Assembly (NCBI GenBank): GCA_947498785.1
Contig: CANMLS010000003.1
Span: forward strand, 186,001 to 250,000
From: an uncultured Aquimarina sp.
Lineage (GTDB): Bacteria; Bacteroidota; Bacteroidia; Flavobacteriales; Flavobacteriaceae
Reading direction: 5' to 3'
Length of the DNA: 64,000 bases
Shown here: in pieces, positions 1 to 64,000 of the stretch
How the letters are laid out: each line of letters starts with the position of its first letter
Numbering within the stretch: the first letter of the stretch is position 1
Notes under the pieces: model-generated
The model's input: the letters and a program-made list of their open reading frames with translations, nothing else
The model's database searches: none
Told to the model about the DNA's origin: nothing
Made by a program: the position numbers and the translations under genes

Positions 1-714
1 GGATGGAGTGACGATGGAGCTGATATCACTGCCCCAGTAAAGTCTTATAATCCAAACGATTATGGATTATACGATATGGCAGGAAATGTTGCAGAATGGG
101 TTGCAGATGTTTACAGACCTATTGTAGATGATGAGTATAATGATTTCAATTACTATAGAGGAAACGTATACACCAAAAATGCTATCAATCCAGATGGAAC
201 GGTAAAAATCGTTATGACAGATTCTATAGTATATGATACTTTAAGTAATGGTAGAATCATATCTAGAGTTTTACCTGGTGGTATTTTACAAGTTCCTATA
301 GACGATAATGAAACCTATATGAGAACTAACTTTACCGATAGTGATAACAGAAATTACAGAGATGGTGATAAAAGTTCTTCTAGATACTATGAAGGATATC
401 AAGATGAGAAACTTCCAAACAGAAGAATGTATAATGCTCCTATTCATTATGTAGGTCCAAGTGCAGAAGATAGCACAAAAATGGATAAAAAATATGATGA
501 ATCCAGTAAGAGAACTACAATTGTTGATGATAAAGTACGTGTATACAAAGGTGGTTCTTGGAAAGATAGAGCATACTGGCTAGATCCTGCTCAAAGAAGA
601 TTTATGCCACAATACATGGCGACAGATTATATAGGTTTTAGAAATGCCATGTCTCGTGTTGGTACAAAAGCAAGAAAGCAAAAAACACCTAGACATCAGA
701 AACCAAGAAATTAA
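1..714 (+). CDS. gldJ: Gliding motility lipoprotein GldJ, C-terminal part (cut by window start)
   Basis: The frame is open from base 1 (first codons read GWSDDGADI) to the stop at 714, so only the C-terminal 237 residues are present. The piece is the end of a SUMF1/formylglycine-generating-enzyme-like fold: YGLYDMAGNVAEWVADVY near the start, and GGSWKDRAYWLDPAQRR then IGFRNAMSRVG near the end. The long insert between these, rich in Asp, Asn and Tyr, is what I know from GldJ rather than from true sulfatase-maturing enzymes. GldJ is an outer-membrane lipoprotein needed for gliding and type IX secretion in Bacteroidota. The tail is strongly basic (KARKQKTPRHQKPRN). It is followed by a terminator and then murF, as I recall for flavobacteria. 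The identification is fairly sure. Confidence 0.85.
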   Translation, partial: GWSDDGADITAPVKSYNPNDYGLYDMAGNVAEWVADVYRPIVDDEYNDFNYYRGNVYTKNAINPDGTVKIVMTDSIVYDTLSNGRIISRVLPGGILQVPIDDNETYMRTNFTDSDNRNYRDGDKSSSRYYEGYQDEKLPNRRMYNAPIHYVGPSAEDSTKMDKKYDESSKRTTIVDDKVRVYKGGSWKDRAYWLDPAQRRFMPQYMATDYIGFRNAMSRVGTKARKQKTPRHQKPRN

Positions 715-741
715 GATTATTTAAAGTTCGTTATAAATACT

Positions 742-775
742 AAAGCCCTGTACAATTTTGTCAGGGCTTTTTTTA
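742..775 (+). terminator. Rho-independent terminator after gldJ
   Basis: Perfect 9-bp stem AAAGCCCTG / CAGGGCTTT with an 11-base loop, followed by TTTT, starting 28 bases after the gldJ stop. It separates gldJ from murF. Confidence 0.85.
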
Positions 776-788
776 ATATCAATACTTA

Positions 789-2066
789 ATGACTATTACC
801 CAAATACATCAATTGTTTCTAGAAAGCAATAACGTATGCACTGATACTCGGAAAATCAAAAAAAAAGATATATTCTTTGCTCTAAAGGGCGAAAATTTTA
901 ACGGAAACACTTATGCTGAAAAAGCCCTAGAACTTGGTGCATCTTACGTCATAATAGACGAAGAAGAGTTTAAAACCACCAAAAAACACATTCTGGTAAG
1001 TAATGTTTTAAAAACACTACAAGAACTAGCATCTTATCACCGAAAGTATTTGGGCATTCCAATCATTGCATTAACTGGAAGCAACGGAAAAACAACTACA
1101 AAAGAACTAATCAGCAGTGTGCTCTCTACCTGCTTTAAAACCACAGCTACGATTGGCAACCTCAACAATCATATCGGAGTCCCACTTACTCTTTTATCAA
1201 TGTCAAAAGACACACAAATAGGGATTGTAGAGATGGGAGCCAATCATCAAGGTGAAATAGAATTTCTCTCTTCAATTGCCAATCCAGACTATGGCTATAT
1301 TACTAATATCGGAAAAGCACATCTCGAAGGGTTTGGCGGTATTGAAGGGGTTCTAAAAGGTAAAACTGAACTGTATACTTATTTAAAAAATAATAACAAA
1401 ATCGTCTTTCTTAATACTGATGACCTAAAACTTAAAAACGCTTCTTCTGGTATTTCTACTTATACTTTTTCAACTTCCTCAAAAAGTGATATTACTATTC
1501 AATTAGAAGAAAGCACTCCTAATGTTAAAGTCTCCTACCAGAACTTAACAATAAAGAGTAATTTGGTAGGCGCTTATAATTTTACCAATATTGCAGCTGC
1601 AATTACCATCGGACACTATTTCAAAATAGACATCCAACTCATCAAAAATGCAATCGAATCTTATATTCCAAAAAACAATCGTTCTCAAATCATTAAAGAA
1701 GGAAATTACACTATAATTCTAGATGCATATAATGCTAACCCTACTAGTATGAATGCCGCAATTAGTAGTTTCACTAAATTAAATTTTGACTACAAAATTG
1801 TTTTTCTTGGCGATATGTTTGAACTCGGAAAAGAAGCATTAGAAGAACACCAAAATATCACCGAGGTAATCAACAATACAAAAGTTAATGAGATATACCT
1901 AATTGGAAATAATTTTTTCTCCACTCAATGCAAAGACCCTAGAGTCAAAAAATTCAAATCTTATGAAGATTTAAAAAATAACTTGAAATTAGAAAACAAA
2001 AACGGTGCGATCCTCATCAAAGGGTCACGAGGAATGAAACTAGAAAGAATACTCGAGTTACTCTAA
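789..2066 (+). CDS. murF: UDP-N-acetylmuramoyl-tripeptide--D-alanyl-D-alanine ligase MurF
   Basis: Cytoplasmic peptidoglycan enzyme that adds D-Ala-D-Ala to the UDP-MurNAc-tripeptide using ATP. The 425-residue length is usual. The N-terminal domain has CTDTRKIKKKDIFFALKGENFNG (shown here only as the family's S/T-D-T-R and F-A-L-x-G blocks). The Mur-ligase P-loop ALTGSNGKTTTKE lies at about residues 94-106. The central domain has VEMGANHQGEI and TNIGKAHLEGFGG, and the C-terminal domain has DAYNANPTSM and LGDMFELG. It starts 14 bases after the gldJ terminator and is the last housekeeping gene before the catabolic island. The call is secure. Confidence 0.96.
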   Translation: MTITQIHQLFLESNNVCTDTRKIKKKDIFFALKGENFNGNTYAEKALELGASYVIIDEEEFKTTKKHILVSNVLKTLQELASYHRKYLGIPIIALTGSNGKTTTKELISSVLSTCFKTTATIGNLNNHIGVPLTLLSMSKDTQIGIVEMGANHQGEIEFLSSIANPDYGYITNIGKAHLEGFGGIEGVLKGKTELYTYLKNNNKIVFLNTDDLKLKNASSGISTYTFSTSSKSDITIQLEESTPNVKVSYQNLTIKSNLVGAYNFTNIAAAITIGHYFKIDIQLIKNAIESYIPKNNRSQIIKEGNYTIILDAYNANPTSMNAAISSFTKLNFDYKIVFLGDMFELGKEALEEHQNITEVINNTKVNEIYLIGNNFFSTQCKDPRVKKFKSYEDLKNNLKLENKNGAILIKGSRGMKLERILELL

Positions 2067-2394
2067 TCATTAACAGTTTTATGGTTGGCAAAATTTTTCA
2101 GATTTCTTATTGTAGAACTCATAGATTTCTTAAATACTCTCCTCACAAAACCCTATAACTAAAACTTATTCAATAATGACTTTGCCGTAGGATATTATTC
2201 TACGGTTAACAAGCATGAAATCTCTGACAGTGACCTATATAGATAACAAAATTATACGTAGCATCAATAGAAACGCCTGTTGTAAGTTCTGCATCTACAA
2301 TTTCATCGTTATTTGCTTTTTTGGTAACAAACTGTAAAATTTAATCGTTTTCCATCAATAACACATACGTGTTGTGTTCCCAAACAGGTAACCT
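2067..2394. other. Gene-poor stretch with unassigned coding-like debris
   Basis: No intact gene. On the minus strand short open stretches continue from the decayed VOC gene next door (for example a stretch reading NNDEIVDAELTTGVSIDATY around 2240-2315), but frames are broken and I do not recognise the family. No clear terminator is visible after murF. Confidence 0.4.
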
Positions 2395-2701
2395 CATCTG
2401 GGTTTTCAATATCTCATAACTGCATAGGTTTCATGACATCAATATCATAATCTTGTATTCTTTTGTCCATTTCTTTTGCCTTAGACGTTGGAAAACCTAA
2501 TGAGAAAGATCCTAGCTCATAAAAATTATAACTTTTATGAATATTTGGTGTTGACGTTTTTAAATGTAAAACTCATTTTCATAACATCACCATAAAAATG
2601 TTTATAACCATTTAAATCTGTAGTCAGAGTGTAACGGTATGTATATAACTGGTTAATGCTCCCTTACTAATTCCTTTTGGTATTTTTAATGTTCTCTTTA
2701 C
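2395..2701 (-). pseudogene. Decayed VOC-family gene, paralogue of the gene at 33009-34013
   Basis: Minus-strand translation in pieces matches the N-terminal third of the intact VOC protein at 33009. TLKIPKGISKGALTSYIHT matches its residues 4-23. After a frameshift, TDLNGYKHFYGDVMKM matches residues 28-44. After loss of about 45 residues, LHLKTSTPNIHKSYNFYELG and SFSLGFPTS, then DYDIDVMKPMQL, match residues 91 to about 140. There is a stop (TGA) where the intact copy has Gly of LGDI. The rest of the gene is gone. It lies 50 bases downstream of, and on the same strand as, the VOC gene 2752-3282, so it was probably once the last gene of that operon. Confidence 0.85.
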
Positions 2702-2751
2702 TTATTTTCTCAATTTTATCATTTCTACTTCATTCAAAATTCATACAGTCT

Positions 2752-3282
2752 TTATAAAAGTTGATAAACAGCTACCAAATGACCGTCTGGATCAATAAAT
2801 GATTGCTCTTTATAGCTAATTCTAGAACCCTTAACAGTATGTTGCTCGGTATGTTTTAACCCTAGATCTTTTATTTTACCCATTATTATTTCAATGGTAT
2901 CTACCCTAATAAGTACTGCACTCATATAAGGTTCTGATGGTGGTTTAGGTAATTTAACACCCGTAACTTCTTTTAAATTTATAATTCTTTTTTGATCTTT
3001 AGAATTTAAAGTAGCTACTTTTATTTTGGCTTTTTTAGGAATATTGAAAACTGAATAAGCGTATGATTCGCTATCAGCTTCTGCTATTACTGCTACTTCA
3101 AAACCTAAAATATCTCTATAAACTTGTAAAGATTTCTCAAGATCTGATACCAAAATAGAACTTCGTTGCAAGTGAACCTCTCTGGTTATAGTGTCTCCTT
3201 CTTCTTGACTGAATGCCATGTTAATCATTAACATAAAAAAGAAGAAAAGAGATATAGTTTTATTTAAATACATTGATTTCAT
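2752..3282 (-). CDS. Exported VOC (glyoxalase/dioxygenase fold) protein
   Basis: 176 residues. The N-terminus (MYLNKTISLFFFFMLMINMAFSQ) is a signal peptide ending in FSQ, so the VOC domain should act outside the cytoplasm. It is followed by one VOC domain: RSSILVSDLEKSLQVYRDILGFEV, a middle part, and at the end SFIDPDGHLVAVYQLL, where the D-P-D-G-x motif is typical. It is clearly paralogous to 36023-36457 (same DLEKSLxxYRDILGF and DGHLxxxYxxL blocks), which lacks a signal peptide. ATGs at residues 1 and 4 both fit. It is the last intact gene of the 5642-2752 unit. Substrate unknown: the fold covers lyases, isomerases and ring-cleaving dioxygenases. Confidence 0.8.
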   Translation of the reverse strand: MKSMYLNKTISLFFFFMLMINMAFSQEEGDTITREVHLQRSSILVSDLEKSLQVYRDILGFEVAVIAEADSESYAYSVFNIPKKAKIKVATLNSKDQKRIINLKEVTGVKLPKPPSEPYMSAVLIRVDTIEIIMGKIKDLGLKHTEQHTVKGSRISYKEQSFIDPDGHLVAVYQLL

Positions 3283-3297
3283 TGTAATTGTATGATT

Positions 3298-3765
3298 TTA
3301 TAATTGAGCCAATGTCTCCTTAATATTTTCAAAACTAGGTAGTGATTTTCCATCTGTTACTTCTGCATATCTAATAACTCCTTTGTCATCAACAACAAAA
3401 GCAGAACGCATTGAAAACCCTGTCATACCTGCAAAATCGCCATCAAAAAGAACCCCGTAATCTGCGCTTACTTTTCTATTAAAATCTGAACCTAAAGGAA
3501 AGTTTAAATTGTTTTCTTTAGAAAATTTATCGAGTACGAAGGGGGAATCTACTGAAACACCAACAACCTCAGCATTCAAAGACGCATAATCATTATCCTC
3601 TCCATTAGCTGTACATAACTGTTCTGTGCAAACACTAGTAAAAGCCAATGGAAAAAAATGTAAAATAAGGTTTTTACCCTTGTAATTACTCAATGTAATT
3701 GGTTCTAAATCTGTACCTACTAATTTAAAGCCTGGAGCTTTATCCCCTTGTTTTAATACTATCAT
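3298..3765 (-). CDS. Peroxiredoxin (AhpC/TSA, BCP/AhpE type)
   Basis: 155-residue thioredoxin-fold peroxidase. KQGDKAPGFKLVGTD opens the domain and the peroxidatic cysteine sits in PLAFTSVCTEQLC, with a second Cys four residues on. FPLGSDFNRKVSADYGV and MRSAFVVDDKGVIRY are standard for the family. There is no signal peptide, so it is cytoplasmic. It reduces peroxides with thiol electrons. It is placed between a DUF1838 gene (2-base gap upstream) and a VOC gene. Its presence in the unit suggests that the pathway makes H2O2, for which the two amine-oxidase-like flavoproteins of the island are obvious sources (inference). Confidence 0.9.
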   Translation of the reverse strand: MIVLKQGDKAPGFKLVGTDLEPITLSNYKGKNLILHFFPLAFTSVCTEQLCTANGEDNDYASLNAEVVGVSVDSPFVLDKFSKENNLNFPLGSDFNRKVSADYGVLFDGDFAGMTGFSMRSAFVVDDKGVIRYAEVTDGKSLPSFENIKETLAQL

Positions 3766-3767
3766 TG

Positions 3768-4673
3768 TTAGTCTCTAGTTTTTTCTATTTTTCTTTTATT
3801 GGTATTATCTTCTAAGTACTTCTTAAAAACAGTCCAAGAGGTTTCATTTGGTCTTTTATCTCCTAGTGCTTGTGGCGCTTTATATTTTGGGTAACGTTCA
3901 TCTAATATTTTTTGAATTCGCCCCCAAACTCTATCTTTTTCTAAAACACTTATTCCGGTTGCATTAGCTATTATCCATCCTGGTCTACCTCCCATTTCCA
4001 TCCAAGGTAACCATTGCGACATACGTTGCCATGAAATATTAGATTGGCTAATGTTTTTTATTTTAGAATTTGTTAACTCTTCTGCGTTGTAGTAGGTATT
4101 AAAGATTTCCATAGCATGATAAGTACCTCCTACATATTTTTGATAATCCCCAGCTAAAGGATTTTTATAAAACAAAGGGATTTCATTAGATGTTACCCCT
4201 ATCTCGCCATATTTTCTAAAACTGGCTTTTGCTGTAGAGTTTCCTTCTTTATCTTTTTCATAAAATGTACTTCTCATGTTTACAGGATCATTTGCCACAT
4301 GAACAACGTTAACCATTTCTCCTGTCCATGGGTTTTCCCATTCATCAATTATTTCGTTGGTTTTAGGATCTAGATACATCATAATTTCACGTCCAACTAA
4401 ATTAAACCCTTTACCTCTAATTGGGTCCTCTACACACTCACACTGGCGTATATTAAAACCAATAACATTTAATAAATGACGATCTTTCTCGCCTTGTACA
4501 CGACTATAAATTCGCCCTTCCCACATGCTATACATTGGCTTTCCTTCTTCAAGTGTATGACAAGACATTTTTTGTCTCATCTCTAAAGCTTTTTCACCTT
4601 CTAATGTCGTTTCTTGTGAATGCACTCCCATAACAAACACAAAACATAATAGTAGTATGATTTTAGTCTTCAT
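3768..4673 (-). CDS. DUF1838 family protein, exported
   Basis: 301 residues with a signal peptide (MKTKIILLLCFVFVMGVHSQ) followed by a DUF1838 domain. It shares with the proteins at 5745 and 41251 the blocks VWGRI/IYSR, ENPWTGEMVNVVHVANDPVN, ISWQRMSQWLPWMEMGGRPG and, near the end, a P-N-E-T-S-W motif. DUF1838 has no established function that I know. Three paralogues in one island, two with Sec signals and one with a Tat signal, point to a periplasmic step done on several related substrates. It is the second gene of the 5642-2752 unit, 12 bases after the VOC gene. Family call good, function unknown. Confidence 0.8.
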   Translation of the reverse strand: MKTKIILLLCFVFVMGVHSQETTLEGEKALEMRQKMSCHTLEEGKPMYSMWEGRIYSRVQGEKDRHLLNVIGFNIRQCECVEDPIRGKGFNLVGREIMMYLDPKTNEIIDEWENPWTGEMVNVVHVANDPVNMRSTFYEKDKEGNSTAKASFRKYGEIGVTSNEIPLFYKNPLAGDYQKYVGGTYHAMEIFNTYYNAEELTNSKIKNISQSNISWQRMSQWLPWMEMGGRPGWIIANATGISVLEKDRVWGRIQKILDERYPKYKAPQALGDKRPNETSWTVFKKYLEDNTNKRKIEKTRD

Positions 4674-4685
4674 TTTATATATAAT

Positions 4686-5642
4686 TTAGTTTATTTTCTC
4701 TATAAATTCCCATATAACAGCGTTGGGACTTATTACTGAAAAGCTATTAACTTCTCCATAAGGTTCAATAACTAGTTTTTGAAATTTTTTATGAATTTCA
4801 GCATCTACTTTAATAAGTGACTGATAATAGGCTTCTAATCCTTCAACTTCACAACGATACAACAATAGCCCTCTGTTAGGTGGCGCTACTTTTTTTGTAA
4901 AATCTTTTCCGGTTACACCTTCAAATTCACATACTTGAAACATCACATCTCTGGTACCATCTAAAGAAAACATATTCACTTTACAGGTTACATCTTCAAT
5001 CATGTTTATAGGAATGTTAAACATGTTTTCTATAGGAGCCTCTTTTTTTACCTGATATTCGTTTAAAAGCGAAAAACCTAAAGTATTCACATAAAAATCT
5101 CTTGCTTCATCAAGATTTCTAACCGTTATGGAAGAGTTGTAAACATGTGATGGAATCTTATATCCCGCTGGAAGTTCTAGCGGCGGTTGCACTCTATGTG
5201 TAAAGGCAATGATAATATCATCATACCCTTTCATTAATATATCATACAACTCAAATGGACCCATTTTTTGAAGAAGCGGATCACTTAATCCGTGAAAACC
5301 TAGTTCTCTAATATCATTAAACGTTTGTGCTACTTCTGGTACTCTAAGATTAATATCCATGATACCTCCAACATCCCATGGGTTTTGAGATGATCTTATG
5401 TATTCTTGTTCTACATTGTTATATTTAATTAATCTAATAGAACCCGCTTCATGATTATTAAATCTTATTAGCTTTTCTGAAGCTGTGACATGAGGTTCTA
5501 AATTCCAGAAATCTAAAACGGTTCTATCGGTTTCATAGTTACCAACAACATTCAATCCTCCATAACCACAGAAAAAATGCTCTACTTTTTCCATGTTACC
5601 AACACTATAAACAACCTCTAATATTGTTTTTAATTTGAACAT
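4686..5642 (-). CDS. Two-domain VOC family protein
   Basis: 318 residues from the ATG at 5642 (a TTG 21 bases upstream is in frame but gives no extra homology). Two VOC repeats: the first begins TILEVVYSVGNMEKVEHFF, the second SSITVRNLDEARDFYVNTLGF at about residue 175, and the protein ends SVISPNAVIWEFIEKIN. Its paralogue is 36479-37471, with the same GGIMDINLRV/GGVFDVNIRV, PPLELPAGY/PPLKGFEF and CSAMAKPPN-like blocks. Cytoplasmic. It is the first gene of the unit, directly downstream of the operator at 5676-5711. Two-domain VOC proteins of this length are often annotated as extradiol-type dioxygenases, but I cannot confirm metal ligands here. Confidence 0.78.
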   Translation of the reverse strand: MFKLKTILEVVYSVGNMEKVEHFFCGYGGLNVVGNYETDRTVLDFWNLEPHVTASEKLIRFNNHEAGSIRLIKYNNVEQEYIRSSQNPWDVGGIMDINLRVPEVAQTFNDIRELGFHGLSDPLLQKMGPFELYDILMKGYDDIIIAFTHRVQPPLELPAGYKIPSHVYNSSITVRNLDEARDFYVNTLGFSLLNEYQVKKEAPIENMFNIPINMIEDVTCKVNMFSLDGTRDVMFQVCEFEGVTGKDFTKKVAPPNRGLLLYRCEVEGLEAYYQSLIKVDAEIHKKFQKLVIEPYGEVNSFSVISPNAVIWEFIEKIN

Positions 5643-5675
5643 CTTATGAATAATATAGAGCAAGATACTAAAAAT

Positions 5676-5711
5676 AGTTAATACAGTTAACCATTAATAA
5701 TGTTAATTATT
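5676..5711. promoter_or_regulatory. Island operator, copy 1 (perfect)
   Basis: Four hexamers GTTAAT, GTTAAC, ATTAAT, GTTAAT with spacers of 3, 1 and 3 bases. It sits in the 102-base divergent gap between the VOC gene (start 5642, minus) and the DUF1838 gene (start 5745, plus). A Bacteroidota -7-like box TATATTTA lies at 5716-5723 on the plus side, so the operator would cover the -33 region. Confidence 0.85.
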
Positions 5712-5744
5712 TCTTTATATTTATGAAATTAAAATTTTCCAAAT

Positions 5745-6665
5745 ATGAAAACAGATAAGAATAATATTAGTAGAAGAGCCTTTATTAACACTACTGCCCT
5801 TTCACTTGCTGCAATACCGACTTTAAGTAGTTCTTCTATTTTTAACAAAGACACTAACATCATTCCTCCTTTAAAAAAGATTGATGATGATAAATTTAAA
5901 ACTTACATACGTTTAATGGGTAGCTTAGAACCTACAACAATTTACAAATGGTTTTCTGGCCATCTTTGGGGCATTGTGCCAAATGAAGCACCAATACCAT
6001 TAACCACCTTACAAGGGCTTGCTAAAAGTAATTGGCGGGTAGAAGGTGAGCATATTACTAAAGAAAGTTTTGACCTAGGCTTTTTTGGTGATTTAGAGAA
6101 AGGAAATGTCTTGAATTCGTGGAAAAACCCATACACTAACGAAATTGTGAAGCCTTTTCATTTTATGTACGGAGGCGGTAGTAAAACCATTTATACTCCA
6201 AAAGGCATTAAATCTGGAGAAAGCATTAAACCTTATAATACAAATTGGGTGCAATCTGGAGATCAAGTATGGCTAGATGAATACGGATCACACAGTTTTA
6301 AAAATCCTATTCAACCAGATGAATGGCCTATTTCTTCTTCTGGTAAACAAATGCACTTTGGTTCTTCGACAACTTTTATAGCAAATGCTAATGAACTCTT
6401 TGATGACAAATTAGCATCATGCAACCAAAACTTTTTCTGGACTGCGGTCAATTCCTGGGAACCCTGGTTACGGATGAGACAAAAAGAAGGGTTTGTTATG
6501 TGGCGTGCAACTGGAAGAAAAATTACTGATATTTCAGAAATACCAGATGCTATGAAAACATATGTAAATAGCGTACAGCCTAATTATTTTAAAGATGAAA
6601 CACCTTGGAAAGGAAGACGTAGTACCTATGCCAGTTACAAAAAACTAAGAAAAGGTGAGCAATAG
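5745..6665 (+). CDS. DUF1838 family protein with Tat signal
   Basis: 306 residues. The N-terminus has a twin-arginine motif (SRRAFINT) followed by a hydrophobic stretch, so it is probably exported folded, perhaps with a cofactor. The DUF1838 body carries WKNPYTNEIVKPFHFMYGGG and FWTAVNSWEPWLRMRQKEG, equivalent to the ENPWTGE and WLPWMEMGGRPG blocks of the paralogues, but overall it is the most diverged of the three. It is transcribed alone from operator copy 1 and ends 6 bases before the convergent stop of the CpeT-like gene at 6672. Function unknown; a periplasmic enzyme or binding protein is an inference. Confidence 0.78.
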   Translation: MKTDKNNISRRAFINTTALSLAAIPTLSSSSIFNKDTNIIPPLKKIDDDKFKTYIRLMGSLEPTTIYKWFSGHLWGIVPNEAPIPLTTLQGLAKSNWRVEGEHITKESFDLGFFGDLEKGNVLNSWKNPYTNEIVKPFHFMYGGGSKTIYTPKGIKSGESIKPYNTNWVQSGDQVWLDEYGSHSFKNPIQPDEWPISSSGKQMHFGSSTTFIANANELFDDKLASCNQNFFWTAVNSWEPWLRMRQKEGFVMWRATGRKITDISEIPDAMKTYVNSVQPNYFKDETPWKGRRSTYASYKKLRKGEQ

Positions 6666-6671
6666 ACTTTA

Positions 6672-7745
6672 TTATGAACCAGGTCTAAGTTCTTGTTGTA
6701 ATTTTATATTTCTTTGAGTTTTTAAATCACATTGTACACGAATCCATCCTGGATTAAAACCAATACGATCTGCTCCAGGGTTTCCCCATGAATAGATTAA
6801 TGTTTTATTAGTAGCTTTATCTAAAATATAAATTACAAATGTTTCTCTATGCATGCCAAAAGACCATGTGTTTCGCATACCTAAGAGCATATTTCGTCCA
6901 TCAGGATAACTAAATATGAACTCTCCACCCTGATCATACATATCAATATAATGTTTGGTTATAGTAGGTCTGCCATTGGTATCATTTGGAAAATCTACCA
7001 TACATGTAAAACACCTTGCTTTTTCTAGCATAAAAGGTGTTGACTCTTTTTCTTCTGTTTTATTTTCAAGAAAATTAAAAGTGTTTTCGGTTATTTCGAA
7101 TTGATAATCTGAATGTTTGACCTTTTTACTTTTACATTGATTATGATCTGTTTTTGCTAAAAAACCATAACCATTTCGTTTTAATATTAAAGGACAACCT
7201 TCATACAATTTTTTAGAATCTGGTTTCAAAACACTTATACTGTCAAAGCTTTCCCTTATAGATAGTATTGGCTTTTTAGCATTAAAATGATAGACCTTTA
7301 CCTTCAAACCTTTAATCTCATCATCTGGTATTAATTGATAAATACATTGTCTAGTAATATTTAACGGATCATTATCTTGATATTCTTCAATGTATACGGC
7401 CCCAACTCCAAAATTTGAATTTTGAAATTGTTTTACTGAAACATGTACACGATTGTGTATCTCATTTTGCTTATTCGTATTCTGAATCTTATCAAAATCT
7501 AGTTGCTCTACATTATCATATTCACCTCCCCAAATATGTAATAAATAATCTAGTTCTCTTTCTGGATATGAAAATTTTCTATTAGCTTGTATGTTTGATT
7601 CTAAACGTTTTTGCGTTGTTTTAGATGTTACTCCCATTTCTGGTGAACTAGACAATGGTTTTTTGTTTTTATCACCTTGAGCGTTGCTCACAAAAATACC
7701 CATTAGAAAAAGATGGGTTATTATAATTTTCTTAATGGGTTTCAT
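6672..7745 (-). CDS. CpeT/CpcT-like exported protein with extra C-terminal domain
   Basis: 357 residues with signal peptide (IIITHLFLMGIFVSNAQ). The CpeT/CpcT domain begins LDYLLHIWGGEYDNVEQLDF (family W-x2-G-x-Y/F-x-N-x2-Q) and contains ITRQCIYQLIPDDEIKGLKV and YEGCPLILKRNGYGFLAKT (family GC-x-hydrophobic block). After about residue 250 follows a domain not in cyanobacterial CpeT, with the block YIDMYDQGGEF and ending YSWGNPGADRIGFNPGWIRVQC. The same tail is present at 31498, 58176 and 60105. CpeT/CpcT are calycin-fold bilin lyases in cyanobacteria. Here no phycobiliprotein is present, so binding or processing of a bilin-like ligand is inferred. Last gene of the 11363-6672 unit. Confidence 0.75.
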   Translation of the reverse strand: MKPIKKIIITHLFLMGIFVSNAQGDKNKKPLSSSPEMGVTSKTTQKRLESNIQANRKFSYPERELDYLLHIWGGEYDNVEQLDFDKIQNTNKQNEIHNRVHVSVKQFQNSNFGVGAVYIEEYQDNDPLNITRQCIYQLIPDDEIKGLKVKVYHFNAKKPILSIRESFDSISVLKPDSKKLYEGCPLILKRNGYGFLAKTDHNQCKSKKVKHSDYQFEITENTFNFLENKTEEKESTPFMLEKARCFTCMVDFPNDTNGRPTITKHYIDMYDQGGEFIFSYPDGRNMLLGMRNTWSFGMHRETFVIYILDKATNKTLIYSWGNPGADRIGFNPGWIRVQCDLKTQRNIKLQQELRPGS

Positions 7746-7763
7746 ATTGATTTTGTTTGGTTC

Positions 7764-8183
7764 TTATTTTTCAAGCCAATCGCCTATTCCATAAGGATCG
7801 GGATGGGGAGCAGATACATGCTCGTGTCTAATTTTCCAATCGTTATTTTCTCTTTTAAACACGAAGGAAGCTCTAAACGTATTAAAAACTTTTTTTCCTT
7901 TAACGTCTAAATACAATTCTGTTATACCGCTAATCCATCCTATATCTCCAACAATTTCTTCAAAAGGTCCTTCTGTCCATACAATTTTGGTCATAGCAAT
8001 AGGAGAATTAGTAAAATCTGACCAGCCTTTAGATATTAAGTCAAATCCTTTTGTACTATACCGTGGTCCCTCTAAAACCACATAGGTTTTTTCGTCTTGG
8101 CAGTAGCCATTCTTAATTTCTTCAATATCTCTATCTATAATCGAATTGAAGAATTTTGTAATTCTATCGTGAAGTTCTGCCAT
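7764..8183 (-). CDS. SnoaL-like / NTF2-fold protein
   Basis: 139 residues, cytoplasmic. The order of blocks fits a nuclear-transport-factor-2 fold of the SnoaL or ketosteroid-isomerase type: an N-terminal helix (LHDRITKFFNSIIDRDIEEI), a central TKGFDLISKGWSDF with IAMTKIVWTEG, then GWISGITELYLDVKGK, TFRASFVFKREN and DWKIRHEHVSAPH. Family members are small isomerases, cyclases or binding proteins, and many are annotated as nuclear transport factor 2 family. The start ATG overlaps the stop of the upstream gene by one base (TAATG), so the two are translationally coupled. The substrate is unknown. Confidence 0.7.
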   Translation of the reverse strand: MAELHDRITKFFNSIIDRDIEEIKNGYCQDEKTYVVLEGPRYSTKGFDLISKGWSDFTNSPIAMTKIVWTEGPFEEIVGDIGWISGITELYLDVKGKKVFNTFRASFVFKRENNDWKIRHEHVSAPHPDPYGIGDWLEK

Positions 8184-8536
8184 TACATTTCATTTATATC
8201 ATTGGCAATATCTTCAATACTCTTATCTGGATTTTCAAGCTCTTCCATTTCTTGCTGTACGATACGAAGTATTCTTGAAATATACTCACTATGCCAGGTT
8301 TGACGCTCTTCTTCTATTTCTTTTGAATCTGGCACGTAGTTTTCAATTTCTTCTTTTAAAACCAATCCTTTTTTCTCAAGTATACGTTCAATACTATCCA
8401 TACGCTCTCGCATCACAGCCAACTCACCTGCTACTGCCATGGTAATATTTAACACACGTTCTACTGCTGGATCATCATGAAAATAAGGGCGTTTCCCTTT
8501 TGACTTGCTAGAGGCCAATTTTATATAATCAATCAT
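8183..8536 (-). CDS. Small helical protein of unknown function
   Basis: 117 residues, no signal peptide, no recognised domain. It opens with a basic stretch (SSKSKGKRPYFHDDPAVERVL), followed by a hydrophobic helix (ITMAVAGELAVMRERM) and a long charged region rich in Glu (DSIERILEKKG, IEEERQTWHSEYISRILRIVQQE), which could form coiled coils. It lies 10 bases after the methyltransferase and overlaps the SnoaL-like gene. The arrangement suggests a small subunit or adaptor of one of its neighbours (inference). I remember similar short proteins being annotated next to hydantoinase genes, but cannot name a family. Confidence 0.65.
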   Translation of the reverse strand: MIDYIKLASSKSKGKRPYFHDDPAVERVLNITMAVAGELAVMRERMDSIERILEKKGLVLKEEIENYVPDSKEIEEERQTWHSEYISRILRIVQQEMEELENPDKSIEDIANDINEM

Positions 8537-8546
8537 ACTATTTTTT

Positions 8547-9731
8547 TTAATTTTTTATAGCTCCAAACACATTCCAAATTGGCGACCTTCCGTGATCTTC
8601 AGGTTCTTCCGAATTTTGACTTCCATCCTCCAAATCATTTTCAGCCTTTGCGCCTATTTGCATGAAATCTTCTTCTTTAAACCCAGAAGCTTTCATTAAA
8701 TCTAATGGCTCTATATCATGCATTTTAGACCAATATGGTTCTGAATTGTTAAGGGCGTCCCAATCTCTTATAAATTTTTCAAACAAACTCATATCATCTG
8801 TATATTGAGGTTGTTCTATATGAAGTGTCAATCCGCCAGGTTTTAATAATCTGTATACTTCATTCATTATCTTATAAATAGATTTACCTCCTGTTTCATG
8901 AAAAAACATGGTAGACTGCACCCAATCAAAAGATTCATCTTCAAATATAGTTTTAGCAGCATCCATTTGCATGAACTTAACATTGGTTATTCCTAAATCC
9001 ATTGCTCTTGCATGTGCATAGCGCAGCATTGGAGCGCCAGTATCAATAGCAATGACTTCTGCATCAGGGAAGGCTCTTGCAATTGGTAATACATTATGCC
9101 CCATGCCGCAGCCAATATCTAATATTCTTTTGGGGTTAAAATTGGGGTAATTTTTCTTTACCCAACTTGTAATTGCTTTTCCTCCACCATCGTTATATCT
9201 CCCTAAAAGTCCAGCGGTAGTTACAAAAATACCTGAATCATAATTTGCAGCAGGGGTTACATCATCTTCAATGAGTTCTGTATGATAACTCCCTGGCATT
9301 AAATGGTTATCTACTGCTAACAAATACGGTGGTATTTCACAATTTGAATCCAAAACTAAACTTTCTTTGCCTCTATTTAGCACTCTGGCTTTATCTCTTA
9401 GTGCTTCAGCTTGACGTAATACGATTGAACGTCCTGCTTGCTGACGCATTTCCATAGTACTTCTTCGTAAAGAAGACCAAATTTGATAATGAGGGTCTTT
9501 GGCTATTTCTTGTCCTAGTTCTTTTGTATCTTTTATTGCCCTACCGTGTTCTTTTTTAAATTTTGGTTCTACACGTGTTTCATAGGCTATTTTATTTCCT
9601 TGAGATACATGTGCCAAATGTTTATTTAAATTGGCCAAAAAATTATATCTGGCTCTTTCATCGTGTGTGGTTTCTGGAAGCATTGCATGCTTTGCAATTT
9701 TATTCCAAACTGGTGGTATACTCTTAGCCAT
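8547..9731 (-). CDS. Class I SAM-dependent methyltransferase-like protein
   Basis: 394 residues. The C-terminal two-thirds is a Rossmann methyltransferase: motif I RILDIGCGMGHNVLPIARAF at about residues 205-225, acidic loop VIAIDTGAPML, MQMDAAKTIFEDESFDWV (motif II), and RLLKPGGLTLHIEQP (motif III). The N-terminal 130 residues are unusual for the UbiE type: charged, helical and without a known domain. It follows hydantoinase B by 12 bases. It could methylate the lactam-derived acid, or use the SAM fold for something else; there is no direct evidence for either. Confidence 0.8.
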   Translation of the reverse strand: MAKSIPPVWNKIAKHAMLPETTHDERARYNFLANLNKHLAHVSQGNKIAYETRVEPKFKKEHGRAIKDTKELGQEIAKDPHYQIWSSLRRSTMEMRQQAGRSIVLRQAEALRDKARVLNRGKESLVLDSNCEIPPYLLAVDNHLMPGSYHTELIEDDVTPAANYDSGIFVTTAGLLGRYNDGGGKAITSWVKKNYPNFNPKRILDIGCGMGHNVLPIARAFPDAEVIAIDTGAPMLRYAHARAMDLGITNVKFMQMDAAKTIFEDESFDWVQSTMFFHETGGKSIYKIMNEVYRLLKPGGLTLHIEQPQYTDDMSLFEKFIRDWDALNNSEPYWSKMHDIEPLDLMKASGFKEEDFMQIGAKAENDLEDGSQNSEEPEDHGRSPIWNVFGAIKN

Positions 9732-9743
9732 TTTTTTGTTTTT

Positions 9744-11363
9744 TTAATTGATGTAACCTAATACTTTATCTTCTTCAATTAAGCTTTTATCTCGTTTTGA
9801 AGAATCTCCGTATCCGCCACCTCCTGGCAGAGTTAAGATTAATTCTTCTCCGGGATGTAATTTATCCAACCCTTTAGGTGGGAAATCTCTTTTCGGAATA
9901 ATCTCCATAGATCCCATTTGACCATCTTCACCTAACAATATTCCTTTTGCAGGTGTCTGCGTTTTTTCTGTTAACAACGATATATTTAACGGGTTTTTTC
10001 CCACATTTTTAAAACTGAAACGTTGCCCTAAACCTCCTCTAAATTCACCTTGTCCTCCTGAATTAGGTACTAAAGATTTTTCGGTAACTAAAACTGCAAT
10101 ATCAGTTTCTAGTACTTCAATTGGTACATTGGCAACATTAGTTGGAAAGCTCAATACATGCTCGCCATCCATATTGGGTCTAGCACCATAACCTCCATTT
10201 AAAAAGAAATATTCTACAAATTCTTTGCCTTTGTGCTCACCATTTAGCACGATACACCAACAAGCACTACCGCAATCTGCCTGCACTTGCTTTGGTACTG
10301 CTTTGGCTAATGCACCAAAAACTACAGAGTGTAGCATATTTCCAGTAATGTTTCTAGCACCCAGTGGTGATGGTTTTTGTGCGTTCACTAAACAACCTTT
10401 AGGCGCTGTAACTTTTATAGGATAGAAAGACCCGTCGTTATTTGGAACATCTGGACTAAATGTACATTTAATAGGATATGCCGTATACGCATAGGTATAA
10501 TTTAGTACAGCATTAATACTTAGAGGGTGTGCCCCTGAGGTTCCTGTATAATCGGCATGAATTTCATCTCCTTTTATATTTACAGTGATTTCAAAATGAC
10601 ACTTATTACCTCGTCCATCACCATCTGTATCATATTCATAAGTATAACTTCCATCTGGAGCCTCCAATAATGCTTCCCTCATAGCTTTTTCTGAAGCATT
10701 AATTACAGCATCTGCCAAATCTTGAAGATCTTCTAGATTGTTTTCTTCCATGAGCTTCATTAAGGATTTTATCCCTTGATCATTGGCTGCAATTTGTGCT
10801 CTAATGTCACCAACAGTTTGGTCTGCTGCTCTTACATTATGTTCTAAAATATTAAATAAGGTATCATTAGGTTTTCCTTCTGAAATTAATTTAGTAGGTG
10901 GTACCATAAGCCCTTCTTCATATAAATCTCTTGAACCTGCTCCCCAAAGCACACCGCCCATATCTGGTGAATGTGCTATGGTGCCGATAAAACCAATTAA
11001 TTTTTTCTGATAAAATATTGGCGAAACTATACCAATATCTGGTTTATGTCCTGCACATAACCACGGATCATTTGTCATTACTACATCACCATCTTTCCAT
11101 GTTTCTTCTGGAAAATAATCTTTTAGCAAAGCCTTTGTTAACATAGGCAATACCCCTAAAAATGAGGGTACAGAAACACTAGATTGTGCAATAGATCTTC
11201 CTTTCTTATCCATTAATACTACTGCAAAATCATTAGATTCTCTTGTTACTGTTGAAAATGATGTACGCTGAAGTGTTGTTCCAGCTTCGTCTACTATACT
11301 TATGAGCCTCGACCATAAAATACTCAGGGCAATTGGATCAAATTTTGTTTGTGTTCCTTGCAT
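9744..11363 (-). CDS. Hydantoinase B / oxoprolinase family subunit
   Basis: 539 residues, cytoplasmic. Typical HyuB blocks: DPIALSILWSRLISIVDEAGTTLQRTSFS near the N-terminus (family I-x4-W-x-R-L), NDFAVVLMDKKG, TNDPWLCAGHKPDIGIVSP with the conserved N-D-P and G-H-x2-D, and the end GGGGYGDSSKRD. Together with HyuA this family opens hydantoins, oxoproline or other lactams/imides with ATP, or carboxylates ketones. Here it is separated from hyuA (12916-14988) by an FAD oxidoreductase and a 125-base gap that holds a half-operator, so the two subunits are probably on different transcripts. Confidence 0.92.
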   Translation of the reverse strand: MQGTQTKFDPIALSILWSRLISIVDEAGTTLQRTSFSTVTRESNDFAVVLMDKKGRSIAQSSVSVPSFLGVLPMLTKALLKDYFPEETWKDGDVVMTNDPWLCAGHKPDIGIVSPIFYQKKLIGFIGTIAHSPDMGGVLWGAGSRDLYEEGLMVPPTKLISEGKPNDTLFNILEHNVRAADQTVGDIRAQIAANDQGIKSLMKLMEENNLEDLQDLADAVINASEKAMREALLEAPDGSYTYEYDTDGDGRGNKCHFEITVNIKGDEIHADYTGTSGAHPLSINAVLNYTYAYTAYPIKCTFSPDVPNNDGSFYPIKVTAPKGCLVNAQKPSPLGARNITGNMLHSVVFGALAKAVPKQVQADCGSACWCIVLNGEHKGKEFVEYFFLNGGYGARPNMDGEHVLSFPTNVANVPIEVLETDIAVLVTEKSLVPNSGGQGEFRGGLGQRFSFKNVGKNPLNISLLTEKTQTPAKGILLGEDGQMGSMEIIPKRDFPPKGLDKLHPGEELILTLPGGGGYGDSSKRDKSLIEEDKVLGYIN

Positions 11364-11386
11364 AATTTAAGCATTACTTAAAATTA

Positions 11387-11401
11387 GTTAACTAAGTTAA
11401 C
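11387..11401. promoter_or_regulatory. Island half-operator (two hexamers)
   Basis: GTTAAC, 3-base spacer TAA, GTTAAC: a perfect palindromic half of the 36-bp operator, 23 bases upstream of the hydantoinase B start on the minus strand. The other half is degenerate (around 11403-11417). The gap 11364-11488 otherwise holds nothing recognisable. Confidence 0.65.
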
Positions 11402-11488
11402 TAATTTTTATTTAAAAAACTGTCTTTCAATACAAAACTTAGCTATTACAGCATAGGTTTTGTCTATTATTAATTTTTAATTCACTAT

Positions 11489-12916
11489 TTAATTTAGAGT
11501 TCTTCCTAAAATTCTACCAAAACTTAACGCTGGAGTTATTGCCATACCGCTACAAAATGAACTTCCGCTAGTTGTTCCCAGCCCTAAAAACTCACCCGCA
11601 GCGTATAACCCTTCCATTGGTTGGCCTTTGGAATTTAGTATTTGAAGATCTTTATTTACTTTAATTCCTCCAAAAGTTACCAATACAGATGCATGTACTT
11701 TTAAAGCATAAAACGGTGCTTCTGTTATGGCATCTTCTAGATATTCTCTACCAAAATCGAGATCTTTTTTACTCACTACCATTTGATTGTAATCTTTTAT
11801 AGTTGATTTTAGATTATCAACTGGTAAACCCGTTTTTAACGCCAAGTTCTCAATAGAATCAGCCATTTTCAAAGCTACATTTTTCTTAGCTTCTTCTCGC
11901 ATTTGTTCAACCGACCAGCCTATCATTAAAGGGTTATGATTTCCATTATTATCTTTAGATACGAGAGCCTTTTCATCAAAAACTACCCAAAAACACCAAT
12001 CTGGTTGTTTCATCGTGGTTAGTTCTCTTTTTTCAGCATCTGTTTCGTCTTCATTTATAAATCGCTTTCCGTGAGCATTTACATAAATATCTCGTGGTTG
12101 ACGATATATAGATGTTAAAACCATAGCCCAGGCTTTATTGAAATCTACTCGTCCGCTTCCTTCTTCCTGTTCGATTCCACCCAAGCTTGGTAAATGGTAT
12201 TTTCCAAATCTAAACTGTCCTCCTTGGTTTTCAACAATCCTATGACCTTCTGCTGTAGCAGTTGGATAACAACTACTTACTAAAGGAATATCTCCATGTT
12301 TTTCTTTAAAATAAGCTGGATTGCTGCCATAACCTCCTGTTGTAATGACTATATTTTTTCCTGAATACTGTTTTTCTCCTATAACAGTATCACAGACAAC
12401 AGTATCAAAACGATTTCCTGATTTCCCTAGACCTGTAAATTTATTATTAAAATAAATATCTATATATCCCCTAGAAACGTATTTTTCCCAAACTGGTAAC
12501 ATCACTTTATATATACTTAAAGCTTTATCTGGTCCATAAATAGTTCTAGGTGTTTCATAAGCCACATGTCCGTATATAATTCTTGGACATTCAGGTGCCC
12601 ATTCCATACCTAATTCATCTAGCCATTCAATGGTTTTAGGTGCTTCAAAAACAGCTCTTTCTATAAGGTCTAAATCTCCAGATTTATTATTGATTTTATA
12701 AATCTCTTCCAGATGTTGTTCTGGTGAATCTTCAATACCTTTTTCCTTTTGCAATCTAACACCTCCTGCGCTCATATGACCTCCAGACCAATGCAAAGCA
12801 CCACCAACATAGTCTACCTTCTCAACAACCCCTACTGTAAGACCTCGTTCTGCCGCTGTTATGGCACAAGCCATACCTGAAGTTCCTGCTCCTATTATTA
12901 ATATATCGTACTGCAT
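11489..12916 (-). CDS. FAD-dependent dehydrogenase (fumarate reductase / 3-ketosteroid dehydrogenase-like)
   Basis: 475 residues, no signal peptide. N-terminal FAD-binding Rossmann motif ILIIGAGTSGMACAITAAERG ends in an acidic position (VVEKVDYVGG). The rest fits the FAD-binding-2 superfamily: GGHMSAGGVRL near residue 50, VITTGGYGSNPAYF, and the C-terminal GLYAAGEFLGLGTTSGSSFCSGMAITPALSFGR. The family oxidises or reduces C-C bonds next to a carbonyl (fumarate reductase, KstD). Its start overlaps the hyuA stop by one base, so it is coupled to hydantoinase A. In a pyrrolinone-type pathway it could reduce or introduce the ring double bond (inference). Confidence 0.82.
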   Translation of the reverse strand: MQYDILIIGAGTSGMACAITAAERGLTVGVVEKVDYVGGALHWSGGHMSAGGVRLQKEKGIEDSPEQHLEEIYKINNKSGDLDLIERAVFEAPKTIEWLDELGMEWAPECPRIIYGHVAYETPRTIYGPDKALSIYKVMLPVWEKYVSRGYIDIYFNNKFTGLGKSGNRFDTVVCDTVIGEKQYSGKNIVITTGGYGSNPAYFKEKHGDIPLVSSCYPTATAEGHRIVENQGGQFRFGKYHLPSLGGIEQEEGSGRVDFNKAWAMVLTSIYRQPRDIYVNAHGKRFINEDETDAEKRELTTMKQPDWCFWVVFDEKALVSKDNNGNHNPLMIGWSVEQMREEAKKNVALKMADSIENLALKTGLPVDNLKSTIKDYNQMVVSKKDLDFGREYLEDAITEAPFYALKVHASVLVTFGGIKVNKDLQILNSKGQPMEGLYAAGEFLGLGTTSGSSFCSGMAITPALSFGRILGRTLN

Positions 12917-14988
12917 TATTGGTGCAAATCGATTATTATATTTTTGTCTTTATCTACTTGAACAGTACTATTAATACCAATTACGGTAGTACTTTCAGTT
13001 TCTTCTATAATAGCAGGTCCATCAAATTTTTCATTTGGTTTTAAAGCATAACGATCATAAACTGGACAATCTAAATAGCCTGTTTCTTCAAAATACACCT
13101 TACGTTTTCCTTTGTAGGCTTCAACATCAGAAGCGGTTGTAGAAAACTGTTTTACATTCATTTCTGGTATTGGCCCTTGTACAACGACACGCCATGTTAC
13201 CATTTCTAGAGCCATACCTTCAATAGAACGATTGTATCTAAACTCATACTCCTTTTTAAAACGTCTTTCTATTTCTGAAATACTATCTGCTCCTAATTTA
13301 CCTTCTGGTAATTCTATAGTTATTTCATGACCTTGTCCCGCATATCTCATTTCAACTATACGTTCTACAATAGCATCTTTTTTATCTATTCCAGATTGGT
13401 TTAAGAATTGATATCCATCTTGTTCCATATCTGATAAGAAGGTATTTACCTCATTCCAATCTAAACTATCTAATTCACCTATAAATGAATGTATTTTTTC
13501 ACTAGCTACAGGAGATACTAAAAACCCTAATGCTGACGTCACCCCTGCTCCTACAGGAATAATCAATCGTCTAACATTTAACAACTTAGCAACTCCAAAG
13601 GCATGTACTGGTCCTGCTCCACCAAAACCTACCATGTTGAAATGACGAGGATCCATACCTTTTTCCAATACATGAACTCTAGCTGCATTGGCCATGTTTT
13701 CATTCACTATTTTATGAATTCCCATAGCGGCATCTTCAATAGATATACCTAATGGTTTTGCTAACTTTATTTCTATGGCTTTTCTTGCTGCTTCTACACT
13801 TAATTGCATTTCACCTCCTAAAAAGTAATCTGCATTTAAATAACCTAATACTAAATCTGCATCAGTTACTGTTGGATCTTCTCCTCCTCTGTTATAACAT
13901 ACAGGTCCTGGGGTTGATGACGCAGAATCTGGTCCTACCGTTAACAAACCAATATTATTAACACGAGCAATACTTCCGCCTCCTGCACCAATTTCTATGA
14001 GATCTATTACTGGAATACGTACTGGTAGTCCGCTTCCTTTTTTAAACCTTTTTACACGTCCTGCTTCAAAATGATTAGTGATTTCAGGCTTTCCTTCATA
14101 TATTACACAAGCCTTGGCTGTGGTTCCTCCCATATCAAAACACAATAAGTTTTCTTCTTCTAAATGTGTTCCGAAGAATACCCCTGCCATAGCACCACCT
14201 GCAGGTCCTGACTCTAACAAATGTATGGGTGATTTACGTGCGCCATCAATGGTGGTTAATTTACCACTAGAAATCATAATATTGATGTTGCCTTCAAATC
14301 CTGAAACTCTTAATTGTGTTTCAAAATCTTTAAGATACTTATCTGTTATGGGCTGCACATAGGCATTCATAGCTGTAGCCGAACTACGTTCGTACTCTCT
14401 AATTTCTGGCATAATTTCAGAAGACAAGCTATAATAAATATCTGGTACGTTTTCAGAAAGAAAATCTCCTAAAGCCTTTTCATGAGATGTATTAGCAAAT
14501 GAATTTAGCAAGCAAACACCTACCGCTTCAATACCATTATCTTTTAAAGTTTTAGCCAAATCTTTTAAAGTCTCTTTATTAATAGGCTCTAATATATTAC
14601 CATGCGTATCAACACGTTCTGCCACTCCCATTCTAAGGTTTCTAGGCACTAATGGTTTTGGCATAGTTAAAAAGATATCATAAATATCATATCTCATTTC
14701 ACGACCAATTTCTAAAACATCTTCAAACCCTTTGGTTGTAATAAAAGCTGTTTTAGCACCTTTGCGCTCAATCACTGCATTTGTTACAAGCGTTGTACCA
14801 TGTACAATACCACTCATATTTTTTACTTGAAAACCATATTTGGTTTCAATTTCCTTCACTCCATTAAAAATACCAACCGTAGGGTCTGGGTATGTTGTTA
14901 ATGTTTTAGCAAAATATAATTGATTGCTATCATTATCGAACAATACAAAATCTGTAAACGTTCCTCCTATATCTATTCCTAATTTCAT
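12916..14988 (-). CDS. Hydantoinase A / oxoprolinase family subunit
   Basis: 690 residues. ASKHA-fold ATPase subunit: phosphate-1 motif LGIDIGGTFTDFVLF at residues 3-17, HGTTLVTNAVIERKGAKTA, FDMGGTTAKACVI in the hydantoinase_A core, then IGAGGGSIARV and GFGGAGPVHAFGVAKLL. The C-terminal domain (from about residue 510) is the usual A3-type domain. The family couples ATP hydrolysis to opening of five-membered lactams, hydantoins or imides, or to ketone carboxylation. It needs the B subunit encoded at 9744-11363. It lies downstream of the SDR after a 40-base gap with a small hairpin. Confidence 0.93.
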   Translation of the reverse strand: MKLGIDIGGTFTDFVLFDNDSNQLYFAKTLTTYPDPTVGIFNGVKEIETKYGFQVKNMSGIVHGTTLVTNAVIERKGAKTAFITTKGFEDVLEIGREMRYDIYDIFLTMPKPLVPRNLRMGVAERVDTHGNILEPINKETLKDLAKTLKDNGIEAVGVCLLNSFANTSHEKALGDFLSENVPDIYYSLSSEIMPEIREYERSSATAMNAYVQPITDKYLKDFETQLRVSGFEGNINIMISSGKLTTIDGARKSPIHLLESGPAGGAMAGVFFGTHLEEENLLCFDMGGTTAKACVIYEGKPEITNHFEAGRVKRFKKGSGLPVRIPVIDLIEIGAGGGSIARVNNIGLLTVGPDSASSTPGPVCYNRGGEDPTVTDADLVLGYLNADYFLGGEMQLSVEAARKAIEIKLAKPLGISIEDAAMGIHKIVNENMANAARVHVLEKGMDPRHFNMVGFGGAGPVHAFGVAKLLNVRRLIIPVGAGVTSALGFLVSPVASEKIHSFIGELDSLDWNEVNTFLSDMEQDGYQFLNQSGIDKKDAIVERIVEMRYAGQGHEITIELPEGKLGADSISEIERRFKKEYEFRYNRSIEGMALEMVTWRVVVQGPIPEMNVKQFSTTASDVEAYKGKRKVYFEETGYLDCPVYDRYALKPNEKFDGPAIIEETESTTVIGINSTVQVDKDKNIIIDLHQ

Positions 14989-15002
14989 ATGTTTAAAATT
15001 GG

Positions 15003-15025
15003 CATTGGGTTAAAATTTCCCAATG
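15003..15025 (-). other. Intra-operon hairpin between SDR and hyuA
   Basis: Perfect 7-bp stem CATTGGG / CCCAATG with a 9-base A/T loop in the gap between two co-directional genes. No U-run follows on the minus strand, so it is more likely an mRNA processing or stability element than a terminator. A weaker hairpin with the same CCCAA / TTGGG arms lies at about 16228-16245, between the aldolase and the HapK-like gene. Confidence 0.4.
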
Positions 15026-15028
15026 TTA

Positions 15029-15862
15029 CTAATGATATTCTTCTCCTCCAGAGACATTCATTGCCTCCCCTGTTATATAATCGGCTTGATCTGATGCCAA
15101 AAAAGCTACTGCCTTTGCTACATCTTCTACCAAACCTGTTCTCTTTAATGGGTTTTTATCTACAATAGTTTGTAGATAATCCTCATATTTTAATCCTAGT
15201 TTATCGCTAAAAAATTTATTTTGCCAATGTCCTAGACCTGTTGTAATATGGTTAGGACATACTGCATTTACACGTATTTTATATTGCCCTAATTCTACTG
15301 CATTAGAACGTGTAAGACCAATCATACCATGTTTTGATGATGTATAAGCAGCAGCAAAAGGAAATCCTGATTTTGCCGCTTGACTAGCTATATTTATAAT
15401 TGCACCTCCTTTTCCTTGTTCTATCATGTGTATAGCTGTGTGTTTTGAACATAAAAAAGTTCCTTTAAGGTTAACATCCAAAACGGCATCCCAACTTTCT
15501 TCCTTAAATTCTGTAAAAGGCTCCATAATATAACCTACACCCGCATTGTTAATTAGGATATCAATACTCCCAAAAGCTTCTACCGTTTTGTTTATAAGAT
15601 GAATCACTTGGTCTTCATAACGCACATCACAAGGTATAGCAATAGAACCAACTCCTTTACTTTTTGCATCAGCCACAATGGATTCCATTTCATCCGTTGT
15701 ACCAATATGTTCTTCACTAAAACGTTTTCCTTTAGTAACACCTATATCTGTTATAACCACATTACAACCTTCTGAAGCTAGTTTTAGTGCAATAGCCTCT
15801 CCAATTCCTTTACGTCTTCCTGAGCCGGTGATGATCGCTGTTTTTCCTTTTAAATTATACAT
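15029..15862 (-). CDS. SDR family oxidoreductase
   Basis: 277 residues from ATG 15862 (an in-frame TTG at 15874 would overlap the upstream gene). Classical short-chain dehydrogenase: GKTAIITGSGRRKGIGEAIA (an NAD(P)-binding TG-x3-x-G-I-G with a small insertion), NNAGVGYI (NNAG), catalytic Ser in IINIASQAAKSG, and Y-x3-K in AYTSSKHGMIG. There the expected Tyr of YxxxK is seen as YTSSK. The end GEAMNVSGGEEYH is usual. It oxidises or reduces an alcohol/ketone. It sits between HapK-like (4 bases upstream) and hydantoinase A. Confidence 0.9.
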   Translation of the reverse strand: MYNLKGKTAIITGSGRRKGIGEAIALKLASEGCNVVITDIGVTKGKRFSEEHIGTTDEMESIVADAKSKGVGSIAIPCDVRYEDQVIHLINKTVEAFGSIDILINNAGVGYIMEPFTEFKEESWDAVLDVNLKGTFLCSKHTAIHMIEQGKGGAIINIASQAAKSGFPFAAAYTSSKHGMIGLTRSNAVELGQYKIRVNAVCPNHITTGLGHWQNKFFSDKLGLKYEDYLQTIVDKNPLKRTGLVEDVAKAVAFLASDQADYITGEAMNVSGGEEYH

Positions 15863-15866
15863 TTTA

Positions 15867-16178
15867 TTATGCAATTTGTTCTGAAATTATGAATGTAGGG
15901 TTATCTGCAAAATCTTGAAATTGAGCAGCAACATTCTTCATAGTTTCTGAATTTACTTCTTCTGTTAACTTTCCCATATCATTAATTTCCAACACTTCAC
16001 AATATTGATAGGGTGATGGAGTTTGGGTACCCATAATATTTCCTAAGCGGAATACTTTAAAAGCATCAACCGAAGTCATTTTTGACGCAGTTGGCACATC
16101 TATATTTTTAGCCCATTTTTCATAGACTTCTTTAGATTCTTCATCTTTCAAATTAAATAATACAACCAATGCTGCCAT
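15867..16178 (-). CDS. HapK (REDY)-like small protein
   Basis: 103 residues, one ferredoxin-like alpha+beta barrel domain. It opens ALVVLFNLKDEESKEVYEKW and continues SVDAFKVFRLGN, SPYQYCEVLEINDM, AAQFQDFADNPTFIISEQ. I recognise this as the family annotated REDY-like protein HapK, a dimeric protein named from the prodigiosin (tripyrrole) cluster of Hahella. The link with a pyrrole pigment fits the bilin idea for this island, but relatives of unknown role also occur elsewhere. EthD-type dimeric barrels are the alternative. It stands between the aldolase and the SDR in the 20178-11489 unit. Confidence 0.65.
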   Translation of the reverse strand: MAALVVLFNLKDEESKEVYEKWAKNIDVPTASKMTSVDAFKVFRLGNIMGTQTPSPYQYCEVLEINDMGKLTEEVNSETMKNVAAQFQDFADNPTFIISEQIA

Positions 16179-16253
16179 CTTATTCTTATAATTAAAAATT
16201 AGTTATTTTTCTTTTATATTAATACCCAACAAAACAATTGGGAAATGAACATT

Positions 16254-17015
16254 TTATTTTCTTGCAGTTAAGAATGCATTGCCAGAAGTTTTAATTAATC
16301 CCTGAACTGAATTCATGATCATTGAGGCTCCTTTTTCTATAAGTGCTTGAGCTTGGTCAGCATTACCTGCTACTGTTCCAAACCACTTATCAGACTCTAC
16401 AATAGTCGCAAAAACATCATCCAATACTGTTTTAACCTCATTATGTCCTGGACCATCATAAAAACCCATTGACATTGCTAAATCTCTTGGACCAATAATA
16501 AACCCATCAACACCTTCAATTTTACACATTTCAGGAAGGTTTTTAACACACTCTAAAGTCTCTATTTGAGGTAATACCAATGTCTCTTGATTTGCATATG
16601 CTACATATTCTGACTGTGACATAATTCCTTGCATATAATCAGCTGCTCTTACTGGCCCAAGACCTCTAAGACCCATTGGAGGATATTTAATTGCTTCAAC
16701 TAATTTTTTAACGTCATCGACATTATTTATGCTTGGCATCATAACACCCATAATACCTGAATCCATATATTGCAATATCAATTTTGCATCTACACTTCTA
16801 ATTCTTGCTAAAGGTGTCGTATTTCTGATCTCACAGGCTCGGACCATATTAGTTACATCTGATGCTGTAATAGCACCATGTTCAGCATCCAGCATATAAA
16901 AATCCATTCCCAAAAGCCCTACATATTCGCATAGAATAGGATCTAACGTAGGAGAGATTACTCCAAAACCCGCTTTACCAGATACTATTCTTTTTTTAAG
17001 TTTATTTTCTTTCAT
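16254..17015 (-). CDS. HpcH/HpaI family aldolase (class II, pyruvate type)
   Basis: 253 residues, TIM-barrel metal-dependent aldolase/citrate-lyase-beta superfamily. Visible key residues: YMLDAEHG (catalytic His and acidic pair), the substrate Arg in the GLRGLGPVRAADYM loop, the metal Glu in PQIETLECV and Asp in IIGPRDLAMSMG. Members split 2-keto-4-hydroxy acids or substituted malates to pyruvate (or glyoxylate) and an aldehyde or acid. It directly follows the LeuD-like gene (8-base gap), so it probably cleaves the product of the LeuC/LeuD-like hydratase. The pyruvate formed could feed the PDH genes of the same regulon (inference). Confidence 0.88.
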   Translation of the reverse strand: MKENKLKKRIVSGKAGFGVISPTLDPILCEYVGLLGMDFYMLDAEHGAITASDVTNMVRACEIRNTTPLARIRSVDAKLILQYMDSGIMGVMMPSINNVDDVKKLVEAIKYPPMGLRGLGPVRAADYMQGIMSQSEYVAYANQETLVLPQIETLECVKNLPEMCKIEGVDGFIIGPRDLAMSMGFYDGPGHNEVKTVLDDVFATIVESDKWFGTVAGNADQAQALIEKGASMIMNSVQGLIKTSGNAFLTARK

Positions 17016-17023
17016 AAGTATAG

Positions 17024-17548
17024 TTATTCAATAGGTTCTCCCTTGGTAATTTTTTCACGTACATAATTCATTAATCCTCCTGCTTTACTAACTTCTGCAA
17101 CAAAAGGTGCCGCTGGTACTGATTGAAATGAAATATCTTTAGTTACATTTTTTATAATACCGTTTTCTGGGTTATATTCTAATTCATCTCCGGTTTCACA
17201 ACTTTTATTAATATCAGTAGATGTGACAAATGGTAAACCATAATTAATAGCATTTCTAAATTGAAGTCTCGCGAAGCTAGTAGCAAAAACTGCTTGAATA
17301 CCTGCTCCCATTAACCCTGTAATTACATGTTCAATAGATTTACCTCCTCCGGCAAAATTATGAGCAGCTACGATAAAGGTATAGCCTCTATCTTTAAAAA
17401 CATTCTCTTTATTAAATTCATCTTTTACTCCTGCCATTACCCATTTACTATTCTCTTTTGGGTCTATCGGTGATGTCCAATATTCTGCTGTGATAATATC
17501 ATATGCCATCACATAATCATCGGCAACCCAGCACGTTCCTTTTATCAT
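17024..17548 (-). CDS. LeuD-like (aconitase swivel domain) small subunit, divergent active site
   Basis: 174 residues; partner of the LeuC-like protein at 18910-20178. The fold is that of the 3-isopropylmalate dehydratase small subunit: FIVAAHNFAGGGKSIEHVITGL then AVFATSFARLQFRNAINYGLP. The active-site loop differs: standard LeuD reads NFGCGSSREHA (compare 50857-51369, NFGCGSSREQA), while here residues 64-74 read NFAGGGKSIEH, losing the Cys and the catalytic Arg. The N-terminal D-T-D motif is also replaced (VADDYVMAYDII). The reaction should therefore differ from leucine biosynthesis. It lies 4 bases after the amine oxidase. Confidence 0.82.
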   Translation of the reverse strand: MIKGTCWVADDYVMAYDIITAEYWTSPIDPKENSKWVMAGVKDEFNKENVFKDRGYTFIVAAHNFAGGGKSIEHVITGLMGAGIQAVFATSFARLQFRNAINYGLPFVTSTDINKSCETGDELEYNPENGIIKNVTKDISFQSVPAAPFVAEVSKAGGLMNYVREKITKGEPIE

Positions 17549-17552
17549 AATT

Positions 17553-18905
17553 TTATTTTTTGTTCATTAATTCGTTAAATACTCTTAGAGCTGATTCTGC
17601 AGCGCCTTCTATGCCTCTTGATTTTCGAGCAACATGTTCACCTGCAAAATGTATATTTCCTGCAGGACGTATCATATCTTTAAACCAAGAAGCCTGACCA
17701 ATACCAAACTCGGCATATGCTCCTTTATTAAAAGGATATTTCCCCCAATTCTGGGTTCCCAAATACTCTATTTTTCCAATAGAAGAAGGACGGATTTTAT
17801 TAATTTTATCAATTGTATATTTGGCTATTTGCGCTTCTGACATAGTATCAAAAAAAGTAGTTCCTTTTCCATTTACCCAACAGGCTATTTTTTTTTCAAC
17901 TGGGTCTGAACTCATATTCATAACCCTTTCTATAGGTGTATCTGTCCACATGGATAATGGTGTTTTATCATGTTCCCAAAAAGCTTCCGTATGATTTAGA
18001 TGTATTTGGGTAATAAAAGTATATTGCAACTCTTTAATTGCTTTTTCTTGATTTGCAGTAAAGGTTGTATTCATTTTTACATCCCTTAAAGTCGTAAAAG
18101 GCAGAGTAGAAACCACTTTTTTGGCCTTATACCTTGACCCATCAGTACAGCTTACAATAACTTTATTAGTAGTATCATCTATTACATTAACCATCTTATT
18201 TTTTAATACCGGCTTTGAAAGTCTACTGGCTATGGCGTCAATAAATGTTTTAGTTCCTCCTTTAAAATTTAATATTCTTTTGGAACCATTAAATTTTTGA
18301 AAAGCCATACTATGATATGCATTTATAGATGATGTTTCTCTTATATCATTGTAGTTCGCACTAATATTAGCTAGATCTAGTTCCTGTTCGGTAAGTCCAT
18401 TACGCTTAAGGAGTTCACTATAAGCTTCATCTAAATCCTGTCTTTTATACCATTCATCAAGCTCTGTTAGTTGCTTAACTTTACCCAAAGCTCTAAATTG
18501 TAACTTACTGGGATTGGTTGTTGATTCTGACCATTGAGGATATAACTTACCATCAACATAAATTGCAGCTGGTTGAAGCATATAATCTGTAATATCTATC
18601 ATTTCAATCTCAAACTCTTTTATAAGTTTCATTACTTGTACATAGAGATTTCCTATTCCTCTACCTCCTACATCACGATTTATGTCTTGTCTTGTAAACA
18701 TTCTACCTCCCAATCTATTACTCCCTTCTAATAGGATATAATCTTTACCAGCTTTATCAAGAAGGTATGCCAAATACAAGCCAGAGAGTCCCCCTCCTAA
18801 TATTAGAGTTTCTGTATCTAATACTGTATGTTTACAAGCCATTGGCATAAAACTCAATGCCATACTAGCAACAGCTGTTTTTTGTATAAAAGACCTTCTT
18901 TTCAT
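17553..18905 (-). CDS. Exported flavin amine oxidase-like protein
   Basis: 450 residues from ATG 18905 (an upstream TTG would overlap the LeuC stop). N-terminus MKRRSFIQKTAVASMALSFMPMACK has a twin-Arg motif and a Cys after MPMA, fitting a Tat-exported lipoprotein. FAD-binding motif TLILGGGLSGLYLAYLL, then EGSNRLGGRM, and C-terminal HFAGEHVARKSRGIEGAAESA, all of the amine oxidase / phytoene desaturase family. It lies between the large and small hydratase subunits, an odd place for an exported protein. Paralogue of 29990-31492 (the same W-T-D-x-S/P-x-E-R block). Substrate unknown; oxidation of a C-N or C-C bond of the incoming compound is inferred. Confidence 0.82.
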   Translation of the reverse strand: MKRRSFIQKTAVASMALSFMPMACKHTVLDTETLILGGGLSGLYLAYLLDKAGKDYILLEGSNRLGGRMFTRQDINRDVGGRGIGNLYVQVMKLIKEFEIEMIDITDYMLQPAAIYVDGKLYPQWSESTTNPSKLQFRALGKVKQLTELDEWYKRQDLDEAYSELLKRNGLTEQELDLANISANYNDIRETSSINAYHSMAFQKFNGSKRILNFKGGTKTFIDAIASRLSKPVLKNKMVNVIDDTTNKVIVSCTDGSRYKAKKVVSTLPFTTLRDVKMNTTFTANQEKAIKELQYTFITQIHLNHTEAFWEHDKTPLSMWTDTPIERVMNMSSDPVEKKIACWVNGKGTTFFDTMSEAQIAKYTIDKINKIRPSSIGKIEYLGTQNWGKYPFNKGAYAEFGIGQASWFKDMIRPAGNIHFAGEHVARKSRGIEGAAESALRVFNELMNKK

Positions 18906-18909
18906 TGAT

Positions 18910-20178
18910 TTAGATATCAAAAGTTCTAGGGTCGGTTACTTCTCCTTTAATCGAAGAAGCCGCCACAACAGCAGGGGATGTAAGATAAATCTCTGCTTTT
19001 TTACTTCCCATTCTTCCTGTCATGTTTCTATTACCTGCGCTTAACACTACATCACCATCACCAGCAACACCGGTATGAATTCCAGCACAAGAAGCACAAC
19101 TAGGAGTATCTACTGCTGCTCCTGCTTCAATCAATGTTTCTATATATCCTGCTCTCAAGGCTTCTAAATAAACGGTTTGACTAGCAGGTACAAGAATCAT
19201 ATTAACATCTCTGTGTACTTGCTTCCCTTTCATAATCTCTGCCATAGTAGCAAAATCTTCTAACCTACCGTTTGTACAGGTCCCTACAAAAGCTTTATTA
19301 AATTTGGTTCCTATTAATTTTTCTACTGACACAGTATCGTCCAGTTTTCCTGGCATTGCAATGGTAGGGCTCAAATCAGAAATATCTATATTATAAACCT
19401 GATCATATTTGGCATCTTCATCACTACTAATCATTTCCCAGCTATCGGTCGTTCGATTTTTCAAATACCTTTCGGTAATTTTATCTGGAGCTATGATACC
19501 ATTTTTTGCACCCAGATCAACAGTCATATTACATAAGGTCATACGACCAGCCATACTCAAAGCACTAATTGCAGGACCAGTGAATTCTAAAGATTTATAT
19601 AATAAATGTCCGTTCCAATGCATCATTCCCATAATATGCAAGCTCAAGTCTTTTGCCATTACCCAAGGTTGCCATTTTCCTGTAATATTAAATTTAACGG
19701 TTTCTGGCACTCTGAACCAAGCTTTACCTGTAGCCATAGCTATTGCTGCATCTGTAACTCCGATTGCATTTCCCATTGAGCCCACGGCCCCATACGTATT
19801 TGCGTGAGAATCAGTACCTATACTGATTTTTCCAGGAAGTACATGACCTTGCTCAACCATAATTTGATGTGCAATTCCTTGCCTTCCTAGGTCATAAAAA
19901 TTTGTGATATCATGTTTTTTTACAACGTCTCTCCATTCATTTAACATATTAGCAAATTTCTGATTAGGAGGCGGAACCAGATGATCTGAAACACAAATCA
20001 CTCTGTTTTTGTCAAAAACTTCTTTCTTTCCTAATGACTCGAATTTATCAAAGCATTGCTTACCTAAAAAATCCATGGTCATTACTGTATGTACATTTGT
20101 CCACACTAATTCTCCAGGTACTACATGATCTCTTCCGCTGTTACTAGCCATTATTTTTTCTGTGATGGTCATTCCCAT
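18910..20178 (-). CDS. LeuC/homoaconitase-like large subunit (set A)
   Basis: 422 residues, cytoplasmic [4Fe-4S] hydro-lyase of the aconitase family. Cluster ligands are visible in FVGTCTNGRLED and SCASCAGIHTG (C-x2-C); KISIGTDSHANTYGAVGSMG is the substrate loop. Start MGMTITEKIMAS aligns with MGQTISEKIISN of the second copy at 49625. The first gene of its unit, downstream of operator copy 3. LeuCD-type enzymes isomerise or hydrate substituted maleates, including isopropylmaleate, citraconate and dimethylmaleate. Genes for leucine biosynthesis (leuA, leuB) are absent, so this is a catabolic homologue. Confidence 0.88.
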   Translation of the reverse strand: MGMTITEKIMASNSGRDHVVPGELVWTNVHTVMTMDFLGKQCFDKFESLGKKEVFDKNRVICVSDHLVPPPNQKFANMLNEWRDVVKKHDITNFYDLGRQGIAHQIMVEQGHVLPGKISIGTDSHANTYGAVGSMGNAIGVTDAAIAMATGKAWFRVPETVKFNITGKWQPWVMAKDLSLHIMGMMHWNGHLLYKSLEFTGPAISALSMAGRMTLCNMTVDLGAKNGIIAPDKITERYLKNRTTDSWEMISSDEDAKYDQVYNIDISDLSPTIAMPGKLDDTVSVEKLIGTKFNKAFVGTCTNGRLEDFATMAEIMKGKQVHRDVNMILVPASQTVYLEALRAGYIETLIEAGAAVDTPSCASCAGIHTGVAGDGDVVLSAGNRNMTGRMGSKKAEIYLTSPAVVAASSIKGEVTDPRTFDI

Positions 20179-20231
20179 AAGTAAATTATTTATTACAAAA
20201 GTTTTTTTGTCTAATATATTTATTTTATTTT

Positions 20232-20267
20232 AGTTAACAACATTAATTATTAATAAAGTTAATTATT
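20232..20267. promoter_or_regulatory. Island operator, copy 2 (perfect)
   Basis: Hexamers GTTAAC, ATTAAT, ATTAAT, GTTAAT with spacers 3, 1 and 3, in the 150-base divergent gap between the LeuC-like gene (minus, start 20178) and the MFS gene (plus, start 20329). A -7-like TATATTAG lies at 20211-20218 on the minus strand. Confidence 0.85.
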
Positions 20268-20328
20268 TTTTTTAAATTAAAAATAATTTCGAATAAGAAT
20301 TATTAAGTAACTATTAAAAATCAATATT

Positions 20329-21603
20329 TTGACAAAACGTAACTTTAAGGAATTTAAATTTGGATGGCCTGTAATAATGGCTTCAACATTTGGGATAGGT
20401 TTAGGAATGTCTCCCTTACCTTTTTATACTATTGGTGTTTTTGCTGTACCACTCACGCAAAAATTTGGTTGGGGAATGGACACTATTATGGCAGCAATGC
20501 CTGTATTTACAATTGGGGCATTGTTTATGAGTCCTATAGTAGGTTATATTGCAGATAAAATAGGAGCTAGAAAAACTGCTCTTTACTCATTACTACTATT
20601 TGGTTTAGTGTTTATAGCTTTTAGTTTAAACAATGGTTCAAAAATAATCTATTTGGGTTTATGGGCACTAATGGCTATTATTGGAGCTGGAACCTTACCT
20701 ATGACATGGACCAGGGCTATTAATAATTGGTTTAATGAAAATCGAGGATTGGCTCTCGGGCTTTCTCTTCTGGGAACTGGTCTTTTTGGAGCAATGGCAA
20801 AACTATTTGCATCTCTATTAATTGAGAGCTATGGTTGGAAAATGGCATATATAGGAGTGGGTTTATTACCACTTCTAATAGCTTTACCAATAGCTTATTT
20901 CCTTTTTAGAGATATCGATGACCCAAAAGTTGCTCGTAAAGTAGCTAGATTAAAAAAAGAAATACCTAGTCATTCTAATGGTAATAACGCTGGATTATCT
21001 GTAAAACAAGCTTTAAAAGATTGGCGTTTTTGGCTTTTGGCTTTTGCTTTTATATTTATTTCTTTTGCTATAGGAGGGCCAATTCCTAATTTAGAGAGAA
21101 TGTTAGTTTCAAAAGGATTTGACACTGCTGATGCTGTTGTAATTGCTAGCTTTATTGGTTACTCTGTTTTGATCGGAAGATTAGTTGGAGGATATCTTCT
21201 TGACCGTTTTTGGGCTCCTGCCGTGGCATTTATCTTGCTTAGTATTCCTGCTATTTCATGTTTGTTATTACAACAAGCGGATTTGAGTTACTTCAATGCT
21301 TTAATAGCTGTTGCGATATTAGGTTTTGGTGCAGGAGTAGAATATGACTTAATGGCCTATTTGGTATCGCGTTATTTCGGAATGAAAAATTATGCTGCTA
21401 TCTATGGATTCTTATATGGATTCTTTGCATTGGGAGCTGGTTTTGGTCCTTATATTTTCGGTAAATTCTTTACCACAACCGGAAGCTACGACACAATTCT
21501 TAGTTATGCTTTTATTGCTTTTTTAATTGGATCCTTCCCGTTATTGTTTTTAGGAAAATATAGGGTATTTACTTCTAATAAGAAAGAAAATTCAAAAACC
21601 TGA
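20329..21603 (+). CDS. MFS transporter (OFA/monocarboxylate-type)
   Basis: 424 residues with about 12 hydrophobic segments. The MFS loop 2-3 signature is visible as GYIADKIGARKTALYS at about residue 70, and LGLSLLGTGLFGAMAKL is in the following helix. The sequence starts at TTG (20329); no ATG exists before the first membrane helix. It resembles oxalate/formate-antiporter-like or monocarboxylate MFS proteins, and is a paralogue in style of 34604-35851. Inner membrane uptake or export of an organic acid is likely. It is the first gene rightwards of operator copy 2 and is followed 7 bases later by a quinone-reductase-like gene. Confidence 0.88.
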   Translation: MTKRNFKEFKFGWPVIMASTFGIGLGMSPLPFYTIGVFAVPLTQKFGWGMDTIMAAMPVFTIGALFMSPIVGYIADKIGARKTALYSLLLFGLVFIAFSLNNGSKIIYLGLWALMAIIGAGTLPMTWTRAINNWFNENRGLALGLSLLGTGLFGAMAKLFASLLIESYGWKMAYIGVGLLPLLIALPIAYFLFRDIDDPKVARKVARLKKEIPSHSNGNNAGLSVKQALKDWRFWLLAFAFIFISFAIGGPIPNLERMLVSKGFDTADAVVIASFIGYSVLIGRLVGGYLLDRFWAPAVAFILLSIPAISCLLLQQADLSYFNALIAVAILGFGAGVEYDLMAYLVSRYFGMKNYAAIYGFLYGFFALGAGFGPYIFGKFFTTTGSYDTILSYAFIAFLIGSFPLLFLGKYRVFTSNKKENSKT

Positions 21604-21610
21604 CATCACA

Positions 21611-22255
21611 ATGAATATATTTATTGTACATGCTCACGAACATCAAGGGTCATTTTGTTCTTCTTTAGCTAATGTAGCTAAGACATATTTTGAAACAAAC
21701 AGACACAACGTGATTATATCTGATTTATATCAAAAAAAATTTAATCCTATTGGAGGAAAACATGATTTTAAAGAATTATCAGATGCTTCTTACTATAAGT
21801 ATGCAAATGAACAACTATATGCTCATCAAAATAATAAGTTTTCTTCAGAAATAGAAAATGAAATGAAACAACTAGAAATAGCAGATGTTCTTATATTTAA
21901 CTTTCCTTTATGGTGGTTTGGAATGCCTGCTATTCTTAAGGGTTGGGTAGATCGTGTGCTGGCATATGGTTTTGCATATGGTGGACAGTATGGAATGGGG
22001 CCAAATGGTAGGTTTGCAGGTAAAAAAGCTTTTTTGAATGTTACTACAGGGAGTCCTGAATCTCTCTATCAAGAAAATAATGGACACCATAGAACTATAG
22101 ACGACATACTTTTAAATATTAATAAAGGTATTTTAGAATTGGTTGGTTTTGAAGTTTTACCAAGCCATGTCTCATTTGGAGTTTCTAGGATTTCTCAAGA
22201 AGAAAGAGAGAAAATGCTTAACAAATACGAAGTATATTTAAATACTTATTTCTAA
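21611..22255 (+). CDS. NAD(P)H-dependent flavodoxin-fold oxidoreductase (NQO1/KefF type)
   Basis: 214 residues, cytoplasmic. Flavodoxin-like fold with FIVHAHEHQGSFCSSLA at the N-terminus, the FMN/FAD-binding block FNFPLWWFGMPAILKGWVDRVL at about residues 96-117, FAYGGQYGMGPNGRFAGKKAF and VTTGSPESLY. This family transfers two electrons from NAD(P)H to quinones, azo or nitro compounds. It shares a transcript with the MFS gene and ends at a bidirectional terminator. It may reduce a quinonoid or conjugated intermediate (inference). Confidence 0.88.
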   Translation: MNIFIVHAHEHQGSFCSSLANVAKTYFETNRHNVIISDLYQKKFNPIGGKHDFKELSDASYYKYANEQLYAHQNNKFSSEIENEMKQLEIADVLIFNFPLWWFGMPAILKGWVDRVLAYGFAYGGQYGMGPNGRFAGKKAFLNVTTGSPESLYQENNGHHRTIDDILLNINKGILELVGFEVLPSHVSFGVSRISQEEREKMLNKYEVYLNTYF

Positions 22256-22290
22256 AAAAAAGGGTAGTGTCTAATAAACTGTGTAAATAA

Positions 22291-22315
22291 AAAAGAGGCC
22301 TTAAAGGCCTCTTTT
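22291..22315. terminator. Bidirectional terminator
   Basis: 10-bp stem AAAAGAGGCC / GGCCTCTTTT with a 5-base loop and flanking A and T runs, between the convergent genes ending at 22255 (plus) and 22340 (minus). Confidence 0.88.
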
Positions 22316-22339
22316 TTAAACTCAATCAACACTCAAAAA

Positions 22340-22852
22340 CTAATTATCTGAACGAGATGCTTGTCCGTTGGTTCTATTTTTAGGTAGATCTACCCAAAAT
22401 TGAGGATCTATTCCTTCTTTTCCACAAACTTTTCGCTCTTCAATCATAGTTATACCATTAAAAGTATCTCCATCAGACCATTTCCATACTCTAATACGGT
22501 GGTCATCATTCCCTATCAAATCTATTTGCTCAAACAAGATCATTCCTGGCCTATGTTTATATTCCCAAATTAACACAACACTTCTTCCTGATTCCCATGC
22601 TTTCCCTGAAAGTCTAGGGTTTTCAAAAATAAGTTCTCCTTCTTCATTAAAAGGACACACGCCAAAATCTAAACATTCTTTAAAACCATCATCCCATGTA
22701 TATTCATTTACCTGATGATATTTATTATCTGGCAATAAAGCACACGTTAATCTACTCTTCCATTGGTCAACAAGTTTCCCATTAGCATCAATTCTTCTGT
22801 AAGTTCCTTCCCAAATACCTTCATGTTTAGGAAATAATTTTAATTCTTTCAT
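22340..22852 (-). CDS. DUF3598-like calycin-fold protein
   Basis: 170 residues, no signal peptide. It opens FPKHEGIWEGTYRRIDANG, the W-x-G-x-Y-x-R-x-D-x2-G start of DUF3598-like lipocalin-fold proteins, and continues KYHQVNEYTWDDGF, GKAWESGRSVVLIWEY, ILFEQIDLIG, HRIRVWKWSDGDTFNGITMIEER. That pattern of short strands ending in an E-x-R block is shared with this family, which I know mostly from cyanobacteria and which is related to the CpeS/CpeT bilin lyase clan. It has its own operator (22884-22919) just upstream. Binding of a bilin-like compound in the cytoplasm is an inference. Confidence 0.6.
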   Translation of the reverse strand: MKELKLFPKHEGIWEGTYRRIDANGKLVDQWKSRLTCALLPDNKYHQVNEYTWDDGFKECLDFGVCPFNEEGELIFENPRLSGKAWESGRSVVLIWEYKHRPGMILFEQIDLIGNDDHRIRVWKWSDGDTFNGITMIEERKVCGKEGIDPQFWVDLPKNRTNGQASRSDN

Positions 22853-22883
22853 TGTAATCTTGCGTTTTCGTTATTTACAATTT

Positions 22884-22919
22884 AGTTAATTTAATTAATC
22901 ATTAATAAAATTAACTATT
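22884..22919. promoter_or_regulatory. Island operator, copy 3 (perfect)
   Basis: Hexamers GTTAAT, ATTAAT, ATTAAT, ATTAAC with spacers 3, 1 and 3. It lies 31 bases upstream of the DUF3598-like gene and 41 bases after the aceF stop, both on the minus strand, so the DUF3598-like gene has its own control although it follows PDH genes. Confidence 0.85.
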
Positions 22920-22960
22920 ATATTTTTAATAAACATGACAAATGTCATAGTTTTTAAAAT

Positions 22961-24565
22961 TTATAGGTTCAGTAAGAACCAATCTTCTAAAAGTGATTTT
23001 ATATATTTCAAAAATTTAGCTGCATCTGCACCATTAATAACTCTGTGGTCAAATCCTATCGTTAAAGGCATTATTAACCTTGGTTCAAATTTATCATTTA
23101 TCCAAACTGCTTCTTTTTGACTTCCTGCTACTCCTAAAATAGCTACTTGTGGATGATTTACCAAAGGAAATATAGCTGATGTACCTATACCTCCTAAGTT
23201 TGATATTGTAAACGTTGCTCCCTGCAATTCTTCAGGACTTATTTTTTTAGTTTTCACTTTCTGTGAAAGTGTTACTAAATCTTGTGAAATTTCTAAAATG
23301 TTTTTTTCATTAGCATGCCTGATAGCAGGCACCATTAGACCTCTATCTGAATCTACTGCAACTCCAATATTAATATAATCCTTAAATATAATTTCGTTTG
23401 AACTGCTATCTAAGCTTGTATTAAAAAGAGGGAACTCTTCAAGTGCCTTCGCCATAACCTTCACCAATATACTTGTTATTGTTAGAGCTCCTCCTTGTTC
23501 TTTAATACTATTTTTATGTTGTTGCCTTTTAGCTTCCAAAGCTGTGATATCCACTTTTTCTTGTAACCACGCATGTGGAATTTCACTCCACGTATTGGTC
23601 ATATTTTTACTGGTTGCTTGCGCAATTCCAGTCATGGTTTCTTTATGAATATCACCCCACTTACCAAAATCTGGTAATTCTACTTTTGGAGCAGTAACTA
23701 TTCCAGCTGCTTTACTTTCATTCAGCTGCTTCGCATAGTTTTTAACATCTTTAACCGCTATTCTACGCTTTCCTTCAGGTAAGGTTACTGCTAAAATATC
23801 TACTCCTATTTCGCGTGCTATTTTTCTAGCTAATGGTGTTGCTCTAAATTTGCCTTTACTAGAACTTACTTCAGAAATTGATTCTTTTATTTCTTCTTTA
23901 AGAATTTCTTTAGATGATTCTACTACTTCGTGTACTTTATTTGATTCCTTTTTTGAAGGACTAGATTTTACGACTTCAGTACTATTTGTTTTTATATCCA
24001 ATATTGGTACTCCAGCTTCAACCTCATCACCAACTTTCACCAAAATACTTATTACTTCTCCAGATACATCTGCAGGTACTTCTACTACTACTTTATCGGT
24101 TTCAACTTCCATTAAAGTCTGCTCTTGAGAAATGGTATCGCCTTCTTTAATATGTAAGGCTATTACAGTTCCTTTTTCAATACCTTCCCCTAAAGAAGGT
24201 AACTTTAACTGTGTTTCAATAGGTTTAGTATCTATAACTATTTCTTGTACTGGCTCTTCAATTTCATTTATTGCTATTTCATCTTCCTCTTGCTCTGTCT
24301 TTACAACTACATTAACAGCTTCATTAGCGCTATCTCCAGTTAGTTGAATTATTGGAGTTCCCTCCTCAATTTCATCACCTATATTCACCAATATATTAGA
24401 AACTGTTCCTGCTGTATCAGCAGGTATTTCTACAACTACTTTATCGGTTTCAACCTCCATAAGTGGTTGTTCGGTTTCTACATTATCTCCTACTTTCACA
24501 GAAATAGCAATCACAGTACCTTTTTCGATGCCTTCTCCCAACGATGGTAACTTAAGTTCAATCAT
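22961..24565 (-). CDS. aceF: Pyruvate dehydrogenase E2, dihydrolipoyllysine acetyltransferase
   Basis: 534 residues. Two lipoyl domains (residues 1-78 and about 118-194) with the lipoylated Lys in EVETDKVVVE at K42 and K158. An acidic linker follows, then a peripheral E3-binding domain (about 238-273, KFRATPLARKIAREIG), and a catalytic acetyltransferase domain with the H-x3-N/D-G motif in FDHRVINGADAAKFL near the C-terminus. The gene follows aceE by 32 bases. No E3 (lipoamide dehydrogenase) gene is in the window, so the complex would use E3 from elsewhere. Being inside this regulon suggests it handles pyruvate made by the island's lyases, or an analogous 2-oxo acid. Confidence 0.94.
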   Translation of the reverse strand: MIELKLPSLGEGIEKGTVIAISVKVGDNVETEQPLMEVETDKVVVEIPADTAGTVSNILVNIGDEIEEGTPIIQLTGDSANEAVNVVVKTEQEEDEIAINEIEEPVQEIVIDTKPIETQLKLPSLGEGIEKGTVIALHIKEGDTISQEQTLMEVETDKVVVEVPADVSGEVISILVKVGDEVEAGVPILDIKTNSTEVVKSSPSKKESNKVHEVVESSKEILKEEIKESISEVSSSKGKFRATPLARKIAREIGVDILAVTLPEGKRRIAVKDVKNYAKQLNESKAAGIVTAPKVELPDFGKWGDIHKETMTGIAQATSKNMTNTWSEIPHAWLQEKVDITALEAKRQQHKNSIKEQGGALTITSILVKVMAKALEEFPLFNTSLDSSSNEIIFKDYINIGVAVDSDRGLMVPAIRHANEKNILEISQDLVTLSQKVKTKKISPEELQGATFTISNLGGIGTSAIFPLVNHPQVAILGVAGSQKEAVWINDKFEPRLIMPLTIGFDHRVINGADAAKFLKYIKSLLEDWFLLNL

Positions 24566-24597
24566 AATTGTATCTTTTACGTTGTTAAAAACGGAGA

Positions 24598-27276
24598 TTA
24601 AACTTCCGCAGGATTTACTTTTTTAGTGTCGATTTTATGCATTTTTATGAAGCCTTTTACTTCTTTTAGAGTCACCGCTCCATCTTGTTGCAATAACTGT
24701 AAAGCACTAAGTGCTATATATTTTGCACTTATTTCAAAATGATTTCTAAGATCGTTTCTACCTTCACTAAGTCCATAACCATCTGTACCAAGTACATGGT
24801 AATTCCCAGGTATCCATTTAGAAATTCCCATTCCCAATTGTTTTACATAATCTGATGCTGATACAAACACTCCTGTTTCTTTCGCTAATAATGACTCTAA
24901 ATAATTTTTAGTTTTTTTATTACTAGTATCTAACATTCTTTCACGTTCAACCGCAAGAGCATCTCTTTGTAATTCTGTATAACTAGTTACACTCCAAATG
25001 TCTGTCGATATTCCCATATCTTCTAAAAGTGCTTTAGCTTCTATAACTTGTAGCATTATTGATCCACTCCCCATTAAATGTGCTTTTCTTCCTTTGGTGA
25101 TTTTTTTGCTAGATTTTTGATAACGATACATTCCTTTAATGATACCTTCGTTTACACCTTCTGGCATCACAGGCATTGCATAATTTTCATTAGTAACAGT
25201 AATGTAGTAGAATATCTTCTCTTGCTTTTCATACATACGATAGATACCGTCTTTTACAATTACTGCCAACTCAAACGCAAATGTTGGATCGTAACTTTTC
25301 ATATTAGGTACTATACTTGATAATACATGAGAATGTCCATCTTGATGTTGTACTCCTTCACCATTTAAAGTTGTTCTTCCTGACGTACCTCCAATTAAAA
25401 AGCCTTTTACCATCATATCTCCACAGGCCCAAATCATATCTCCTACTCTTTGAAAACCAAAAATTGAATAGAAAATATAAAACGGAATCATTGGTAAACT
25501 ATGTAACGAATATGCAGATCCAGCAGCCATAAAAGACGCCAAAGCTCCCGCTTCACAGATCCCTTCTTGTAGTATTTGTCCATCTGTACTCTCTCTATAA
25601 TAAGAGATACTTCCTGTATCAACGGGTTCGTACAACTGACCTTTAGGCTGATAGATTCCTGCATGACGAAAAAGCCCATCCATACCAAAAGTTCTTGCTT
25701 CATCTGGAATAATGGGCACTATATAATCTTTTACGGTTTCATTACGTAACAGCTTAGATATGATACGTACTAGCACCATTGTTGTAGACACTTCTCGATC
25801 TTCGGTTCCTAAATAGAACTCCTCAAACAACGTGTCATCAGGTGTAACAATTGGCTTACTTTCATCTTTTCTCTCTGGTAAATAGCCTCCTAATGTTTCT
25901 CTTTGTTTTCTGAGGTATTGCATTTCTGGACTATTATCTATTGGCTTGAAAAACTTAGCTTTAGCCGCTTCTTCTTCATTTAAAGGAATACCAAATCTTT
26001 TTGCAGCTTCAATGCGCTCCTCTCTATTCAAATTCTTTTTCTGGTGTGTGGTGTTTTTACCTTCACCAGAACTCCCCATACCATAGCCCTTAAGGGTTTT
26101 CATTAAAATAACACTTGGTTTGCCATTAGGTTTAACGGCTTTTTTAAATGATGCAAATATTTTTTTATAATCATGCCCACCTCTTCTAATAGTTCTTATT
26201 TCCTCATCGGATAATGATTGCATTAACTTTTCTAACTCGGGGCTACCTTCTACCCAGTGCTCTCTTACTTTATCTCCTGGAAGTACTGAATACAACTGAT
26301 AATCTCCGTCTAAAGCACGTTCCATTCTATCAACTAAAATACCATCTTTATCTCTTGCTAAAAGCGCATCCCATTCGCTTCCCCAAATAACTTTGGTAAC
26401 ATTCCATCCCGCACCTATAAAACTACGTTCTAACTCTTGGATAATCTTTCCATTTCCTCTTACAGGGCCATCTAAACGTTGTAAATTACAGTTAACAACT
26501 AAAACAAAATTATCTAGCTGCTCTCTTGCGGCTATATTTAATGTTCCTAAGGTCTCAGGTTCATCCATTTCTCCATCGCCTACAAAAGCCCATACCATAC
26601 CGCCTTTTTTAGGTTTTAAACCTCTATTTTCTAAATACTTCTGAAATCTAGCTTGATAAATAGCACTTACGCCAATTAATCCCATAGAAGCCGATGGTAT
26701 TTCCCAAAAATCTGGCATTCTTCTTGGATGTGGATACGATGGCAACCCGCCTTCTTTTTGAAGTTCTCTTCTAAAGTTTTTCAAATGTTGCTCTGTTAAT
26801 CTACCTTCTAAAAAAGCTCTTGCATAAATCCCAGGAGCTGCATGGGGCTGAAAAGACACTAAATCACCGCCATAATCTTCAGATTTTTTTCTAAAAATAT
26901 GGTTCTGCCCAACTTCATACATACTTGCTGCAGATGCGTATGTAGCTATATGTCCACCTAATCCTTCTCCACCATCATAGGCCTGTAAAACCATAGCCAT
27001 TGCATTCCATCTATTAATATTTTCAATCTTTTTCTCAATAACGGTATCTCCTGGGTAGGCAGGTTGATCTTTAGCATTAATCGTATTGATATATGGTGAA
27101 TTTAAAGCTTCACCTGCTAACTTTACTCCTTTTCTTTGGGCAAAAGAACGCAACTCATGTATCAAAGTTACAGCTTTTTCATCTCCTTGGTCATCAATAA
27201 ATTCTTCCAAAGAGGTTATCCATTCTTCTAATTCTTGTTGCCACTCTTGACCTATATTCTCAGTTATTTCACTCAT
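24598..27276 (-). CDS. aceE: Pyruvate dehydrogenase E1, homodimeric type
   Basis: 892 residues from ATG 27276 (a TTG two codons upstream is less likely). The length is that of the homodimeric (E. coli-type) AceE, not the alpha/beta form more common in Bacteroidota. Thiamine diphosphate motif FVGDGEMDEPETLGTLNIAA ending in VNCNLQRLDGPVRGN. PHAAPGIYARAFLEGRL and GGTSGRTTLNGEGVQHQDGHS are other conserved blocks. It decarboxylates pyruvate and passes acetyl to E2. It is transcribed leftwards from operator copy 4, with an exact -7 box TATATTTG at 27339-27346. Confidence 0.95.
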   Translation of the reverse strand: MSEITENIGQEWQQELEEWITSLEEFIDDQGDEKAVTLIHELRSFAQRKGVKLAGEALNSPYINTINAKDQPAYPGDTVIEKKIENINRWNAMAMVLQAYDGGEGLGGHIATYASAASMYEVGQNHIFRKKSEDYGGDLVSFQPHAAPGIYARAFLEGRLTEQHLKNFRRELQKEGGLPSYPHPRRMPDFWEIPSASMGLIGVSAIYQARFQKYLENRGLKPKKGGMVWAFVGDGEMDEPETLGTLNIAAREQLDNFVLVVNCNLQRLDGPVRGNGKIIQELERSFIGAGWNVTKVIWGSEWDALLARDKDGILVDRMERALDGDYQLYSVLPGDKVREHWVEGSPELEKLMQSLSDEEIRTIRRGGHDYKKIFASFKKAVKPNGKPSVILMKTLKGYGMGSSGEGKNTTHQKKNLNREERIEAAKRFGIPLNEEEAAKAKFFKPIDNSPEMQYLRKQRETLGGYLPERKDESKPIVTPDDTLFEEFYLGTEDREVSTTMVLVRIISKLLRNETVKDYIVPIIPDEARTFGMDGLFRHAGIYQPKGQLYEPVDTGSISYYRESTDGQILQEGICEAGALASFMAAGSAYSLHSLPMIPFYIFYSIFGFQRVGDMIWACGDMMVKGFLIGGTSGRTTLNGEGVQHQDGHSHVLSSIVPNMKSYDPTFAFELAVIVKDGIYRMYEKQEKIFYYITVTNENYAMPVMPEGVNEGIIKGMYRYQKSSKKITKGRKAHLMGSGSIMLQVIEAKALLEDMGISTDIWSVTSYTELQRDALAVERERMLDTSNKKTKNYLESLLAKETGVFVSASDYVKQLGMGISKWIPGNYHVLGTDGYGLSEGRNDLRNHFEISAKYIALSALQLLQQDGAVTLKEVKGFIKMHKIDTKKVNPAEV

Positions 27277-27338
27277 AATCAAACTAATAAATTTTATTGA
27301 ATGGTTTGGTTTTTTTAATTACTCCTTGTTAGGAGTTT

Positions 27339-27346
27339 CAAATATA
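27339..27346 (-). promoter_or_regulatory. Putative -7 element of the aceE promoter
   Basis: Minus strand TATATTTG matches the Bacteroidota -7 consensus TAnnTTTG exactly, 9 bases downstream of operator copy 4 and 62 bases before the aceE start. The -33 region would fall inside the operator. Confidence 0.5.
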
Positions 27347-27355
27347 TAAAAAAAT

Positions 27356-27391
27356 AGTTAATATTATTAACAATTAATATAATTAACTATT
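27356..27391. promoter_or_regulatory. Island operator, copy 4 (perfect)
   Basis: Hexamers GTTAAT, ATTAAC, ATTAAT, ATTAAC with spacers 3, 1 and 3, in the divergent gap between aceE (minus) and the amidohydrolase gene (plus, start 27415). This copy places pyruvate dehydrogenase in the island's regulon. Confidence 0.87.
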
Positions 27392-27414
27392 TTTACCAAA
27401 ATAATTTACCCATT

Positions 27415-28869
27415 ATGAAGCTTAAAGTCTATCCAATACTATTAATGGCATGTTTAAATACAACTATTTTTAGTTGTTCTAAAAAAAGCATAACTGCAGA
27501 TTTAACAATTACCAACGTTAGTTTAATAGATTCTAAAAATGGTTTAAGAAAAAATAGCACCGTTCATATTAAGGACAGCCATATTATAAAAGTAGATACA
27601 ACAAATACGTTTACAAATACTAACAAACATGCTGTAATTAATGGTTCTGGAAAATTTCTTATTCCTGGTTTATGGGATACTCATGTGCATTTAACTTACA
27701 ATAAAGAACTTACTCCAACAATGTTTGATTTGTTTATGCTTTATGGTATAACAAGTATTAGAGACACTGGTGGTGAGCTACACTTGGTGAGTACTTTAAA
27801 AATGAAAGCTGATAAAGATCCAAAAAACAAACCGCGTGTTACTATTACTGGCCCTTTATTGGATGGTGTCCCTACAGTTTATAATGGCGCTAATAACTCA
27901 CCTAAATTAGTTACAGGTGTGTCTAATTTAGGTGAAGCTAAAAAGCAAATTCATCTCTTGAATAATGCCAATGTTGATGCAATCAAACTTTACGAGATGT
28001 TATCTCCAGAGATTTTTACGGCGCTCATGCATATATCTGATAGCTTAAACATTCCCGCTACAGGTCATGTACCTTTAAGTATAGATGCTATTGAAGCTTC
28101 TAATGCTGGCATGAGAAGCATGGAGCATTTACGAAACTTAGAATTGGCTTTTTCTAAAAACTGGGATAGTTTGCTATTGGAACGCAGAAGTATGCTTTCT
28201 AAAGGGAAAGATAAAATAGGCATGAAACTAAGATCTAACATACACAGGTCTCAGAGAGCTCATGCATTAGCCAATGTAGACACTAGAAGAAAAGAAGAAG
28301 TGTTTAGAACTCTTAAAAACAATGAAACCTGGCAAGTACCTACATTAACTATTATGACAGTGGCTTCATTACAATTTTTCGGTTCAGATGAATGGAAAGC
28401 TACGTTTAAACAATTACCCAAAGAAGTTGAACAGGATTGGTTAGAGCGTTTAGGGAAATTTTTAAAAATTCCCAAAAGAGAAGAAATGATTACTTATGGT
28501 GACTGGATGTTAAAAACTACCAAAGAATTATATGATGCTGAAGTTAAAATTATGGCAGGTACAGATACTCCTATTTTTTTCTTAACACCTGGGTACAGTT
28601 TACACGAAGAATTAGCACTTTTAGTTAAAAGCGGACTAACACCAATGCAAGCCTTGGATGCTGCCACCGTACAACCTGCTGTCTATTTTAAAATACAAGA
28701 TAAGATAGGTACTATTGAAGAAGGTAAAATAGCCGATTTAATTTTACTTAATGCCAACCCTCTAAAAGACATTAGAAATACCACACAAATAGAATCTGTT
28801 ATCAAAGACGGGAAATTACACAATAGAAAAGTGTTAGATAATTTAAAATCCAAGCTTGAGCAACAATAA
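27415..28869 (+). CDS. Amidohydrolase family lipoprotein
   Basis: 484 residues. Lipoprotein signal MKLKVYPILLMACLNTTIFSC with Cys after IFS, so it is anchored in a membrane facing the periplasm. Metal-dependent hydrolase of the imidazolonepropionase/prolidase branch: H-x-H in GLWDTHVHLTYN, a possible carbamylated Lys in DAIKLYEML, His in ATGHVPLS and SMEHLRN, and Asp in AGTDTPIFF. The C-terminal GTIEEGKIADLILLNANPL is the usual composite-domain end. The family opens cyclic amides and related C-N bonds, which fits a cyclic-imide or lactam pathway. Transcribed from operator copy 4. Confidence 0.88.
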   Translation: MKLKVYPILLMACLNTTIFSCSKKSITADLTITNVSLIDSKNGLRKNSTVHIKDSHIIKVDTTNTFTNTNKHAVINGSGKFLIPGLWDTHVHLTYNKELTPTMFDLFMLYGITSIRDTGGELHLVSTLKMKADKDPKNKPRVTITGPLLDGVPTVYNGANNSPKLVTGVSNLGEAKKQIHLLNNANVDAIKLYEMLSPEIFTALMHISDSLNIPATGHVPLSIDAIEASNAGMRSMEHLRNLELAFSKNWDSLLLERRSMLSKGKDKIGMKLRSNIHRSQRAHALANVDTRRKEEVFRTLKNNETWQVPTLTIMTVASLQFFGSDEWKATFKQLPKEVEQDWLERLGKFLKIPKREEMITYGDWMLKTTKELYDAEVKIMAGTDTPIFFLTPGYSLHEELALLVKSGLTPMQALDAATVQPAVYFKIQDKIGTIEEGKIADLILLNANPLKDIRNTTQIESVIKDGKLHNRKVLDNLKSKLEQQ

Positions 28870-28895
28870 TTTATTATTCGTTAAATTAAATTTTT

Positions 28896-28931
28896 AGTTA
28901 ATATTATTAATAATTAATGCAATTAACTAAA
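28896..28931. promoter_or_regulatory. Island operator, copy 5 (perfect)
   Basis: Hexamers GTTAAT, ATTAAT, ATTAAT, ATTAAC with spacers 3, 1 and 3, between the amidohydrolase stop and the SUMF1-like gene (start 29003), both plus. A -7-like TATATTTA follows about 8-10 bases downstream. Confidence 0.85.
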
Positions 28932-29002
28932 ATTATTATATATTTAATCATTGAATATTAAATAATTAGAAATTAAACACGGAATAACGCTAGCAAATTA
29001 GA

Positions 29003-29944
29003 ATGCAAAAATTTGTAATACTAGTACTAATAAACTCATTGTTCTTACCTGTAAATGTTACATCTCAGGAAAGTATTAAAATCTTTAAAGATTGTAAAGT
29101 TTGCCCAGAAATGGAAATCATCCCTACTGGCAGTGTAAATATTGGTTCTTATAAAGAAGAAATTGGTAGAAAAAAAGGAGAGCGTCCTAGAGTTTTGGCA
29201 ACAATAAAAACATCTTTTGCTATGGCAAAGACTGAAGTCACCCTAAAACAATACAGGGCTTTGATGGAAGCATCTATACACAAATCTAACATATCATTCT
29301 ACAAAGGAGAACCTCTTGTTGGATGTAATTATTTTGATGGGACAAGTTATGGTTATGTTAGTAAACACAATTGGGAAAATCTAGGCTTCCCTCAACACGA
29401 AACGGATCCAGTGGTATGTATAAGTTGGAGCGATGCAAACGCTTATGCCAAATGGCTAACAAAGAAAACAGGTAGAAAATATCGTGTCCCTTCAACCGTA
29501 GAATTTGAATATGCTTCTCGAGCAGGAAGTTCATCTCCCTGGTTTTGGGGTACCGATCCGGCAAAGGCGTGTGAATATGCTAATATTGGTGATAAAACCT
29601 TTGCAGATAAATATCCTTCAAGATCTTCTTTTCCGTGCACCGATGGTTATGTCTATACTACAAAAGTTGGCAGTTTTAAACCTAATAAATATGGATTGTA
29701 TGATATGGTTGGAAATGCATGGGAATGGACTAATGATTGCTTTCAATCAGATTTAAAAGGAGCACCTGTCGATGGTTCGAGTTGGATCAAGGACACAGAC
29801 AAAACCTGTACTTGGCGTACACCAAAAGGAGGTAGTCGGATAAGTGGTATTAGTTGGTCACGTGCAGCTGTGCGCTCTCGAGATGGAGCTAATTATAAAA
29901 GTTTTATGTTAGGGTTTAGAGTCGCTGCTGAAGTAAAAAATTAG
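29003..29944 (+). CDS. Exported SUMF1 (formylglycine-generating enzyme-like) domain protein
   Basis: 313 residues with a signal peptide ending near VNVTSQ. It starts the mature domain with KDCKVCPEMEIIPTGSVNIG, then AKTEVTLKQYRALMEA, RKYRVPSTVEFEYASRAG, KYGLYDMVGNAWEWTNDCF and MLGFRVAAE, a complete SUMF1 fold. The C-terminal block SWSRAAVRSRDG lacks the catalytic Cys of true formylglycine-generating enzymes, and no sulfatase is nearby, so it is not a sulfatase activator. Other SUMF1 proteins are binding or C-S-forming iron enzymes (EgtB-like), but I see no His-rich iron site. First gene of the 29003-35851 unit; role unknown. Confidence 0.85.
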   Translation: MQKFVILVLINSLFLPVNVTSQESIKIFKDCKVCPEMEIIPTGSVNIGSYKEEIGRKKGERPRVLATIKTSFAMAKTEVTLKQYRALMEASIHKSNISFYKGEPLVGCNYFDGTSYGYVSKHNWENLGFPQHETDPVVCISWSDANAYAKWLTKKTGRKYRVPSTVEFEYASRAGSSSPWFWGTDPAKACEYANIGDKTFADKYPSRSSFPCTDGYVYTTKVGSFKPNKYGLYDMVGNAWEWTNDCFQSDLKGAPVDGSSWIKDTDKTCTWRTPKGGSRISGISWSRAAVRSRDGANYKSFMLGFRVAAEVKN

Positions 29945-29989
29945 CAACCTCAATAGCCTCATTACTATTAAAATCATAAAAATATAGCA

Positions 29990-31492
29990 ATGAAAATTTC
30001 AAGAAGAAAATTTATTGGAAACGTAGCAGGGGCAACCGTCGCTTTGAGTACTATTGGCATCACCAACTGTACATATAAAGAAAAAAAAGAAACGACAGAA
30101 GTAGCTACTAAAAGTTCTCTATCTACTACCCCTGCCAAAGAGAAATATGATGCTATTGTTGTTGGAGCTGGACTCTCAGGACTCAATGCTGCTATTCTTT
30201 TAGAAGAAGCTGGGTATGATGTATTAGTACTTGAAGGTAGGAAACGACTCGGAGGTAGGGTATATACCTTGGAAAATATCCCCGGAAAACCTGAGGCAGC
30301 AGGCGAATATATTGGGGCAAACTATGCCCGTATGATTAATGCTGTCAAAAAAAATGGACTCGAAATGTATACTCCAGAATTTAATAGCATTAATCGCCCT
30401 TGGATGTATCATATTAATGGAGAATTCATTCAGGCAAAAGATTGGGCAGAACACCCTATGAACCCACAAAAAGGAGAATTCAGAGATTTACTTCCAAATA
30501 GATATTTATGGGAAATCTCGCATAAAAACAACCCGCTGAAAGGACAACCTCTAGATTCATGGTTAAAACCAGAATTTCAAAAATATGATATTCCGCAGGA
30601 TCAATACCTACGTTCAATGGGGCTTGATGAGGAAACAATTCGTCTAATGAATATAACTATTCACTCTGGTGGAATGCACAGAACTTCAGCCTTAAACGAA
30701 TTGAGACGTTATCATGTATCTGAATTTAATTCGAAAATGACATTTTCAGATGGAACTAGCTGGAAAATGATCAAAGGTGGGAACTCCCTCTTACCAAAGG
30801 CAATGGCTGAAAGCCTGAACAATGAGGTGTTATTAGATAAAACCGTGGTTGGCTTTCGCGAAGAAAATAACATAGTCGAGATTACTTGTGCTGATGGTAT
30901 AACCTATAAGGCAGACCATGTCATTTGTAGTATTCCAATTTCTGTGTTGCGTAATATTACTTTTGATCCGATTATTAAAGGAATTACGGCAAAAGCTATT
31001 GATGAAATTGACTATGGTCTTTCAATTCAAGTACATTTTCAGGTGATGGAACCCTACTGGGAAAAAGACGGAATGGAACGTAGTATGTGGACTGATGGGT
31101 CTTTAGAAAGAATTGCTGTTCGTGATAAAAGAGAACCTGATGATCCTGAAGCTTTGGTAGTCTATATTAATGGTCCAGAATCATTAAAATTTCGATTAAT
31201 GACTGATGAACAAGTATTTGCATACTGTGAGAAAAAATTAGCAGAACTACGCCCCTCCACCAAAGGAATCTTGAAACCATTATTGATACAATCGTGTGAA
31301 CGTGATATCCATGGGGCTGGTGACTGGGTATATTGGCAACCAGGTCAAGTCAATAAATTTGGAAACCACATGCGTAATCATCATGGCAATATACATTTTT
31401 GTGGTGAACATACTGCTATTATGGAAAGAGGTATGGAAGGTGCATTCGAATCGGGAGAACGTGCTGCATTAGATATTATTTTACATGGATAA
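29990..31492 (+). CDS. Exported flavin amine oxidase-like protein
   Basis: 500 residues. N-terminus MKISRRKFIGNVAGATVAL has a twin-Arg signal followed by GITNC, which could be a lipobox. FAD motif IVVGAGLSGLNAAILLEEAG, LEGRKRLGGRVYT, and C-terminal IHFCGEHTAIMERGMEGAFESG. Monoamine-oxidase family. Paralogue of 17553-18905. It is located 5 bases before a CpeT-like gene and close to a cytochrome c gene; the cytochrome could accept electrons from the flavin instead of oxygen (inference). Probably periplasmic. Confidence 0.84.
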   Translation: MKISRRKFIGNVAGATVALSTIGITNCTYKEKKETTEVATKSSLSTTPAKEKYDAIVVGAGLSGLNAAILLEEAGYDVLVLEGRKRLGGRVYTLENIPGKPEAAGEYIGANYARMINAVKKNGLEMYTPEFNSINRPWMYHINGEFIQAKDWAEHPMNPQKGEFRDLLPNRYLWEISHKNNPLKGQPLDSWLKPEFQKYDIPQDQYLRSMGLDEETIRLMNITIHSGGMHRTSALNELRRYHVSEFNSKMTFSDGTSWKMIKGGNSLLPKAMAESLNNEVLLDKTVVGFREENNIVEITCADGITYKADHVICSIPISVLRNITFDPIIKGITAKAIDEIDYGLSIQVHFQVMEPYWEKDGMERSMWTDGSLERIAVRDKREPDDPEALVVYINGPESLKFRLMTDEQVFAYCEKKLAELRPSTKGILKPLLIQSCERDIHGAGDWVYWQPGQVNKFGNHMRNHHGNIHFCGEHTAIMERGMEGAFESGERAALDIILHG

Positions 31493-31497
31493 AAGTT

Positions 31498-32487
31498 ATG
31501 ATAAAAACTAAAAAATTATTTTTCTTCATATGGACTGTTTTCCTCAGTCTAAACATGGTAATGGGACAAAATGATCCCAATACCAGAGACTTATTAATAC
31601 TTACCAAATGGTTTGAAGGTGAATTTGATAATGACTCTCAAATTTGGTTTGAAGGTAGAAGAGGAATTTCAGAAGATGCCCCTGAGCGACATAAACGAAT
31701 ACACACCACTCATACTAAAATCAAAGCCGATTTTTTGGGATCACATGTTTTTTATGTTGAAGAGTATATAAATGATGATGTTACCAAAATTTCTAGACAA
31801 AGAATTGTCTCATTTTGTAGTATGGCACCAGCCCAAGAGATCAAAATGATTATTTATTTTTTAAAGGATGGGAAAAAATATATTGGAGCACAAAACAAGC
31901 CAAATTTCTTTGACAATTTAAAACAAGAAGACCTTTCTCTCCTAAATGGCTGTCATGTTTATTTTAAAAAAGAAGGAGAACAATATTTTGGCAGTATGCG
32001 ATCTAAGGAATGCCAGTTTGGAGAAGGAGATCTTAAACGATATTCGGTACACGATATGGTGGTTTCTAAAAACGAATACTGGCGTGTGGATCGATCTTTT
32101 TTGGTTAAAAATGACACATTACATAAAGGTCACATCAATAATGAACCATATAAAATGAGAAAAGCCTCCAATTATTTATGTGATATAAAATTTTATGAAA
32201 AATCATATGCAGAACCTACTCCTAATGATGTTGCGTACATAAACCTAAAAATTCATAATCAAGGAGGGTTTAGTTGGGTAATGTATCCAAAAGAAAATAA
32301 AAAGTATGGTATTCAATTAAGAGAAAAGGAATACCCTTTTTATGCTAGTGATTCAGACTTTTTCATGATGCGATTTATCAAAGAAGGAAATAAAAGATCT
32401 ACTATTATAGTAACAGCAGAGCCAAGAGTTAAAAAAGTATCATTCAACAATGGGTGGGCATCTTGTTCATGTAAGAAAATAGAATAA
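31498..32487 (+). CDS. CpeT/CpcT-like exported protein with extra C-terminal domain
   Basis: 329 residues. Signal peptide ends at NMVMGQ. The CpeT domain begins LLILTKWFEGEFDNDSQIW and has VTKISRQRIVSF, LLNGCHVYFKKEGEQYFGSM and a Cys that follows (SKECQFG). The C-terminal domain shows YLCDIKFYEK and the IHNQGGFSW block, equivalent to IHDQGG at 60105 and LHDQGQ at 58176. Five bases after the amine oxidase and 51 before cytochrome c. Function in bilin or pigment handling is inferred from the family. Confidence 0.75.
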   Translation: MIKTKKLFFFIWTVFLSLNMVMGQNDPNTRDLLILTKWFEGEFDNDSQIWFEGRRGISEDAPERHKRIHTTHTKIKADFLGSHVFYVEEYINDDVTKISRQRIVSFCSMAPAQEIKMIIYFLKDGKKYIGAQNKPNFFDNLKQEDLSLLNGCHVYFKKEGEQYFGSMRSKECQFGEGDLKRYSVHDMVVSKNEYWRVDRSFLVKNDTLHKGHINNEPYKMRKASNYLCDIKFYEKSYAEPTPNDVAYINLKIHNQGGFSWVMYPKENKKYGIQLREKEYPFYASDSDFFMMRFIKEGNKRSTIIVTAEPRVKKVSFNNGWASCSCKKIE

Positions 32488-32538
32488 AAAACAGTTAAAT
32501 GTTGATCAGAACACATATAAAGCAAAATATAAGTAGAA

Positions 32539-33003
32539 ATGAAACGAGATAACCCCAAAGGATTAATAAAACTTACAATTTTTATAATTGTATCTATAAC
32601 CTTAATCTCTTGTACTAAAAAAGAAGAAAAGAAAAATGAGCAAATTAACATTCATCAAAAAAAAGAGGTAACTCAACAAAAAACGAAAAAAAAATTAACT
32701 CAAGGAGAGAAAAATTTTTTGTTATGCGCTGCATGTCATAACCTTAAAAAAGGAGAACCTCATAAGGTAGGACCTAACTTATATGGGGTATTTGGAAGAA
32801 AGGCTGGTACAAAAGAAAATTTCAACTATTCTGAAGCGATTAAAAATTCAGATGTTATTTGGAGTGAAGAGACAATGAAAAGTTGGTTTACAAAACCAAC
32901 AGATTTTATCCCAGGAACAACTATGGTATTTGTAGGAATAAAAAACAAAGAACAACAAAACCTTCTAATAACATACTTAAAAGAACAAACGAAAAAAGAC
33001 TAG
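32539..33003 (+). CDS. Monohaem c-type cytochrome lipoprotein
   Basis: 154 residues. Lipobox LISC at residue 25, a Lys-rich linker, then one class I cytochrome c domain: haem site CAACH at residues 63-67, VGPNLYGVFGRKAG, and the axial Met in PGTTMVF (M129). Periplasmic, membrane-tethered electron carrier. It lies in the same unit as an exported flavoprotein and a CpeT-like protein, which suggests it takes electrons from an oxidative step on the substrate. Its stop is 5 bases before the start of the next VOC gene. Confidence 0.93.
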   Translation: MKRDNPKGLIKLTIFIIVSITLISCTKKEEKKNEQINIHQKKEVTQQKTKKKLTQGEKNFLLCAACHNLKKGEPHKVGPNLYGVFGRKAGTKENFNYSEAIKNSDVIWSEETMKSWFTKPTDFIPGTTMVFVGIKNKEQQNLLITYLKEQTKKD

Positions 33004-33008
33004 AAATT

Positions 33009-34013
33009 ATGCACAAAACGTTATTAAATATTCCCTCAGGGATTGGTGAAGAAGCATTAACAGGCTACATTCATACGGCTACATTATGCACCGTTGATCT
33101 AGACGCGTACAAACATTTTTATGGAGAGGTGATGAAAATGCAAATAGATGGTCCTATTCTTATAAATGAAGATGAAAAAAGAAAACAAAAATCATTTTGG
33201 AATATTCCTGAAGATATTGAATATGATTTATATCATTGTTATCGAGCTACTGTTCCAAGTTTAATACAAATGCGCATCTTGCATTTAAAAACACCAACTC
33301 CTCATATTCACAATAGCTATAGTTCTTATGAATTAGGATCATTTTCATTAGGTTTTCCAACATCAGATGCAAAAGGAATGGATAAACGCTTAAAAGAATA
33401 TGATATTAAAGCTATGGCTCCTACTCAGTTGGGAGATATTGCGCAAGCGGATGGTAATACAAGATATTACTTAGAAACTATTTATCAAGGCCCTGATTAT
33501 TTACACTGCGTAGGTATTGAACGGATAAACTATCAACAATTGGCACCTTGTGATCCAAAAGATGGTTTTGGAGGTCCAGGATATTCTGCTTTTGTTGCAA
33601 AAGATTCTGATGCAGAAGTTTCTTTTTATACTGATGTTTTAGAACATTATGTTCTTTTTGATTCTGTTTGGGAAGCCGCAGAAGGAAGTGCACTAGGTAT
33701 CAAACCAGGTACTCCATTCCGATTTTGCGGTATCTATGCTCCTGCTGCTAATCAAAACCATTTTTTGTTATTAGATTTTAAAGATGGTAATATGATCGAT
33801 ACTGAGGTGCAAAGTTGTATCCCCAATCAAGGTTTAGGAATGTATACCTTTCAGACAAAAGATATTGAGAAAGTCATAAGTAATGCAAAAAAGCATAATA
33901 TCAAAATTTTATCAGCAAAACAGCATGTATCTGATTATATTTTGGGAGATGGCATGGCTTGTCTTTTAGAAACGCCTAATGGATTATATGTAGAACTATT
34001 TCAACAATCATAA
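33009..34013 (+). CDS. VOC family protein (two-domain)
   Basis: 335 residues from the ATG at 33009; an upstream in-frame start would run through the cytochrome gene. Two VOC repeats: YIHTATLCTVDLDAYKHFYGEVM at the N-terminus and FVAKDSDAEVSFYTDVLEHY at about residue 195. The end is MACLLETPNGLYVELFQQS. An intact paralogue of the decayed gene at 2395-2701. The stop overlaps the next gene (TAATG), so the two are translationally coupled. No signal peptide. Ring cleavage or isomerisation are both possible for this fold. Confidence 0.82.
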   Translation: MHKTLLNIPSGIGEEALTGYIHTATLCTVDLDAYKHFYGEVMKMQIDGPILINEDEKRKQKSFWNIPEDIEYDLYHCYRATVPSLIQMRILHLKTPTPHIHNSYSSYELGSFSLGFPTSDAKGMDKRLKEYDIKAMAPTQLGDIAQADGNTRYYLETIYQGPDYLHCVGIERINYQQLAPCDPKDGFGGPGYSAFVAKDSDAEVSFYTDVLEHYVLFDSVWEAAEGSALGIKPGTPFRFCGIYAPAANQNHFLLLDFKDGNMIDTEVQSCIPNQGLGMYTFQTKDIEKVISNAKKHNIKILSAKQHVSDYILGDGMACLLETPNGLYVELFQQS

Positions 34014-34582
34014 TGGATAAAGTACTTAAACGATTTACAGAAATACTATGTGGAACCCTTGATAATAAAAATCAGGTGGACACAGAAAGGGCAGAAGGTA
34101 AACAAATACACCCGTATGCTAAGCATGTGACTGATGTTTGTGACCATAAAATTATCAATCGCCCAGAAGGCCATAAAGGTTTATATATTTTGGAGGAAAG
34201 TTATTATATATATCCTGATAAAAAAGAGGTGGAACTGAAACCTTTATTGTTTTATATAACTTCAGATAATGACCGAAAAGCCTTTTTACAATCAGTTCAA
34301 ATCCCTGATAAATTTGCTTTAGAAGAAGTAACCAATATAAACAAAAATTTGATTTTCGACTTCAATGATCTGAAAATAAGCAATTTTGGGACAGCAGAAT
34401 ATACACTTCAAGAAACAGATCAATTTACAGTAAATCATATTACAGATATGGGTAATGGTATAATTTTTCAATTAACAGAGACCTTATCTGATGGTTATTT
34501 ATCGGTTATGGAAACTGTAACAAAAAACGGAGTAAAATTAACCCCATATGATACTCCAATCGAATATATTAAAATAGAATAA
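34013..34582 (+). CDS. CpeT/CpcT-like short protein
   Basis: 189 residues, cytoplasmic (no signal). It opens LKRFTEILCGTLDNKNQVD, resembling the CpeT start in which G-x-F/L-x-N-x2-Q is preceded by a helix, then HPYAKHVTDVCDHKI, GLYILEESYYIYPD (family EQ/EES-Y block) and TPYDTPIEYIKIE. More distant from the other CpeT-like proteins here, without the C-terminal HDQGG domain. Coupled by a one-base overlap to the VOC gene, suggesting the two proteins act on the same compound. The family assignment is tentative. Confidence 0.5.
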   Translation: MDKVLKRFTEILCGTLDNKNQVDTERAEGKQIHPYAKHVTDVCDHKIINRPEGHKGLYILEESYYIYPDKKEVELKPLLFYITSDNDRKAFLQSVQIPDKFALEEVTNINKNLIFDFNDLKISNFGTAEYTLQETDQFTVNHITDMGNGIIFQLTETLSDGYLSVMETVTKNGVKLTPYDTPIEYIKIE

Positions 34583-34603
34583 CTAACATTAAAATATAAC
34601 ATT

Positions 34604-35851
34604 TTGATTACAAACCAGAATAATAACAGTTCGTTTATTAAATTATTAGGTATTGCCATTTTAGGTTTTTTTCTCCTCATGGTTACCAATGGTATGACCT
34701 TTTCTGGTATTACCATTTTTGATGAAGCCTTGCTGAATGAATTTGGCTGGACAAAATCGGAATTAAAATTTCGTGATTTTGTGAATTTAGTTGCTGCTTC
34801 CTTTATTATGCCATTTGTTGGAGTTATTATTGATAAATACGGTGTTAAAAAGATGATGATCATTGGCTTGATCATGATTTCTGTGTTTTATTATGTCTAT
34901 TCGTTTATTCAAACAACCTTTCATATGTATGCCATTCACTTTGCTTTTGCTATTGCAGTTTCTGGAGCAGGTACATTGGCAACAATCATAATGGTATCGC
35001 AACGAGTAAGCAAAAATCGTGGAACAGCAATCGGGATTGCTTTGGCAGGTACTTCTGCTGGAGGGATTATAATCCCTCAAATAGGGAAACCACTTTTGGA
35101 ATTTTTTGGGTGGCGTGCTGCCTTTCAATGGGAAGCTTTGATACCAGTTGTAGTATTGGCACTTATCATTGCTTTTATTAAACCAATTAAATATAAAGAA
35201 CAAACGGCAGCCCCTGCCGAAGAAACAAAAACCGATAAGGAAACAGGCTTGGTAGAGTTAAAATTTTCTGAAGCTATCAGGACACCTGTATTTTGGGCTA
35301 TTTGCTTTGCTGGTATTTGCTGTTTTTATAGTATAATGGGTATTATCAGTAATCTTTTTTTATACCTGAGAGAACTTAATTTTTCAGTTACAGACGCTGC
35401 AAACGCATTTAGTATCTTCTTTGCTATTATCCTTATTGCCAAGCTTAGTTCTGGAGTCGTTACCGATTTTATTAATGAACATAAATTATTTAAAATACAG
35501 GTGTTATTGATGACTTTAGGAACTGTGGGCATTGCAATGAACACTGAAGATCTGGTATGGCCATCATTAATAGCTGTAGGACTAGGTTGGGGCGGATTAT
35601 ACACTTTACTTAATTATATTATAATAACTACGTTTGGAGTAAAATCTGCAGGGAAAATTGGCGGTATCATTTCCATTTTTGAAGGTGTTGGCTCAGGTAT
35701 TGGCGCTTGGCTTACAGGAGTTATTTCTGATCAAACGGGATCATATAGTGCCAGTTTTTGGGTTGTTGTGGTATTGCTTGTTATTGCGTTAGGAATTTCA
35801 TTTTTTATAAAACCAATTATTTCTAATCAAAAGACAAAAACAACAGTCTGA
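34604..35851 (+). CDS. MFS transporter
   Basis: 415 residues, 12 membrane segments. Starts at TTG 34604, as no ATG precedes the first helix. Signature loop IIDKYGVKKMMIIGL at about residue 75, and SGAGTLATIIMVSQRVSKNRG, similar in layout to 20329-21603. Monocarboxylate/OFA-like. Last gene of the 29003-35851 unit. The likely role is inner-membrane transport of the periplasmically processed product. Confidence 0.87.
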   Translation: MITNQNNNSSFIKLLGIAILGFFLLMVTNGMTFSGITIFDEALLNEFGWTKSELKFRDFVNLVAASFIMPFVGVIIDKYGVKKMMIIGLIMISVFYYVYSFIQTTFHMYAIHFAFAIAVSGAGTLATIIMVSQRVSKNRGTAIGIALAGTSAGGIIIPQIGKPLLEFFGWRAAFQWEALIPVVVLALIIAFIKPIKYKEQTAAPAEETKTDKETGLVELKFSEAIRTPVFWAICFAGICCFYSIMGIISNLFLYLRELNFSVTDAANAFSIFFAIILIAKLSSGVVTDFINEHKLFKIQVLLMTLGTVGIAMNTEDLVWPSLIAVGLGWGGLYTLLNYIIITTFGVKSAGKIGGIISIFEGVGSGIGAWLTGVISDQTGSYSASFWVVVVLLVIALGISFFIKPIISNQKTKTTV

Positions 35852-35864
35852 TATAAATTTCTAT

Positions 35865-35921
35865 ATGAAAAGAATTCTCTTTTGTATCTTACCTATACTC
35901 TATCTAGTAATTCACGCGTAA
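35865..35921 (+). pseudogene. Orphan signal-peptide remnant
   Basis: ATG-initiated 18-codon stretch reading MKRILFCILPILYLVIHA and then TAA, exactly where a signal peptidase site would be followed by the mature protein. The style matches the leaders of the CpeT-like proteins in this island. No continuing frame is evident downstream to 36022. Probably the leftover 5' end of a deleted exported gene; chance cannot be excluded. Confidence 0.35.
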
Positions 35922-36022
35922 TCATGCCAAATTATTTAGCATTTATTAAAGATTAGCATCGCATTTTACTATTTAAGTAAATATAGGAAATCTGTTTTTT
36001 ACCCAAAAAGTTTAAAACCGCT

Positions 36023-36457
36023 TCAGTTTGTTAAAATCTCATATAGTACGATCAAGTGTCCATCAAAATCAACAAAAGCTTGTTCAAGAAAACTAAAGGT
36101 ATCATTACCATCTGTAGTAGACTCAGTGGTTTCTAATCCTAAAGTCTTTATCTTCTCGATAGCTGCTTTGAGATTATCAACCTTTATAACTGAAGCAGTC
36201 ATATGAATACTATTATTTCTTGGCAATTCACAACCTTTAACCTCAGTAAGTCCCATGGTTCTATTTTGTTCTGGACTATCTAATGTACAGAATGTGATTT
36301 TAGCTTCTTTAGGAATTCGAAATACGGGGTATGAATAGGAATCATCATCAGAAGGTTCTAAACTATTAACTGTAAATCCTAATATATCACGATATATTTT
36401 TAATGACTTTTCTAAATCTGAGACTACTAATGTAATTCTTTTGTAAAATAAAGACAT
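36023..36457 (-). CDS. VOC family protein (single domain)
   Basis: 144 residues, cytoplasmic. ITLVVSDLEKSLKIYRDILGF at the N-terminus and AFVDFDGHLIVLYEILTN at the end. It is the signal-less paralogue of 2752-3282 (shared E-V-K/T-G and TEQ/TES blocks). Follows the larger VOC gene by 21 bases. The pair 36479+36023 mirrors the pair 4686+2752 in order and strand, so the block was duplicated. Confidence 0.82.
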   Translation of the reverse strand: MSLFYKRITLVVSDLEKSLKIYRDILGFTVNSLEPSDDDSYSYPVFRIPKEAKITFCTLDSPEQNRTMGLTEVKGCELPRNNSIHMTASVIKVDNLKAAIEKIKTLGLETTESTTDGNDTFSFLEQAFVDFDGHLIVLYEILTN

Positions 36458-36478
36458 AATCCTGTTGTTTGTATTTTG

Positions 36479-37471
36479 TTAATCAATTAATTCTATAAAT
36501 TCTATCCATACTCCGTCTGGCGAAAGCACAGAGAATACTTTTAACTTTCCATAGGGAGTTATTTCCAAAGTCTGCACTTCAGAATTTAACTGCACTCCTC
36601 TTTTTTTCAATATTGCAGCATACGTATCGGCATTTCTAATAGGAAATCGGTACATCAAAATCCCCAGATTAGGTGGTTTTGCCATAGCAGAGCAATCTTT
36701 CCCTTTTAATTCATTGGTTTGCAACAATTCTAAAGAACCATCATTTTCACCTGTAGGATGCACAATACATACTGGTACGGTAATATTTCCATTAATGTTT
36801 GGGGGTATTCCAATAACATTTTTGCCATGCGAACGGTCGTTTCCTTCTGTTTCAAAATACAATTCGAATCCTAAAATGTTAATAAAAAAGTCTCGGGTCT
36901 TTTCATAATCATTACATATAGTAGTAGAATTGAACACACGACTCGCCTTTTCAAATTCGAACCCTTTCAGAGGTGGATTAAAGCGTTGCATCATAGCAAA
37001 AGTGATACCATCAGGACCTTTTACAAGCACTTCTGACACATCAAATTTCCCAAAACTGAAACGATTGGGATCGGTATACCCGTTCCAACCTTCATCTTGA
37101 AAGCTACGATACATCTTTGCTATATTTTTTACTCTAATATTTACATCGAAAACACCTCCTGAATCCCAAATTTGAGTTCCAGAACGAATTTGTTGTTGCT
37201 CGACATTTGAGAATTTTACCAAACGTAAAAAACCTCTGTTATCTCCTGAGTTTATAAGTAAAGCTTCTTCTACTTCAACAGAGGTCTCAAGATGCCATAG
37301 TTGTTTTAAGGCATTACTACCATTACCATAATATACAAGCTTCCAACCACAGATTTCTTGATAGAAAGATAGTTCCCTTTCCAAATTAGAAACACTGAAG
37401 ATGACTTCTTGGAATCCCTTTATGCTGGGATCGTCTGGTTCAAAATGAAGCGTGTGTGTAAAGTTCTTCAT
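36479..37471 (-). CDS. Two-domain VOC family protein
   Basis: 330 residues. First repeat GFQEVIFSVSNLERELSFYQEICG, second STTICNDYEKTRDFFINILGF at about residue 185. Ends VFSVLSPDGVWIEFIELID. Paralogue of 4686-5642. Upstream on the same strand is a decayed gene (37507-37727) and then a half-operator (37797-37811); the VOC pair may have lost the first gene of its unit. Function within the pathway unknown. Confidence 0.8.
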   Translation of the reverse strand: MKNFTHTLHFEPDDPSIKGFQEVIFSVSNLERELSFYQEICGWKLVYYGNGSNALKQLWHLETSVEVEEALLINSGDNRGFLRLVKFSNVEQQQIRSGTQIWDSGGVFDVNIRVKNIAKMYRSFQDEGWNGYTDPNRFSFGKFDVSEVLVKGPDGITFAMMQRFNPPLKGFEFEKASRVFNSTTICNDYEKTRDFFINILGFELYFETEGNDRSHGKNVIGIPPNINGNITVPVCIVHPTGENDGSLELLQTNELKGKDCSAMAKPPNLGILMYRFPIRNADTYAAILKKRGVQLNSEVQTLEITPYGKLKVFSVLSPDGVWIEFIELID

Positions 37472-37506
37472 ACAATCTAAGTTTATTTTCCTCCCAATCC
37501 CTATCC

Positions 37507-37727
37507 TTACTCTCCTTTATATATAGGTACAATATCTTTTGGAGGTTTGAGTCTATTAGGTTTTTCTACTTTTGCCTATTGCAATAAAATTGACAAAAAC
37601 TCATCAAAATCAGCAACATACCTAATCTGGAGATTATTTTTAACTATTGATTCAATTATTTCTGTGATTTTGTTTTGATCTTACAAACCAACATCAACAG
37701 GAATAATATGATATCTATCCTAGAATC
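37507..37727 (-). pseudogene. Decayed gene fragment, unknown family
   Basis: One minus-strand frame reads RYHIIPVDVGL, stop (37681-37683), DQNKITEIIESIVKNNLQ then IRYVADFDEFLSILLQ, stop (37576-37578), AKVEKPNRLKPPKDIVPIYK-GE, stop at 37507. The residues between the stops look like real protein and continue in one frame, so this is the C-terminal part of a gene killed by point mutations. It ends 36 bases before the VOC gene 37471. I do not recognise the family. Confidence 0.55.
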
Positions 37728-37796
37728 TCACCATATAAGTTTTTAGTAGGTTTTGATACATATTAGTATAGATGCGGATAAAGTTAATCATAATTA

Positions 37797-37811
37797 GTTA
37801 ATAAAGTTAAC
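37797..37811. promoter_or_regulatory. Island half-operator (two hexamers)
   Basis: GTTAAT, 3-base spacer AAA, GTTAAC. The left half (around 37782-37795) is degenerate with shifted hexamers. It lies between two decayed divergent genes and is probably an operator in decay. Confidence 0.6.
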
Positions 37812-37816
37812 TAATT

Positions 37817-38209
37817 ATGAAAATATCTACTCCCTTTGTTTTTTTGTCGTTACTTTTTTCAGTTATCATATCAAAAATGTACCTCTTAGAGACGCTATAG
37901 GAAGTGATTCAAATTCATAAAGCTCTAAAAACACAGTTCACATACAATTAAATCAATTCCAAAACTGTATATATTTTAGATATTTTAGAAAAATTCAATG
38001 ATAAAAATAAGGATTATAGCTGGTACAAATTGTTCTATAACTCAGCCTAATTAACATCTGATTATAGCCTTTATGAAGAACTTATTATTTTGGGTGAATC
38101 AGGATTGAGTCCTTTCCTAGATATTAGTAATGCAACTATCAATTCTGTAGATTTTTTTTAACATAAAATAAACTGGGTTGATCATACTAAACAAAAACCC
38201 TTTGGATAA
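37817..38209 (+). pseudogene. Exported-protein gene with four in-frame stops
   Basis: From ATG 37817 a single frame of 130 codons reads a signal peptide (MKISTPFVFLSLLFSVIIS) and then protein-like sequence interrupted by TAG at 37898 and TAA at 37949, 38048 and 38159. Stretches such as TVYILDILEKFNDKNKDYSW and DYSLYEELIILGESG then LSPFLDISNATINSV remain in frame. No frameshift is needed. Family not recognised. The rest of the gap to 38382 shows nothing I can assign. Confidence 0.6.
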
Positions 38210-38382
38210 TATTCAAAATATCAAAACTATTAGCGCTATAATTAGATCGGGGAAATATCACCTAACAAAAAACCCGTTCAAATATATAAAATACTCAAAA
38301 TCAAAATTAAACAAATATACAAGTAATATTGTTCATTGTAAATAAATAAAAAATGGGGAGAGAAAAAAAAAATAAAAAAAAT

Positions 38383-38418
38383 AGTTAATTTAGTTAATGA
38401 TTAACTAAATTAATTATT
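38383..38418. promoter_or_regulatory. Island operator, copy 6 (perfect)
   Basis: Hexamers GTTAAT, GTTAAT, ATTAAC, ATTAAT with spacers 3, 1 and 3, 103 bases upstream of the TonB-dependent receptor. The long A/T-rich leader downstream has no clear -7 box. Confidence 0.85.
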
Positions 38419-38521
38419 AAATTAGACGCACTATTTAAAATTTAAATGTTAAAATTATTGTATAATTTTTAAATGAAACTTTACTAAAAGTAGTATTTAA
38501 ATTTAAAAAAAAATAAACAAT

Positions 38522-41155
38522 ATGAAACCAAAAAAAGTATTGAATTATATTTATTTATTAAGTATTTTATTCTCTAGCACCATTTATTCACAAGAAGGTA
38601 CCGTATCGGGTATAGTAAGAGCAGATTCGGGATCACCGCTCCCAGGTGTTAGTATTATTGTTAAAGGAACTACAACTGGTACTATTAGTAACTTTGATGG
38701 CGAGTATAGCCTTAAAGCATCTCAGGGAGATATTTTAGAATTCTCCTCTATTGGGTTTGAAACACTACAAATAACAGTAGGCAGTAATAGTAAAATCGAT
38801 GTACAATTGAATACTGATGTTAGTATATTGAACGAGGTGGTTATATCTTCTACAAGAAAACCAGTTCGAATATTACAAGCTACTACTGCTATTAATAGTA
38901 TAAGAATAGCTGATATTGAAACCAAACAGCCAGAATCTTTTACCGAAGCTATTGAAAACACTCCAGGTGTAACTGTAGACAACTCTTCTGGTAGAAAAGG
39001 TACATTTAGAATTCGTGGATTTCCTGGTGGAAATGTATATACTACTACCTTAATAGATGGATTACCCGCTTCTGCAACTGCAGATTTATCTGGAGGAACC
39101 CAAGAATTTTATGGGATCGACCCTAGTATAGGACGTATAGAAGTTGTGCGTGGAGCAGCAGCAACTTTGTTTGGTCGAGCAGCAGCAGCAGGTGCTATAA
39201 ATATTATTTCAAAAACTGGAGGGGAAAGACATAGTGGCTCCTTCTCCTTTCTAAAATATAATAATGTTTCTGGTGAAGGTCATCAATATGATGGTGATGT
39301 AGATTACCGTGCAGATTGGAATCTAAATGGGCCTATAAGCGATAAACTTCGTTACAATGTAGGTGGTTATGTTATTAATGACTCTGGTAATAAAGAACAG
39401 GCTAATAAAGATGTTGGTGCTCAAGTACGTGCTAATCTTGATTGGCTTATTTCTCAAACATCTTCTATTCGGATTTCAGGATCTTTTTTAAATAACCAAT
39501 TTCAGAATGTAACAGATGCAGTCTATGATTTAAGTACTGAAGAAATTGGTGCTGGTTTTAGCACCTATAACACCTTTTACAATGATCCAAGACAGTTATT
39601 TAACCCAAATGGTATTGTTGCATCTGGGGGACAACCAGTTCTTGATACTGATGGTAATGTTATTCGTAACAATCCAGCTGATAATAGAGAGGAAGCGACT
39701 GGAGGTTATATTGCTATTGATGCACTATTTGATTTAGGCAGCGGTTGGTCATTTAACGAAAAATTAAAATACCAAGACTTGCAGTTTGATGACATTAATG
39801 AGATAGGACTGACTGGTTTTTTCACTGCAGAAAGTAGTATTTTAAGGTTTCAGTCTGGTGCTCGAAATCAAGTGAAGGATTTTATCTCAGAAACTAGATT
39901 TTCTAAATATATTGAGGGTACAACTGCTAAACACAATATAAGTTTTGGTCTTTACCTTGGAAACTCTAATAGAGATCGTTTAGGTATTAATTATCTATAC
40001 AGATCCAGTGTAAGTCCAAGACCTGATTTTTTTGGTGGCTTTTTTGGCCCTCCAGGACCTCTATCTAACAATTCCTCTATTTCTGGAACAACATCTCACA
40101 GAGAAGAAAAAAGTACTGGGATTTTTATTGGAGACGAAATGGTATTCAACGATAAGTTGAGTATTAATATTGCATTTCGTTATGATTGGTTAGACGCTTC
40201 TTTTTCTAATAATCCAGACAAACTACGCCGTAGAGATATTGACTATGATCCTGAAGAACCCATGGAAAACAACCAGGAATTTAATGACTATTCTGGTTCA
40301 ATAGGTGTAAACTATTTAATAGGAAAAAACTCTGCTATTTATGGTAACTACCTTAGAGCATTCTCGCTCAACGCAATTACCAATATTAATCAGGAAGCTC
40401 CTGAAGATAATGAGGTGATAAATAGCTTGGAGATAGGTTATCGAGCTGGCTTAGGTGATTTAACATTAGATGCAACATTCTTTAATACAAAGATTGACAA
40501 TAGACTTACTAGTATATTTGATGCGGATCTCGCTGAATTTGTTATTAGACCAGCAGGATCTAATAAAATTATAGGTGCTGAAATTGCATTAAACTATACC
40601 CCTAAGGCAATAAAAGGACTTTTGTTAAGTGGTAGTTATACACGTCAAAATTCTGAATATGATGATTTTATTGTTCCGCTTAGTAGAGATGGAGATGGAG
40701 AAATTAATGCTGACCTAAACAATTTGTTCGGACTAAACCTTGATGATTCTGGCACTGCTATAAATGTAGAAGGTTTACAAGTACAGGAAACACCAAAAAA
40801 TATTTACAACGTAAGTATTTCTTATAATCGTGATAGATGGGGTGCAGATTTTAGTGGTTTTACTTATTCAGGGGCATATGCAGACATTTTTAACCTTTTT
40901 GATAAACCTGACATCTCTATCTATAACATTGGAACATATGTGACATTTCCCTTTGAAGGAACAAATGAGTTAAGACTAAGTTTACGTGTTAAGAATATTT
41001 TTGACGGTGCAAGTCCTCAGGATTTATTTGTATCCTCTGGAGATGATAGTACACTTTTGGAAAGACAAAACAATCCTGACCCAACAGGTCGTTTGGCTTG
41101 GTCAACATTCCAAAACCCAAAAAGAGTATTATTTACTATAGGGTATAAGTTTTAA
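38522..41155 (+). CDS. TonB-dependent outer-membrane receptor
   Basis: 877 residues. Signal peptide ends at TIYSQ. N-terminal carboxypeptidase-regulatory-like domain (GTVSGIVRADSGSPLPGVSI, GTISNFDGEYSL) at about residues 25-105, then a TonB-box-like VVISSTRK, the plug (IENTPGVTVDNSSGRKGTFRIRG region and GIDPSIGRIEVVRGAAATLFG), and a beta barrel ending WSTFQNPKRVLFTIGYKF. There is no SusD partner, so it is of the type for siderophores, haem-like or other non-glycan ligands rather than a SusCD glycan importer. It is the only outer-membrane uptake gene in the window and the likely entry gate for the island's substrate. Confidence 0.93.
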   Translation: MKPKKVLNYIYLLSILFSSTIYSQEGTVSGIVRADSGSPLPGVSIIVKGTTTGTISNFDGEYSLKASQGDILEFSSIGFETLQITVGSNSKIDVQLNTDVSILNEVVISSTRKPVRILQATTAINSIRIADIETKQPESFTEAIENTPGVTVDNSSGRKGTFRIRGFPGGNVYTTTLIDGLPASATADLSGGTQEFYGIDPSIGRIEVVRGAAATLFGRAAAAGAINIISKTGGERHSGSFSFLKYNNVSGEGHQYDGDVDYRADWNLNGPISDKLRYNVGGYVINDSGNKEQANKDVGAQVRANLDWLISQTSSIRISGSFLNNQFQNVTDAVYDLSTEEIGAGFSTYNTFYNDPRQLFNPNGIVASGGQPVLDTDGNVIRNNPADNREEATGGYIAIDALFDLGSGWSFNEKLKYQDLQFDDINEIGLTGFFTAESSILRFQSGARNQVKDFISETRFSKYIEGTTAKHNISFGLYLGNSNRDRLGINYLYRSSVSPRPDFFGGFFGPPGPLSNNSSISGTTSHREEKSTGIFIGDEMVFNDKLSINIAFRYDWLDASFSNNPDKLRRRDIDYDPEEPMENNQEFNDYSGSIGVNYLIGKNSAIYGNYLRAFSLNAITNINQEAPEDNEVINSLEIGYRAGLGDLTLDATFFNTKIDNRLTSIFDADLAEFVIRPAGSNKIIGAEIALNYTPKAIKGLLLSGSYTRQNSEYDDFIVPLSRDGDGEINADLNNLFGLNLDDSGTAINVEGLQVQETPKNIYNVSISYNRDRWGADFSGFTYSGAYADIFNLFDKPDISIYNIGTYVTFPFEGTNELRLSLRVKNIFDGASPQDLFVSSGDDSTLLERQNNPDPTGRLAWSTFQNPKRVLFTIGYKF

Positions 41156-41183
41156 ATAAAATTTATTTGATTTTAATAAATTA

Positions 41184-41216
41184 GGGAGCCTTCTCATTTA
41201 ATGGCTCCCTTTTATT
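41184..41216 (+). terminator. Terminator after the TonB receptor
   Basis: 7-bp stem GGGAGCC / GGCTCCC with a 12-base loop and following TTTTATT, 28 bases after the receptor stop. Probably partial read-through into the DUF1838 gene, since no operator is seen upstream of that gene. Confidence 0.8.
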
Positions 41217-41250
41217 AATTCACAATACTTCCATTCAAAAAATCATTTTA

Positions 41251-42150
41251 ATGAAAAATATTTTTTTTCCAATAGTAATACTATCACTTTTAAGTGTTAG
41301 TTGTAAACAAAATGTTATTGATACCACTGAAATTTCCTCTCAAAAGGTAAAAAGCCTGAATTTGGATGTACCAGAAGACAACATGACAGCTTTTGTAAAA
41401 GTTAGAGCTTCATTGAATGACAATGAAGAAGTTATATACTATGCAAATGGTAAAATTTATGGATTTATAGATGGGGAAAAAGATAAACCTTTAATGGGAT
41501 TTCAGATGTATAATATTGCCCGTTCTATAAAAAGAGCAGAAAACAGTTACTATTTATTAACCAATGAAGTACTACTTTATACTGATATAGAAACTGGTGA
41601 AGTTCTAGAAAAGTACGACAATCCATATACTGGTGAAACTGTTGATGTTGTCCACGTATGGAATTCTCCAGTAAACCAAAAACAAGATATTGAAGGCCAA
41701 TATGGAAAATGGGGTGTTCCTCATCAAAAACTAGGAGAAGATATGATCTGTATGAACGCTGATGTATTTTTAAAATACCCTTCACCTCTACCAATTAAAG
41801 ATTTTCCAGAAAATTCACAATCTGATGATTATGAAGCTGCAGAATTATTTCAATTCTTTTTCTCTGAAAAAGCTATAAATGATCCTAATCAAGCTAGTGT
41901 GCCTTGTACAATTTCTTGGACACGTTTAGGCCCATGGTTACCATGGTTAAAAATGGCACAAAGACCAGGAAATATGGTTTACCAAGGGGCTGGATACAAA
42001 CTAATGGAAACAGATTATGATAAAATGCCAAAAGTATTAACAGAATACGTAATGACTAAACATCCAGAATATAGACATGCCCCAACTGAATATTCATCAC
42101 CAAATGAAACTAGTTGGACCTATTTTAAAAAGATAAGTACAAGCAAATAA
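41251..42150 (+). CDS. DUF1838 family lipoprotein
   Basis: 299 residues. Signal with lipobox (LSLLSVSC), so a periplasm-facing lipoprotein. DUF1838 blocks: NGKIYGFIDGEKDKPLMGFQ, DNPYTGETVDVVHVWNSPVN, ISWTRLGPWLPWLKMAQRPG, SPNETSWTYFKKI. Closest to 3768-4673. It lies directly after the TonB receptor, suggesting a role soon after uptake. Function unknown. Confidence 0.8.
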   Translation: MKNIFFPIVILSLLSVSCKQNVIDTTEISSQKVKSLNLDVPEDNMTAFVKVRASLNDNEEVIYYANGKIYGFIDGEKDKPLMGFQMYNIARSIKRAENSYYLLTNEVLLYTDIETGEVLEKYDNPYTGETVDVVHVWNSPVNQKQDIEGQYGKWGVPHQKLGEDMICMNADVFLKYPSPLPIKDFPENSQSDDYEAAELFQFFFSEKAINDPNQASVPCTISWTRLGPWLPWLKMAQRPGNMVYQGAGYKLMETDYDKMPKVLTEYVMTKHPEYRHAPTEYSSPNETSWTYFKKISTSK

Positions 42151-42197
42151 GCTTTTAATATAAAAAATCATATCTAAGTAGTTTTATTTCGAGTCTT

Positions 42198-42231
42198 AAA
42201 AGAATGGTTCATACTTGTACCATTCTTTTTT
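42198..42231 (+). terminator. Terminator after the DUF1838 gene
   Basis: 8-bp stem AGAATGGT / ACCATTCT, with A-run before and T-run after, 48 bases after the stop at 42150. Confidence 0.8.
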
Positions 42232-42307
42232 GTTTAGTTTAAAACGTCATTGTATTTAAGCAAATATTGGTGTTAAAAATATTGAGCACCTTCTTATTGT
42301 AAAAAGT

Positions 42308-43558
42308 ATGAAGATTAAAAATAATTTGAGGTGGTATATTATAGGTACAATTTTTTTGGCCACAACTATTAATTATATTGATCGCCAAGCTTTATCTGTG
42401 GCTGCTCCAGTTATTAAAAAAGATTTAGGGCTTTCTAATGAACAATATGGTTGGATAGTAAGTGCTTTTCTTTTGGCTTATGCTATTACGCAATTAATGG
42501 CTGGCATTTTTATAGATAAAAAAGGCACAAAAAAAGGATTCAGTATTGCCGTAATTTGGTGGTCTATAGCTAATATGCTTCATGCTTTTAGTAAAGGCGT
42601 ATTTAGTCTTGGTGCATTTAGATTTTTACTCGGTATTGGTGAAGCTGGTAATTATCCCGCAGCTATGAAAGCCATTTCAGAATGGTTTCCTAAAAAAGAA
42701 AGAAGTAAAGCTGTTGGCATTTTAAATATGGGACCAGGCATGGGAGCCATCATCGCTCCACCTCTTATGGCTTGGCTAATACTTTCCTTTGGATGGAAAA
42801 TGGCCTTTGTTGTTACTGGTGCTATTGGGTTTTTATGGCTGTTTTTGTGGCAAAAAATATATTATGTGCCTCAAAAGCATCCTAAAATATCCGAAGAAGA
42901 ACTAAGCTATATTTCAAAAGAAAAACAGAATCCTATTAAAACAGCTAAAACACCATGGTTAGACTACTTTAAACACAAAGAAGTTTGGGGTGTAGCTTTA
43001 TCAAGATTTGTTTCAGATGGTGTTTTCTATTTTTTCGTATTCTGGTTACCCTCATATTTAGCAGACGAAAAAGGCTTTAGTTTAGTTGAAATAGGGTTAT
43101 TTGCTTGGATTCCTTTTGTACTTTCAGACATAGGAAGTTTTTTAGGAGGTTGGACAGGCACTATACTCATAAAAAAAGGACTATCAATAAATGCCTCCAG
43201 AAAATGGATTATTTGGATTGGAGCCATACTCGTGCTTCCTATTTTAGGTTGCCTATATATCTCATCACCTTATTGGGCGATAGGTTTAATTAGTTTTGCA
43301 CTTTTTGCTACTCAATTTAAACAATCTGCTCTATTTACATTACCCATAGATTTATTTCCAGAAAAAGACGCAGCTTCTGTGTGGGGCATATCTGGTTCAG
43401 CTGGAAGTTTTGGAGCCATGTTATTTACACCCTTTATAGGTTGGTTGGTAGATGAGATTTCCTATTCTCCAGTATTTGTAATTGCATCTCTATTACATAT
43501 AGTTTCTGCCATAATAGTTATGGTTCTTATCCCAAGAATTAAATTAATACAAGCATGA
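42308..43558 (+). CDS. MFS transporter, anion:cation symporter (ExuT/GudP-like) type
   Basis: 416 residues, 12 membrane segments. The start TTINYIDRQALSVAAPVIKKDLG is the N-terminal signature of the ACS family (hexuronate, glucarate, tartrate, phthalate carriers). MAGIFIDKKGTKKG, GIGEAGNYPAAMKAISEWFPKKERSKAVG and GWLVDEISYSP also fit. Substrates are usually organic anions, so it may import an acidic breakdown product. Its last bases overlap the start of the CpeT-like gene at 43555. No operator is upstream; a 76-base gap separates it from the terminator at 42231. Confidence 0.9.
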   Translation: MKIKNNLRWYIIGTIFLATTINYIDRQALSVAAPVIKKDLGLSNEQYGWIVSAFLLAYAITQLMAGIFIDKKGTKKGFSIAVIWWSIANMLHAFSKGVFSLGAFRFLLGIGEAGNYPAAMKAISEWFPKKERSKAVGILNMGPGMGAIIAPPLMAWLILSFGWKMAFVVTGAIGFLWLFLWQKIYYVPQKHPKISEEELSYISKEKQNPIKTAKTPWLDYFKHKEVWGVALSRFVSDGVFYFFVFWLPSYLADEKGFSLVEIGLFAWIPFVLSDIGSFLGGWTGTILIKKGLSINASRKWIIWIGAILVLPILGCLYISSPYWAIGLISFALFATQFKQSALFTLPIDLFPEKDAASVWGISGSAGSFGAMLFTPFIGWLVDEISYSPVFVIASLLHIVSAIIVMVLIPRIKLIQA

Positions 43559-44256
43559 TAAAATACACTCTTAAATTGATATCTTTTTTCATCTTCATTC
43601 ACTTTGTAAATACAACACTTCATGCTCAGAAAAAAGAAATAACTCAATCTTCTTTAGAAAAAGATATTGTTGAACTTTTAAAATGGTTTCCAGGGGAATA
43701 CGATAATCACCAACAGGTATATAAAGAAGCTGTCAACAATACCTCCAAGGAAAAACGACATAGACAAACACATCATATTTTCTTTCCTGTTCAAATTAAA
43801 TCTATTCCAGGAAAACTATTATACGCTCAACAATCTCAGCATTACAATTTAAATGATATCTACAGGCAACGTATTTATGCCTTTAATGTTGATCTTGAAG
43901 AAAACGCTATTAAACTTACAATTTATACACCTAAAAACTCAGAACAACTCTTAAATGCACATCTTAACCCTTCAATCTTCAAAACCTTAAAAAAAGATGA
44001 TTTCTATTTAAAACCTGGTTGTGATGTCTTTTGGAAAAAAGCAAACAACCAATTTGAAGGTTACCTTAAAAATAATGCGTGTAGTTATTTTTCAAAAAAA
44101 TTCAATACTCAGGTCTATTTAAACGAAACCTTAATTTTAAGAAAAGATGCGCTTTTATTGGATGACACTGCTGTTGATAAAAAAGGGAATCTAGTTTTTG
44201 GAGTAAATGATAAAGGACCTACCATAAATTTAAAGGAAAAAGATTGTATCCATTAA
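43555..44256 (+). CDS. CpeT/CpcT-like exported protein, short form
   Basis: 233 residues. Signal peptide ends at TTLHAQ. A complete CpeT domain: VELLKWFPGEYDNHQQVY, LLYAQQSQHYNLNDIYRQRIYAF, LKPGCDVFWKKANNQFEGYL, NACSYFSKKFNTQVYL. It ends after the family's core and lacks the HDQGG-containing C-terminal domain of the other exported paralogues. It overlaps the MFS gene by 4 bases. Could be a truncated paralogue or the ancestral single-domain form. Confidence 0.78.
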   Translation: MIKYTLKLISFFIFIHFVNTTLHAQKKEITQSSLEKDIVELLKWFPGEYDNHQQVYKEAVNNTSKEKRHRQTHHIFFPVQIKSIPGKLLYAQQSQHYNLNDIYRQRIYAFNVDLEENAIKLTIYTPKNSEQLLNAHLNPSIFKTLKKDDFYLKPGCDVFWKKANNQFEGYLKNNACSYFSKKFNTQVYLNETLILRKDALLLDDTAVDKKGNLVFGVNDKGPTINLKEKDCIH

Positions 44257-44265
44257 ACAAACGAT

Positions 44266-45018
44266 ATGAAAACAATATTTATAACCTTAGTTTCAATACT
44301 TTCTTTACTCAGTTGTAATAGTACAAAGAAAGATCAGCCTAAACTTACAGCAAAAGAAATCATACAAAAAGCTCATAAAAAAGCTGGTGGCGAGTTTTGG
44401 CGCAAACCAAGTAGTCTAACGTTAAAAGGTCATGGTGTATTTTATCGAAACGATTCAGCATTTATTCATGAAAAGCACAATATGTGGCGAGTTTTCGAGC
44501 AAACTAAAGAAAATGCTCATATGGCCAATGGTAAGGTGAGAATAGAATCTTTCAAAAATGATCAACCTGTATTTATAGTCTCTTTTGATGGAAAAAACAC
44601 CTATGATTTAAACGGCAAACAAGAACAATCTATCGCAGATAAACGTTGGGCTTCCAATTTTGGTTTTGGAGTTATAAGGCATGCCCTAGATGAAGGCTAT
44701 CAACTTGAATTAATGCCAGATGACACCATTTTTAACAAGCCAGTTCATTATGTAAAAGTTGTTGACCCTAATAAAGGAGAAACCTTTTTTGGTATAGAAA
44801 AAGAAGATTACAAAATTTTAAAAGTAGCGTTTCAAACACCAAGAGGATGGCATCATCGTATTTATTCAGATTTTTTTGAAAAGGAAGGATATAATTGGCT
44901 CCAATCGGGTAAAGTAGCACTTTTTTACAATGATAAACTAGCCAATGAAGTTTTCTGGGAAGATTTTGATGTAAACGAAACATTACCAGATAGCCTATTT
45001 ATACTCACTGAAAAATAA
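44266..45018 (+). CDS. Lipoprotein, LolA/DUF6503-like
   Basis: 250 residues with lipobox LSLLSC. After LTAKEIIQKAHKKAGGEFW the protein is all short beta strands: SLTLKGHGVFYRND, NGKVRIESFKNDQPVFIVSFDG, PVHYVKVVDPNKGETFFGIEKEDYKIL. This is the half-barrel pattern of LolA-like lipoproteins in Bacteroidota, in which a hydrophobic ligand or lipid is bound. A ligand-binding or shuttle role is possible. Nine bases after the CpeT-like gene. Confidence 0.6.
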   Translation: MKTIFITLVSILSLLSCNSTKKDQPKLTAKEIIQKAHKKAGGEFWRKPSSLTLKGHGVFYRNDSAFIHEKHNMWRVFEQTKENAHMANGKVRIESFKNDQPVFIVSFDGKNTYDLNGKQEQSIADKRWASNFGFGVIRHALDEGYQLELMPDDTIFNKPVHYVKVVDPNKGETFFGIEKEDYKILKVAFQTPRGWHHRIYSDFFEKEGYNWLQSGKVALFYNDKLANEVFWEDFDVNETLPDSLFILTEK

Positions 45019-45024
45019 TCTGTC

Positions 45025-46044
45025 ATGAAAAATAAACGCTTGGTATTAGCTGCTCGTCCTACAGGATTACTAATTAAGAATACCGATTTTAAAATGGAAG
45101 AAGTAGAGCTTCCAGCCTTAAAAGACGGTGAATTTCTAATTAAAGTCTTGTATTTATCTGTAGCACCTGTAATGAAATTCTATATGCAAGATGGCGCGGG
45201 AATTGAAGCACCACTACAATTTGGAGATACAATGCGAGGTCGAGGTGTAGGTAAAGTAATTGAAAGTAAAAATGCTGATTTTCAAGTCGGTGATATTGTT
45301 CAAGGTAAATGTGGATGGCAAGAATATGTGATTTGCGATGGAAGCCCATATTATATGTTGTATAAAATAAAACAACGAAAAGTTCCTTATTCTACGGCCC
45401 TTGGAGTTTTAGGCATGACAGGTTTTACTTCTTATTTTGGATTATACCATATTGGCGAACTTAGGGCTGGAGATAATGTATTGGTTTCGGCAGCAACAGG
45501 AGGTGTTGGTTCTAATGTTGGTAGTTTAGCAAAAATTAAAAATAGCAAAGCAGTTGGTTTGGCCAGTACAGATGAAAAATGTGAATTATTAACTAAAAAA
45601 CTAGGGTATTATGGAGCTATTAACTATAAAAAAGAAAATATAAGTGAACGTATTGATCACTTTTTTCCAGAAGGCATAAACGTTTATTTTGATAATGTAG
45701 GAGGAGAAATTTTGGATATAGCACTAACCAAGCTAAAAAAATATGCTAGAGTAGTAATATGCGGTCGAATTTCTCAGTACGAAAATTCACTACATGACTC
45801 AGCCTATTCTTTAAAGAATTGGAACATGATTGGAGCTACAAGATCCAAAATGCAAGGCTTTTTTATTTATGATTTTGAAGAACTGTTTGGTAAAGCTGAG
45901 GCTGAAATGGCTCAGTGGATACAAGAAGGAAAACTCACCTATCAAGAGGATATTTTAGAAGGTCTTCATCAAATGCCAACTGCTCTAAACCGTCTTTTTG
46001 AACGAAAAAATATAGGTAAGCAGTTGGTACAAATTTCTAATTAA
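45025..46044 (+). CDS. MDR-family NADP-dependent oxidoreductase (CurA/PTGR type)
   Basis: 339 residues. Medium-chain reductase without zinc ligands. NADP site VLVSAATGGVGSNVGSLAKI, then EKCELLTKKLGYYGAINYKKE, YFDNVGGEILDIALTKL, VICGRISQY. The family reduces activated C=C bonds (leukotriene B4 dehydrogenase/prostaglandin reductase, curcumin reductase). Paralogue of 62003-62998. A conjugated-double-bond reductase fits a pigment with a methine or vinyl system. Six bases after the lipoprotein gene and 10 before the next MDR gene. Confidence 0.9.
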   Translation: MKNKRLVLAARPTGLLIKNTDFKMEEVELPALKDGEFLIKVLYLSVAPVMKFYMQDGAGIEAPLQFGDTMRGRGVGKVIESKNADFQVGDIVQGKCGWQEYVICDGSPYYMLYKIKQRKVPYSTALGVLGMTGFTSYFGLYHIGELRAGDNVLVSAATGGVGSNVGSLAKIKNSKAVGLASTDEKCELLTKKLGYYGAINYKKENISERIDHFFPEGINVYFDNVGGEILDIALTKLKKYARVVICGRISQYENSLHDSAYSLKNWNMIGATRSKMQGFFIYDFEELFGKAEAEMAQWIQEGKLTYQEDILEGLHQMPTALNRLFERKNIGKQLVQISN

Positions 46045-46054
46045 ACTTAATAAT

Positions 46055-47059
46055 ATGCAGAATAAACAATTAGTCATTCGAGAATTTTCCAATGATATAC
46101 AGGAGGCCACCGGTATTATTGAGAGTCCGATTTCAGAATTAGGATCAACAGATATATTGATCAAGAATACTTATGTAGGTATTAATGCTTTATACGATCG
46201 AGAATTATATCGAGGTAAAGTACCTTATATTAATATTCAATTCCCATACGTTTTTGGTGTAGAAGCTGTGGGCAATGTTATAGGAATTGGAAAAGATGTA
46301 AAGCACGTTAAAAATGGGGATGCGGTATCCACGGTAAAAGTAGGTACTGCCTACCAGGAATACCAAGTGATTTCAGAATCTGAAGTTATTACAATTCCAG
46401 AAGCCACACCAGAATACTTGACGCTTAATCCTACTGGTGTTTCGGCCTATTTAGCATTAAAAAAAGTAGCAGAACTACAACCCAATGAAGTTATTGCTGT
46501 GTCAGCAGCAGCAGGAGGGTTAGGGCATATCATTGTTCAATTGGCGAAACAAAAAGGATGTCATGTAATCGCTATTTGTGGCACAGAAGAAAAAGAGGTG
46601 CTATTACAAAGCTTAAACTGCTGTGATCACATCATTAATCATAGAAAAGAAGATGTTGAAACTGTTTTAAATACTGAATATGCTTCAAAAATTGATGTTG
46701 CTTTTGATTCGGTTGGTAGACATATGTTTGACTCTTTTTTAAAAAATTTGGCTCCTTTAGGCAGATTAATTGTAAGTGGACTTGCTACCGAAATTAATGA
46801 AGGGAAATTTGAAACTATAAATTCGCCAAGAGTATATGAAAGTATATATTGGAAAGGAGCTTCTGTACGTTGTTTTATGAATCATTTATATAAAAGCGAA
46901 CATCCCGAAGCCAGGAAAATACTTTTTAAACAGTACCAAAAAGGCATACTACAGGCTAAAGTAGATCCAACAGAATTCAAAGGTATTGCCTCCATTATAG
47001 AAGCTTCAAAATACCTATTAGAAGGCAAAAGTTGTGGTAAAGTTGTTGTTTCTCTATAA
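46055..47059 (+). CDS. MDR-family quinone oxidoreductase-like protein
   Basis: 334 residues. N-terminal GroES-like domain (YVGINALYDRELYRGKVPY, VFGVEAVGNVIGIGKD), NADP-binding AVSAAAGGLGHIIVQLAKQKGCHV, and FDSVGRHMFDSFLKNLAPLGRL. No structural zinc Cys cluster, so of the quinone-oxidoreductase (Qor/ZTA1) branch that reduces quinones or alpha,beta-unsaturated carbonyls. Last gene of the rightward unit, with only 10 bases to the convergent ALDH stop; no terminator is visible in that gap. Confidence 0.88.
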   Translation: MQNKQLVIREFSNDIQEATGIIESPISELGSTDILIKNTYVGINALYDRELYRGKVPYINIQFPYVFGVEAVGNVIGIGKDVKHVKNGDAVSTVKVGTAYQEYQVISESEVITIPEATPEYLTLNPTGVSAYLALKKVAELQPNEVIAVSAAAGGLGHIIVQLAKQKGCHVIAICGTEEKEVLLQSLNCCDHIINHRKEDVETVLNTEYASKIDVAFDSVGRHMFDSFLKNLAPLGRLIVSGLATEINEGKFETINSPRVYESIYWKGASVRCFMNHLYKSEHPEARKILFKQYQKGILQAKVDPTEFKGIASIIEASKYLLEGKSCGKVVVSL

Positions 47060-47069
47060 TACCATTCGT

Positions 47070-48488
47070 TTATTGAAATCCACTTTCCTCAAAATCCATC
47101 ATAGTTTCAGGATCTGCCGTTTGGATCAAAAGAGCTTTTTTCCTAAAGAATCGTAAAAAGCCTGAATCGCCCATGCGTGATCCGTTAATACCTGATTCTT
47201 TGAATGAATTCTTTTCGGCATCATACACTTTGTTAGTCAAACTGCCATCATTAATACTAATGGCACCTGCTTCTATCTGGGAAGCCACTTTTAAGGCATT
47301 ATCAATATCGGTAGAGAAAACGGAAGCTGATAATCCATAAATACTATCATTAGCTAAAATAATGGCTTCTTCTTCTGTTATAAACGACATGATAGGAATA
47401 ATAGGTCCAAAGGTTTCTTCGGTCATTACCATCATATCGTGATTTACATGAGTCAATATGGTTGGCCTGCACCATAACCCCCCATCAATATTCTCTACTT
47501 TGCCCCCTGTAATTAAACGTGCACCTTTTTGTATTGCATCATCAATCTGTTGTTGTATTTTTTCAGCTTGTTGGGCAAATATCAATGGTCCCATTTGACC
47601 TTCTTCAGGATTGGTAGTCAAGGTCACTGCTTCTGCTTTTGTAGCGATTTCCTTGACGAATTCGCTATAAACACTTTCAGCTACATAAATACGTTCCAAA
47701 GACTGACACGCCTGTCCAGTTGCACCAACAGCGCTTCTTAAAATACCATCGGTAGCAATTTGTATATCCGCATCTTCCAAAACAATCCCAGGATCTTTTC
47801 CTCCTAATTCCAAAAAAGCAGGAATAAAACGTTCAGCACAAACAGCTCCAATTTTTCTACCTGTTGGAACACTACCTGTAAAACATATTGCATCTACATT
47901 CTGAACAACAGCTTTGCCTGCTTCTGCCCCACCTCGAACCAGTTTTAAAACACCAGTCAATTCAGGTACGGCATTAATACTTTTTTCAAGACCATCCATA
48001 AATCTTGGAGTAACTTCACTAGGCTTCAACAATACTCCACAACCCGCTAATAAAGCAGGTATTGTATCAATTAATGCTAATAATAAAGGAAAGTTCCAAG
48101 GGCTAATAACTCCAACTAGTCCATATGGAATCCATTGTTGATTTATTTTTACTGTATTTGCTGAGATAGATGGTCGCTCAATCGGAGGTGCATATAATTG
48201 TGGAGCGCGAAAGCACCATGCCTGTATTAAGCCCAAGATACCACTAACCTCAATAGTAGCTATTCTCTTTCGAGCAGTATCTATAGCTAATTGATCGGCT
48301 ATTTCTGATTGAAATTCTTTAAAACTATCCAACCATTTTTGTAATACAGCAACACGATCTGTAATTGCCATAGCCTGCCAATTTTTCTGATTACTACGAA
48401 TATCCTCTGCCTTTTTATTGATTGCCTGAAATGAATCTTCAATTAATTCATAATCAAAGACTCCTGTTCTGGGGTTTCTAATTTCCAT
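47070..48488 (-). CDS. NAD(P)-dependent aldehyde dehydrogenase
   Basis: 472 residues. ALDH superfamily: VGVISPWNFPLLLALIDTIP, the G-S-x-P-T-G in CFTGSVPTGRKIG, the catalytic Glu in FLELGGKDPGIVLE and the catalytic Cys in GATGQACQSLERIYV, plus EETFGPIIPI. Cytoplasmic. Oxidises an aldehyde to the acid; in the island this could be the aldehyde left by the HpcH-type aldolase or an amine oxidase. Transcribed leftwards from operator copy 7 as a single gene. Confidence 0.93.
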   Translation of the reverse strand: MEIRNPRTGVFDYELIEDSFQAINKKAEDIRSNQKNWQAMAITDRVAVLQKWLDSFKEFQSEIADQLAIDTARKRIATIEVSGILGLIQAWCFRAPQLYAPPIERPSISANTVKINQQWIPYGLVGVISPWNFPLLLALIDTIPALLAGCGVLLKPSEVTPRFMDGLEKSINAVPELTGVLKLVRGGAEAGKAVVQNVDAICFTGSVPTGRKIGAVCAERFIPAFLELGGKDPGIVLEDADIQIATDGILRSAVGATGQACQSLERIYVAESVYSEFVKEIATKAEAVTLTTNPEEGQMGPLIFAQQAEKIQQQIDDAIQKGARLITGGKVENIDGGLWCRPTILTHVNHDMMVMTEETFGPIIPIMSFITEEEAIILANDSIYGLSASVFSTDIDNALKVASQIEAGAISINDGSLTNKVYDAEKNSFKESGINGSRMGDSGFLRFFRKKALLIQTADPETMMDFEESGFQ

Positions 48489-48588
48489 TGCGTAATTTTA
48501 AGTACTTTACTAAAAATCAAGTAAGCTTGATTATTTATTTATTTATTTCTTTCTTTAAAAATACGAAGTTAATTAAAATTAAAAAAAT

Positions 48589-48624
48589 AGTTAATTAAAT
48601 TAATGATTAACTTTGTTAACTTTT
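48589..48624. promoter_or_regulatory. Island operator, copy 7 (perfect)
   Basis: Hexamers GTTAAT, ATTAAT, ATTAAC, GTTAAC with spacers 3, 1 and 3, in the 233-base divergent gap between ALDH (minus) and the HMG-CoA lyase-like gene (plus). A -7-like TATTTTAG lies about 9 bases beyond its right end. Confidence 0.86.
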
Positions 48625-48721
48625 TTTTGTATTTTAGTACTTTAATTGCTCTAGATGATTAAGTTTCTTTAGAAACAAATCCCTTTTTTCGATTTTAATT
48701 TGATTTATCAAAATAACACAC

Positions 48722-49624
48722 ATGAAAGTAATCCTTGAAGAACAAGGCCTTAGAGATGGACTACAAACACTATCACAGACAATTCCAACTGAAAAAAAAT
48801 TGGAATATCTGGATATGCTCATAGACGCAGGAATCAAAAGAATTCAGATTGCTTCTTTTGTTCATCCCAAGTTAGTACCTCAAATGGCGGATGCAGAAGA
48901 AGTTTGTAAAAAAATAAACCGAAAACCAGGTGTTATTTATAGCGGATTAGTCCTCAATTTAAAAGGTGTAGAACGTGGTATAAAAGCAGGCCTAGATCAT
49001 TTAGCTTGTTCTATTTCGGCAAGCAATACACATAGTCAAAAAAATGCAAGACTCACCTTAGATAAAGCCAAACAGGCATTCAAAGAGATGGTTGCTCTGG
49101 CCAAATTAAACAACGTTACGGTTAGAGGTGGTATTCAATGTGCTTTTGGATGTCGCTATGAAGGAAAAATAAAAGCTTCACATGTGTTGGATATGGTAGA
49201 TCACCATCTAGATTTGGGTATTGATGAACTTGCTCTAGCCGACTCTACAGGAATGGGAAATCCTAAGGAACTTGGAGAGTTAATGCAAAAAGTCATAGAA
49301 AGGGCCAATGGAATTCCGGTAATACTCCATTTGCATAACACTGAAAATAAAGGCTATGTTAATTTGTATGCTGCTCTCGAAGCTGGAGTCCGTATTTTCG
49401 ATACTGCTTTTGGTGGTTTGGGTGGATGTCCTTTTATTAAAAGTGCAACGGGCAATATTGCCACTGAAGATACCACTCACATACTAGCACAACTGGGGTA
49501 TGAAACAGGAATTGATATTCATAAAATAGCACGTATAAGTCATGCAATGGAAGAAACCTTAGGGCATAAATTGCCAGGGCAACTTTATAACTTATTAGAT
49601 ACTAAAAACATCAAAATTATATAA
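48722..49624 (+). CDS. HMG-CoA lyase family protein
   Basis: 300 residues. TIM-barrel HMGL-like lyase: EEQGLRDGLQTLSQTIPTE (start motif with R-D-G-x-Q), IASFVHPKLVPQMAD, ADSTGMGNP, metal-binding H-x-H in VILHLHNTENKGYVN, and the signature GGLGGCPFIKSATGNIATED with the catalytic Cys. It cleaves 3-hydroxy-3-methylacyl-CoA, giving a 2-oxo acid or acetoacetate and an acyl-CoA. Next to LeuCD and a CoA transferase, the better guess here is a citramalyl-CoA-type lyase that yields pyruvate rather than the leucine-pathway enzyme. The LeuC start codon overlaps within 1 base of its stop. Confidence 0.88.
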   Translation: MKVILEEQGLRDGLQTLSQTIPTEKKLEYLDMLIDAGIKRIQIASFVHPKLVPQMADAEEVCKKINRKPGVIYSGLVLNLKGVERGIKAGLDHLACSISASNTHSQKNARLTLDKAKQAFKEMVALAKLNNVTVRGGIQCAFGCRYEGKIKASHVLDMVDHHLDLGIDELALADSTGMGNPKELGELMQKVIERANGIPVILHLHNTENKGYVNLYAALEAGVRIFDTAFGGLGGCPFIKSATGNIATEDTTHILAQLGYETGIDIHKIARISHAMEETLGHKLPGQLYNLLDTKNIKII

Positions 49625-50857
49625 ATGGGACAAACAATTTCAGAAAAAATAATATCAAATCACGTAGGCAAAAAAGTATATGCTGGTGAGCTAGTAGTAA
49701 CCGAAGTTGATGGTGTTATGGCTACTGATACTACAGCTCCTTTAGCAATAAAAGCTTTTAAGGAAATGGGAGGGCAAAAGGTATTTGACCCTAATAAGTT
49801 TGCTCTTATCATTGATCATGCAGCTCCTTCACCAAATGAAAGAATCGCTAATTTGCATAAGTTGATGCGTGATTTTACTAGAGAACAAAACAGTCAATTA
49901 TTTGAGATAGGTGAGGGAATTTGCCATCAGGTCATGGTTGAAAAAGAGTATGTAAAACCAGGGTATATTTTCATTGGTGCTGATTCACACACTCCCACGT
50001 ACGGGGCATTAAACGCCTTTGCATGTGGAGTTGGATCTACAGATTTAGCAGCTGTTATGATGACAGGCAAAATTTGGCTAAAAACCCCACAAACCATTAA
50101 AATTCAATGTAATGGCATACTTCAAAAAGGTGTAACCGCTAAAGATCTTATCCTCTTTCTGGTAGGCAAGATAACAGTTTCTGGAGCCACTTATCAAGCT
50201 ATAGAATTCTGTGGGGAGGCATTTGAAGGGTTAAGCCTTTCTAGTCGAATGACTATTGCCAATATGTCATCAGAAATGGGAGCCAAAACAGGAATCGTAC
50301 ATCCTAACGGACTTCAATTGGATTATAATTATGACGCTATTATTCCTGATGAAGATGCTAGTTATATTAAAACTTTTGAATTTGATATATCAGATCTAGA
50401 ACCTCAGATAAGTGCCCCAGAATCACCTGACAATGTGCATAACATCTCAAATTATGAGGGTACAAAGGTGGATTATGCCTTTATAGGTACCTGCTGCAAT
50501 GGAAGACTGGAAGACTTGGATGTAGCAGCAAAAATTTTAAAAGGAAAAAAAATACATCAAGATACGCGTTTAATTATAGCACCTGCTTCACAAAGTGTGT
50601 TACTAGATGGCATTAGTAATGGTAGCATTACAACCTTAATTGAAGCAGGAGCCTCTCTAATTACCTCAGGGTGTGGCCCCTGTGTAGGAACTCATCAGGG
50701 AGTTCCCGCCGATGGAGAGGTTGTAATATCAGCCGCCAATAGAAATTTTAGAGGAAGAATGGGAAACCCTAATTCTAACATCTATTTAGGAGCTCCTTCA
50801 ACTGTTGCTGCGTCAGCACTTGAAGGTAAAATTACCAACCCAAAAAAATATTTGTAA
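49625..50857 (+). CDS. LeuC/homoaconitase-like large subunit (set B)
   Basis: 410 residues, [4Fe-4S] hydro-lyase. YIFIGADSHTPTYGALNAFACG, FIGTCCNGRLED and SGCGPCVGTHQG (C-x2-C) carry the cluster ligands; RNFRGRMGNPNSNIYLGAPSTVAAS is the usual end. Paralogue of 18910-20178. Coupled by a one-base overlap (TAATG) to its LeuD partner. In the cluster context a hydratase of alkyl-substituted maleate is likely; dimethylmaleate hydratase of nicotinate-fermenting clostridia is a known precedent in this family. Confidence 0.9.
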   Translation: MGQTISEKIISNHVGKKVYAGELVVTEVDGVMATDTTAPLAIKAFKEMGGQKVFDPNKFALIIDHAAPSPNERIANLHKLMRDFTREQNSQLFEIGEGICHQVMVEKEYVKPGYIFIGADSHTPTYGALNAFACGVGSTDLAAVMMTGKIWLKTPQTIKIQCNGILQKGVTAKDLILFLVGKITVSGATYQAIEFCGEAFEGLSLSSRMTIANMSSEMGAKTGIVHPNGLQLDYNYDAIIPDEDASYIKTFEFDISDLEPQISAPESPDNVHNISNYEGTKVDYAFIGTCCNGRLEDLDVAAKILKGKKIHQDTRLIIAPASQSVLLDGISNGSITTLIEAGASLITSGCGPCVGTHQGVPADGEVVISAANRNFRGRMGNPNSNIYLGAPSTVAASALEGKITNPKKYL

Positions 50858-51369
50858 TGAGTGAAAGAATAACAACAAAAATAAAAGCCACTTGTCATGT
50901 ATATGGAGACCATATTGATACAGATCGGATTATCCCTGGTAAGTATACTAAGACATTGGATTTATCCACACTAGCCGATCATGTATTGGAAGACTTAGAT
51001 CCTAATTTTGCCAACATAGTCCAGAAAGGAGATATTTTGGTTGCAGGTACAAACTTTGGTTGTGGCTCATCACGAGAACAAGCTCCTTTGGCTCTAAAAA
51101 AATCAGGAGTAGCAGCTGTAATTGCACAAGATTTTGCTCGTATTTTCTTTAGAAATGCTATTAATATAGGATTACCTGTATTAGAAATTGGTAATCATAA
51201 TATAAAAAAAGGTTCAGAAATTGAACTCGATTTGCGAGAAGGTTTGGTCATTGATCATACTGCTAATATAGAATATAAAGCGACAAAACTCCCTGATATT
51301 ATGTTGGCCATTCTATCGGATGGCGGACTTGTACCGTATTTAAAAAAACATAATAATTATTCCATATAA
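50857..51369 (+). CDS. LeuD-like small subunit (set B)
   Basis: 170 residues. Canonical swivel domain: HIDTDRIIPGKY at residues 19-30 and NFGCGSSREQAPLALK at 66-81, with the catalytic Ser-Arg pair intact, unlike the set A subunit at 17024. AVIAQDFARIFFRNAINIGLPV is also standard. Forms the two-subunit hydro-lyase with the preceding gene. One base before the AhpD-like gene. Confidence 0.92.
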   Translation: MSERITTKIKATCHVYGDHIDTDRIIPGKYTKTLDLSTLADHVLEDLDPNFANIVQKGDILVAGTNFGCGSSREQAPLALKKSGVAAVIAQDFARIFFRNAINIGLPVLEIGNHNIKKGSEIELDLREGLVIDHTANIEYKATKLPDIMLAILSDGGLVPYLKKHNNYSI

Positions 51370-51370
51370 T

Positions 51371-51940
51371 ATGAGTAGAATAGAACCAATTCAAGAATAT
51401 AAGGACAGTACTTTGAGTGCACTCTTTGAGCAAGGTGAAAAATGGATGGGTTTTTTGCCAAACGATGGATTACTAATGGCTCACAAGCCTGAATTACTTA
51501 CTTCATTTTTTGATTTAGCAAAAACAATATATGAAGAAGGAGAAGTAGATAATGGCTTAAAGAGAATGATTGGTCATATTACAAGCCTATCTGCTGGATG
51601 CTCATATTGTAGTGCCCATACTTCTTATGGCGCAGCAAAACAAGGTGTTTCTGAAGAAAAACTGAAAGCCATTTGGCAATTTCAAACTTCTCCTCTCTTT
51701 TCAGAAAAAGAAAAAACAGCATTAAACGTTGCTCTAAAAGCTGGAATGATACCCAATCAGGTCACTGATGAAGACTTCGATATGTTAAAAAAACATTATA
51801 GTAACACGGCCATTGTAGAAATTGTAGGGGTAATATCTCTTTTCGGTTTTTTAAATAGATGGAATAGCACTTTGAATACACAACTAGAGTCAACACCTAG
51901 CAATTTTTATAACAAAATAAAACAAGATAGCGATGGATAG
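51371..51940 (+). CDS. Carboxymuconolactone decarboxylase/AhpD-like protein
   Basis: 189 residues, helical. Redox/proton-relay motif SAGCSYCSAHTSYGA with C77, C80 and H83 in the CMD arrangement C-x2-C-x2-H. VVEIVGVISLFGFLNRWNSTL closes the domain. Members act as peroxidase partners (AhpD) or as decarboxylases of lactones. It overlaps the CoA transferase start by 8 bases. Whether it protects the Fe-S hydratase from peroxide or acts in the pathway is open. Confidence 0.85.
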   Translation: MSRIEPIQEYKDSTLSALFEQGEKWMGFLPNDGLLMAHKPELLTSFFDLAKTIYEEGEVDNGLKRMIGHITSLSAGCSYCSAHTSYGAAKQGVSEEKLKAIWQFQTSPLFSEKEKTALNVALKAGMIPNQVTDEDFDMLKKHYSNTAIVEIVGVISLFGFLNRWNSTLNTQLESTPSNFYNKIKQDSDG

Positions 51941-53114
51941 TATGCCTTTAAAAGGATTAAAAGTATTAGAATTCACTCATGCCGTTATGGGGCCTTGTAC
52001 AGGACTTCTTTTAGCTGACATGGGTGCTGATGTTGTACACGTTGAACCCACAAATGGAGATAATACAAGAAGATTGCAAGGTTTTGGCACGGGTTATTTC
52101 TGGTTCTATAACCGAAACAAAAGGAGTTTAGCTATTAATCTAAAATCAGAAGAAGGTATTGCCGTAATTCATGATTTGGTCAAAGAATATGATATTGTTG
52201 TTGAAAATTTTGGACCAGGTACTATGGATCGTCTTGGTCTTGGTTATGATGCATTAAAAAATTTGAACAAAGGTCTCATCTATTGTTCGTTAAAAGGTTT
52301 TTTAAGTGGGCCTTATGAAAAAAGACATGCAATGGATGAGGTCGTTCAAATGATGGGAGGATTAGCCTATATGACCGGCAGAAAGGGAGATCCTTTGCGA
52401 GCAGGAACTTCGGTAATTGATATTACAGGAGGAATGTTTGGCTACATAGGTATCTTGCAGGCGTTATATGAACGTGAAAAAACTGGTGAAGGAGGTTTTG
52501 TAAAGTCTGCATTATTTGAAACATGTGCCTTTTTAATGGGGCAACACATGGCATATGCTTCTCAGATAGATTATCAAATTCCTCCTATGCCCTCTCGTGT
52601 TAGTGCTTGGTCTATATATAAAGTATTTGATACCAAAGACAATGACAAAGTATTTATTGGTATTATAAGTGAAAAACACTGGGAACGCTTATGTGAAGTT
52701 TTTGAATGGAGTGATTGGGCAACCGATGCCAGATTAGAAACCAATAATCAAAGAATTGATGAAAGAGATTGGTTTTTACCAGCCTTAGATGAACGAGTTA
52801 AGGGCTTTACAAAAAGTGACATCATAGAGCGTTGCGATAAAGGTCATATTCCATTTGCTCCTATAAGTAAACCAGAAGATTTGTTTGAAGACGAACAACT
52901 AAACAAAGGTAATAGTTTGATGGAGGTAACTATGAACGATGGTATCTCAACCATGTTACCAAAGTTCCCTTTGGAGTATAAAGGAACACGTGTAGAAAAA
53001 CGTTTAGATCCTCCTAAAATAGGGGAACATACTAAAGAGGTTCTAAAAAGTTTAAATATTGATGATGATACTATTGCTAAAATGGTGGCAGAAGGTATTA
53101 TAAAAACAGAATAA
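51933..53114 (+). CDS. CaiB/BaiF (family III) CoA transferase
   Basis: 393 residues. LKGLKVLEFTHAVMGPCTGLLLADMGADVVHVEP (given only as the family's start block, residues 6-39), NKRSLAINLKSEEG, ENFGPGTMDRLG, and the likely catalytic Asp D135 in HAMDEVVQMMGGLAYMTG. The family moves CoA between carboxylic acids, for example succinyl-CoA to citramalate or mesaconate. It would prime the hydrated dicarboxylate for the HMG-CoA lyase-like enzyme of the same operon (inference). Confidence 0.92.
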   Translation: MDSMPLKGLKVLEFTHAVMGPCTGLLLADMGADVVHVEPTNGDNTRRLQGFGTGYFWFYNRNKRSLAINLKSEEGIAVIHDLVKEYDIVVENFGPGTMDRLGLGYDALKNLNKGLIYCSLKGFLSGPYEKRHAMDEVVQMMGGLAYMTGRKGDPLRAGTSVIDITGGMFGYIGILQALYEREKTGEGGFVKSALFETCAFLMGQHMAYASQIDYQIPPMPSRVSAWSIYKVFDTKDNDKVFIGIISEKHWERLCEVFEWSDWATDARLETNNQRIDERDWFLPALDERVKGFTKSDIIERCDKGHIPFAPISKPEDLFEDEQLNKGNSLMEVTMNDGISTMLPKFPLEYKGTRVEKRLDPPKIGEHTKEVLKSLNIDDDTIAKMVAEGIIKTE

Positions 53115-53216
53115 AAGACCAATTTCAAACTAATTTTATACACATTATTTGTTCTGGTTACTTTCAACAAAACCAATGCGCAACAAGAAACAAGCTTAAA
53201 AGTAAGAAAGAATACT
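53115..53216 (+). other. Signal-peptide-like leader without start codon
   Basis: Directly after the CoA transferase stop and in frame with the rhodanese gene, the sequence reads KLILYTLFVLVTFNKTNAQQ and then ETSLKVRKNT before the Met at 53217. It looks like a cleavable signal peptide (hydrophobic core, A-Q-Q site), but there is no ATG, GTG or TTG at its beginning. A start lost by a small deletion at the TAA stop is the simplest explanation. Confidence 0.45.
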
Positions 53217-54068
53217 ATGAAAACAACATTTAAACATATTATTGATGCATCAGAACTTTTTGAATTAGTGCATTCAAACCAGGTTATTCTTGTAAATGCC
53301 AGTGGGGGTCCAAACGGACGGTCCGATTATGAAAAACAGCATTTAAATGGCGCTTTTTTTCTTGATTTGAATGAAGACTTATCAGAAATACACGAAGACC
53401 CTGCTCATGGAGGAAGACACCCATTACCGAAAATTGAGGACTTTGCTCAAACCATTTCCAACCTTGGCATGACACCAGATAGCCATGTTGTTGTTTATGA
53501 TGATAAAGGAGGAGCCAATGCATCTGCTCGTTTATGGTGGATGTTAAAAGCCGTTGGTCATGAAAACGTACAGGTTCTAAATGGTGGCATTCAGGAAGCT
53601 AAAAATGCTCAGTTTCCTATAAATTCAGATAAGGTGACGCCTAAAGTTGCTCCATTGTACCCTGTAACCACATGGCTACTTCCACTGATTAATATTGACC
53701 ACGTAGAAAACGTTTCACAGGAGAAAGATTATATGGTTATAGATGTTCGGGCCACGCCTCGCTATAACGGAGAATTTGAGCCAATTGATTCAATAGCAGG
53801 ACATATACCTGGTACTGTAAACGTTCCTTTTTCAGATAATTTAGAGGATAATGGTACATTCAAATCTCCTGAAGTATTAAAAGAAAAGTATACTCAAATA
53901 TTTAAGAACACCCCTAGAGATAACATCATTTTTCATTGTGGTTCAGGTGTAACTGCTTGTCACTCTCTATTAGCGATAGCCCATGCAGGATTGGACATTC
54001 CTAAACTTTATGTAGGTTCTTGGAGTGAATGGAGTAGAAACAACAAAACCGTAATAACAAAAAGCTAA
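53217..54068 (+). CDS. Sulfurtransferase, tandem rhodanese domains
   Basis: 283 residues in two rhodanese repeats. The N-terminal one is inactive (no Cys; VVVYDDKGGANASARLWWML), the C-terminal one has the active loop FHCGSGVTACHS with C241. The C-G-S-G-V-T-A loop is that of 3-mercaptopyruvate or thiosulfate sulfurtransferases. An in-frame leader-like stretch lies upstream without a start codon, so the present product should be cytoplasmic. Its link to the pathway is unclear; sulfur for Fe-S repair of the hydratase or cyanide removal are possibilities. Confidence 0.88.
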   Translation: MKTTFKHIIDASELFELVHSNQVILVNASGGPNGRSDYEKQHLNGAFFLDLNEDLSEIHEDPAHGGRHPLPKIEDFAQTISNLGMTPDSHVVVYDDKGGANASARLWWMLKAVGHENVQVLNGGIQEAKNAQFPINSDKVTPKVAPLYPVTTWLLPLINIDHVENVSQEKDYMVIDVRATPRYNGEFEPIDSIAGHIPGTVNVPFSDNLEDNGTFKSPEVLKEKYTQIFKNTPRDNIIFHCGSGVTACHSLLAIAHAGLDIPKLYVGSWSEWSRNNKTVITKS

Positions 54069-54073
54069 ATACT

Positions 54074-54628
54074 ATGAAAGGTTCAATCATTTTAATAACC
54101 CTCTTTCTGGTGTCGTGCATGCAAGCACCTCAACAAGAAAAGCAACAAGAACCACTTTATAACTATGACGTAGAAGACCGTTTAGAGGAATTGGGCATAG
54201 AGCTTAGTACGCTTAAAATGCCAAAAGGCATTAAAATTTCGTTTGCTGTTAAAGACGGGAGTACCTTATACCTTTCAGGTAATATTCCTTTTTCTCCCAC
54301 AGGTGAAAAATATGTTGGGAAACTGGGTCGTGATCTCACCATTGAAGAAGGATACAAAGCTGCTCGTTTGACTGCAATTAATCAATTGTCTGTACTTAAA
54401 GCAGAACTTGGAGACCTTAATAAAGTAGAAAAAATAATTAAAGTATTAGGCATGGTTAATGCCGAACCTGATTTTAAAGATCACCCAAAAGTAATAAATG
54501 GATTTACAGATTTAATGGTCGAAGTATTTGGAGAACGAGGGATGCATGCCAGGTCTGCAGTTGGTATGAGTTCCATTCCACTAAACGCCGCCTGCGAAAT
54601 AGAAATGATTGTAAAAATTAGAGAATAA
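54074..54628 (+). CDS. RidA (YjgF/YER057c) family lipoprotein
   Basis: 184 residues. Lipobox FLVSC at the end of the signal, so a lipoprotein, which is unusual since RidA proteins are normally cytosolic. The Rid domain: GIKISFAVKDGSTLYLSGNIPF, EEGYKAARLTAINQLSVLKAE, VLGMVNAEPDFKDHPKVING, and the Arg in HARSAVGMSSIPLNAACEIE. Rid proteins hydrolyse imines and enamines or related deamination products. Together with the exported amine oxidases, a periplasmic imine hydrolase would make sense (inference). Confidence 0.88.
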   Translation: MKGSIILITLFLVSCMQAPQQEKQQEPLYNYDVEDRLEELGIELSTLKMPKGIKISFAVKDGSTLYLSGNIPFSPTGEKYVGKLGRDLTIEEGYKAARLTAINQLSVLKAELGDLNKVEKIIKVLGMVNAEPDFKDHPKVINGFTDLMVEVFGERGMHARSAVGMSSIPLNAACEIEMIVKIRE

Positions 54629-54631
54629 GAT

Positions 54632-55297
54632 ATGCAAACAACAAATAAAACAGCTAAAGAACTCTATTTTGAAGTAAAAGCAAATCCTGCCAGAAAACGT
54701 TTTGGCTTTGGAAAAAAAGCAGCTTTAGTAAATATCGATATTCAAAAAGCATATACACGCACAGACCTTTTTAAAACAGCTTATGAATCTGATCCTAAAC
54801 AGCTAGGTTATGTAAACGAATTAGCAGCAAAATTTAGAGCTCTGGGATGGCCAGTTGTTTGGACCAATGTTGCCTATATGGATACCGCTGCAGATGCAGG
54901 TGTATGGGGCACACGAACCGACACACCAGACAGCTTACAAAACATCAAATTTGGGTCTGAACGTTCAGAACTTGATGACCGGTTAATTTTAGATAGAGAT
55001 ACAGATGTATTTTACGAAAAGAAAATGCCTTCACCTTTTTTTGAAACACCTTTACAGTCATTGCTGGTATGGCATCAAGTAGATACAGTAGTTTTAACAG
55101 GAGGCTCAACATCTGGTTGTGTACGTGCTGCTGGTGTAGATTCACTATCAAGAGGTTATAGAACCATAATTCCTGAAGAATGCGTAGCAGATAAACACGA
55201 AAGCTATCACTATGCTAATCTTACTGATTTATCATTAAAATACTGTGATGTTTTAGAAGTAAAAGAAGTTTTTAATTGGCTAAATACTTTAAAATAG
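54632..55297 (+). CDS. Isochorismatase-family cysteine hydrolase (amidase)
   Basis: 221 residues. Cysteine hydrolase with catalytic triad visible: Asp36 in NIDIQKAY, Lys130/131 in YEKKMPSPFFET, Cys163 in GGSTSGCVRAAG. Close in style to N-carbamoylsarcosine amidase and to maleamate amidase (NicF). In this operon, release of ammonia from a maleamate-type half-amide, produced by the deacetylase-fold hydrolases next door, is the natural reading, leaving the dicarboxylate for LeuCD. Confidence 0.88.
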   Translation: MQTTNKTAKELYFEVKANPARKRFGFGKKAALVNIDIQKAYTRTDLFKTAYESDPKQLGYVNELAAKFRALGWPVVWTNVAYMDTAADAGVWGTRTDTPDSLQNIKFGSERSELDDRLILDRDTDVFYEKKMPSPFFETPLQSLLVWHQVDTVVLTGGSTSGCVRAAGVDSLSRGYRTIIPEECVADKHESYHYANLTDLSLKYCDVLEVKEVFNWLNTLK

Positions 55298-55301
55298 GAA
55301 G

Positions 55302-56252
55302 ATGAAAGAAGACCCAGGATATTATGATTATTGGCCTTATGAAAATAGGCCAAAAATACAATGGCCCAATGGTGCTAAAATAGCATTTTGGGTAGCACCT
55401 AATATTGAGTTTTACGAATTAAATCCACCAAATAATCCATATAGAAAGCCCTGGCCACAACCTAATCCTGCGTTGCCTGGATATACCAGTAGAGACTGGG
55501 GGAATCGTGTTGGCCACATTAGACAAATGAATTTGTTAGAAAAGTACGGTATTAGAGGTTCTATATCCTTATCTACTGCTCTTTGTGACCACCATCCTGA
55601 AATTATAGAATTATGCAAAGAACGCAATTGGGAATTTTTTAGTCATGGTATTTACAATACTAGATATACCTATGGTATGACTGAGGCTCAAGAGCGAGAC
55701 ATGATTAAAGATTCTATTGAAACCATATACAAGCATACGGGTCAGAAATGTGCTGGTTACTTAGCACCTGCCTTATCACACTCAGAGAATACTTTAGACT
55801 TATTTGCCGAAGTGGGCACTGAATTATTTGGAGATGAAGCTGGCTATTATTCATGTGATTTATTTCATGATGATCAACCCACTCCTATTCATTTAAAAAA
55901 CGGTAAAAAGTTTGTATCTATTCCATATTCTTTAGAAATGAATGATACCATAGCATATCTGGTTCAAAAAACCACTCCTAGAAGATATGGTAAAGAACTC
56001 ATGGATAACTTTGACCGTTTATATGCTGAAGGTGCAGAAAGTGGAACCATTATGTGTATACCAACTCATAATTACCAAGTAAGTAATGCGCACCGTATTA
56101 AAGCTTACGAAGAAGCTTTAGAATATATTACTGGACACCCAGATGTTTGGGTAACTACAGGTAAAGAAATAGCACAATACTTTATGGATAACTATTATGA
56201 TACGGTTTTAGCCGATATCGAAAATAAAAATAAAAAATATGGCAACGCTTGA
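55302..56252 (+). CDS. Polysaccharide-deacetylase-fold hydrolase (PuuE/cyclic-imidase-like), copy 1
   Basis: 316 residues, no signal peptide. Opens YYDYWPYENRPKIQWPNGAKIAFWV, with SRDWGNRVG, the His in WEFFSHGIYNTRYTYGMTE, GYLAPALSHSENTLDLFAEVG, and SIPYSLEMNDTIAY. The lack of a secretion signal and the P-N-G start separate it from sugar deacetylases and match PuuE-type allantoinases, which open cyclic amides. I recall cyclic imide hydrolase of Pseudomonas putida being placed in this fold too. Proposed role: hydrolysis of a cyclic imide. Its end overlaps copy 2 by 14 bases. Confidence 0.8.
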   Translation: MKEDPGYYDYWPYENRPKIQWPNGAKIAFWVAPNIEFYELNPPNNPYRKPWPQPNPALPGYTSRDWGNRVGHIRQMNLLEKYGIRGSISLSTALCDHHPEIIELCKERNWEFFSHGIYNTRYTYGMTEAQERDMIKDSIETIYKHTGQKCAGYLAPALSHSENTLDLFAEVGTELFGDEAGYYSCDLFHDDQPTPIHLKNGKKFVSIPYSLEMNDTIAYLVQKTTPRRYGKELMDNFDRLYAEGAESGTIMCIPTHNYQVSNAHRIKAYEEALEYITGHPDVWVTTGKEIAQYFMDNYYDTVLADIENKNKKYGNA

Positions 56253-57165
56253 TAACGACTACTTAAAATACCCTGAGCGTTCCTACGGAATGGATCATGA
56301 TCGTTATGACTGGGCTATGCTTCATGATAGAAAACCTATTACATGGCCTAACGGAAAAAAAATAGCGCTTTGGGTAAATGTATGTTTGCAGTTTTTCCCA
56401 ATAGACCAACAAGGTATCCCATTTAAGGTGCCTGGAGGCATGACAAAACCTTACCCAGACTTACGTCATTATAGTTTAAGAGATTATGGTAATCGTGTGG
56501 GGGTCTATCGTTTTTTTAAAGCTTTAGATCTGTTCAATATCACACCTACTGTTGCTATCAATACGAGATTAGCAGAACGCTACCCTTATTTATTAGAAAC
56601 GGTGAAAGAACGTGGAAATGAAATTCTATGTCATGGATATCATATGGATAAACTACATTATGGCGGACAAGATATTACTGAAGAACAAGAGTTAGTAAAG
56701 AGATCTCTAGATAAGCTTAGAGAACTCTCTGGTCAAGATATAAAAGGGTGGATAAGTCCTGCTAAAAACGAATCTGAAAACACGCCAGATATTTTGGTAG
56801 CTAACGGTATCACTTATTTTAGTGATTGGGTAAATGACGATATGCCTTATGAATTTAAAACAAAAAATGGTAATTTAACCGCTATGCCATTGGCTACTGA
56901 ATTAGATGATTTTTTTATCATTTTAAATAATTTACATTCAGCCGAAGATTGGGCACATCAAGTAGAAGATGCTTTTGAGTTTTTACTAAAAGAAACAGAA
57001 ACCAGTGGTGGAAGGTTGTTAAGTTTAAATATTCATCCGTGGGTTTTAGGACAACCTCATCGAATTAAATATTTAGAACAAGTATTAGAAAAACTAAGTA
57101 ATCATAACGCCATTTGGTCAGCCTCGGCATCAGACATTTTAGGTGTTTGGAAAGCGCAAAAATAA
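56239..57165 (+). CDS. Polysaccharide-deacetylase-fold hydrolase (PuuE/cyclic-imidase-like), copy 2
   Basis: 308 residues, cytoplasmic. Diverged tandem paralogue of copy 1: ITWPNGKKIALWVNVCLQFFP, SLRDYGNRVGVYRFF, EILCHGYHMDKLHYGGQD, IKGWISPAKNESENTPDIL, AMPLATELDDFFI. Both keep the His in the S/C-H-G block. Tandem copies may act on two different rings or side chains of one compound, or form a heteromer. Followed after 9 bases by the BASS transporter. Confidence 0.8.
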   Translation: MATLDNDYLKYPERSYGMDHDRYDWAMLHDRKPITWPNGKKIALWVNVCLQFFPIDQQGIPFKVPGGMTKPYPDLRHYSLRDYGNRVGVYRFFKALDLFNITPTVAINTRLAERYPYLLETVKERGNEILCHGYHMDKLHYGGQDITEEQELVKRSLDKLRELSGQDIKGWISPAKNESENTPDILVANGITYFSDWVNDDMPYEFKTKNGNLTAMPLATELDDFFIILNNLHSAEDWAHQVEDAFEFLLKETETSGGRLLSLNIHPWVLGQPHRIKYLEQVLEKLSNHNAIWSASASDILGVWKAQK

Positions 57166-57174
57166 AGTAAACAC

Positions 57175-58059
57175 ATGATTGAATTCCTATCGTCTTATAT
57201 TCCAAATATTTTACAAGTTTTACTGTTTTTGGTAATGTTAGGCATGGGAATGACATTAACAATTAAAGATTTTACTAGGGTAAGCGCTACACCCAAGGCC
57301 ACTTTCACGGGGTTAATTAATCAAATTATTTTGGTACCTCTAATAGCATTTGGTATCGTATCATTTGTGCCAATGCCACCAATGATTGCTATGGGTTTAA
57401 TGGTCTGTGCCTGCTGTCCTGGTGGTGCTGTATCTAATTTGTTCTCGTTTTTGGCAAAAGGAGATGTAGCGCTCTCTATAACACTAACAGCCATAAGTAG
57501 TATTCTTACTATTTTCACTATTCCTTTAATCATAAATTTTTCTTTAGAGGCTATTTTAGGTGAAGCTTCTAAAAGCATTCAATTACCTTTAGGAAAAACC
57601 ATTTTAAATATTTTTAAGTTAACTGCGCTTCCAACAATGTTAGGCATGCTAATTAATTATAAATGGCCTGCATTTTCATTAAAAAGTAAGCCAGCAATTA
57701 AGTCGGTTTCTATATTAGTAATAATTCTTGCGCTTGCATTAATGACCATAAAATTAGAAGAAATCGGTAATAGCTGGCACTTTTTTAAAGCCTCTTTTGT
57801 TGGTGTATTACTTTTAAATATTTTAACATTATCTGTTGGCTATTTTTCATCTAGAGGTTTGGGTATTTCAAAAAAACAATCTGCAACCATATCTATTGAA
57901 ACGGGCATGCAAAACAATGTTCTTGGTATGACCATAGCCATTTCCACAAGCCTGTTAAATGAACCTAAAATGGCTGCCACCGCTGGAGTTTACGGCATAG
58001 TAATGTGCATAATAGCCATAGGCATTATTCAACTTTACAAAAGAATTATCACTTCTTAA
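57175..58059 (+). CDS. Bile acid:sodium symporter (BASS) family transporter
   Basis: 294 residues, about 9-10 hydrophobic segments. MLGMGMTLTIKDF, VCACCPGGAVSNLFSFLAKGDVALSITLTAISSILT (given in two family blocks: C-C-P-G-G-A-x-S-N and A-L-S-x3-T), and ISIETGMQNNVLGMTIA with the E-T-G-M-Q-N motif. BASS proteins take up organic anions such as bile acids or pyruvate with sodium. Last gene of the 48722-58059 operon. It may import the cyclic-imide acid or move pyruvate. Confidence 0.9.
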   Translation: MIEFLSSYIPNILQVLLFLVMLGMGMTLTIKDFTRVSATPKATFTGLINQIILVPLIAFGIVSFVPMPPMIAMGLMVCACCPGGAVSNLFSFLAKGDVALSITLTAISSILTIFTIPLIINFSLEAILGEASKSIQLPLGKTILNIFKLTALPTMLGMLINYKWPAFSLKSKPAIKSVSILVIILALALMTIKLEEIGNSWHFFKASFVGVLLLNILTLSVGYFSSRGLGISKKQSATISIETGMQNNVLGMTIAISTSLLNEPKMAATAGVYGIVMCIIAIGIIQLYKRIITS

Positions 58060-58120
58060 ACCTATAATTAAAAAGAAATAAACATTTAATTATTGGGATT
58101 ATTTATTACATTTATAAAAT

Positions 58121-58156
58121 AGTTAATAATATTAACCATTAATTATATTAATTAAA
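58121..58156. promoter_or_regulatory. Island operator, copy 8 (perfect)
   Basis: Hexamers GTTAAT, ATTAAC, ATTAAT, ATTAAT with spacers 3, 1 and 3, only 19 bases upstream of the CpeT-like gene at 58176. No -7 box fits between it and the ATG, so here the operator may lie downstream of the promoter. Confidence 0.84.
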
Positions 58157-58175
58157 TAATTAAAACAATTAAACT

Positions 58176-59162
58176 ATGATTTTTAAACGTATTTTAATGG
58201 CATTCTGTTTTTTAACAATGTCATTCAATGGACTATACGCCCAAAACAATGCTTTACAAGCAGATTTGGAAGAAATGATGCAATGGTTTGAAGGCGAATT
58301 TGACAACTTTCAACAAACATGGAAAGAAAACGAAGATAATGTAGATCAAGAAATTCGTCATGAACGTATTCATTCTATCTTTAAAAAAATAGAGGCTCCT
58401 AAACTTGGCAATAATGTGTTTTATGTGAAACAGTTTCAAAACGGTGATACTACCGATATTTATCGTCAGCGTATCTATAACTTTCACATTAATGATATTG
58501 AACAAGCCATTCAGTTAGACATCTATTCATTTTTGACTCCTGAAGATGGTAAAAAATATGCCATGGCTAATCACAACCCATCTATATTAAAAGATATAGC
58601 TGCAGAAAATTTAAGAGCTACAGCCGGATGTGAAGTATATTGGAAAAAAAATGAGGATCATTTTGTTGGATATATGAAAGATAGAGCATGTCATTTCACC
58701 TCCAGAAGAAGTGGTAAAGAAATTTATATTACAGACACCTTAAATCTTACTCCAGATGAAATATGGATACAAGATGAAGCCGAAGATGCCGATGGTAATT
58801 ATATTTTTGGAAATAAAGCCGGTATTCCTCATAAGTTAAAGAAATGTAGATTTTTTAAGGGATGGATCGCTATAGAAAAAGCGCCTAAAAGCGACGATTA
58901 TTATTTTATGAAAAATATAATATTACATGATCAGGGACAAAAAGTGCAACTTATAGATGATAAAGATGGTACTAAAACCAAATATGCTGTGGAACTCTCT
59001 GAAGTGATATATGCTTCAGGAATAGAAGTGCTTAAATTAGCCATTTATGAAGAAGGCAAAGAAAAAGCTCCTGCTTATGTTTGGGCAAATCCTAATGCCA
59101 AACAAATCGGTATTAATATTAGAACTATGTCTACTGGGTTTACGCTTATAGAAGCAGAGTAA
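58176..59162 (+). CDS. CpeT/CpcT-like exported protein with extra C-terminal domain
   Basis: 328 residues. Signal ends at NGLYAQ. Model member of the set: LEEMMQWFEGEFDNFQQTW, FYVKQFQNGDTTDIYRQRIYNF, TAGCEVYWKKNEDHFVGYMK, DRACHF, then KKCRFFKGWIAIEKAPK. The C-terminal domain has IILHDQGQKVQLIDD, VLKLAIYEEGKE and ends YVWANPNAKQIGINIRT. A single-gene unit under operator copy 8, ending at a REP-like inverted repeat. Chromophore-binding is inferred from the CpeT family, not shown. Confidence 0.8.
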   Translation: MIFKRILMAFCFLTMSFNGLYAQNNALQADLEEMMQWFEGEFDNFQQTWKENEDNVDQEIRHERIHSIFKKIEAPKLGNNVFYVKQFQNGDTTDIYRQRIYNFHINDIEQAIQLDIYSFLTPEDGKKYAMANHNPSILKDIAAENLRATAGCEVYWKKNEDHFVGYMKDRACHFTSRRSGKEIYITDTLNLTPDEIWIQDEAEDADGNYIFGNKAGIPHKLKKCRFFKGWIAIEKAPKSDDYYFMKNIILHDQGQKVQLIDDKDGTKTKYAVELSEVIYASGIEVLKLAIYEEGKEKAPAYVWANPNAKQIGINIRTMSTGFTLIEAE

Positions 59163-59167
59163 TTAAT

Positions 59168-59247
59168 GTCATTCAGAACGAGGTATGAGGAGGAGTCTCA
59201 TCTCTCCGAGATGTCTCGTCACTCATACTTCGTTCTGTCGATATGAC
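59168..59247. repeat. REP-like inverted repeat
   Basis: Long imperfect palindrome in the convergent gap: GTCAT at 59168 and ATGAC at 59243, inner arms CAGAACGAGGTATGAG and CTCATACTTCGTTCTG, and a nested hairpin CATCTC-TCC-GAGATG (59199-59213) in the centre. This GTCATTCAGAACGA type of palindrome is familiar from flavobacterial genomes and may double as a terminator. The following 59248-59355 has no gene. Confidence 0.75.
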
Positions 59248-59355
59248 AAAATCTATATTTATAATCTCTCAAACTTCCCCGTATTGAAGTAAGAGTTCTC
59301 GATACTTAGTCTAAAAAGCCTCAATTCGAACTGACAGATGAAACCTAATTCATCT

Positions 59356-60105
59356 TTAATGCATTCCTGCTCCACCATTTACATGCAAACATTGCCCTGT
59401 TAAATAAGAGGCTTCAATACTCAACAAAAACATCACTACAGAACTAATTTGTTCTGGTTTTGCAAGAGATTTTAAAGGCACCATTTTCATATAAGCGTCT
59501 TTATTAAATCTAGTAGTCCCATCTTCCTTATAAATGAAATTAGTATCAACAGCACCTGGCGCCACTGTGTTTACTCTAATTTTAGGTGCTAATTCTGCTG
59601 CTAATGTTTTACTAAAGGCCACTACACTGGCTTTTCCAGCTGTATAAGGGCCATAATTTTTCTGACCAATAAATGCTAATCCTGAAGACATATTTACAAT
59701 AGCCGCATTGCTTGCTTTATTCAACAAACCACTGAACACTTTACAAGAATTAAAACAGCTTTTAAAACTTATATCATAAGTCTCGTTCCAATCATTAATA
59801 TCCAATTCTAAAATAGATTTAAACTTCTTAATAGTCCCGGAGAGGTTTACCAATCCATGAATTTCAGAAACTTGTTTTTCAATTTTAGCTTTTACCCTAT
59901 TCATAGCATCTATATCCATAGGGTTTGCTTGAAAATAAAAATTATTATCTCCTCTTGGGGTTGTTGAATCTTCTTGAATATCAATACCAAAAACTGTAGC
60001 GTCTGCAAGTAATAAACTATTAATTAGCGAAATACCAATTCCGCTATTGGAACCAACAATTATTATATGATATCCTTTTGCCAAATAATTTGATTTTAAA
60101 GCCAT
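59356..60105 (-). CDS. SDR family oxidoreductase
   Basis: 249 residues. HIIIVGSNSGIGISLINSLL (NAD-binding, S-G-I-G), GLVNLSGTIKKF in place of NNAG, the catalytic Ser in IVNMSSGLAFIG and YTAGKASVV with Y-x3-K, then RVNTVAPGAVDTNFI. The C-terminus ends GQCLHVNGGAGMH. The acidic residue after the second strand (IDIQED) suggests NAD. The start overlaps the stop of the CpeT-tail lipoprotein gene by one base. Substrate unknown. Confidence 0.88.
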   Translation of the reverse strand: MALKSNYLAKGYHIIIVGSNSGIGISLINSLLLADATVFGIDIQEDSTTPRGDNNFYFQANPMDIDAMNRVKAKIEKQVSEIHGLVNLSGTIKKFKSILELDINDWNETYDISFKSCFNSCKVFSGLLNKASNAAIVNMSSGLAFIGQKNYGPYTAGKASVVAFSKTLAAELAPKIRVNTVAPGAVDTNFIYKEDGTTRFNKDAYMKMVPLKSLAKPEQISSVVMFLLSIEASYLTGQCLHVNGGAGMH

Positions 60106-60872
60106 TATTTCTTTTTAAAATTGGTATTATCAGAATTAATATAACCAGGTTCAATAAAAGTCCAACCAGACACTACTTTTCGTAAATTAATTCCAATACG
60201 TTTGGAGTCTGGATTAGACCAAGTATAACTAATTGAACGACTGTTAATACCTACACTATCCATTGGTATATCATATATTGCTAATTTCATAATGGCTAAT
60301 TTCTTTGCAAACAAAAGCTGTGTTAATTCTACGGTGTAATCAACTCCTTCAACATCTAACTCAACCATTCCTCCTTGATCATGAATTTCGAGATTTCCTT
60401 GATGATATACACCATTACTTTCTGATTCCATGGGGTATTCAATCCAACCAGAAAATTTTCGAACTCTTACAAATTTGTACGGGTCTTTATTTTTAAATTG
60501 TTTTCTGTTACCTATCCAGAGTGTATCTTTATCTATCTTAAAATCAGAGCTGGATAGATCAACCTCTGAAAAGGTCATTTCTTCAACTAGATGTTTCCCA
60601 TTTCTACCTTCATGTAATGCTACTAAAAAGGAACTATTTTCTTTCTCACTTATCCTTAACGAAAAATGACGATGCTTATCATCAGTTTCTACACGATGTT
60701 TACTCTCTGCTGTATTCTCAAGCCAGTATTGTTGAAAATTATCCCATTCACCAATAAAGATTTTTTGTTTTTGATCCAAAATCACTTCTTTCGATTTTTC
60801 AACCGAGGTATTGCAAGAAATTAATCCATTTACCATAGAAGATATGATAATTATCTTAACTAATGTTTTCAT
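60105..60872 (-). CDS. CpeT-like lipoprotein with shortened N-terminal domain
   Basis: 255 residues from the ATG at 60872, which gives a clean lipoprotein signal (MKTLVKIIIISSMVNGLISC); the ATG at 60902 would add 10 residues inside the hydrolase gene. The CpeT start is kept (KIFIGEWDNFQQYWLENTAE), but the middle with the YRQR and GC motifs is lost. The protein then enters the C-terminal domain VRKFSGWIEYP, LEIHDQGGMVELD, AIMKLAIYD, YTWSNPDSKRIGINLRK, much like 58176. It shows that the HDQGG domain can stand almost alone. Between SDR and alpha/beta hydrolase genes. Confidence 0.72.
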   Translation of the reverse strand: MKTLVKIIIISSMVNGLISCNTSVEKSKEVILDQKQKIFIGEWDNFQQYWLENTAESKHRVETDDKHRHFSLRISEKENSSFLVALHEGRNGKHLVEEMTFSEVDLSSSDFKIDKDTLWIGNRKQFKNKDPYKFVRVRKFSGWIEYPMESESNGVYHQGNLEIHDQGGMVELDVEGVDYTVELTQLLFAKKLAIMKLAIYDIPMDSVGINSRSISYTWSNPDSKRIGINLRKVVSGWTFIEPGYINSDNTNFKKK

Positions 60873-60885
60873 TTTTTTTGTTATT

Positions 60886-61911
60886 TCAGGTAGTATACCC
60901 ATCGATTAATAATTGTTGTATTTCTTCTGGAGTTGCATTTTCATTTTGTTCATAAAGTAGGTGCCACGCTTTAATCAAATAAGAACCATCTCCTTTGATT
61001 TCTGGTAATTCGATTATCTGGTCTATATTTTCCTTTTCTATTAATTCAATTCCCAATGTCGATGACATTTTATAATCAGAAATTTCTATACTCTTTTCAT
61101 TTATGTGATCTACCATCGCATTCATACGGGCTGCATTATCCTTTTGTATTGATATAACCTTTACATTGTGAGGAAAATCATGACTAATGAGTTGATTTAT
61201 ATAAGGAAGAACAATACTGCCTTCCCATTTAAATATATTGGTTTCTACCTTAAGCTGTTGAACATACATTGCTTTCTCATGTTTAAAAGCAGCTTTATAA
61301 GCATAATAATAATGCTTCCCTGCTTTTAAAAAATCAACCACTATAGCGTGCATTACTTCAAGAGGTAACTGAGGTCGATTTAGATAATACTTCTTAATTT
61401 TGAAACACCATGGGAAATATACCTGTAAATTTGATACGATATCCCAAAGTACCCTTAAGTGATTTCCATCTTTACTCGGTGTAAGATCGGGAAAATAGCT
61501 TTCCAAGATTTTATCACGTAAGTCATCCTCAAAATGAGCTGCATTATCTAAAAATATATGTGATACCATATCTTCATTTTCCAAAGCATAACGAATTGCT
61601 ATTTGAGCCCCTGTAGCTGAACCATAAAGAGCTAATTGTGATATATCCATTTTCTTGAATAACTTATGTAGCAAGATTGTGTACGCGCTAAGACTTTTTG
61701 GAGGACTCTCTAAACCATCAGACCTTCCATACCCCGGTGTATCTATACAGATAACAGTATATTTATCAGCCAGTCTACTCGCTAAGGGTAAAAGCATATC
61801 TGATGAGTGAGGAGAAGGATGTAAAAGAGCAATGGCTGGTCCATTTCCCATAACTTGAACATAAATTCTTCTTGATCCTATTTTTATGTATTTTCTAATA
61901 ATTTGATGCAT
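60886..61911 (-). CDS. Alpha/beta hydrolase fold protein lacking the nucleophile Ser
   Basis: 341 residues. Alpha/beta hydrolase core: AIALLHPSPHSSDMLLPLA (oxyanion HP-x-P block), VICIDTPGYGRSDG, and at the nucleophile elbow LALYGSATGAQIAI. Compared with the usual G-x-S-x-G, the central residue is Ala99 (G97-S-A-T-G101). So a classical serine hydrolase reaction is unlikely. Relatives with G-x-H-T-G elbows exist in the superfamily, and cofactor-free or binding roles are possible. First gene of a leftward unit under operator copy 9, whose left end is 17 bases before the ATG. Confidence 0.78.
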   Translation of the reverse strand: MHQIIRKYIKIGSRRIYVQVMGNGPAIALLHPSPHSSDMLLPLASRLADKYTVICIDTPGYGRSDGLESPPKSLSAYTILLHKLFKKMDISQLALYGSATGAQIAIRYALENEDMVSHIFLDNAAHFEDDLRDKILESYFPDLTPSKDGNHLRVLWDIVSNLQVYFPWCFKIKKYYLNRPQLPLEVMHAIVVDFLKAGKHYYYAYKAAFKHEKAMYVQQLKVETNIFKWEGSIVLPYINQLISHDFPHNVKVISIQKDNAARMNAMVDHINEKSIEISDYKMSSTLGIELIEKENIDQIIELPEIKGDGSYLIKAWHLLYEQNENATPEEIQQLLIDGYTT

Positions 61912-61928
61912 AATAATATAAATAAAAT

Positions 61929-61964
61929 AGTTAACTTAGTTAATTATTTATAATATTAACTATT
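61929..61964. promoter_or_regulatory. Island operator, copy 9 (one mismatch)
   Basis: Hexamers GTTAAC, GTTAAT, ATTTAT (one mismatch), ATTAAC with spacers 3, 1 and 3, in the divergent gap between the hydrolase (minus, 61911) and the MDR reductase (plus, 62003). Confidence 0.8.
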
Positions 61965-62002
61965 TTTATTTAAATAATTTCATTTAACCGTAAAAAAATA
62001 CA

Positions 62003-62998
62003 ATGATTAACAAAAAAGTAATACTAAAGAGTAGGCCAACAGGGCAAATTGAAGATTCTAATTTTGATATTGTAACTGATACATTACCAGACATACAGAC
62101 CAATGAAGTGTTAATACAAATTGAGGCAATATCATTGGATCCCGCTATGCGAGGGTGGATGAATGTAGGAACTACTTATATTAAAGGTGTAGAAATTGGA
62201 GCTGTTATGCGTTCATTTTCTGTTGGTAAAGTCATACATTCAAAAAATGACATCTTTAAAGAAGGTGAATATGTATCTGGACTTTTAGGCGTGCAGCAAT
62301 ATTATATTAGTAACGGACAAGATCTTACCAAGATAGACGTCTCAAAAAGCAAGACCAGTCTTCATCTAGGGATTTTAGGTATGCCAGGTATGACCGCTTA
62401 CTTTGGCCTTTTAGAAAAAGGAAAACCTAAAAAAGGAGAGGTTATTTATATTTCTGGAGCTGCAGGAATAGTTGGCTCTATTGTTGGACAGATTGCCAAA
62501 ATACATGGATGTACTGTTATTGGTTCGGCTGGCAGCGATGAAAAATGTCAATATCTTATAAATGAATGCAATTTTGATATGGTCATTAACTATAAGACAG
62601 AAGATATTGATGAAAAATTAAAAGCATATGCCCCAGATGGGATACATATCTATTTTGATAATGTAGGTGGTCCTACATTAGATATCGCCTTGGCAAATTT
62701 GGCTAGAGGAGCTAGAGTAGTTATTTGTGGAGCTATATCTCAATATAATAATATGGCAAATATGTATGGCCCAAAAAATTACATGAAAATTGTTACTGCT
62801 CGAGGTGTTTTAAATGGTGTTATTGTTTTTGATTATGTAGATGAATGGCCAAAAGCAGTAAATGAGATTTCTAATTGGATCAATCAAGGAAAAATATTTG
62901 CTAAAGAGCATCTTATAAATGGTTTAGAAAAATTCCCTGAAGCTCTAAAAATGTTATATACTGGTGGAAATTTTGGGAAACTAGTGTTAATTGTTTAA
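62003..62998 (+). CDS. MDR-family NADP-dependent oxidoreductase (CurA/PTGR type)
   Basis: 331 residues. EAISLDPAMRGWMN, GLLGVQQYYISNG, LGMPGMTAYFGLLEKG, VIYISGAAGIVGSIVGQIAKIHG (NADP site), IYFDNVGGPTLDIALANLARGARVVICGAISQYN. A good match to the NADP-dependent double-bond reductases and more canonical than its paralogue at 45025. Likely reduces a C=C conjugated to a carbonyl. Under operator copy 9, followed after 24 bases by a VOC gene. Confidence 0.92.
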   Translation: MINKKVILKSRPTGQIEDSNFDIVTDTLPDIQTNEVLIQIEAISLDPAMRGWMNVGTTYIKGVEIGAVMRSFSVGKVIHSKNDIFKEGEYVSGLLGVQQYYISNGQDLTKIDVSKSKTSLHLGILGMPGMTAYFGLLEKGKPKKGEVIYISGAAGIVGSIVGQIAKIHGCTVIGSAGSDEKCQYLINECNFDMVINYKTEDIDEKLKAYAPDGIHIYFDNVGGPTLDIALANLARGARVVICGAISQYNNMANMYGPKNYMKIVTARGVLNGVIVFDYVDEWPKAVNEISNWINQGKIFAKEHLINGLEKFPEALKMLYTGGNFGKLVLIV

Positions 62999-63022
62999 AA
63001 TAAAACTTTGAATAAAATTACT

Positions 63023-64000
63023 ATGACAACTAAAAAAAATAAACTGCCGAATACAGATATTAGTGGAGTATACGAAGTGATGCTTGGCACAGATGATGCA
63101 ACCTATGCAAAAAAATATTTTGCCGATTTTGGTTTTCGAGTAACCAATAGTGCCTCTATTTCGGCCTCTGAGGCAGCAAAGATTTATGGAGTACATTCAG
63201 ATCTTACTTCATATCGTTTACAAAATGGTAAAATTGATAGTCATGGATTATTAAGGATATTAGAGTGGAAAAAACCATTAGGTGAAGGCATTGGGTACAC
63301 TCCCGTTGAAACCATTGGGTCACGAATAGCAGTTATGCGGACTAATGATATATTTAGGTTATACGACATTTACAAAACGGCAAGAGATATTGGTAAAAAA
63401 CCTTGGCTTCCAACAGAACCTATTTCAGACGATCTTTTTGGATTAAATACAGGACAACGTGATTTTTTTAACCGCCCTATCTTAGTTCGTGAAAACGCTG
63501 TTTACGGACAGTTTTTTAATCATATTTTCTTTCAGCGTTATGGTTATATTATACCTGGATATGGTAGTATTGAAAATGATACCAAATTAAAAACAAGTGA
63601 ATTTACCCATCATGATTTTATTATCAACGCGACCTCGATGAATCAAATATCCTATTTATCAACCGCTTTAGGACTAGAAGCTGAAGATGAACCTGTTATT
63701 GATGGGGATTGGCTTAAAGGTCCCAAGCAGGTATTTCAAATGCAACCAGGATTTAGTCATTGGTATCAGGGCTTTAAATCGCCTAATAACATTTGCGGAA
63801 AGTTAAAATTTTTTATTCCCAACGGATTAACACCTAATAAATCTAAACAACAACGCATAGGTGAAAAAGGAATTACTCTTCATTCTTTTTATACCCAAAA
63901 ACTGGATTATGTTTACCAATTGGTAATAGATCATCAAAATCTTAAATGTACCAGTATCCAAAAAAATGAATTTGACGAGCGTTCCTTTGTCTTTTCAGAT
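63023..64000 (+). CDS. VOC family protein, cut by window end
   Basis: Open from ATG 63023 to the last base (326 codons, no stop), so the C-terminus is missing. Three blocks resemble VOC repeats: VYEVMLGTDDATYAKKYFADFG at the N-terminus, ENAVYGQFFNHIFFQRYG in the middle, and HHDFIINATSMNQISYLSTALG at about residue 195. Longer than the other VOC proteins of the island. Co-transcribed with the MDR reductase. Function unknown. Confidence 0.75.
   Translation, partial: MTTKKNKLPNTDISGVYEVMLGTDDATYAKKYFADFGFRVTNSASISASEAAKIYGVHSDLTSYRLQNGKIDSHGLLRILEWKKPLGEGIGYTPVETIGSRIAVMRTNDIFRLYDIYKTARDIGKKPWLPTEPISDDLFGLNTGQRDFFNRPILVRENAVYGQFFNHIFFQRYGYIIPGYGSIENDTKLKTSEFTHHDFIINATSMNQISYLSTALGLEAEDEPVIDGDWLKGPKQVFQMQPGFSHWYQGFKSPNNICGKLKFFIPNGLTPNKSKQQRIGEKGITLHSFYTQKLDYVYQLVIDHQNLKCTSIQKNEFDERSFVFSD

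Follow-up and report, generated by a model that had tools for sequence, protein, structure and literature searches.

A MarR-family protein as the likely single repressor of a 60-kb flavobacterial gene island, acting at single and overlapping 19-bp palindromes

We analyzed a 64,000-nucleotide stretch of an uncultured Aquimarina sp. genome (C3:186001-250000, called the window here) and propose that one MarR-family protein, encoded just beyond its end, represses the whole gene island through a set of closely similar operators that precede nearly all of its operons. We regard this single-repressor explanation as likely: the sites, their spacing and distribution, the gene linkage and the protein family are seen in the sequence, while binding, repression, ligand and substrate are inferred. 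MarR proteins usually control one neighboring operon; this one apparently commands 12 site positions (nine arrays and three single sites), ~60 genes and a 60-kb island.

An earlier note on the window, made from sequence alone, had described nine intergenic arrays of four RTTAAY hexamers, eight perfect and one with a single mismatch. A pattern search for RTTAAY-N3-RTTAAY-N1-RTTAAY-N3-RTTAAY recovered exactly these, with the cores beginning one base downstream of where the note had placed them (perfect cores at 5677, 20233, 22885, 27357, 28897, 38384, 48590 and 58122; the core at 61930 has ATTTAT as its third hexamer). The window has a GC content of 34%, and single RTTAAY hexamers are common in it. 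With ≤3 mismatches allowed, it contains nine array matches against 0.07 expected from dinucleotide shuffles, and none of the 100 shuffled windows reached nine. The 5.67-Mb genome (195 contigs) has exactly eight perfect arrays, every one inside the window, and the reversed-pattern control gave no perfect match in the whole genome. At ≤3 mismatches only three extra places appear beyond the window, each with three mismatches, and the reversed control gives 13. An equal density of arrays elsewhere in the genome would have refuted the idea; because there is no perfect array outside the window and the three-mismatch places are fewer than in the reversed control, this refutation fails. The array is therefore real and confined to the island, which supports the earlier claim of one regulon across it, and the proposed scan of the genome and its relatives, now run, found the array recurring with marR in the relatives. 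According to the ORF map, each of the nine arrays has a gene start on at least one side and five are flanked by divergent genes, consistent with the four or five claimed, and the pattern search found no array in the murF part of the window.

The first double operator, with two predicted MarR units (5677..5707), lies between a divergent glyoxalase-like gene (4686-5663, minus strand) and a DUF1838 gene (5745-6665, plus strand), a gene pair that recurs in relatives. A single 19-bp operator (11385..11403) is upstream of the hydantoinase-B (hydB) operon (11363-6672, minus strand), and an identical 19-mer stands ~10-21 bp before hydB in all four other whole islands examined (L028:2020, L238:3191, L242:7525 and L247:15907). 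Further double operators lie between a divergent aconitase-like operon (20178-11489, minus) and an MFS transporter gene (20329, plus) at 20233..20263, upstream of a DUF3598 gene (22340-22852, minus) at 22885..22915, and between a divergent aceE-like gene (24598-27282, minus) and an amidohydrolase gene (27415, plus) at 27357..27387. The one at 28897..28927 is upstream of a run of FGE-sulfatase-like, amine oxidase, CpeT and MFS genes (29003-35851, plus), and a single 19-bp operator (37795..37813) precedes an apparently decayed amidohydrolase-like remnant (about 37818-38360, plus). The remaining double operators are found upstream of a TonB receptor gene run (38522-47059, plus) at 38384..38414, between a divergent aldehyde dehydrogenase gene (47070-48488, minus) and an HMGL, aconitase and CoA-transferase run (48722-58059, plus) at 48590..48620, 23 bp upstream of a CpeT-like gene (58176, plus) at 58122..58152, and, with the conserved ATTTAT third hexamer, between a hydrolase run (61911-59356, minus) and the plus-strand operon that ends in marR at 61930..61960. 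For the eight perfect double operators, the support is the array and shuffle counts together with the relatives.

The predicted binding unit is the 19-bp palindrome TAGTTAAYNNNRTTAACTA, whose hexamer centers are 9 bp apart (about one helix turn). Since lone copies of this palindrome stand at conserved positions in front of hydB and of nitrilase-marR, we read the 36-bp array as an overlap of two units whose offset is fixed at 16 bp (1.5 helix turns). The two half-copies that the earlier note had seen at 11387 and 37797 are real, and the palindromes that they include, at 11385 and 37795, match perfectly over all 19 bp. Beyond the island, 180 kb of this contig gave no isolated 19-bp palindrome with ≤2 mismatches, and at one mismatch the single-site background in the reversed control was 0-6 per genome versus nine sites in G000. 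To measure the spacing, we used 744 kb of sequence chosen by marR position or taken as whole islands, mostly from genomes picked for a perfect array. Here perfect units were paired at a distance of 16 bp 35 times and of 54 bp once, with no other distance up to 80. Conservation of the aligned array loci extends past the hexamers, with T at 92% in the outer flank. (The site matrix and the counts of array conservation, of ADH3/marR loci and of remnant sites rest on 48 loci plus the window; L075, a further locus with island genes, was inadvertently left out of these and included in the promoter count.) We infer, in the absence of binding data, that a single site probably holds one MarR dimer and an array two dimers on opposite DNA faces. 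The unit structure thus supports two dimers side by side, as had been suggested, with the unit refined to 19 bp, smaller than proposed.

The marR gene (C3:251292-251816, plus strand) lies 1.3 kb beyond the window end and closes the operon led by the ninth array. This operon begins with a zinc-type oxidoreductase gene (62003..62998, plus), followed by a gene without a Pfam or NCBIfam match (63008..64000 within the window, plus), which ends at contig position 250090, 90 bases beyond it, and by a nitrilase gene (C3:250205-251218, plus), before which, inside the operon, lies a single operator with one mismatch (C3:250148-250166). From the positions of the two sites, at 61930 and C3:250148, we infer that marR may be autoregulated. 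The encoded protein of 174 aa matches PF12802 with 47.2 bits (cut-off 27) and PF01047 with 38.5 (cut-off 24.6), and D100, R101, R102, K104, L106, L108 and T109, which we take to be the MarR-family wing motif, are invariant in all 25 rows of the MarR alignment. Its AlphaFold2 model (pLDDT 80.1, pTM 0.71) is closest to MepR (Z 15.7) and ST1710 (Z 15.4), both structures of the MarR family. It does not meet the cut-offs of the NCBIfam equivalogs for the AdcR/ZitR zinc subgroup (NF038251, 34.8 bits versus 175) or the bilirubin-utilization regulator BilQ (NF045593, 28.8 versus 125). A Pfam scan of 60 window ORFs found no DNA-binding family, five ORFs being without any match. The earlier prediction of a regulator beyond the window is supported, the candidate's own operon carries sites, and this MarR protein is most likely the regulator of the island, with DNA binding, dimerization, repression and ligand all inferred.

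Operator, MarR gene and island genes occur together in Maribacter, Croceitalea, Muricauda, other Flavobacteriaceae and Saprospiraceae. A collection scan gave at least 114 array stretches, and 49 of the 80 loci examined had island genes. All 28 named genomes with array matches beside island genes have a MarR orthologue (75-90% identity in 22 flavobacterial genomes, 44-52% in six Saprospiraceae), whereas only one of 21 control genomes, with an array match but no island genes, had a match at E<=1e-8, which was partial with 31% identity, and none had a close one (22 of the 31 loci without island genes were submitted and 21 searched). The genome samples of the family and the phylum were drawn evenly and are incomplete; among 299 Flavobacteriaceae, exact arrays were found in three, the island marker DUF3598 in the same three, and marR in those three and in G266. 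This last genome lacks the DUF3598 marker and a perfect array, and on its marR contig a perfect single site lies ~70 bp upstream of a biotin-carrier-like carboxylase subunit gene, implying that the site follows marR and not only the island. The array traces of G266 are one place with two mismatches and a score-14 trace just before marR, and its further single sites are a perfect one at its C10:164806, whose adjoining genes have no evident link, and one with a mismatch at its C3:7130.

The array stands between hydrolase (ABhyd) and oxidoreductase (ADH3) genes in all 28 loci having that stretch. In 24 of these (each of the 23 flavobacterial loci and one of five from Saprospiraceae), marR comes after ADH3 on the same strand; in the other four Saprospiraceae loci scored, marR is near the array, not downstream of it. 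An opposing gene breaks the marR gene run in G058, and the promoter was left unscored in L218, L226 and L232, where the contig breaks off within the marR or ADH3 run. In each of the 25 flavobacterial loci examined, a single site immediately precedes nitrilase-marR (19 perfect, five with one mismatch, one with two), Saprospiraceae not being covered by this count. The only regulator seen with every island examined is marR, others appearing in single genomes only, in a search that was not exhaustive (ORFs of five relatives were judged by their initial 50-60 residues, with Pfam on two of the relatives); a cNMP-domain protein and a LytTR response regulator, near the island of G086 only, were dropped as candidates. 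A second family (f19; stretches of 44-49% GC) has a marR homologue with island genes in G424 and G443, where the sites are degenerate (matrix scores of 22.0 and 13.1, respectively, versus 36-50 for the window arrays), and G535 of this family has no site in the 20 kb scanned. These counts are not independent, because the genomes and sites are related and some islands were apparently exchanged recently. Likewise, marR and the arrays co-occur partly because one island was inherited; only G266 separates them, and the array is absent there.

The position of the arrays relative to the promoters suggests how they might act, within the general -7/-33 promoter model. Of 220 flanks that face a start, 54 have TAnnTTT beginning 7-11 bp beyond the array, compared with 4/220 at a control offset and 4/64 flanks facing no mapped start. 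The strict consensus TAnnTTTG was too rare (5/220 flanks) and the looser motif was used instead; even so, the -7-like motif is visible in only a quarter of the flanks. Because the array lies just upstream of this element, we consider repression relieved by a pathway compound likely. In the proposed mechanism, one MarR-family repressor would govern the entire island, with each dimer binding one TAGTTAAYNNNRTTAACTA palindrome. A few promoters would use a lone unit and most would use two overlapping units with centers 16 bp apart, the dimers sitting on opposite DNA faces. The array would end ~10 bp before the -7-like element, so that the dimers would occupy the -33 region as well as the spacer and thereby obstruct RNA polymerase; between divergent promoters, one array would silence both directions. 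A compound of the pathway would free the dimers, inducing the island together with its regulator.

Another regulator, encoded elsewhere, could bind the arrays, with the MarR gene being a co-inherited target or otherwise employed. The regulator content of the whole genome was not screened by family, arrays and marR are inherited together in whole islands so that linkage alone does not prove binding, and marR is outside the array-led gene run in four of five Saprospiraceae loci. We nevertheless find this unlikely, given the single site before nitrilase-marR in all 25 flavobacterial loci examined, the lack of any other regulator accompanying every island examined, the retention in G266 of marR and a site upstream of the carboxylase gene without the island marker, and half-sites like known MarR-family operators. 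Alternatively, the MarR protein could, once ligand-bound, recruit polymerase from the arrays and so act as an activator or dual regulator. The array is indeed upstream of the -7-like element and not over it, and an activating MarR-family protein, RmaH, has been reported (PMC13277315). However, an array ending ~10 bp from this element covers the -33 region, where we infer that an activator would compete with polymerase, and we doubt this reading as well.

The unit itself could be the central 13-bp palindrome (RTTAAY-N-RTTAAY), holding one middle dimer flanked by two weak half-sites. The palindrome-of-palindromes shape permits this, and the inner hexamers vary no more than the outer ones, although the search built that in. 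Against it, 3-spaced pairs bordered by outer TA...TA flanks are found on their own, repeatedly and at orthologous positions, the sole isolated 1-spaced pair in the window (at 3220) is inside an ORF, and conservation reaches outside the hexamers. We dropped the central dimer as very improbable, since the isolated units are 3-spaced palindromes. Finally, AT-rich background or a mobile repeat without a regulatory role has in its favor the composition of the window and its frequent single hexamers, but this is practically eliminated: chance is ruled out by the shuffle and genome counts, and the array precedes the same genes across genera while spacers and flanks differ.

If a single MarR repressor is indeed responsible, the regulon delineates an uncharacterized catabolic pathway from sequence alone, apparently run as a whole by one switch, and its two-tier code of single and double sites is preserved across several genera and traceable into the second family. 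The substrate is unproven; the genes present point to a linear tetrapyrrole or to fragments of one. A bolder reading, which we offer only as a possibility, is that the MarR protein senses such a tetrapyrrole (a phycobilin, a bilirubin-like compound or a catabolite of chlorophyll) or its maleimide fragments, and that the arrays switch on a complete, undescribed pathway in marine Bacteroidota. Four CpeT-like proteins and one DUF3598 protein would capture the bilin, which would be oxidized to cyclic imides. Imides and amides would next be opened, two aconitase-like pairs would carry out hydration, and lyases would cleave the products to pyruvate, acetyl-CoA and propionyl-CoA. If so, the pairing of sites at a constant 16-bp offset would make the threshold for entering a costly pathway a sharp one. 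A compound that releases the MarR protein from the 19-bp oligonucleotide would likely be a pathway substrate or intermediate. We recognized no description of this gene set or regulon in the open-licence literature searched.

The array geometry has precedents in the MarR family, and the earlier remark that no operator of this shape had been described fails as a claim of novelty. On a 30-bp duplex, two Rv2887 dimers occupy nearly opposite sides and cover 15 bp each, an arrangement likened to the ST1710-DNA complex (PMC5526998); the 16-bp offset of the island arrays predicts the same layout, and ST1710 is among the best structural matches to the island protein. The footprinted site of Rv2887 is GC-rich with only a short palindrome, whereas the island has a highly conserved palindromic pair at nine places. 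MepR of Staphylococcus aureus, the best structural match, is thought to place two dimers on the mepA promoter and one on mepR, with the two-dimer promoter repressed more tightly (PMC3617543), and thus shares the logic of single and double sites; it differs in its local efflux operon, GTTAG motif, ~24% identity and unrelated ligand class. ZitR and AdcR use TTAACYRGTTAA palindromes, one or two per promoter, which in ZitR overlap the -35 and -10 boxes (PMC6372160). The island sites, TTAAY-NNN-RTTAA, resemble these TTAACYRGTTAA boxes, but have a spacer of three bases, not two, and outer TA flanks, and the regulated genes look catabolic. The operator oligonucleotide of PefR, a heme-sensing MarR protein of Streptococcus, is TAGTT-N8-AACTA with AT-rich arms (PMC8044140), compared with TAGTT-N9-AACTA in the island. 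PefR is unlike the island protein in sharing only ~18% identity (7dvr), no closer than other MarR structures, and in controlling heme efflux, but it means that a MarR protein released by a tetrapyrrole is already known.

Pattern searching returned eight perfect four-hexamer arrays in the window and a ninth with one mismatch, the counts stated in the earlier note, and the array observation itself is confirmed. From shuffles, the chance expectation for the window is 0.07 matches, even with three mismatches allowed. All eight perfect arrays of the source genome (5.67 Mb, 195 contigs) fall inside the window, which spans C3:186001-250000; with up to three mismatches, the rest of the genome offered three extra places, every one with three mismatches, versus 13 in the reversed control. 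A matrix scan was also run: using a position weight matrix derived from 65 distinct arrays, the window arrays scored 36-50, and 180 kb scanned elsewhere on that contig, beyond the island (the catabolic gene cluster around the arrays), gave no score ≥12.

Isolated copies of the 19-bp palindromic unit, TAGTTAAYNNNRTTAACTA, were present in all five whole islands read. The hydB single site, ~10-21 bp ahead of the gene, is an identical 19-mer in five genomes; in one of these, G086, the identity may reflect recent exchange because HydB itself is 98.5% identical. A single unit lies directly upstream of the nitrilase-marR genes in 25/25 flavobacterial loci examined, and in two relatives (G140 and G328) the aldehyde dehydrogenase/HMGL interval holds two separate single units instead of an array. 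In the source genome, units with ≤1 mismatch occupy nine places, all within C3:191675-250166 of the window's contig, and the reversed control gave 4 genome-wide. From these isolated units at conserved places we infer that the array is likely two units with shared inner flanks. We counted spacings in 744 kb, retrieved either from the position of marR or as complete islands: 35 pairs of perfect units had a spacing of 16 bp and one pair a spacing of 54 bp, with no other perfect-pair distance up to 80, and with one mismatch allowed the 16-bp distance accounted for 71 of the 89 pairs. Sixteen bases are ~1.5 turns of B-DNA, so neighboring dimers probably sit on opposite DNA faces, an inference made without binding data. 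Across 74 distinct arrays, the flanks lengthen the palindrome to AAATAGTTAAY...RTTAACTATTT. We also observed that window positions 37818-38360 contain no long open frame, only pieces weakly resembling the island amidohydrolase, with a perfect single operator ahead; this is likely a decayed amidohydrolase paralogue retaining its operator.

We looked at 142 distinct arrays that neighbor island homologues: 138 face one or more mapped gene starts, including 82 that face two, and array and start lie a median of ~50 bp apart. Bacteroidota promoters carry -7 and -33 elements. The -7-like motif TAnnTTT begins 7-11 bp beyond the array in 54/220 start-facing flanks, compared with 4/220 at a control offset and 4/64 in flanks facing no mapped start. 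An array ending ~10 bp short of the -7 element would necessarily cover the -33 region, consistent with repression by occlusion; repression, ligand release and cooperativity are all inferred. The one 'mismatch' at window positions 61930-61960 is ATTTA in the third hexamer of the array between the hydrolase gene ABhyd and the oxidoreductase gene ADH3. This variant occurs in 20/23 flavobacterial loci (0/5 in Saprospiraceae), and therefore we regard it, here and in the orthologous arrays, as retained rather than decayed. It could be a weaker site serving autoregulation.

The earlier note had placed the regulator outside the window, and this is supported: the operon starting at 62003 with ADH3 (62003-62998) runs past the window end into a nitrilase gene and then a MarR-family gene, marR (C3:251292-251816). 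Basic wing residues are invariant in a 25-row alignment of the protein, its AlphaFold2 model (pLDDT 80.1) resembles MepR, ST1710 and further MarR structures, and the NCBIfam cut-offs for AdcR and for BilQ are not reached. The MarR protein is likely the regulator of the arrays, with DNA binding, repression and ligand inferred. In flavobacterial loci marR lies downstream of ADH3 in the same direction in 23/23 cases, with an opposing gene in between in the Aquimarina genome G058. The same holds for one of five Saprospiraceae loci; in the other four marR is nearby but outside the array-led ADH3 gene run, which slightly reduces our confidence in it as the regulator. Three Saprospiraceae loci (L230, L231, L233) have two different marR paralogues inside the island.

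Close marR orthologues (≥88%) were found in three of 66 Aquimarina genomes, the source genome, G026 and G058, and perfect arrays in the first two. In the stretches read, G058 has only a partial island beside marR; its ABhyd/ADH3 promoter carries an array with one mismatch, and its nitrilase-marR genes are preceded by a perfect single site. A perfect-array scan of an 84,980-species collection gave at least 80 loci. The array adjoins orthologues of window genes in 49 of the 80, spread over 28 genomes (Maribacter, Croceitalea, Muricauda, other Flavobacteriaceae, Aquimarina sp. RZ0, and Saprospiraceae including Lewinella); the remaining 31 have no such neighbors and are mostly in unrelated organisms, with four in Flavobacteriia by title. 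All 28 island genomes have a MarR orthologue, and a close match was found in none of the 21 control genomes searched, one of which gave a weak partial match (31%). In 299 evenly drawn Flavobacteriaceae genomes, the arrays and the island marker gene DUF3598 were restricted to the same three genomes, and marR to those three and G266. A phylum sample (395 genomes) added three marR homologues, all in one genus of another family. Two genomes of the other family, G424 and G443, have marR surrounded by island genes, and in each the DUF3598/MFS promoter holds the top matrix match of the stretches read, a degenerate one (22.0 and 13.1, respectively); no site was detected in the third, G535, on its 20.5-kb contig. 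By eye, this promoter in two stretches from another family (L271:14496-14545, L275:4476-4540) shows at least five hexamer-like repeats with spacers alternating 3/1. G266 (stretch L236, its contig C9) has marR without the island marker and merely a degenerate trace ahead of marR; a perfect single site lies at G266:C9:160922, upstream of a carboxylase subunit gene.

Protein identity between the G086 island (L247, L248) and the window is 95-99% in parts and 56-81% elsewhere, and loci L078 and L124 likewise have 96-99% stretches; such a patchwork suggests that pieces of the island were recently exchanged between genera. A ~500-aa protein near the island in four relatives (L027 16702-18201, L240 11382-12887, L244 11680-13182, L246 7234-8709; 55-72% identity among copies) is absent from the ORFs of stretch L014, a check that excluded the window's left flank.

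According to the ORF map and Pfam, almost every gene run from 2752 to marR begins at an array or single site. Pfam assigned to the island four CpeT-like proteins, one DUF3598 protein, a HapK-like protein, hydantoinase A/B, two aconitase-like pairs, isochorismatase, HMGL and a class III CoA-transferase, which together suggest tetrapyrrole-like breakdown. It also assigned three DUF1838 proteins, an amidohydrolase, YjgF, two polysaccharide-deacetylase-like proteins, an HpcH lyase, an aceE/E2 pair and, for transport, three MFS proteins, one SBF protein and one TonB receptor. CpeT is a bilin-lyase family, and maleimide chemistry lies behind the pathway guess. The content of 2752-64000 would fit a pathway that degrades a linear tetrapyrrole, or a similar compound, via cyclic imides into acyl-CoA units. 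Our leading guess for the substrate, possible from gene content and not a result, is a linear tetrapyrrole or fragments of one. In G140, G328 and G086 the edge of the island holds genes resembling those for acyl-CoA carboxylase (assigned by Pfam for two G140 proteins, otherwise from resemblance of protein starts), joined in G086 by methylmalonyl-CoA mutase genes. The biotin-carrier gene is preceded by a perfect single site in G140 and G328, and likewise in G266.

The elements of such an operator have precedents in four MarR-family systems, and its kind is therefore known. Two Rv2887 dimers bind nearly opposite faces of a single operator (PMC5526998), resembling the layout proposed for the arrays, and the single versus double occupancy of MepR sites (PMC3617543) parallels the single sites and arrays of the island. 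ZitR uses TTAACYRGTTAA boxes, singly or in pairs, that lie over -35 and -10 (PMC6372160), comparable to the single and double units here, and the operator of the heme sensor PefR, TAGTT-N8-AACTA (PMC8044140), is comparable to the island operator. As far as the open-access literature we searched shows, three features are new: the fixed-offset doubled site, the regulon size and the set of genes under control. A variant of the MarR operator appears to run an uncharacterized catabolic island.
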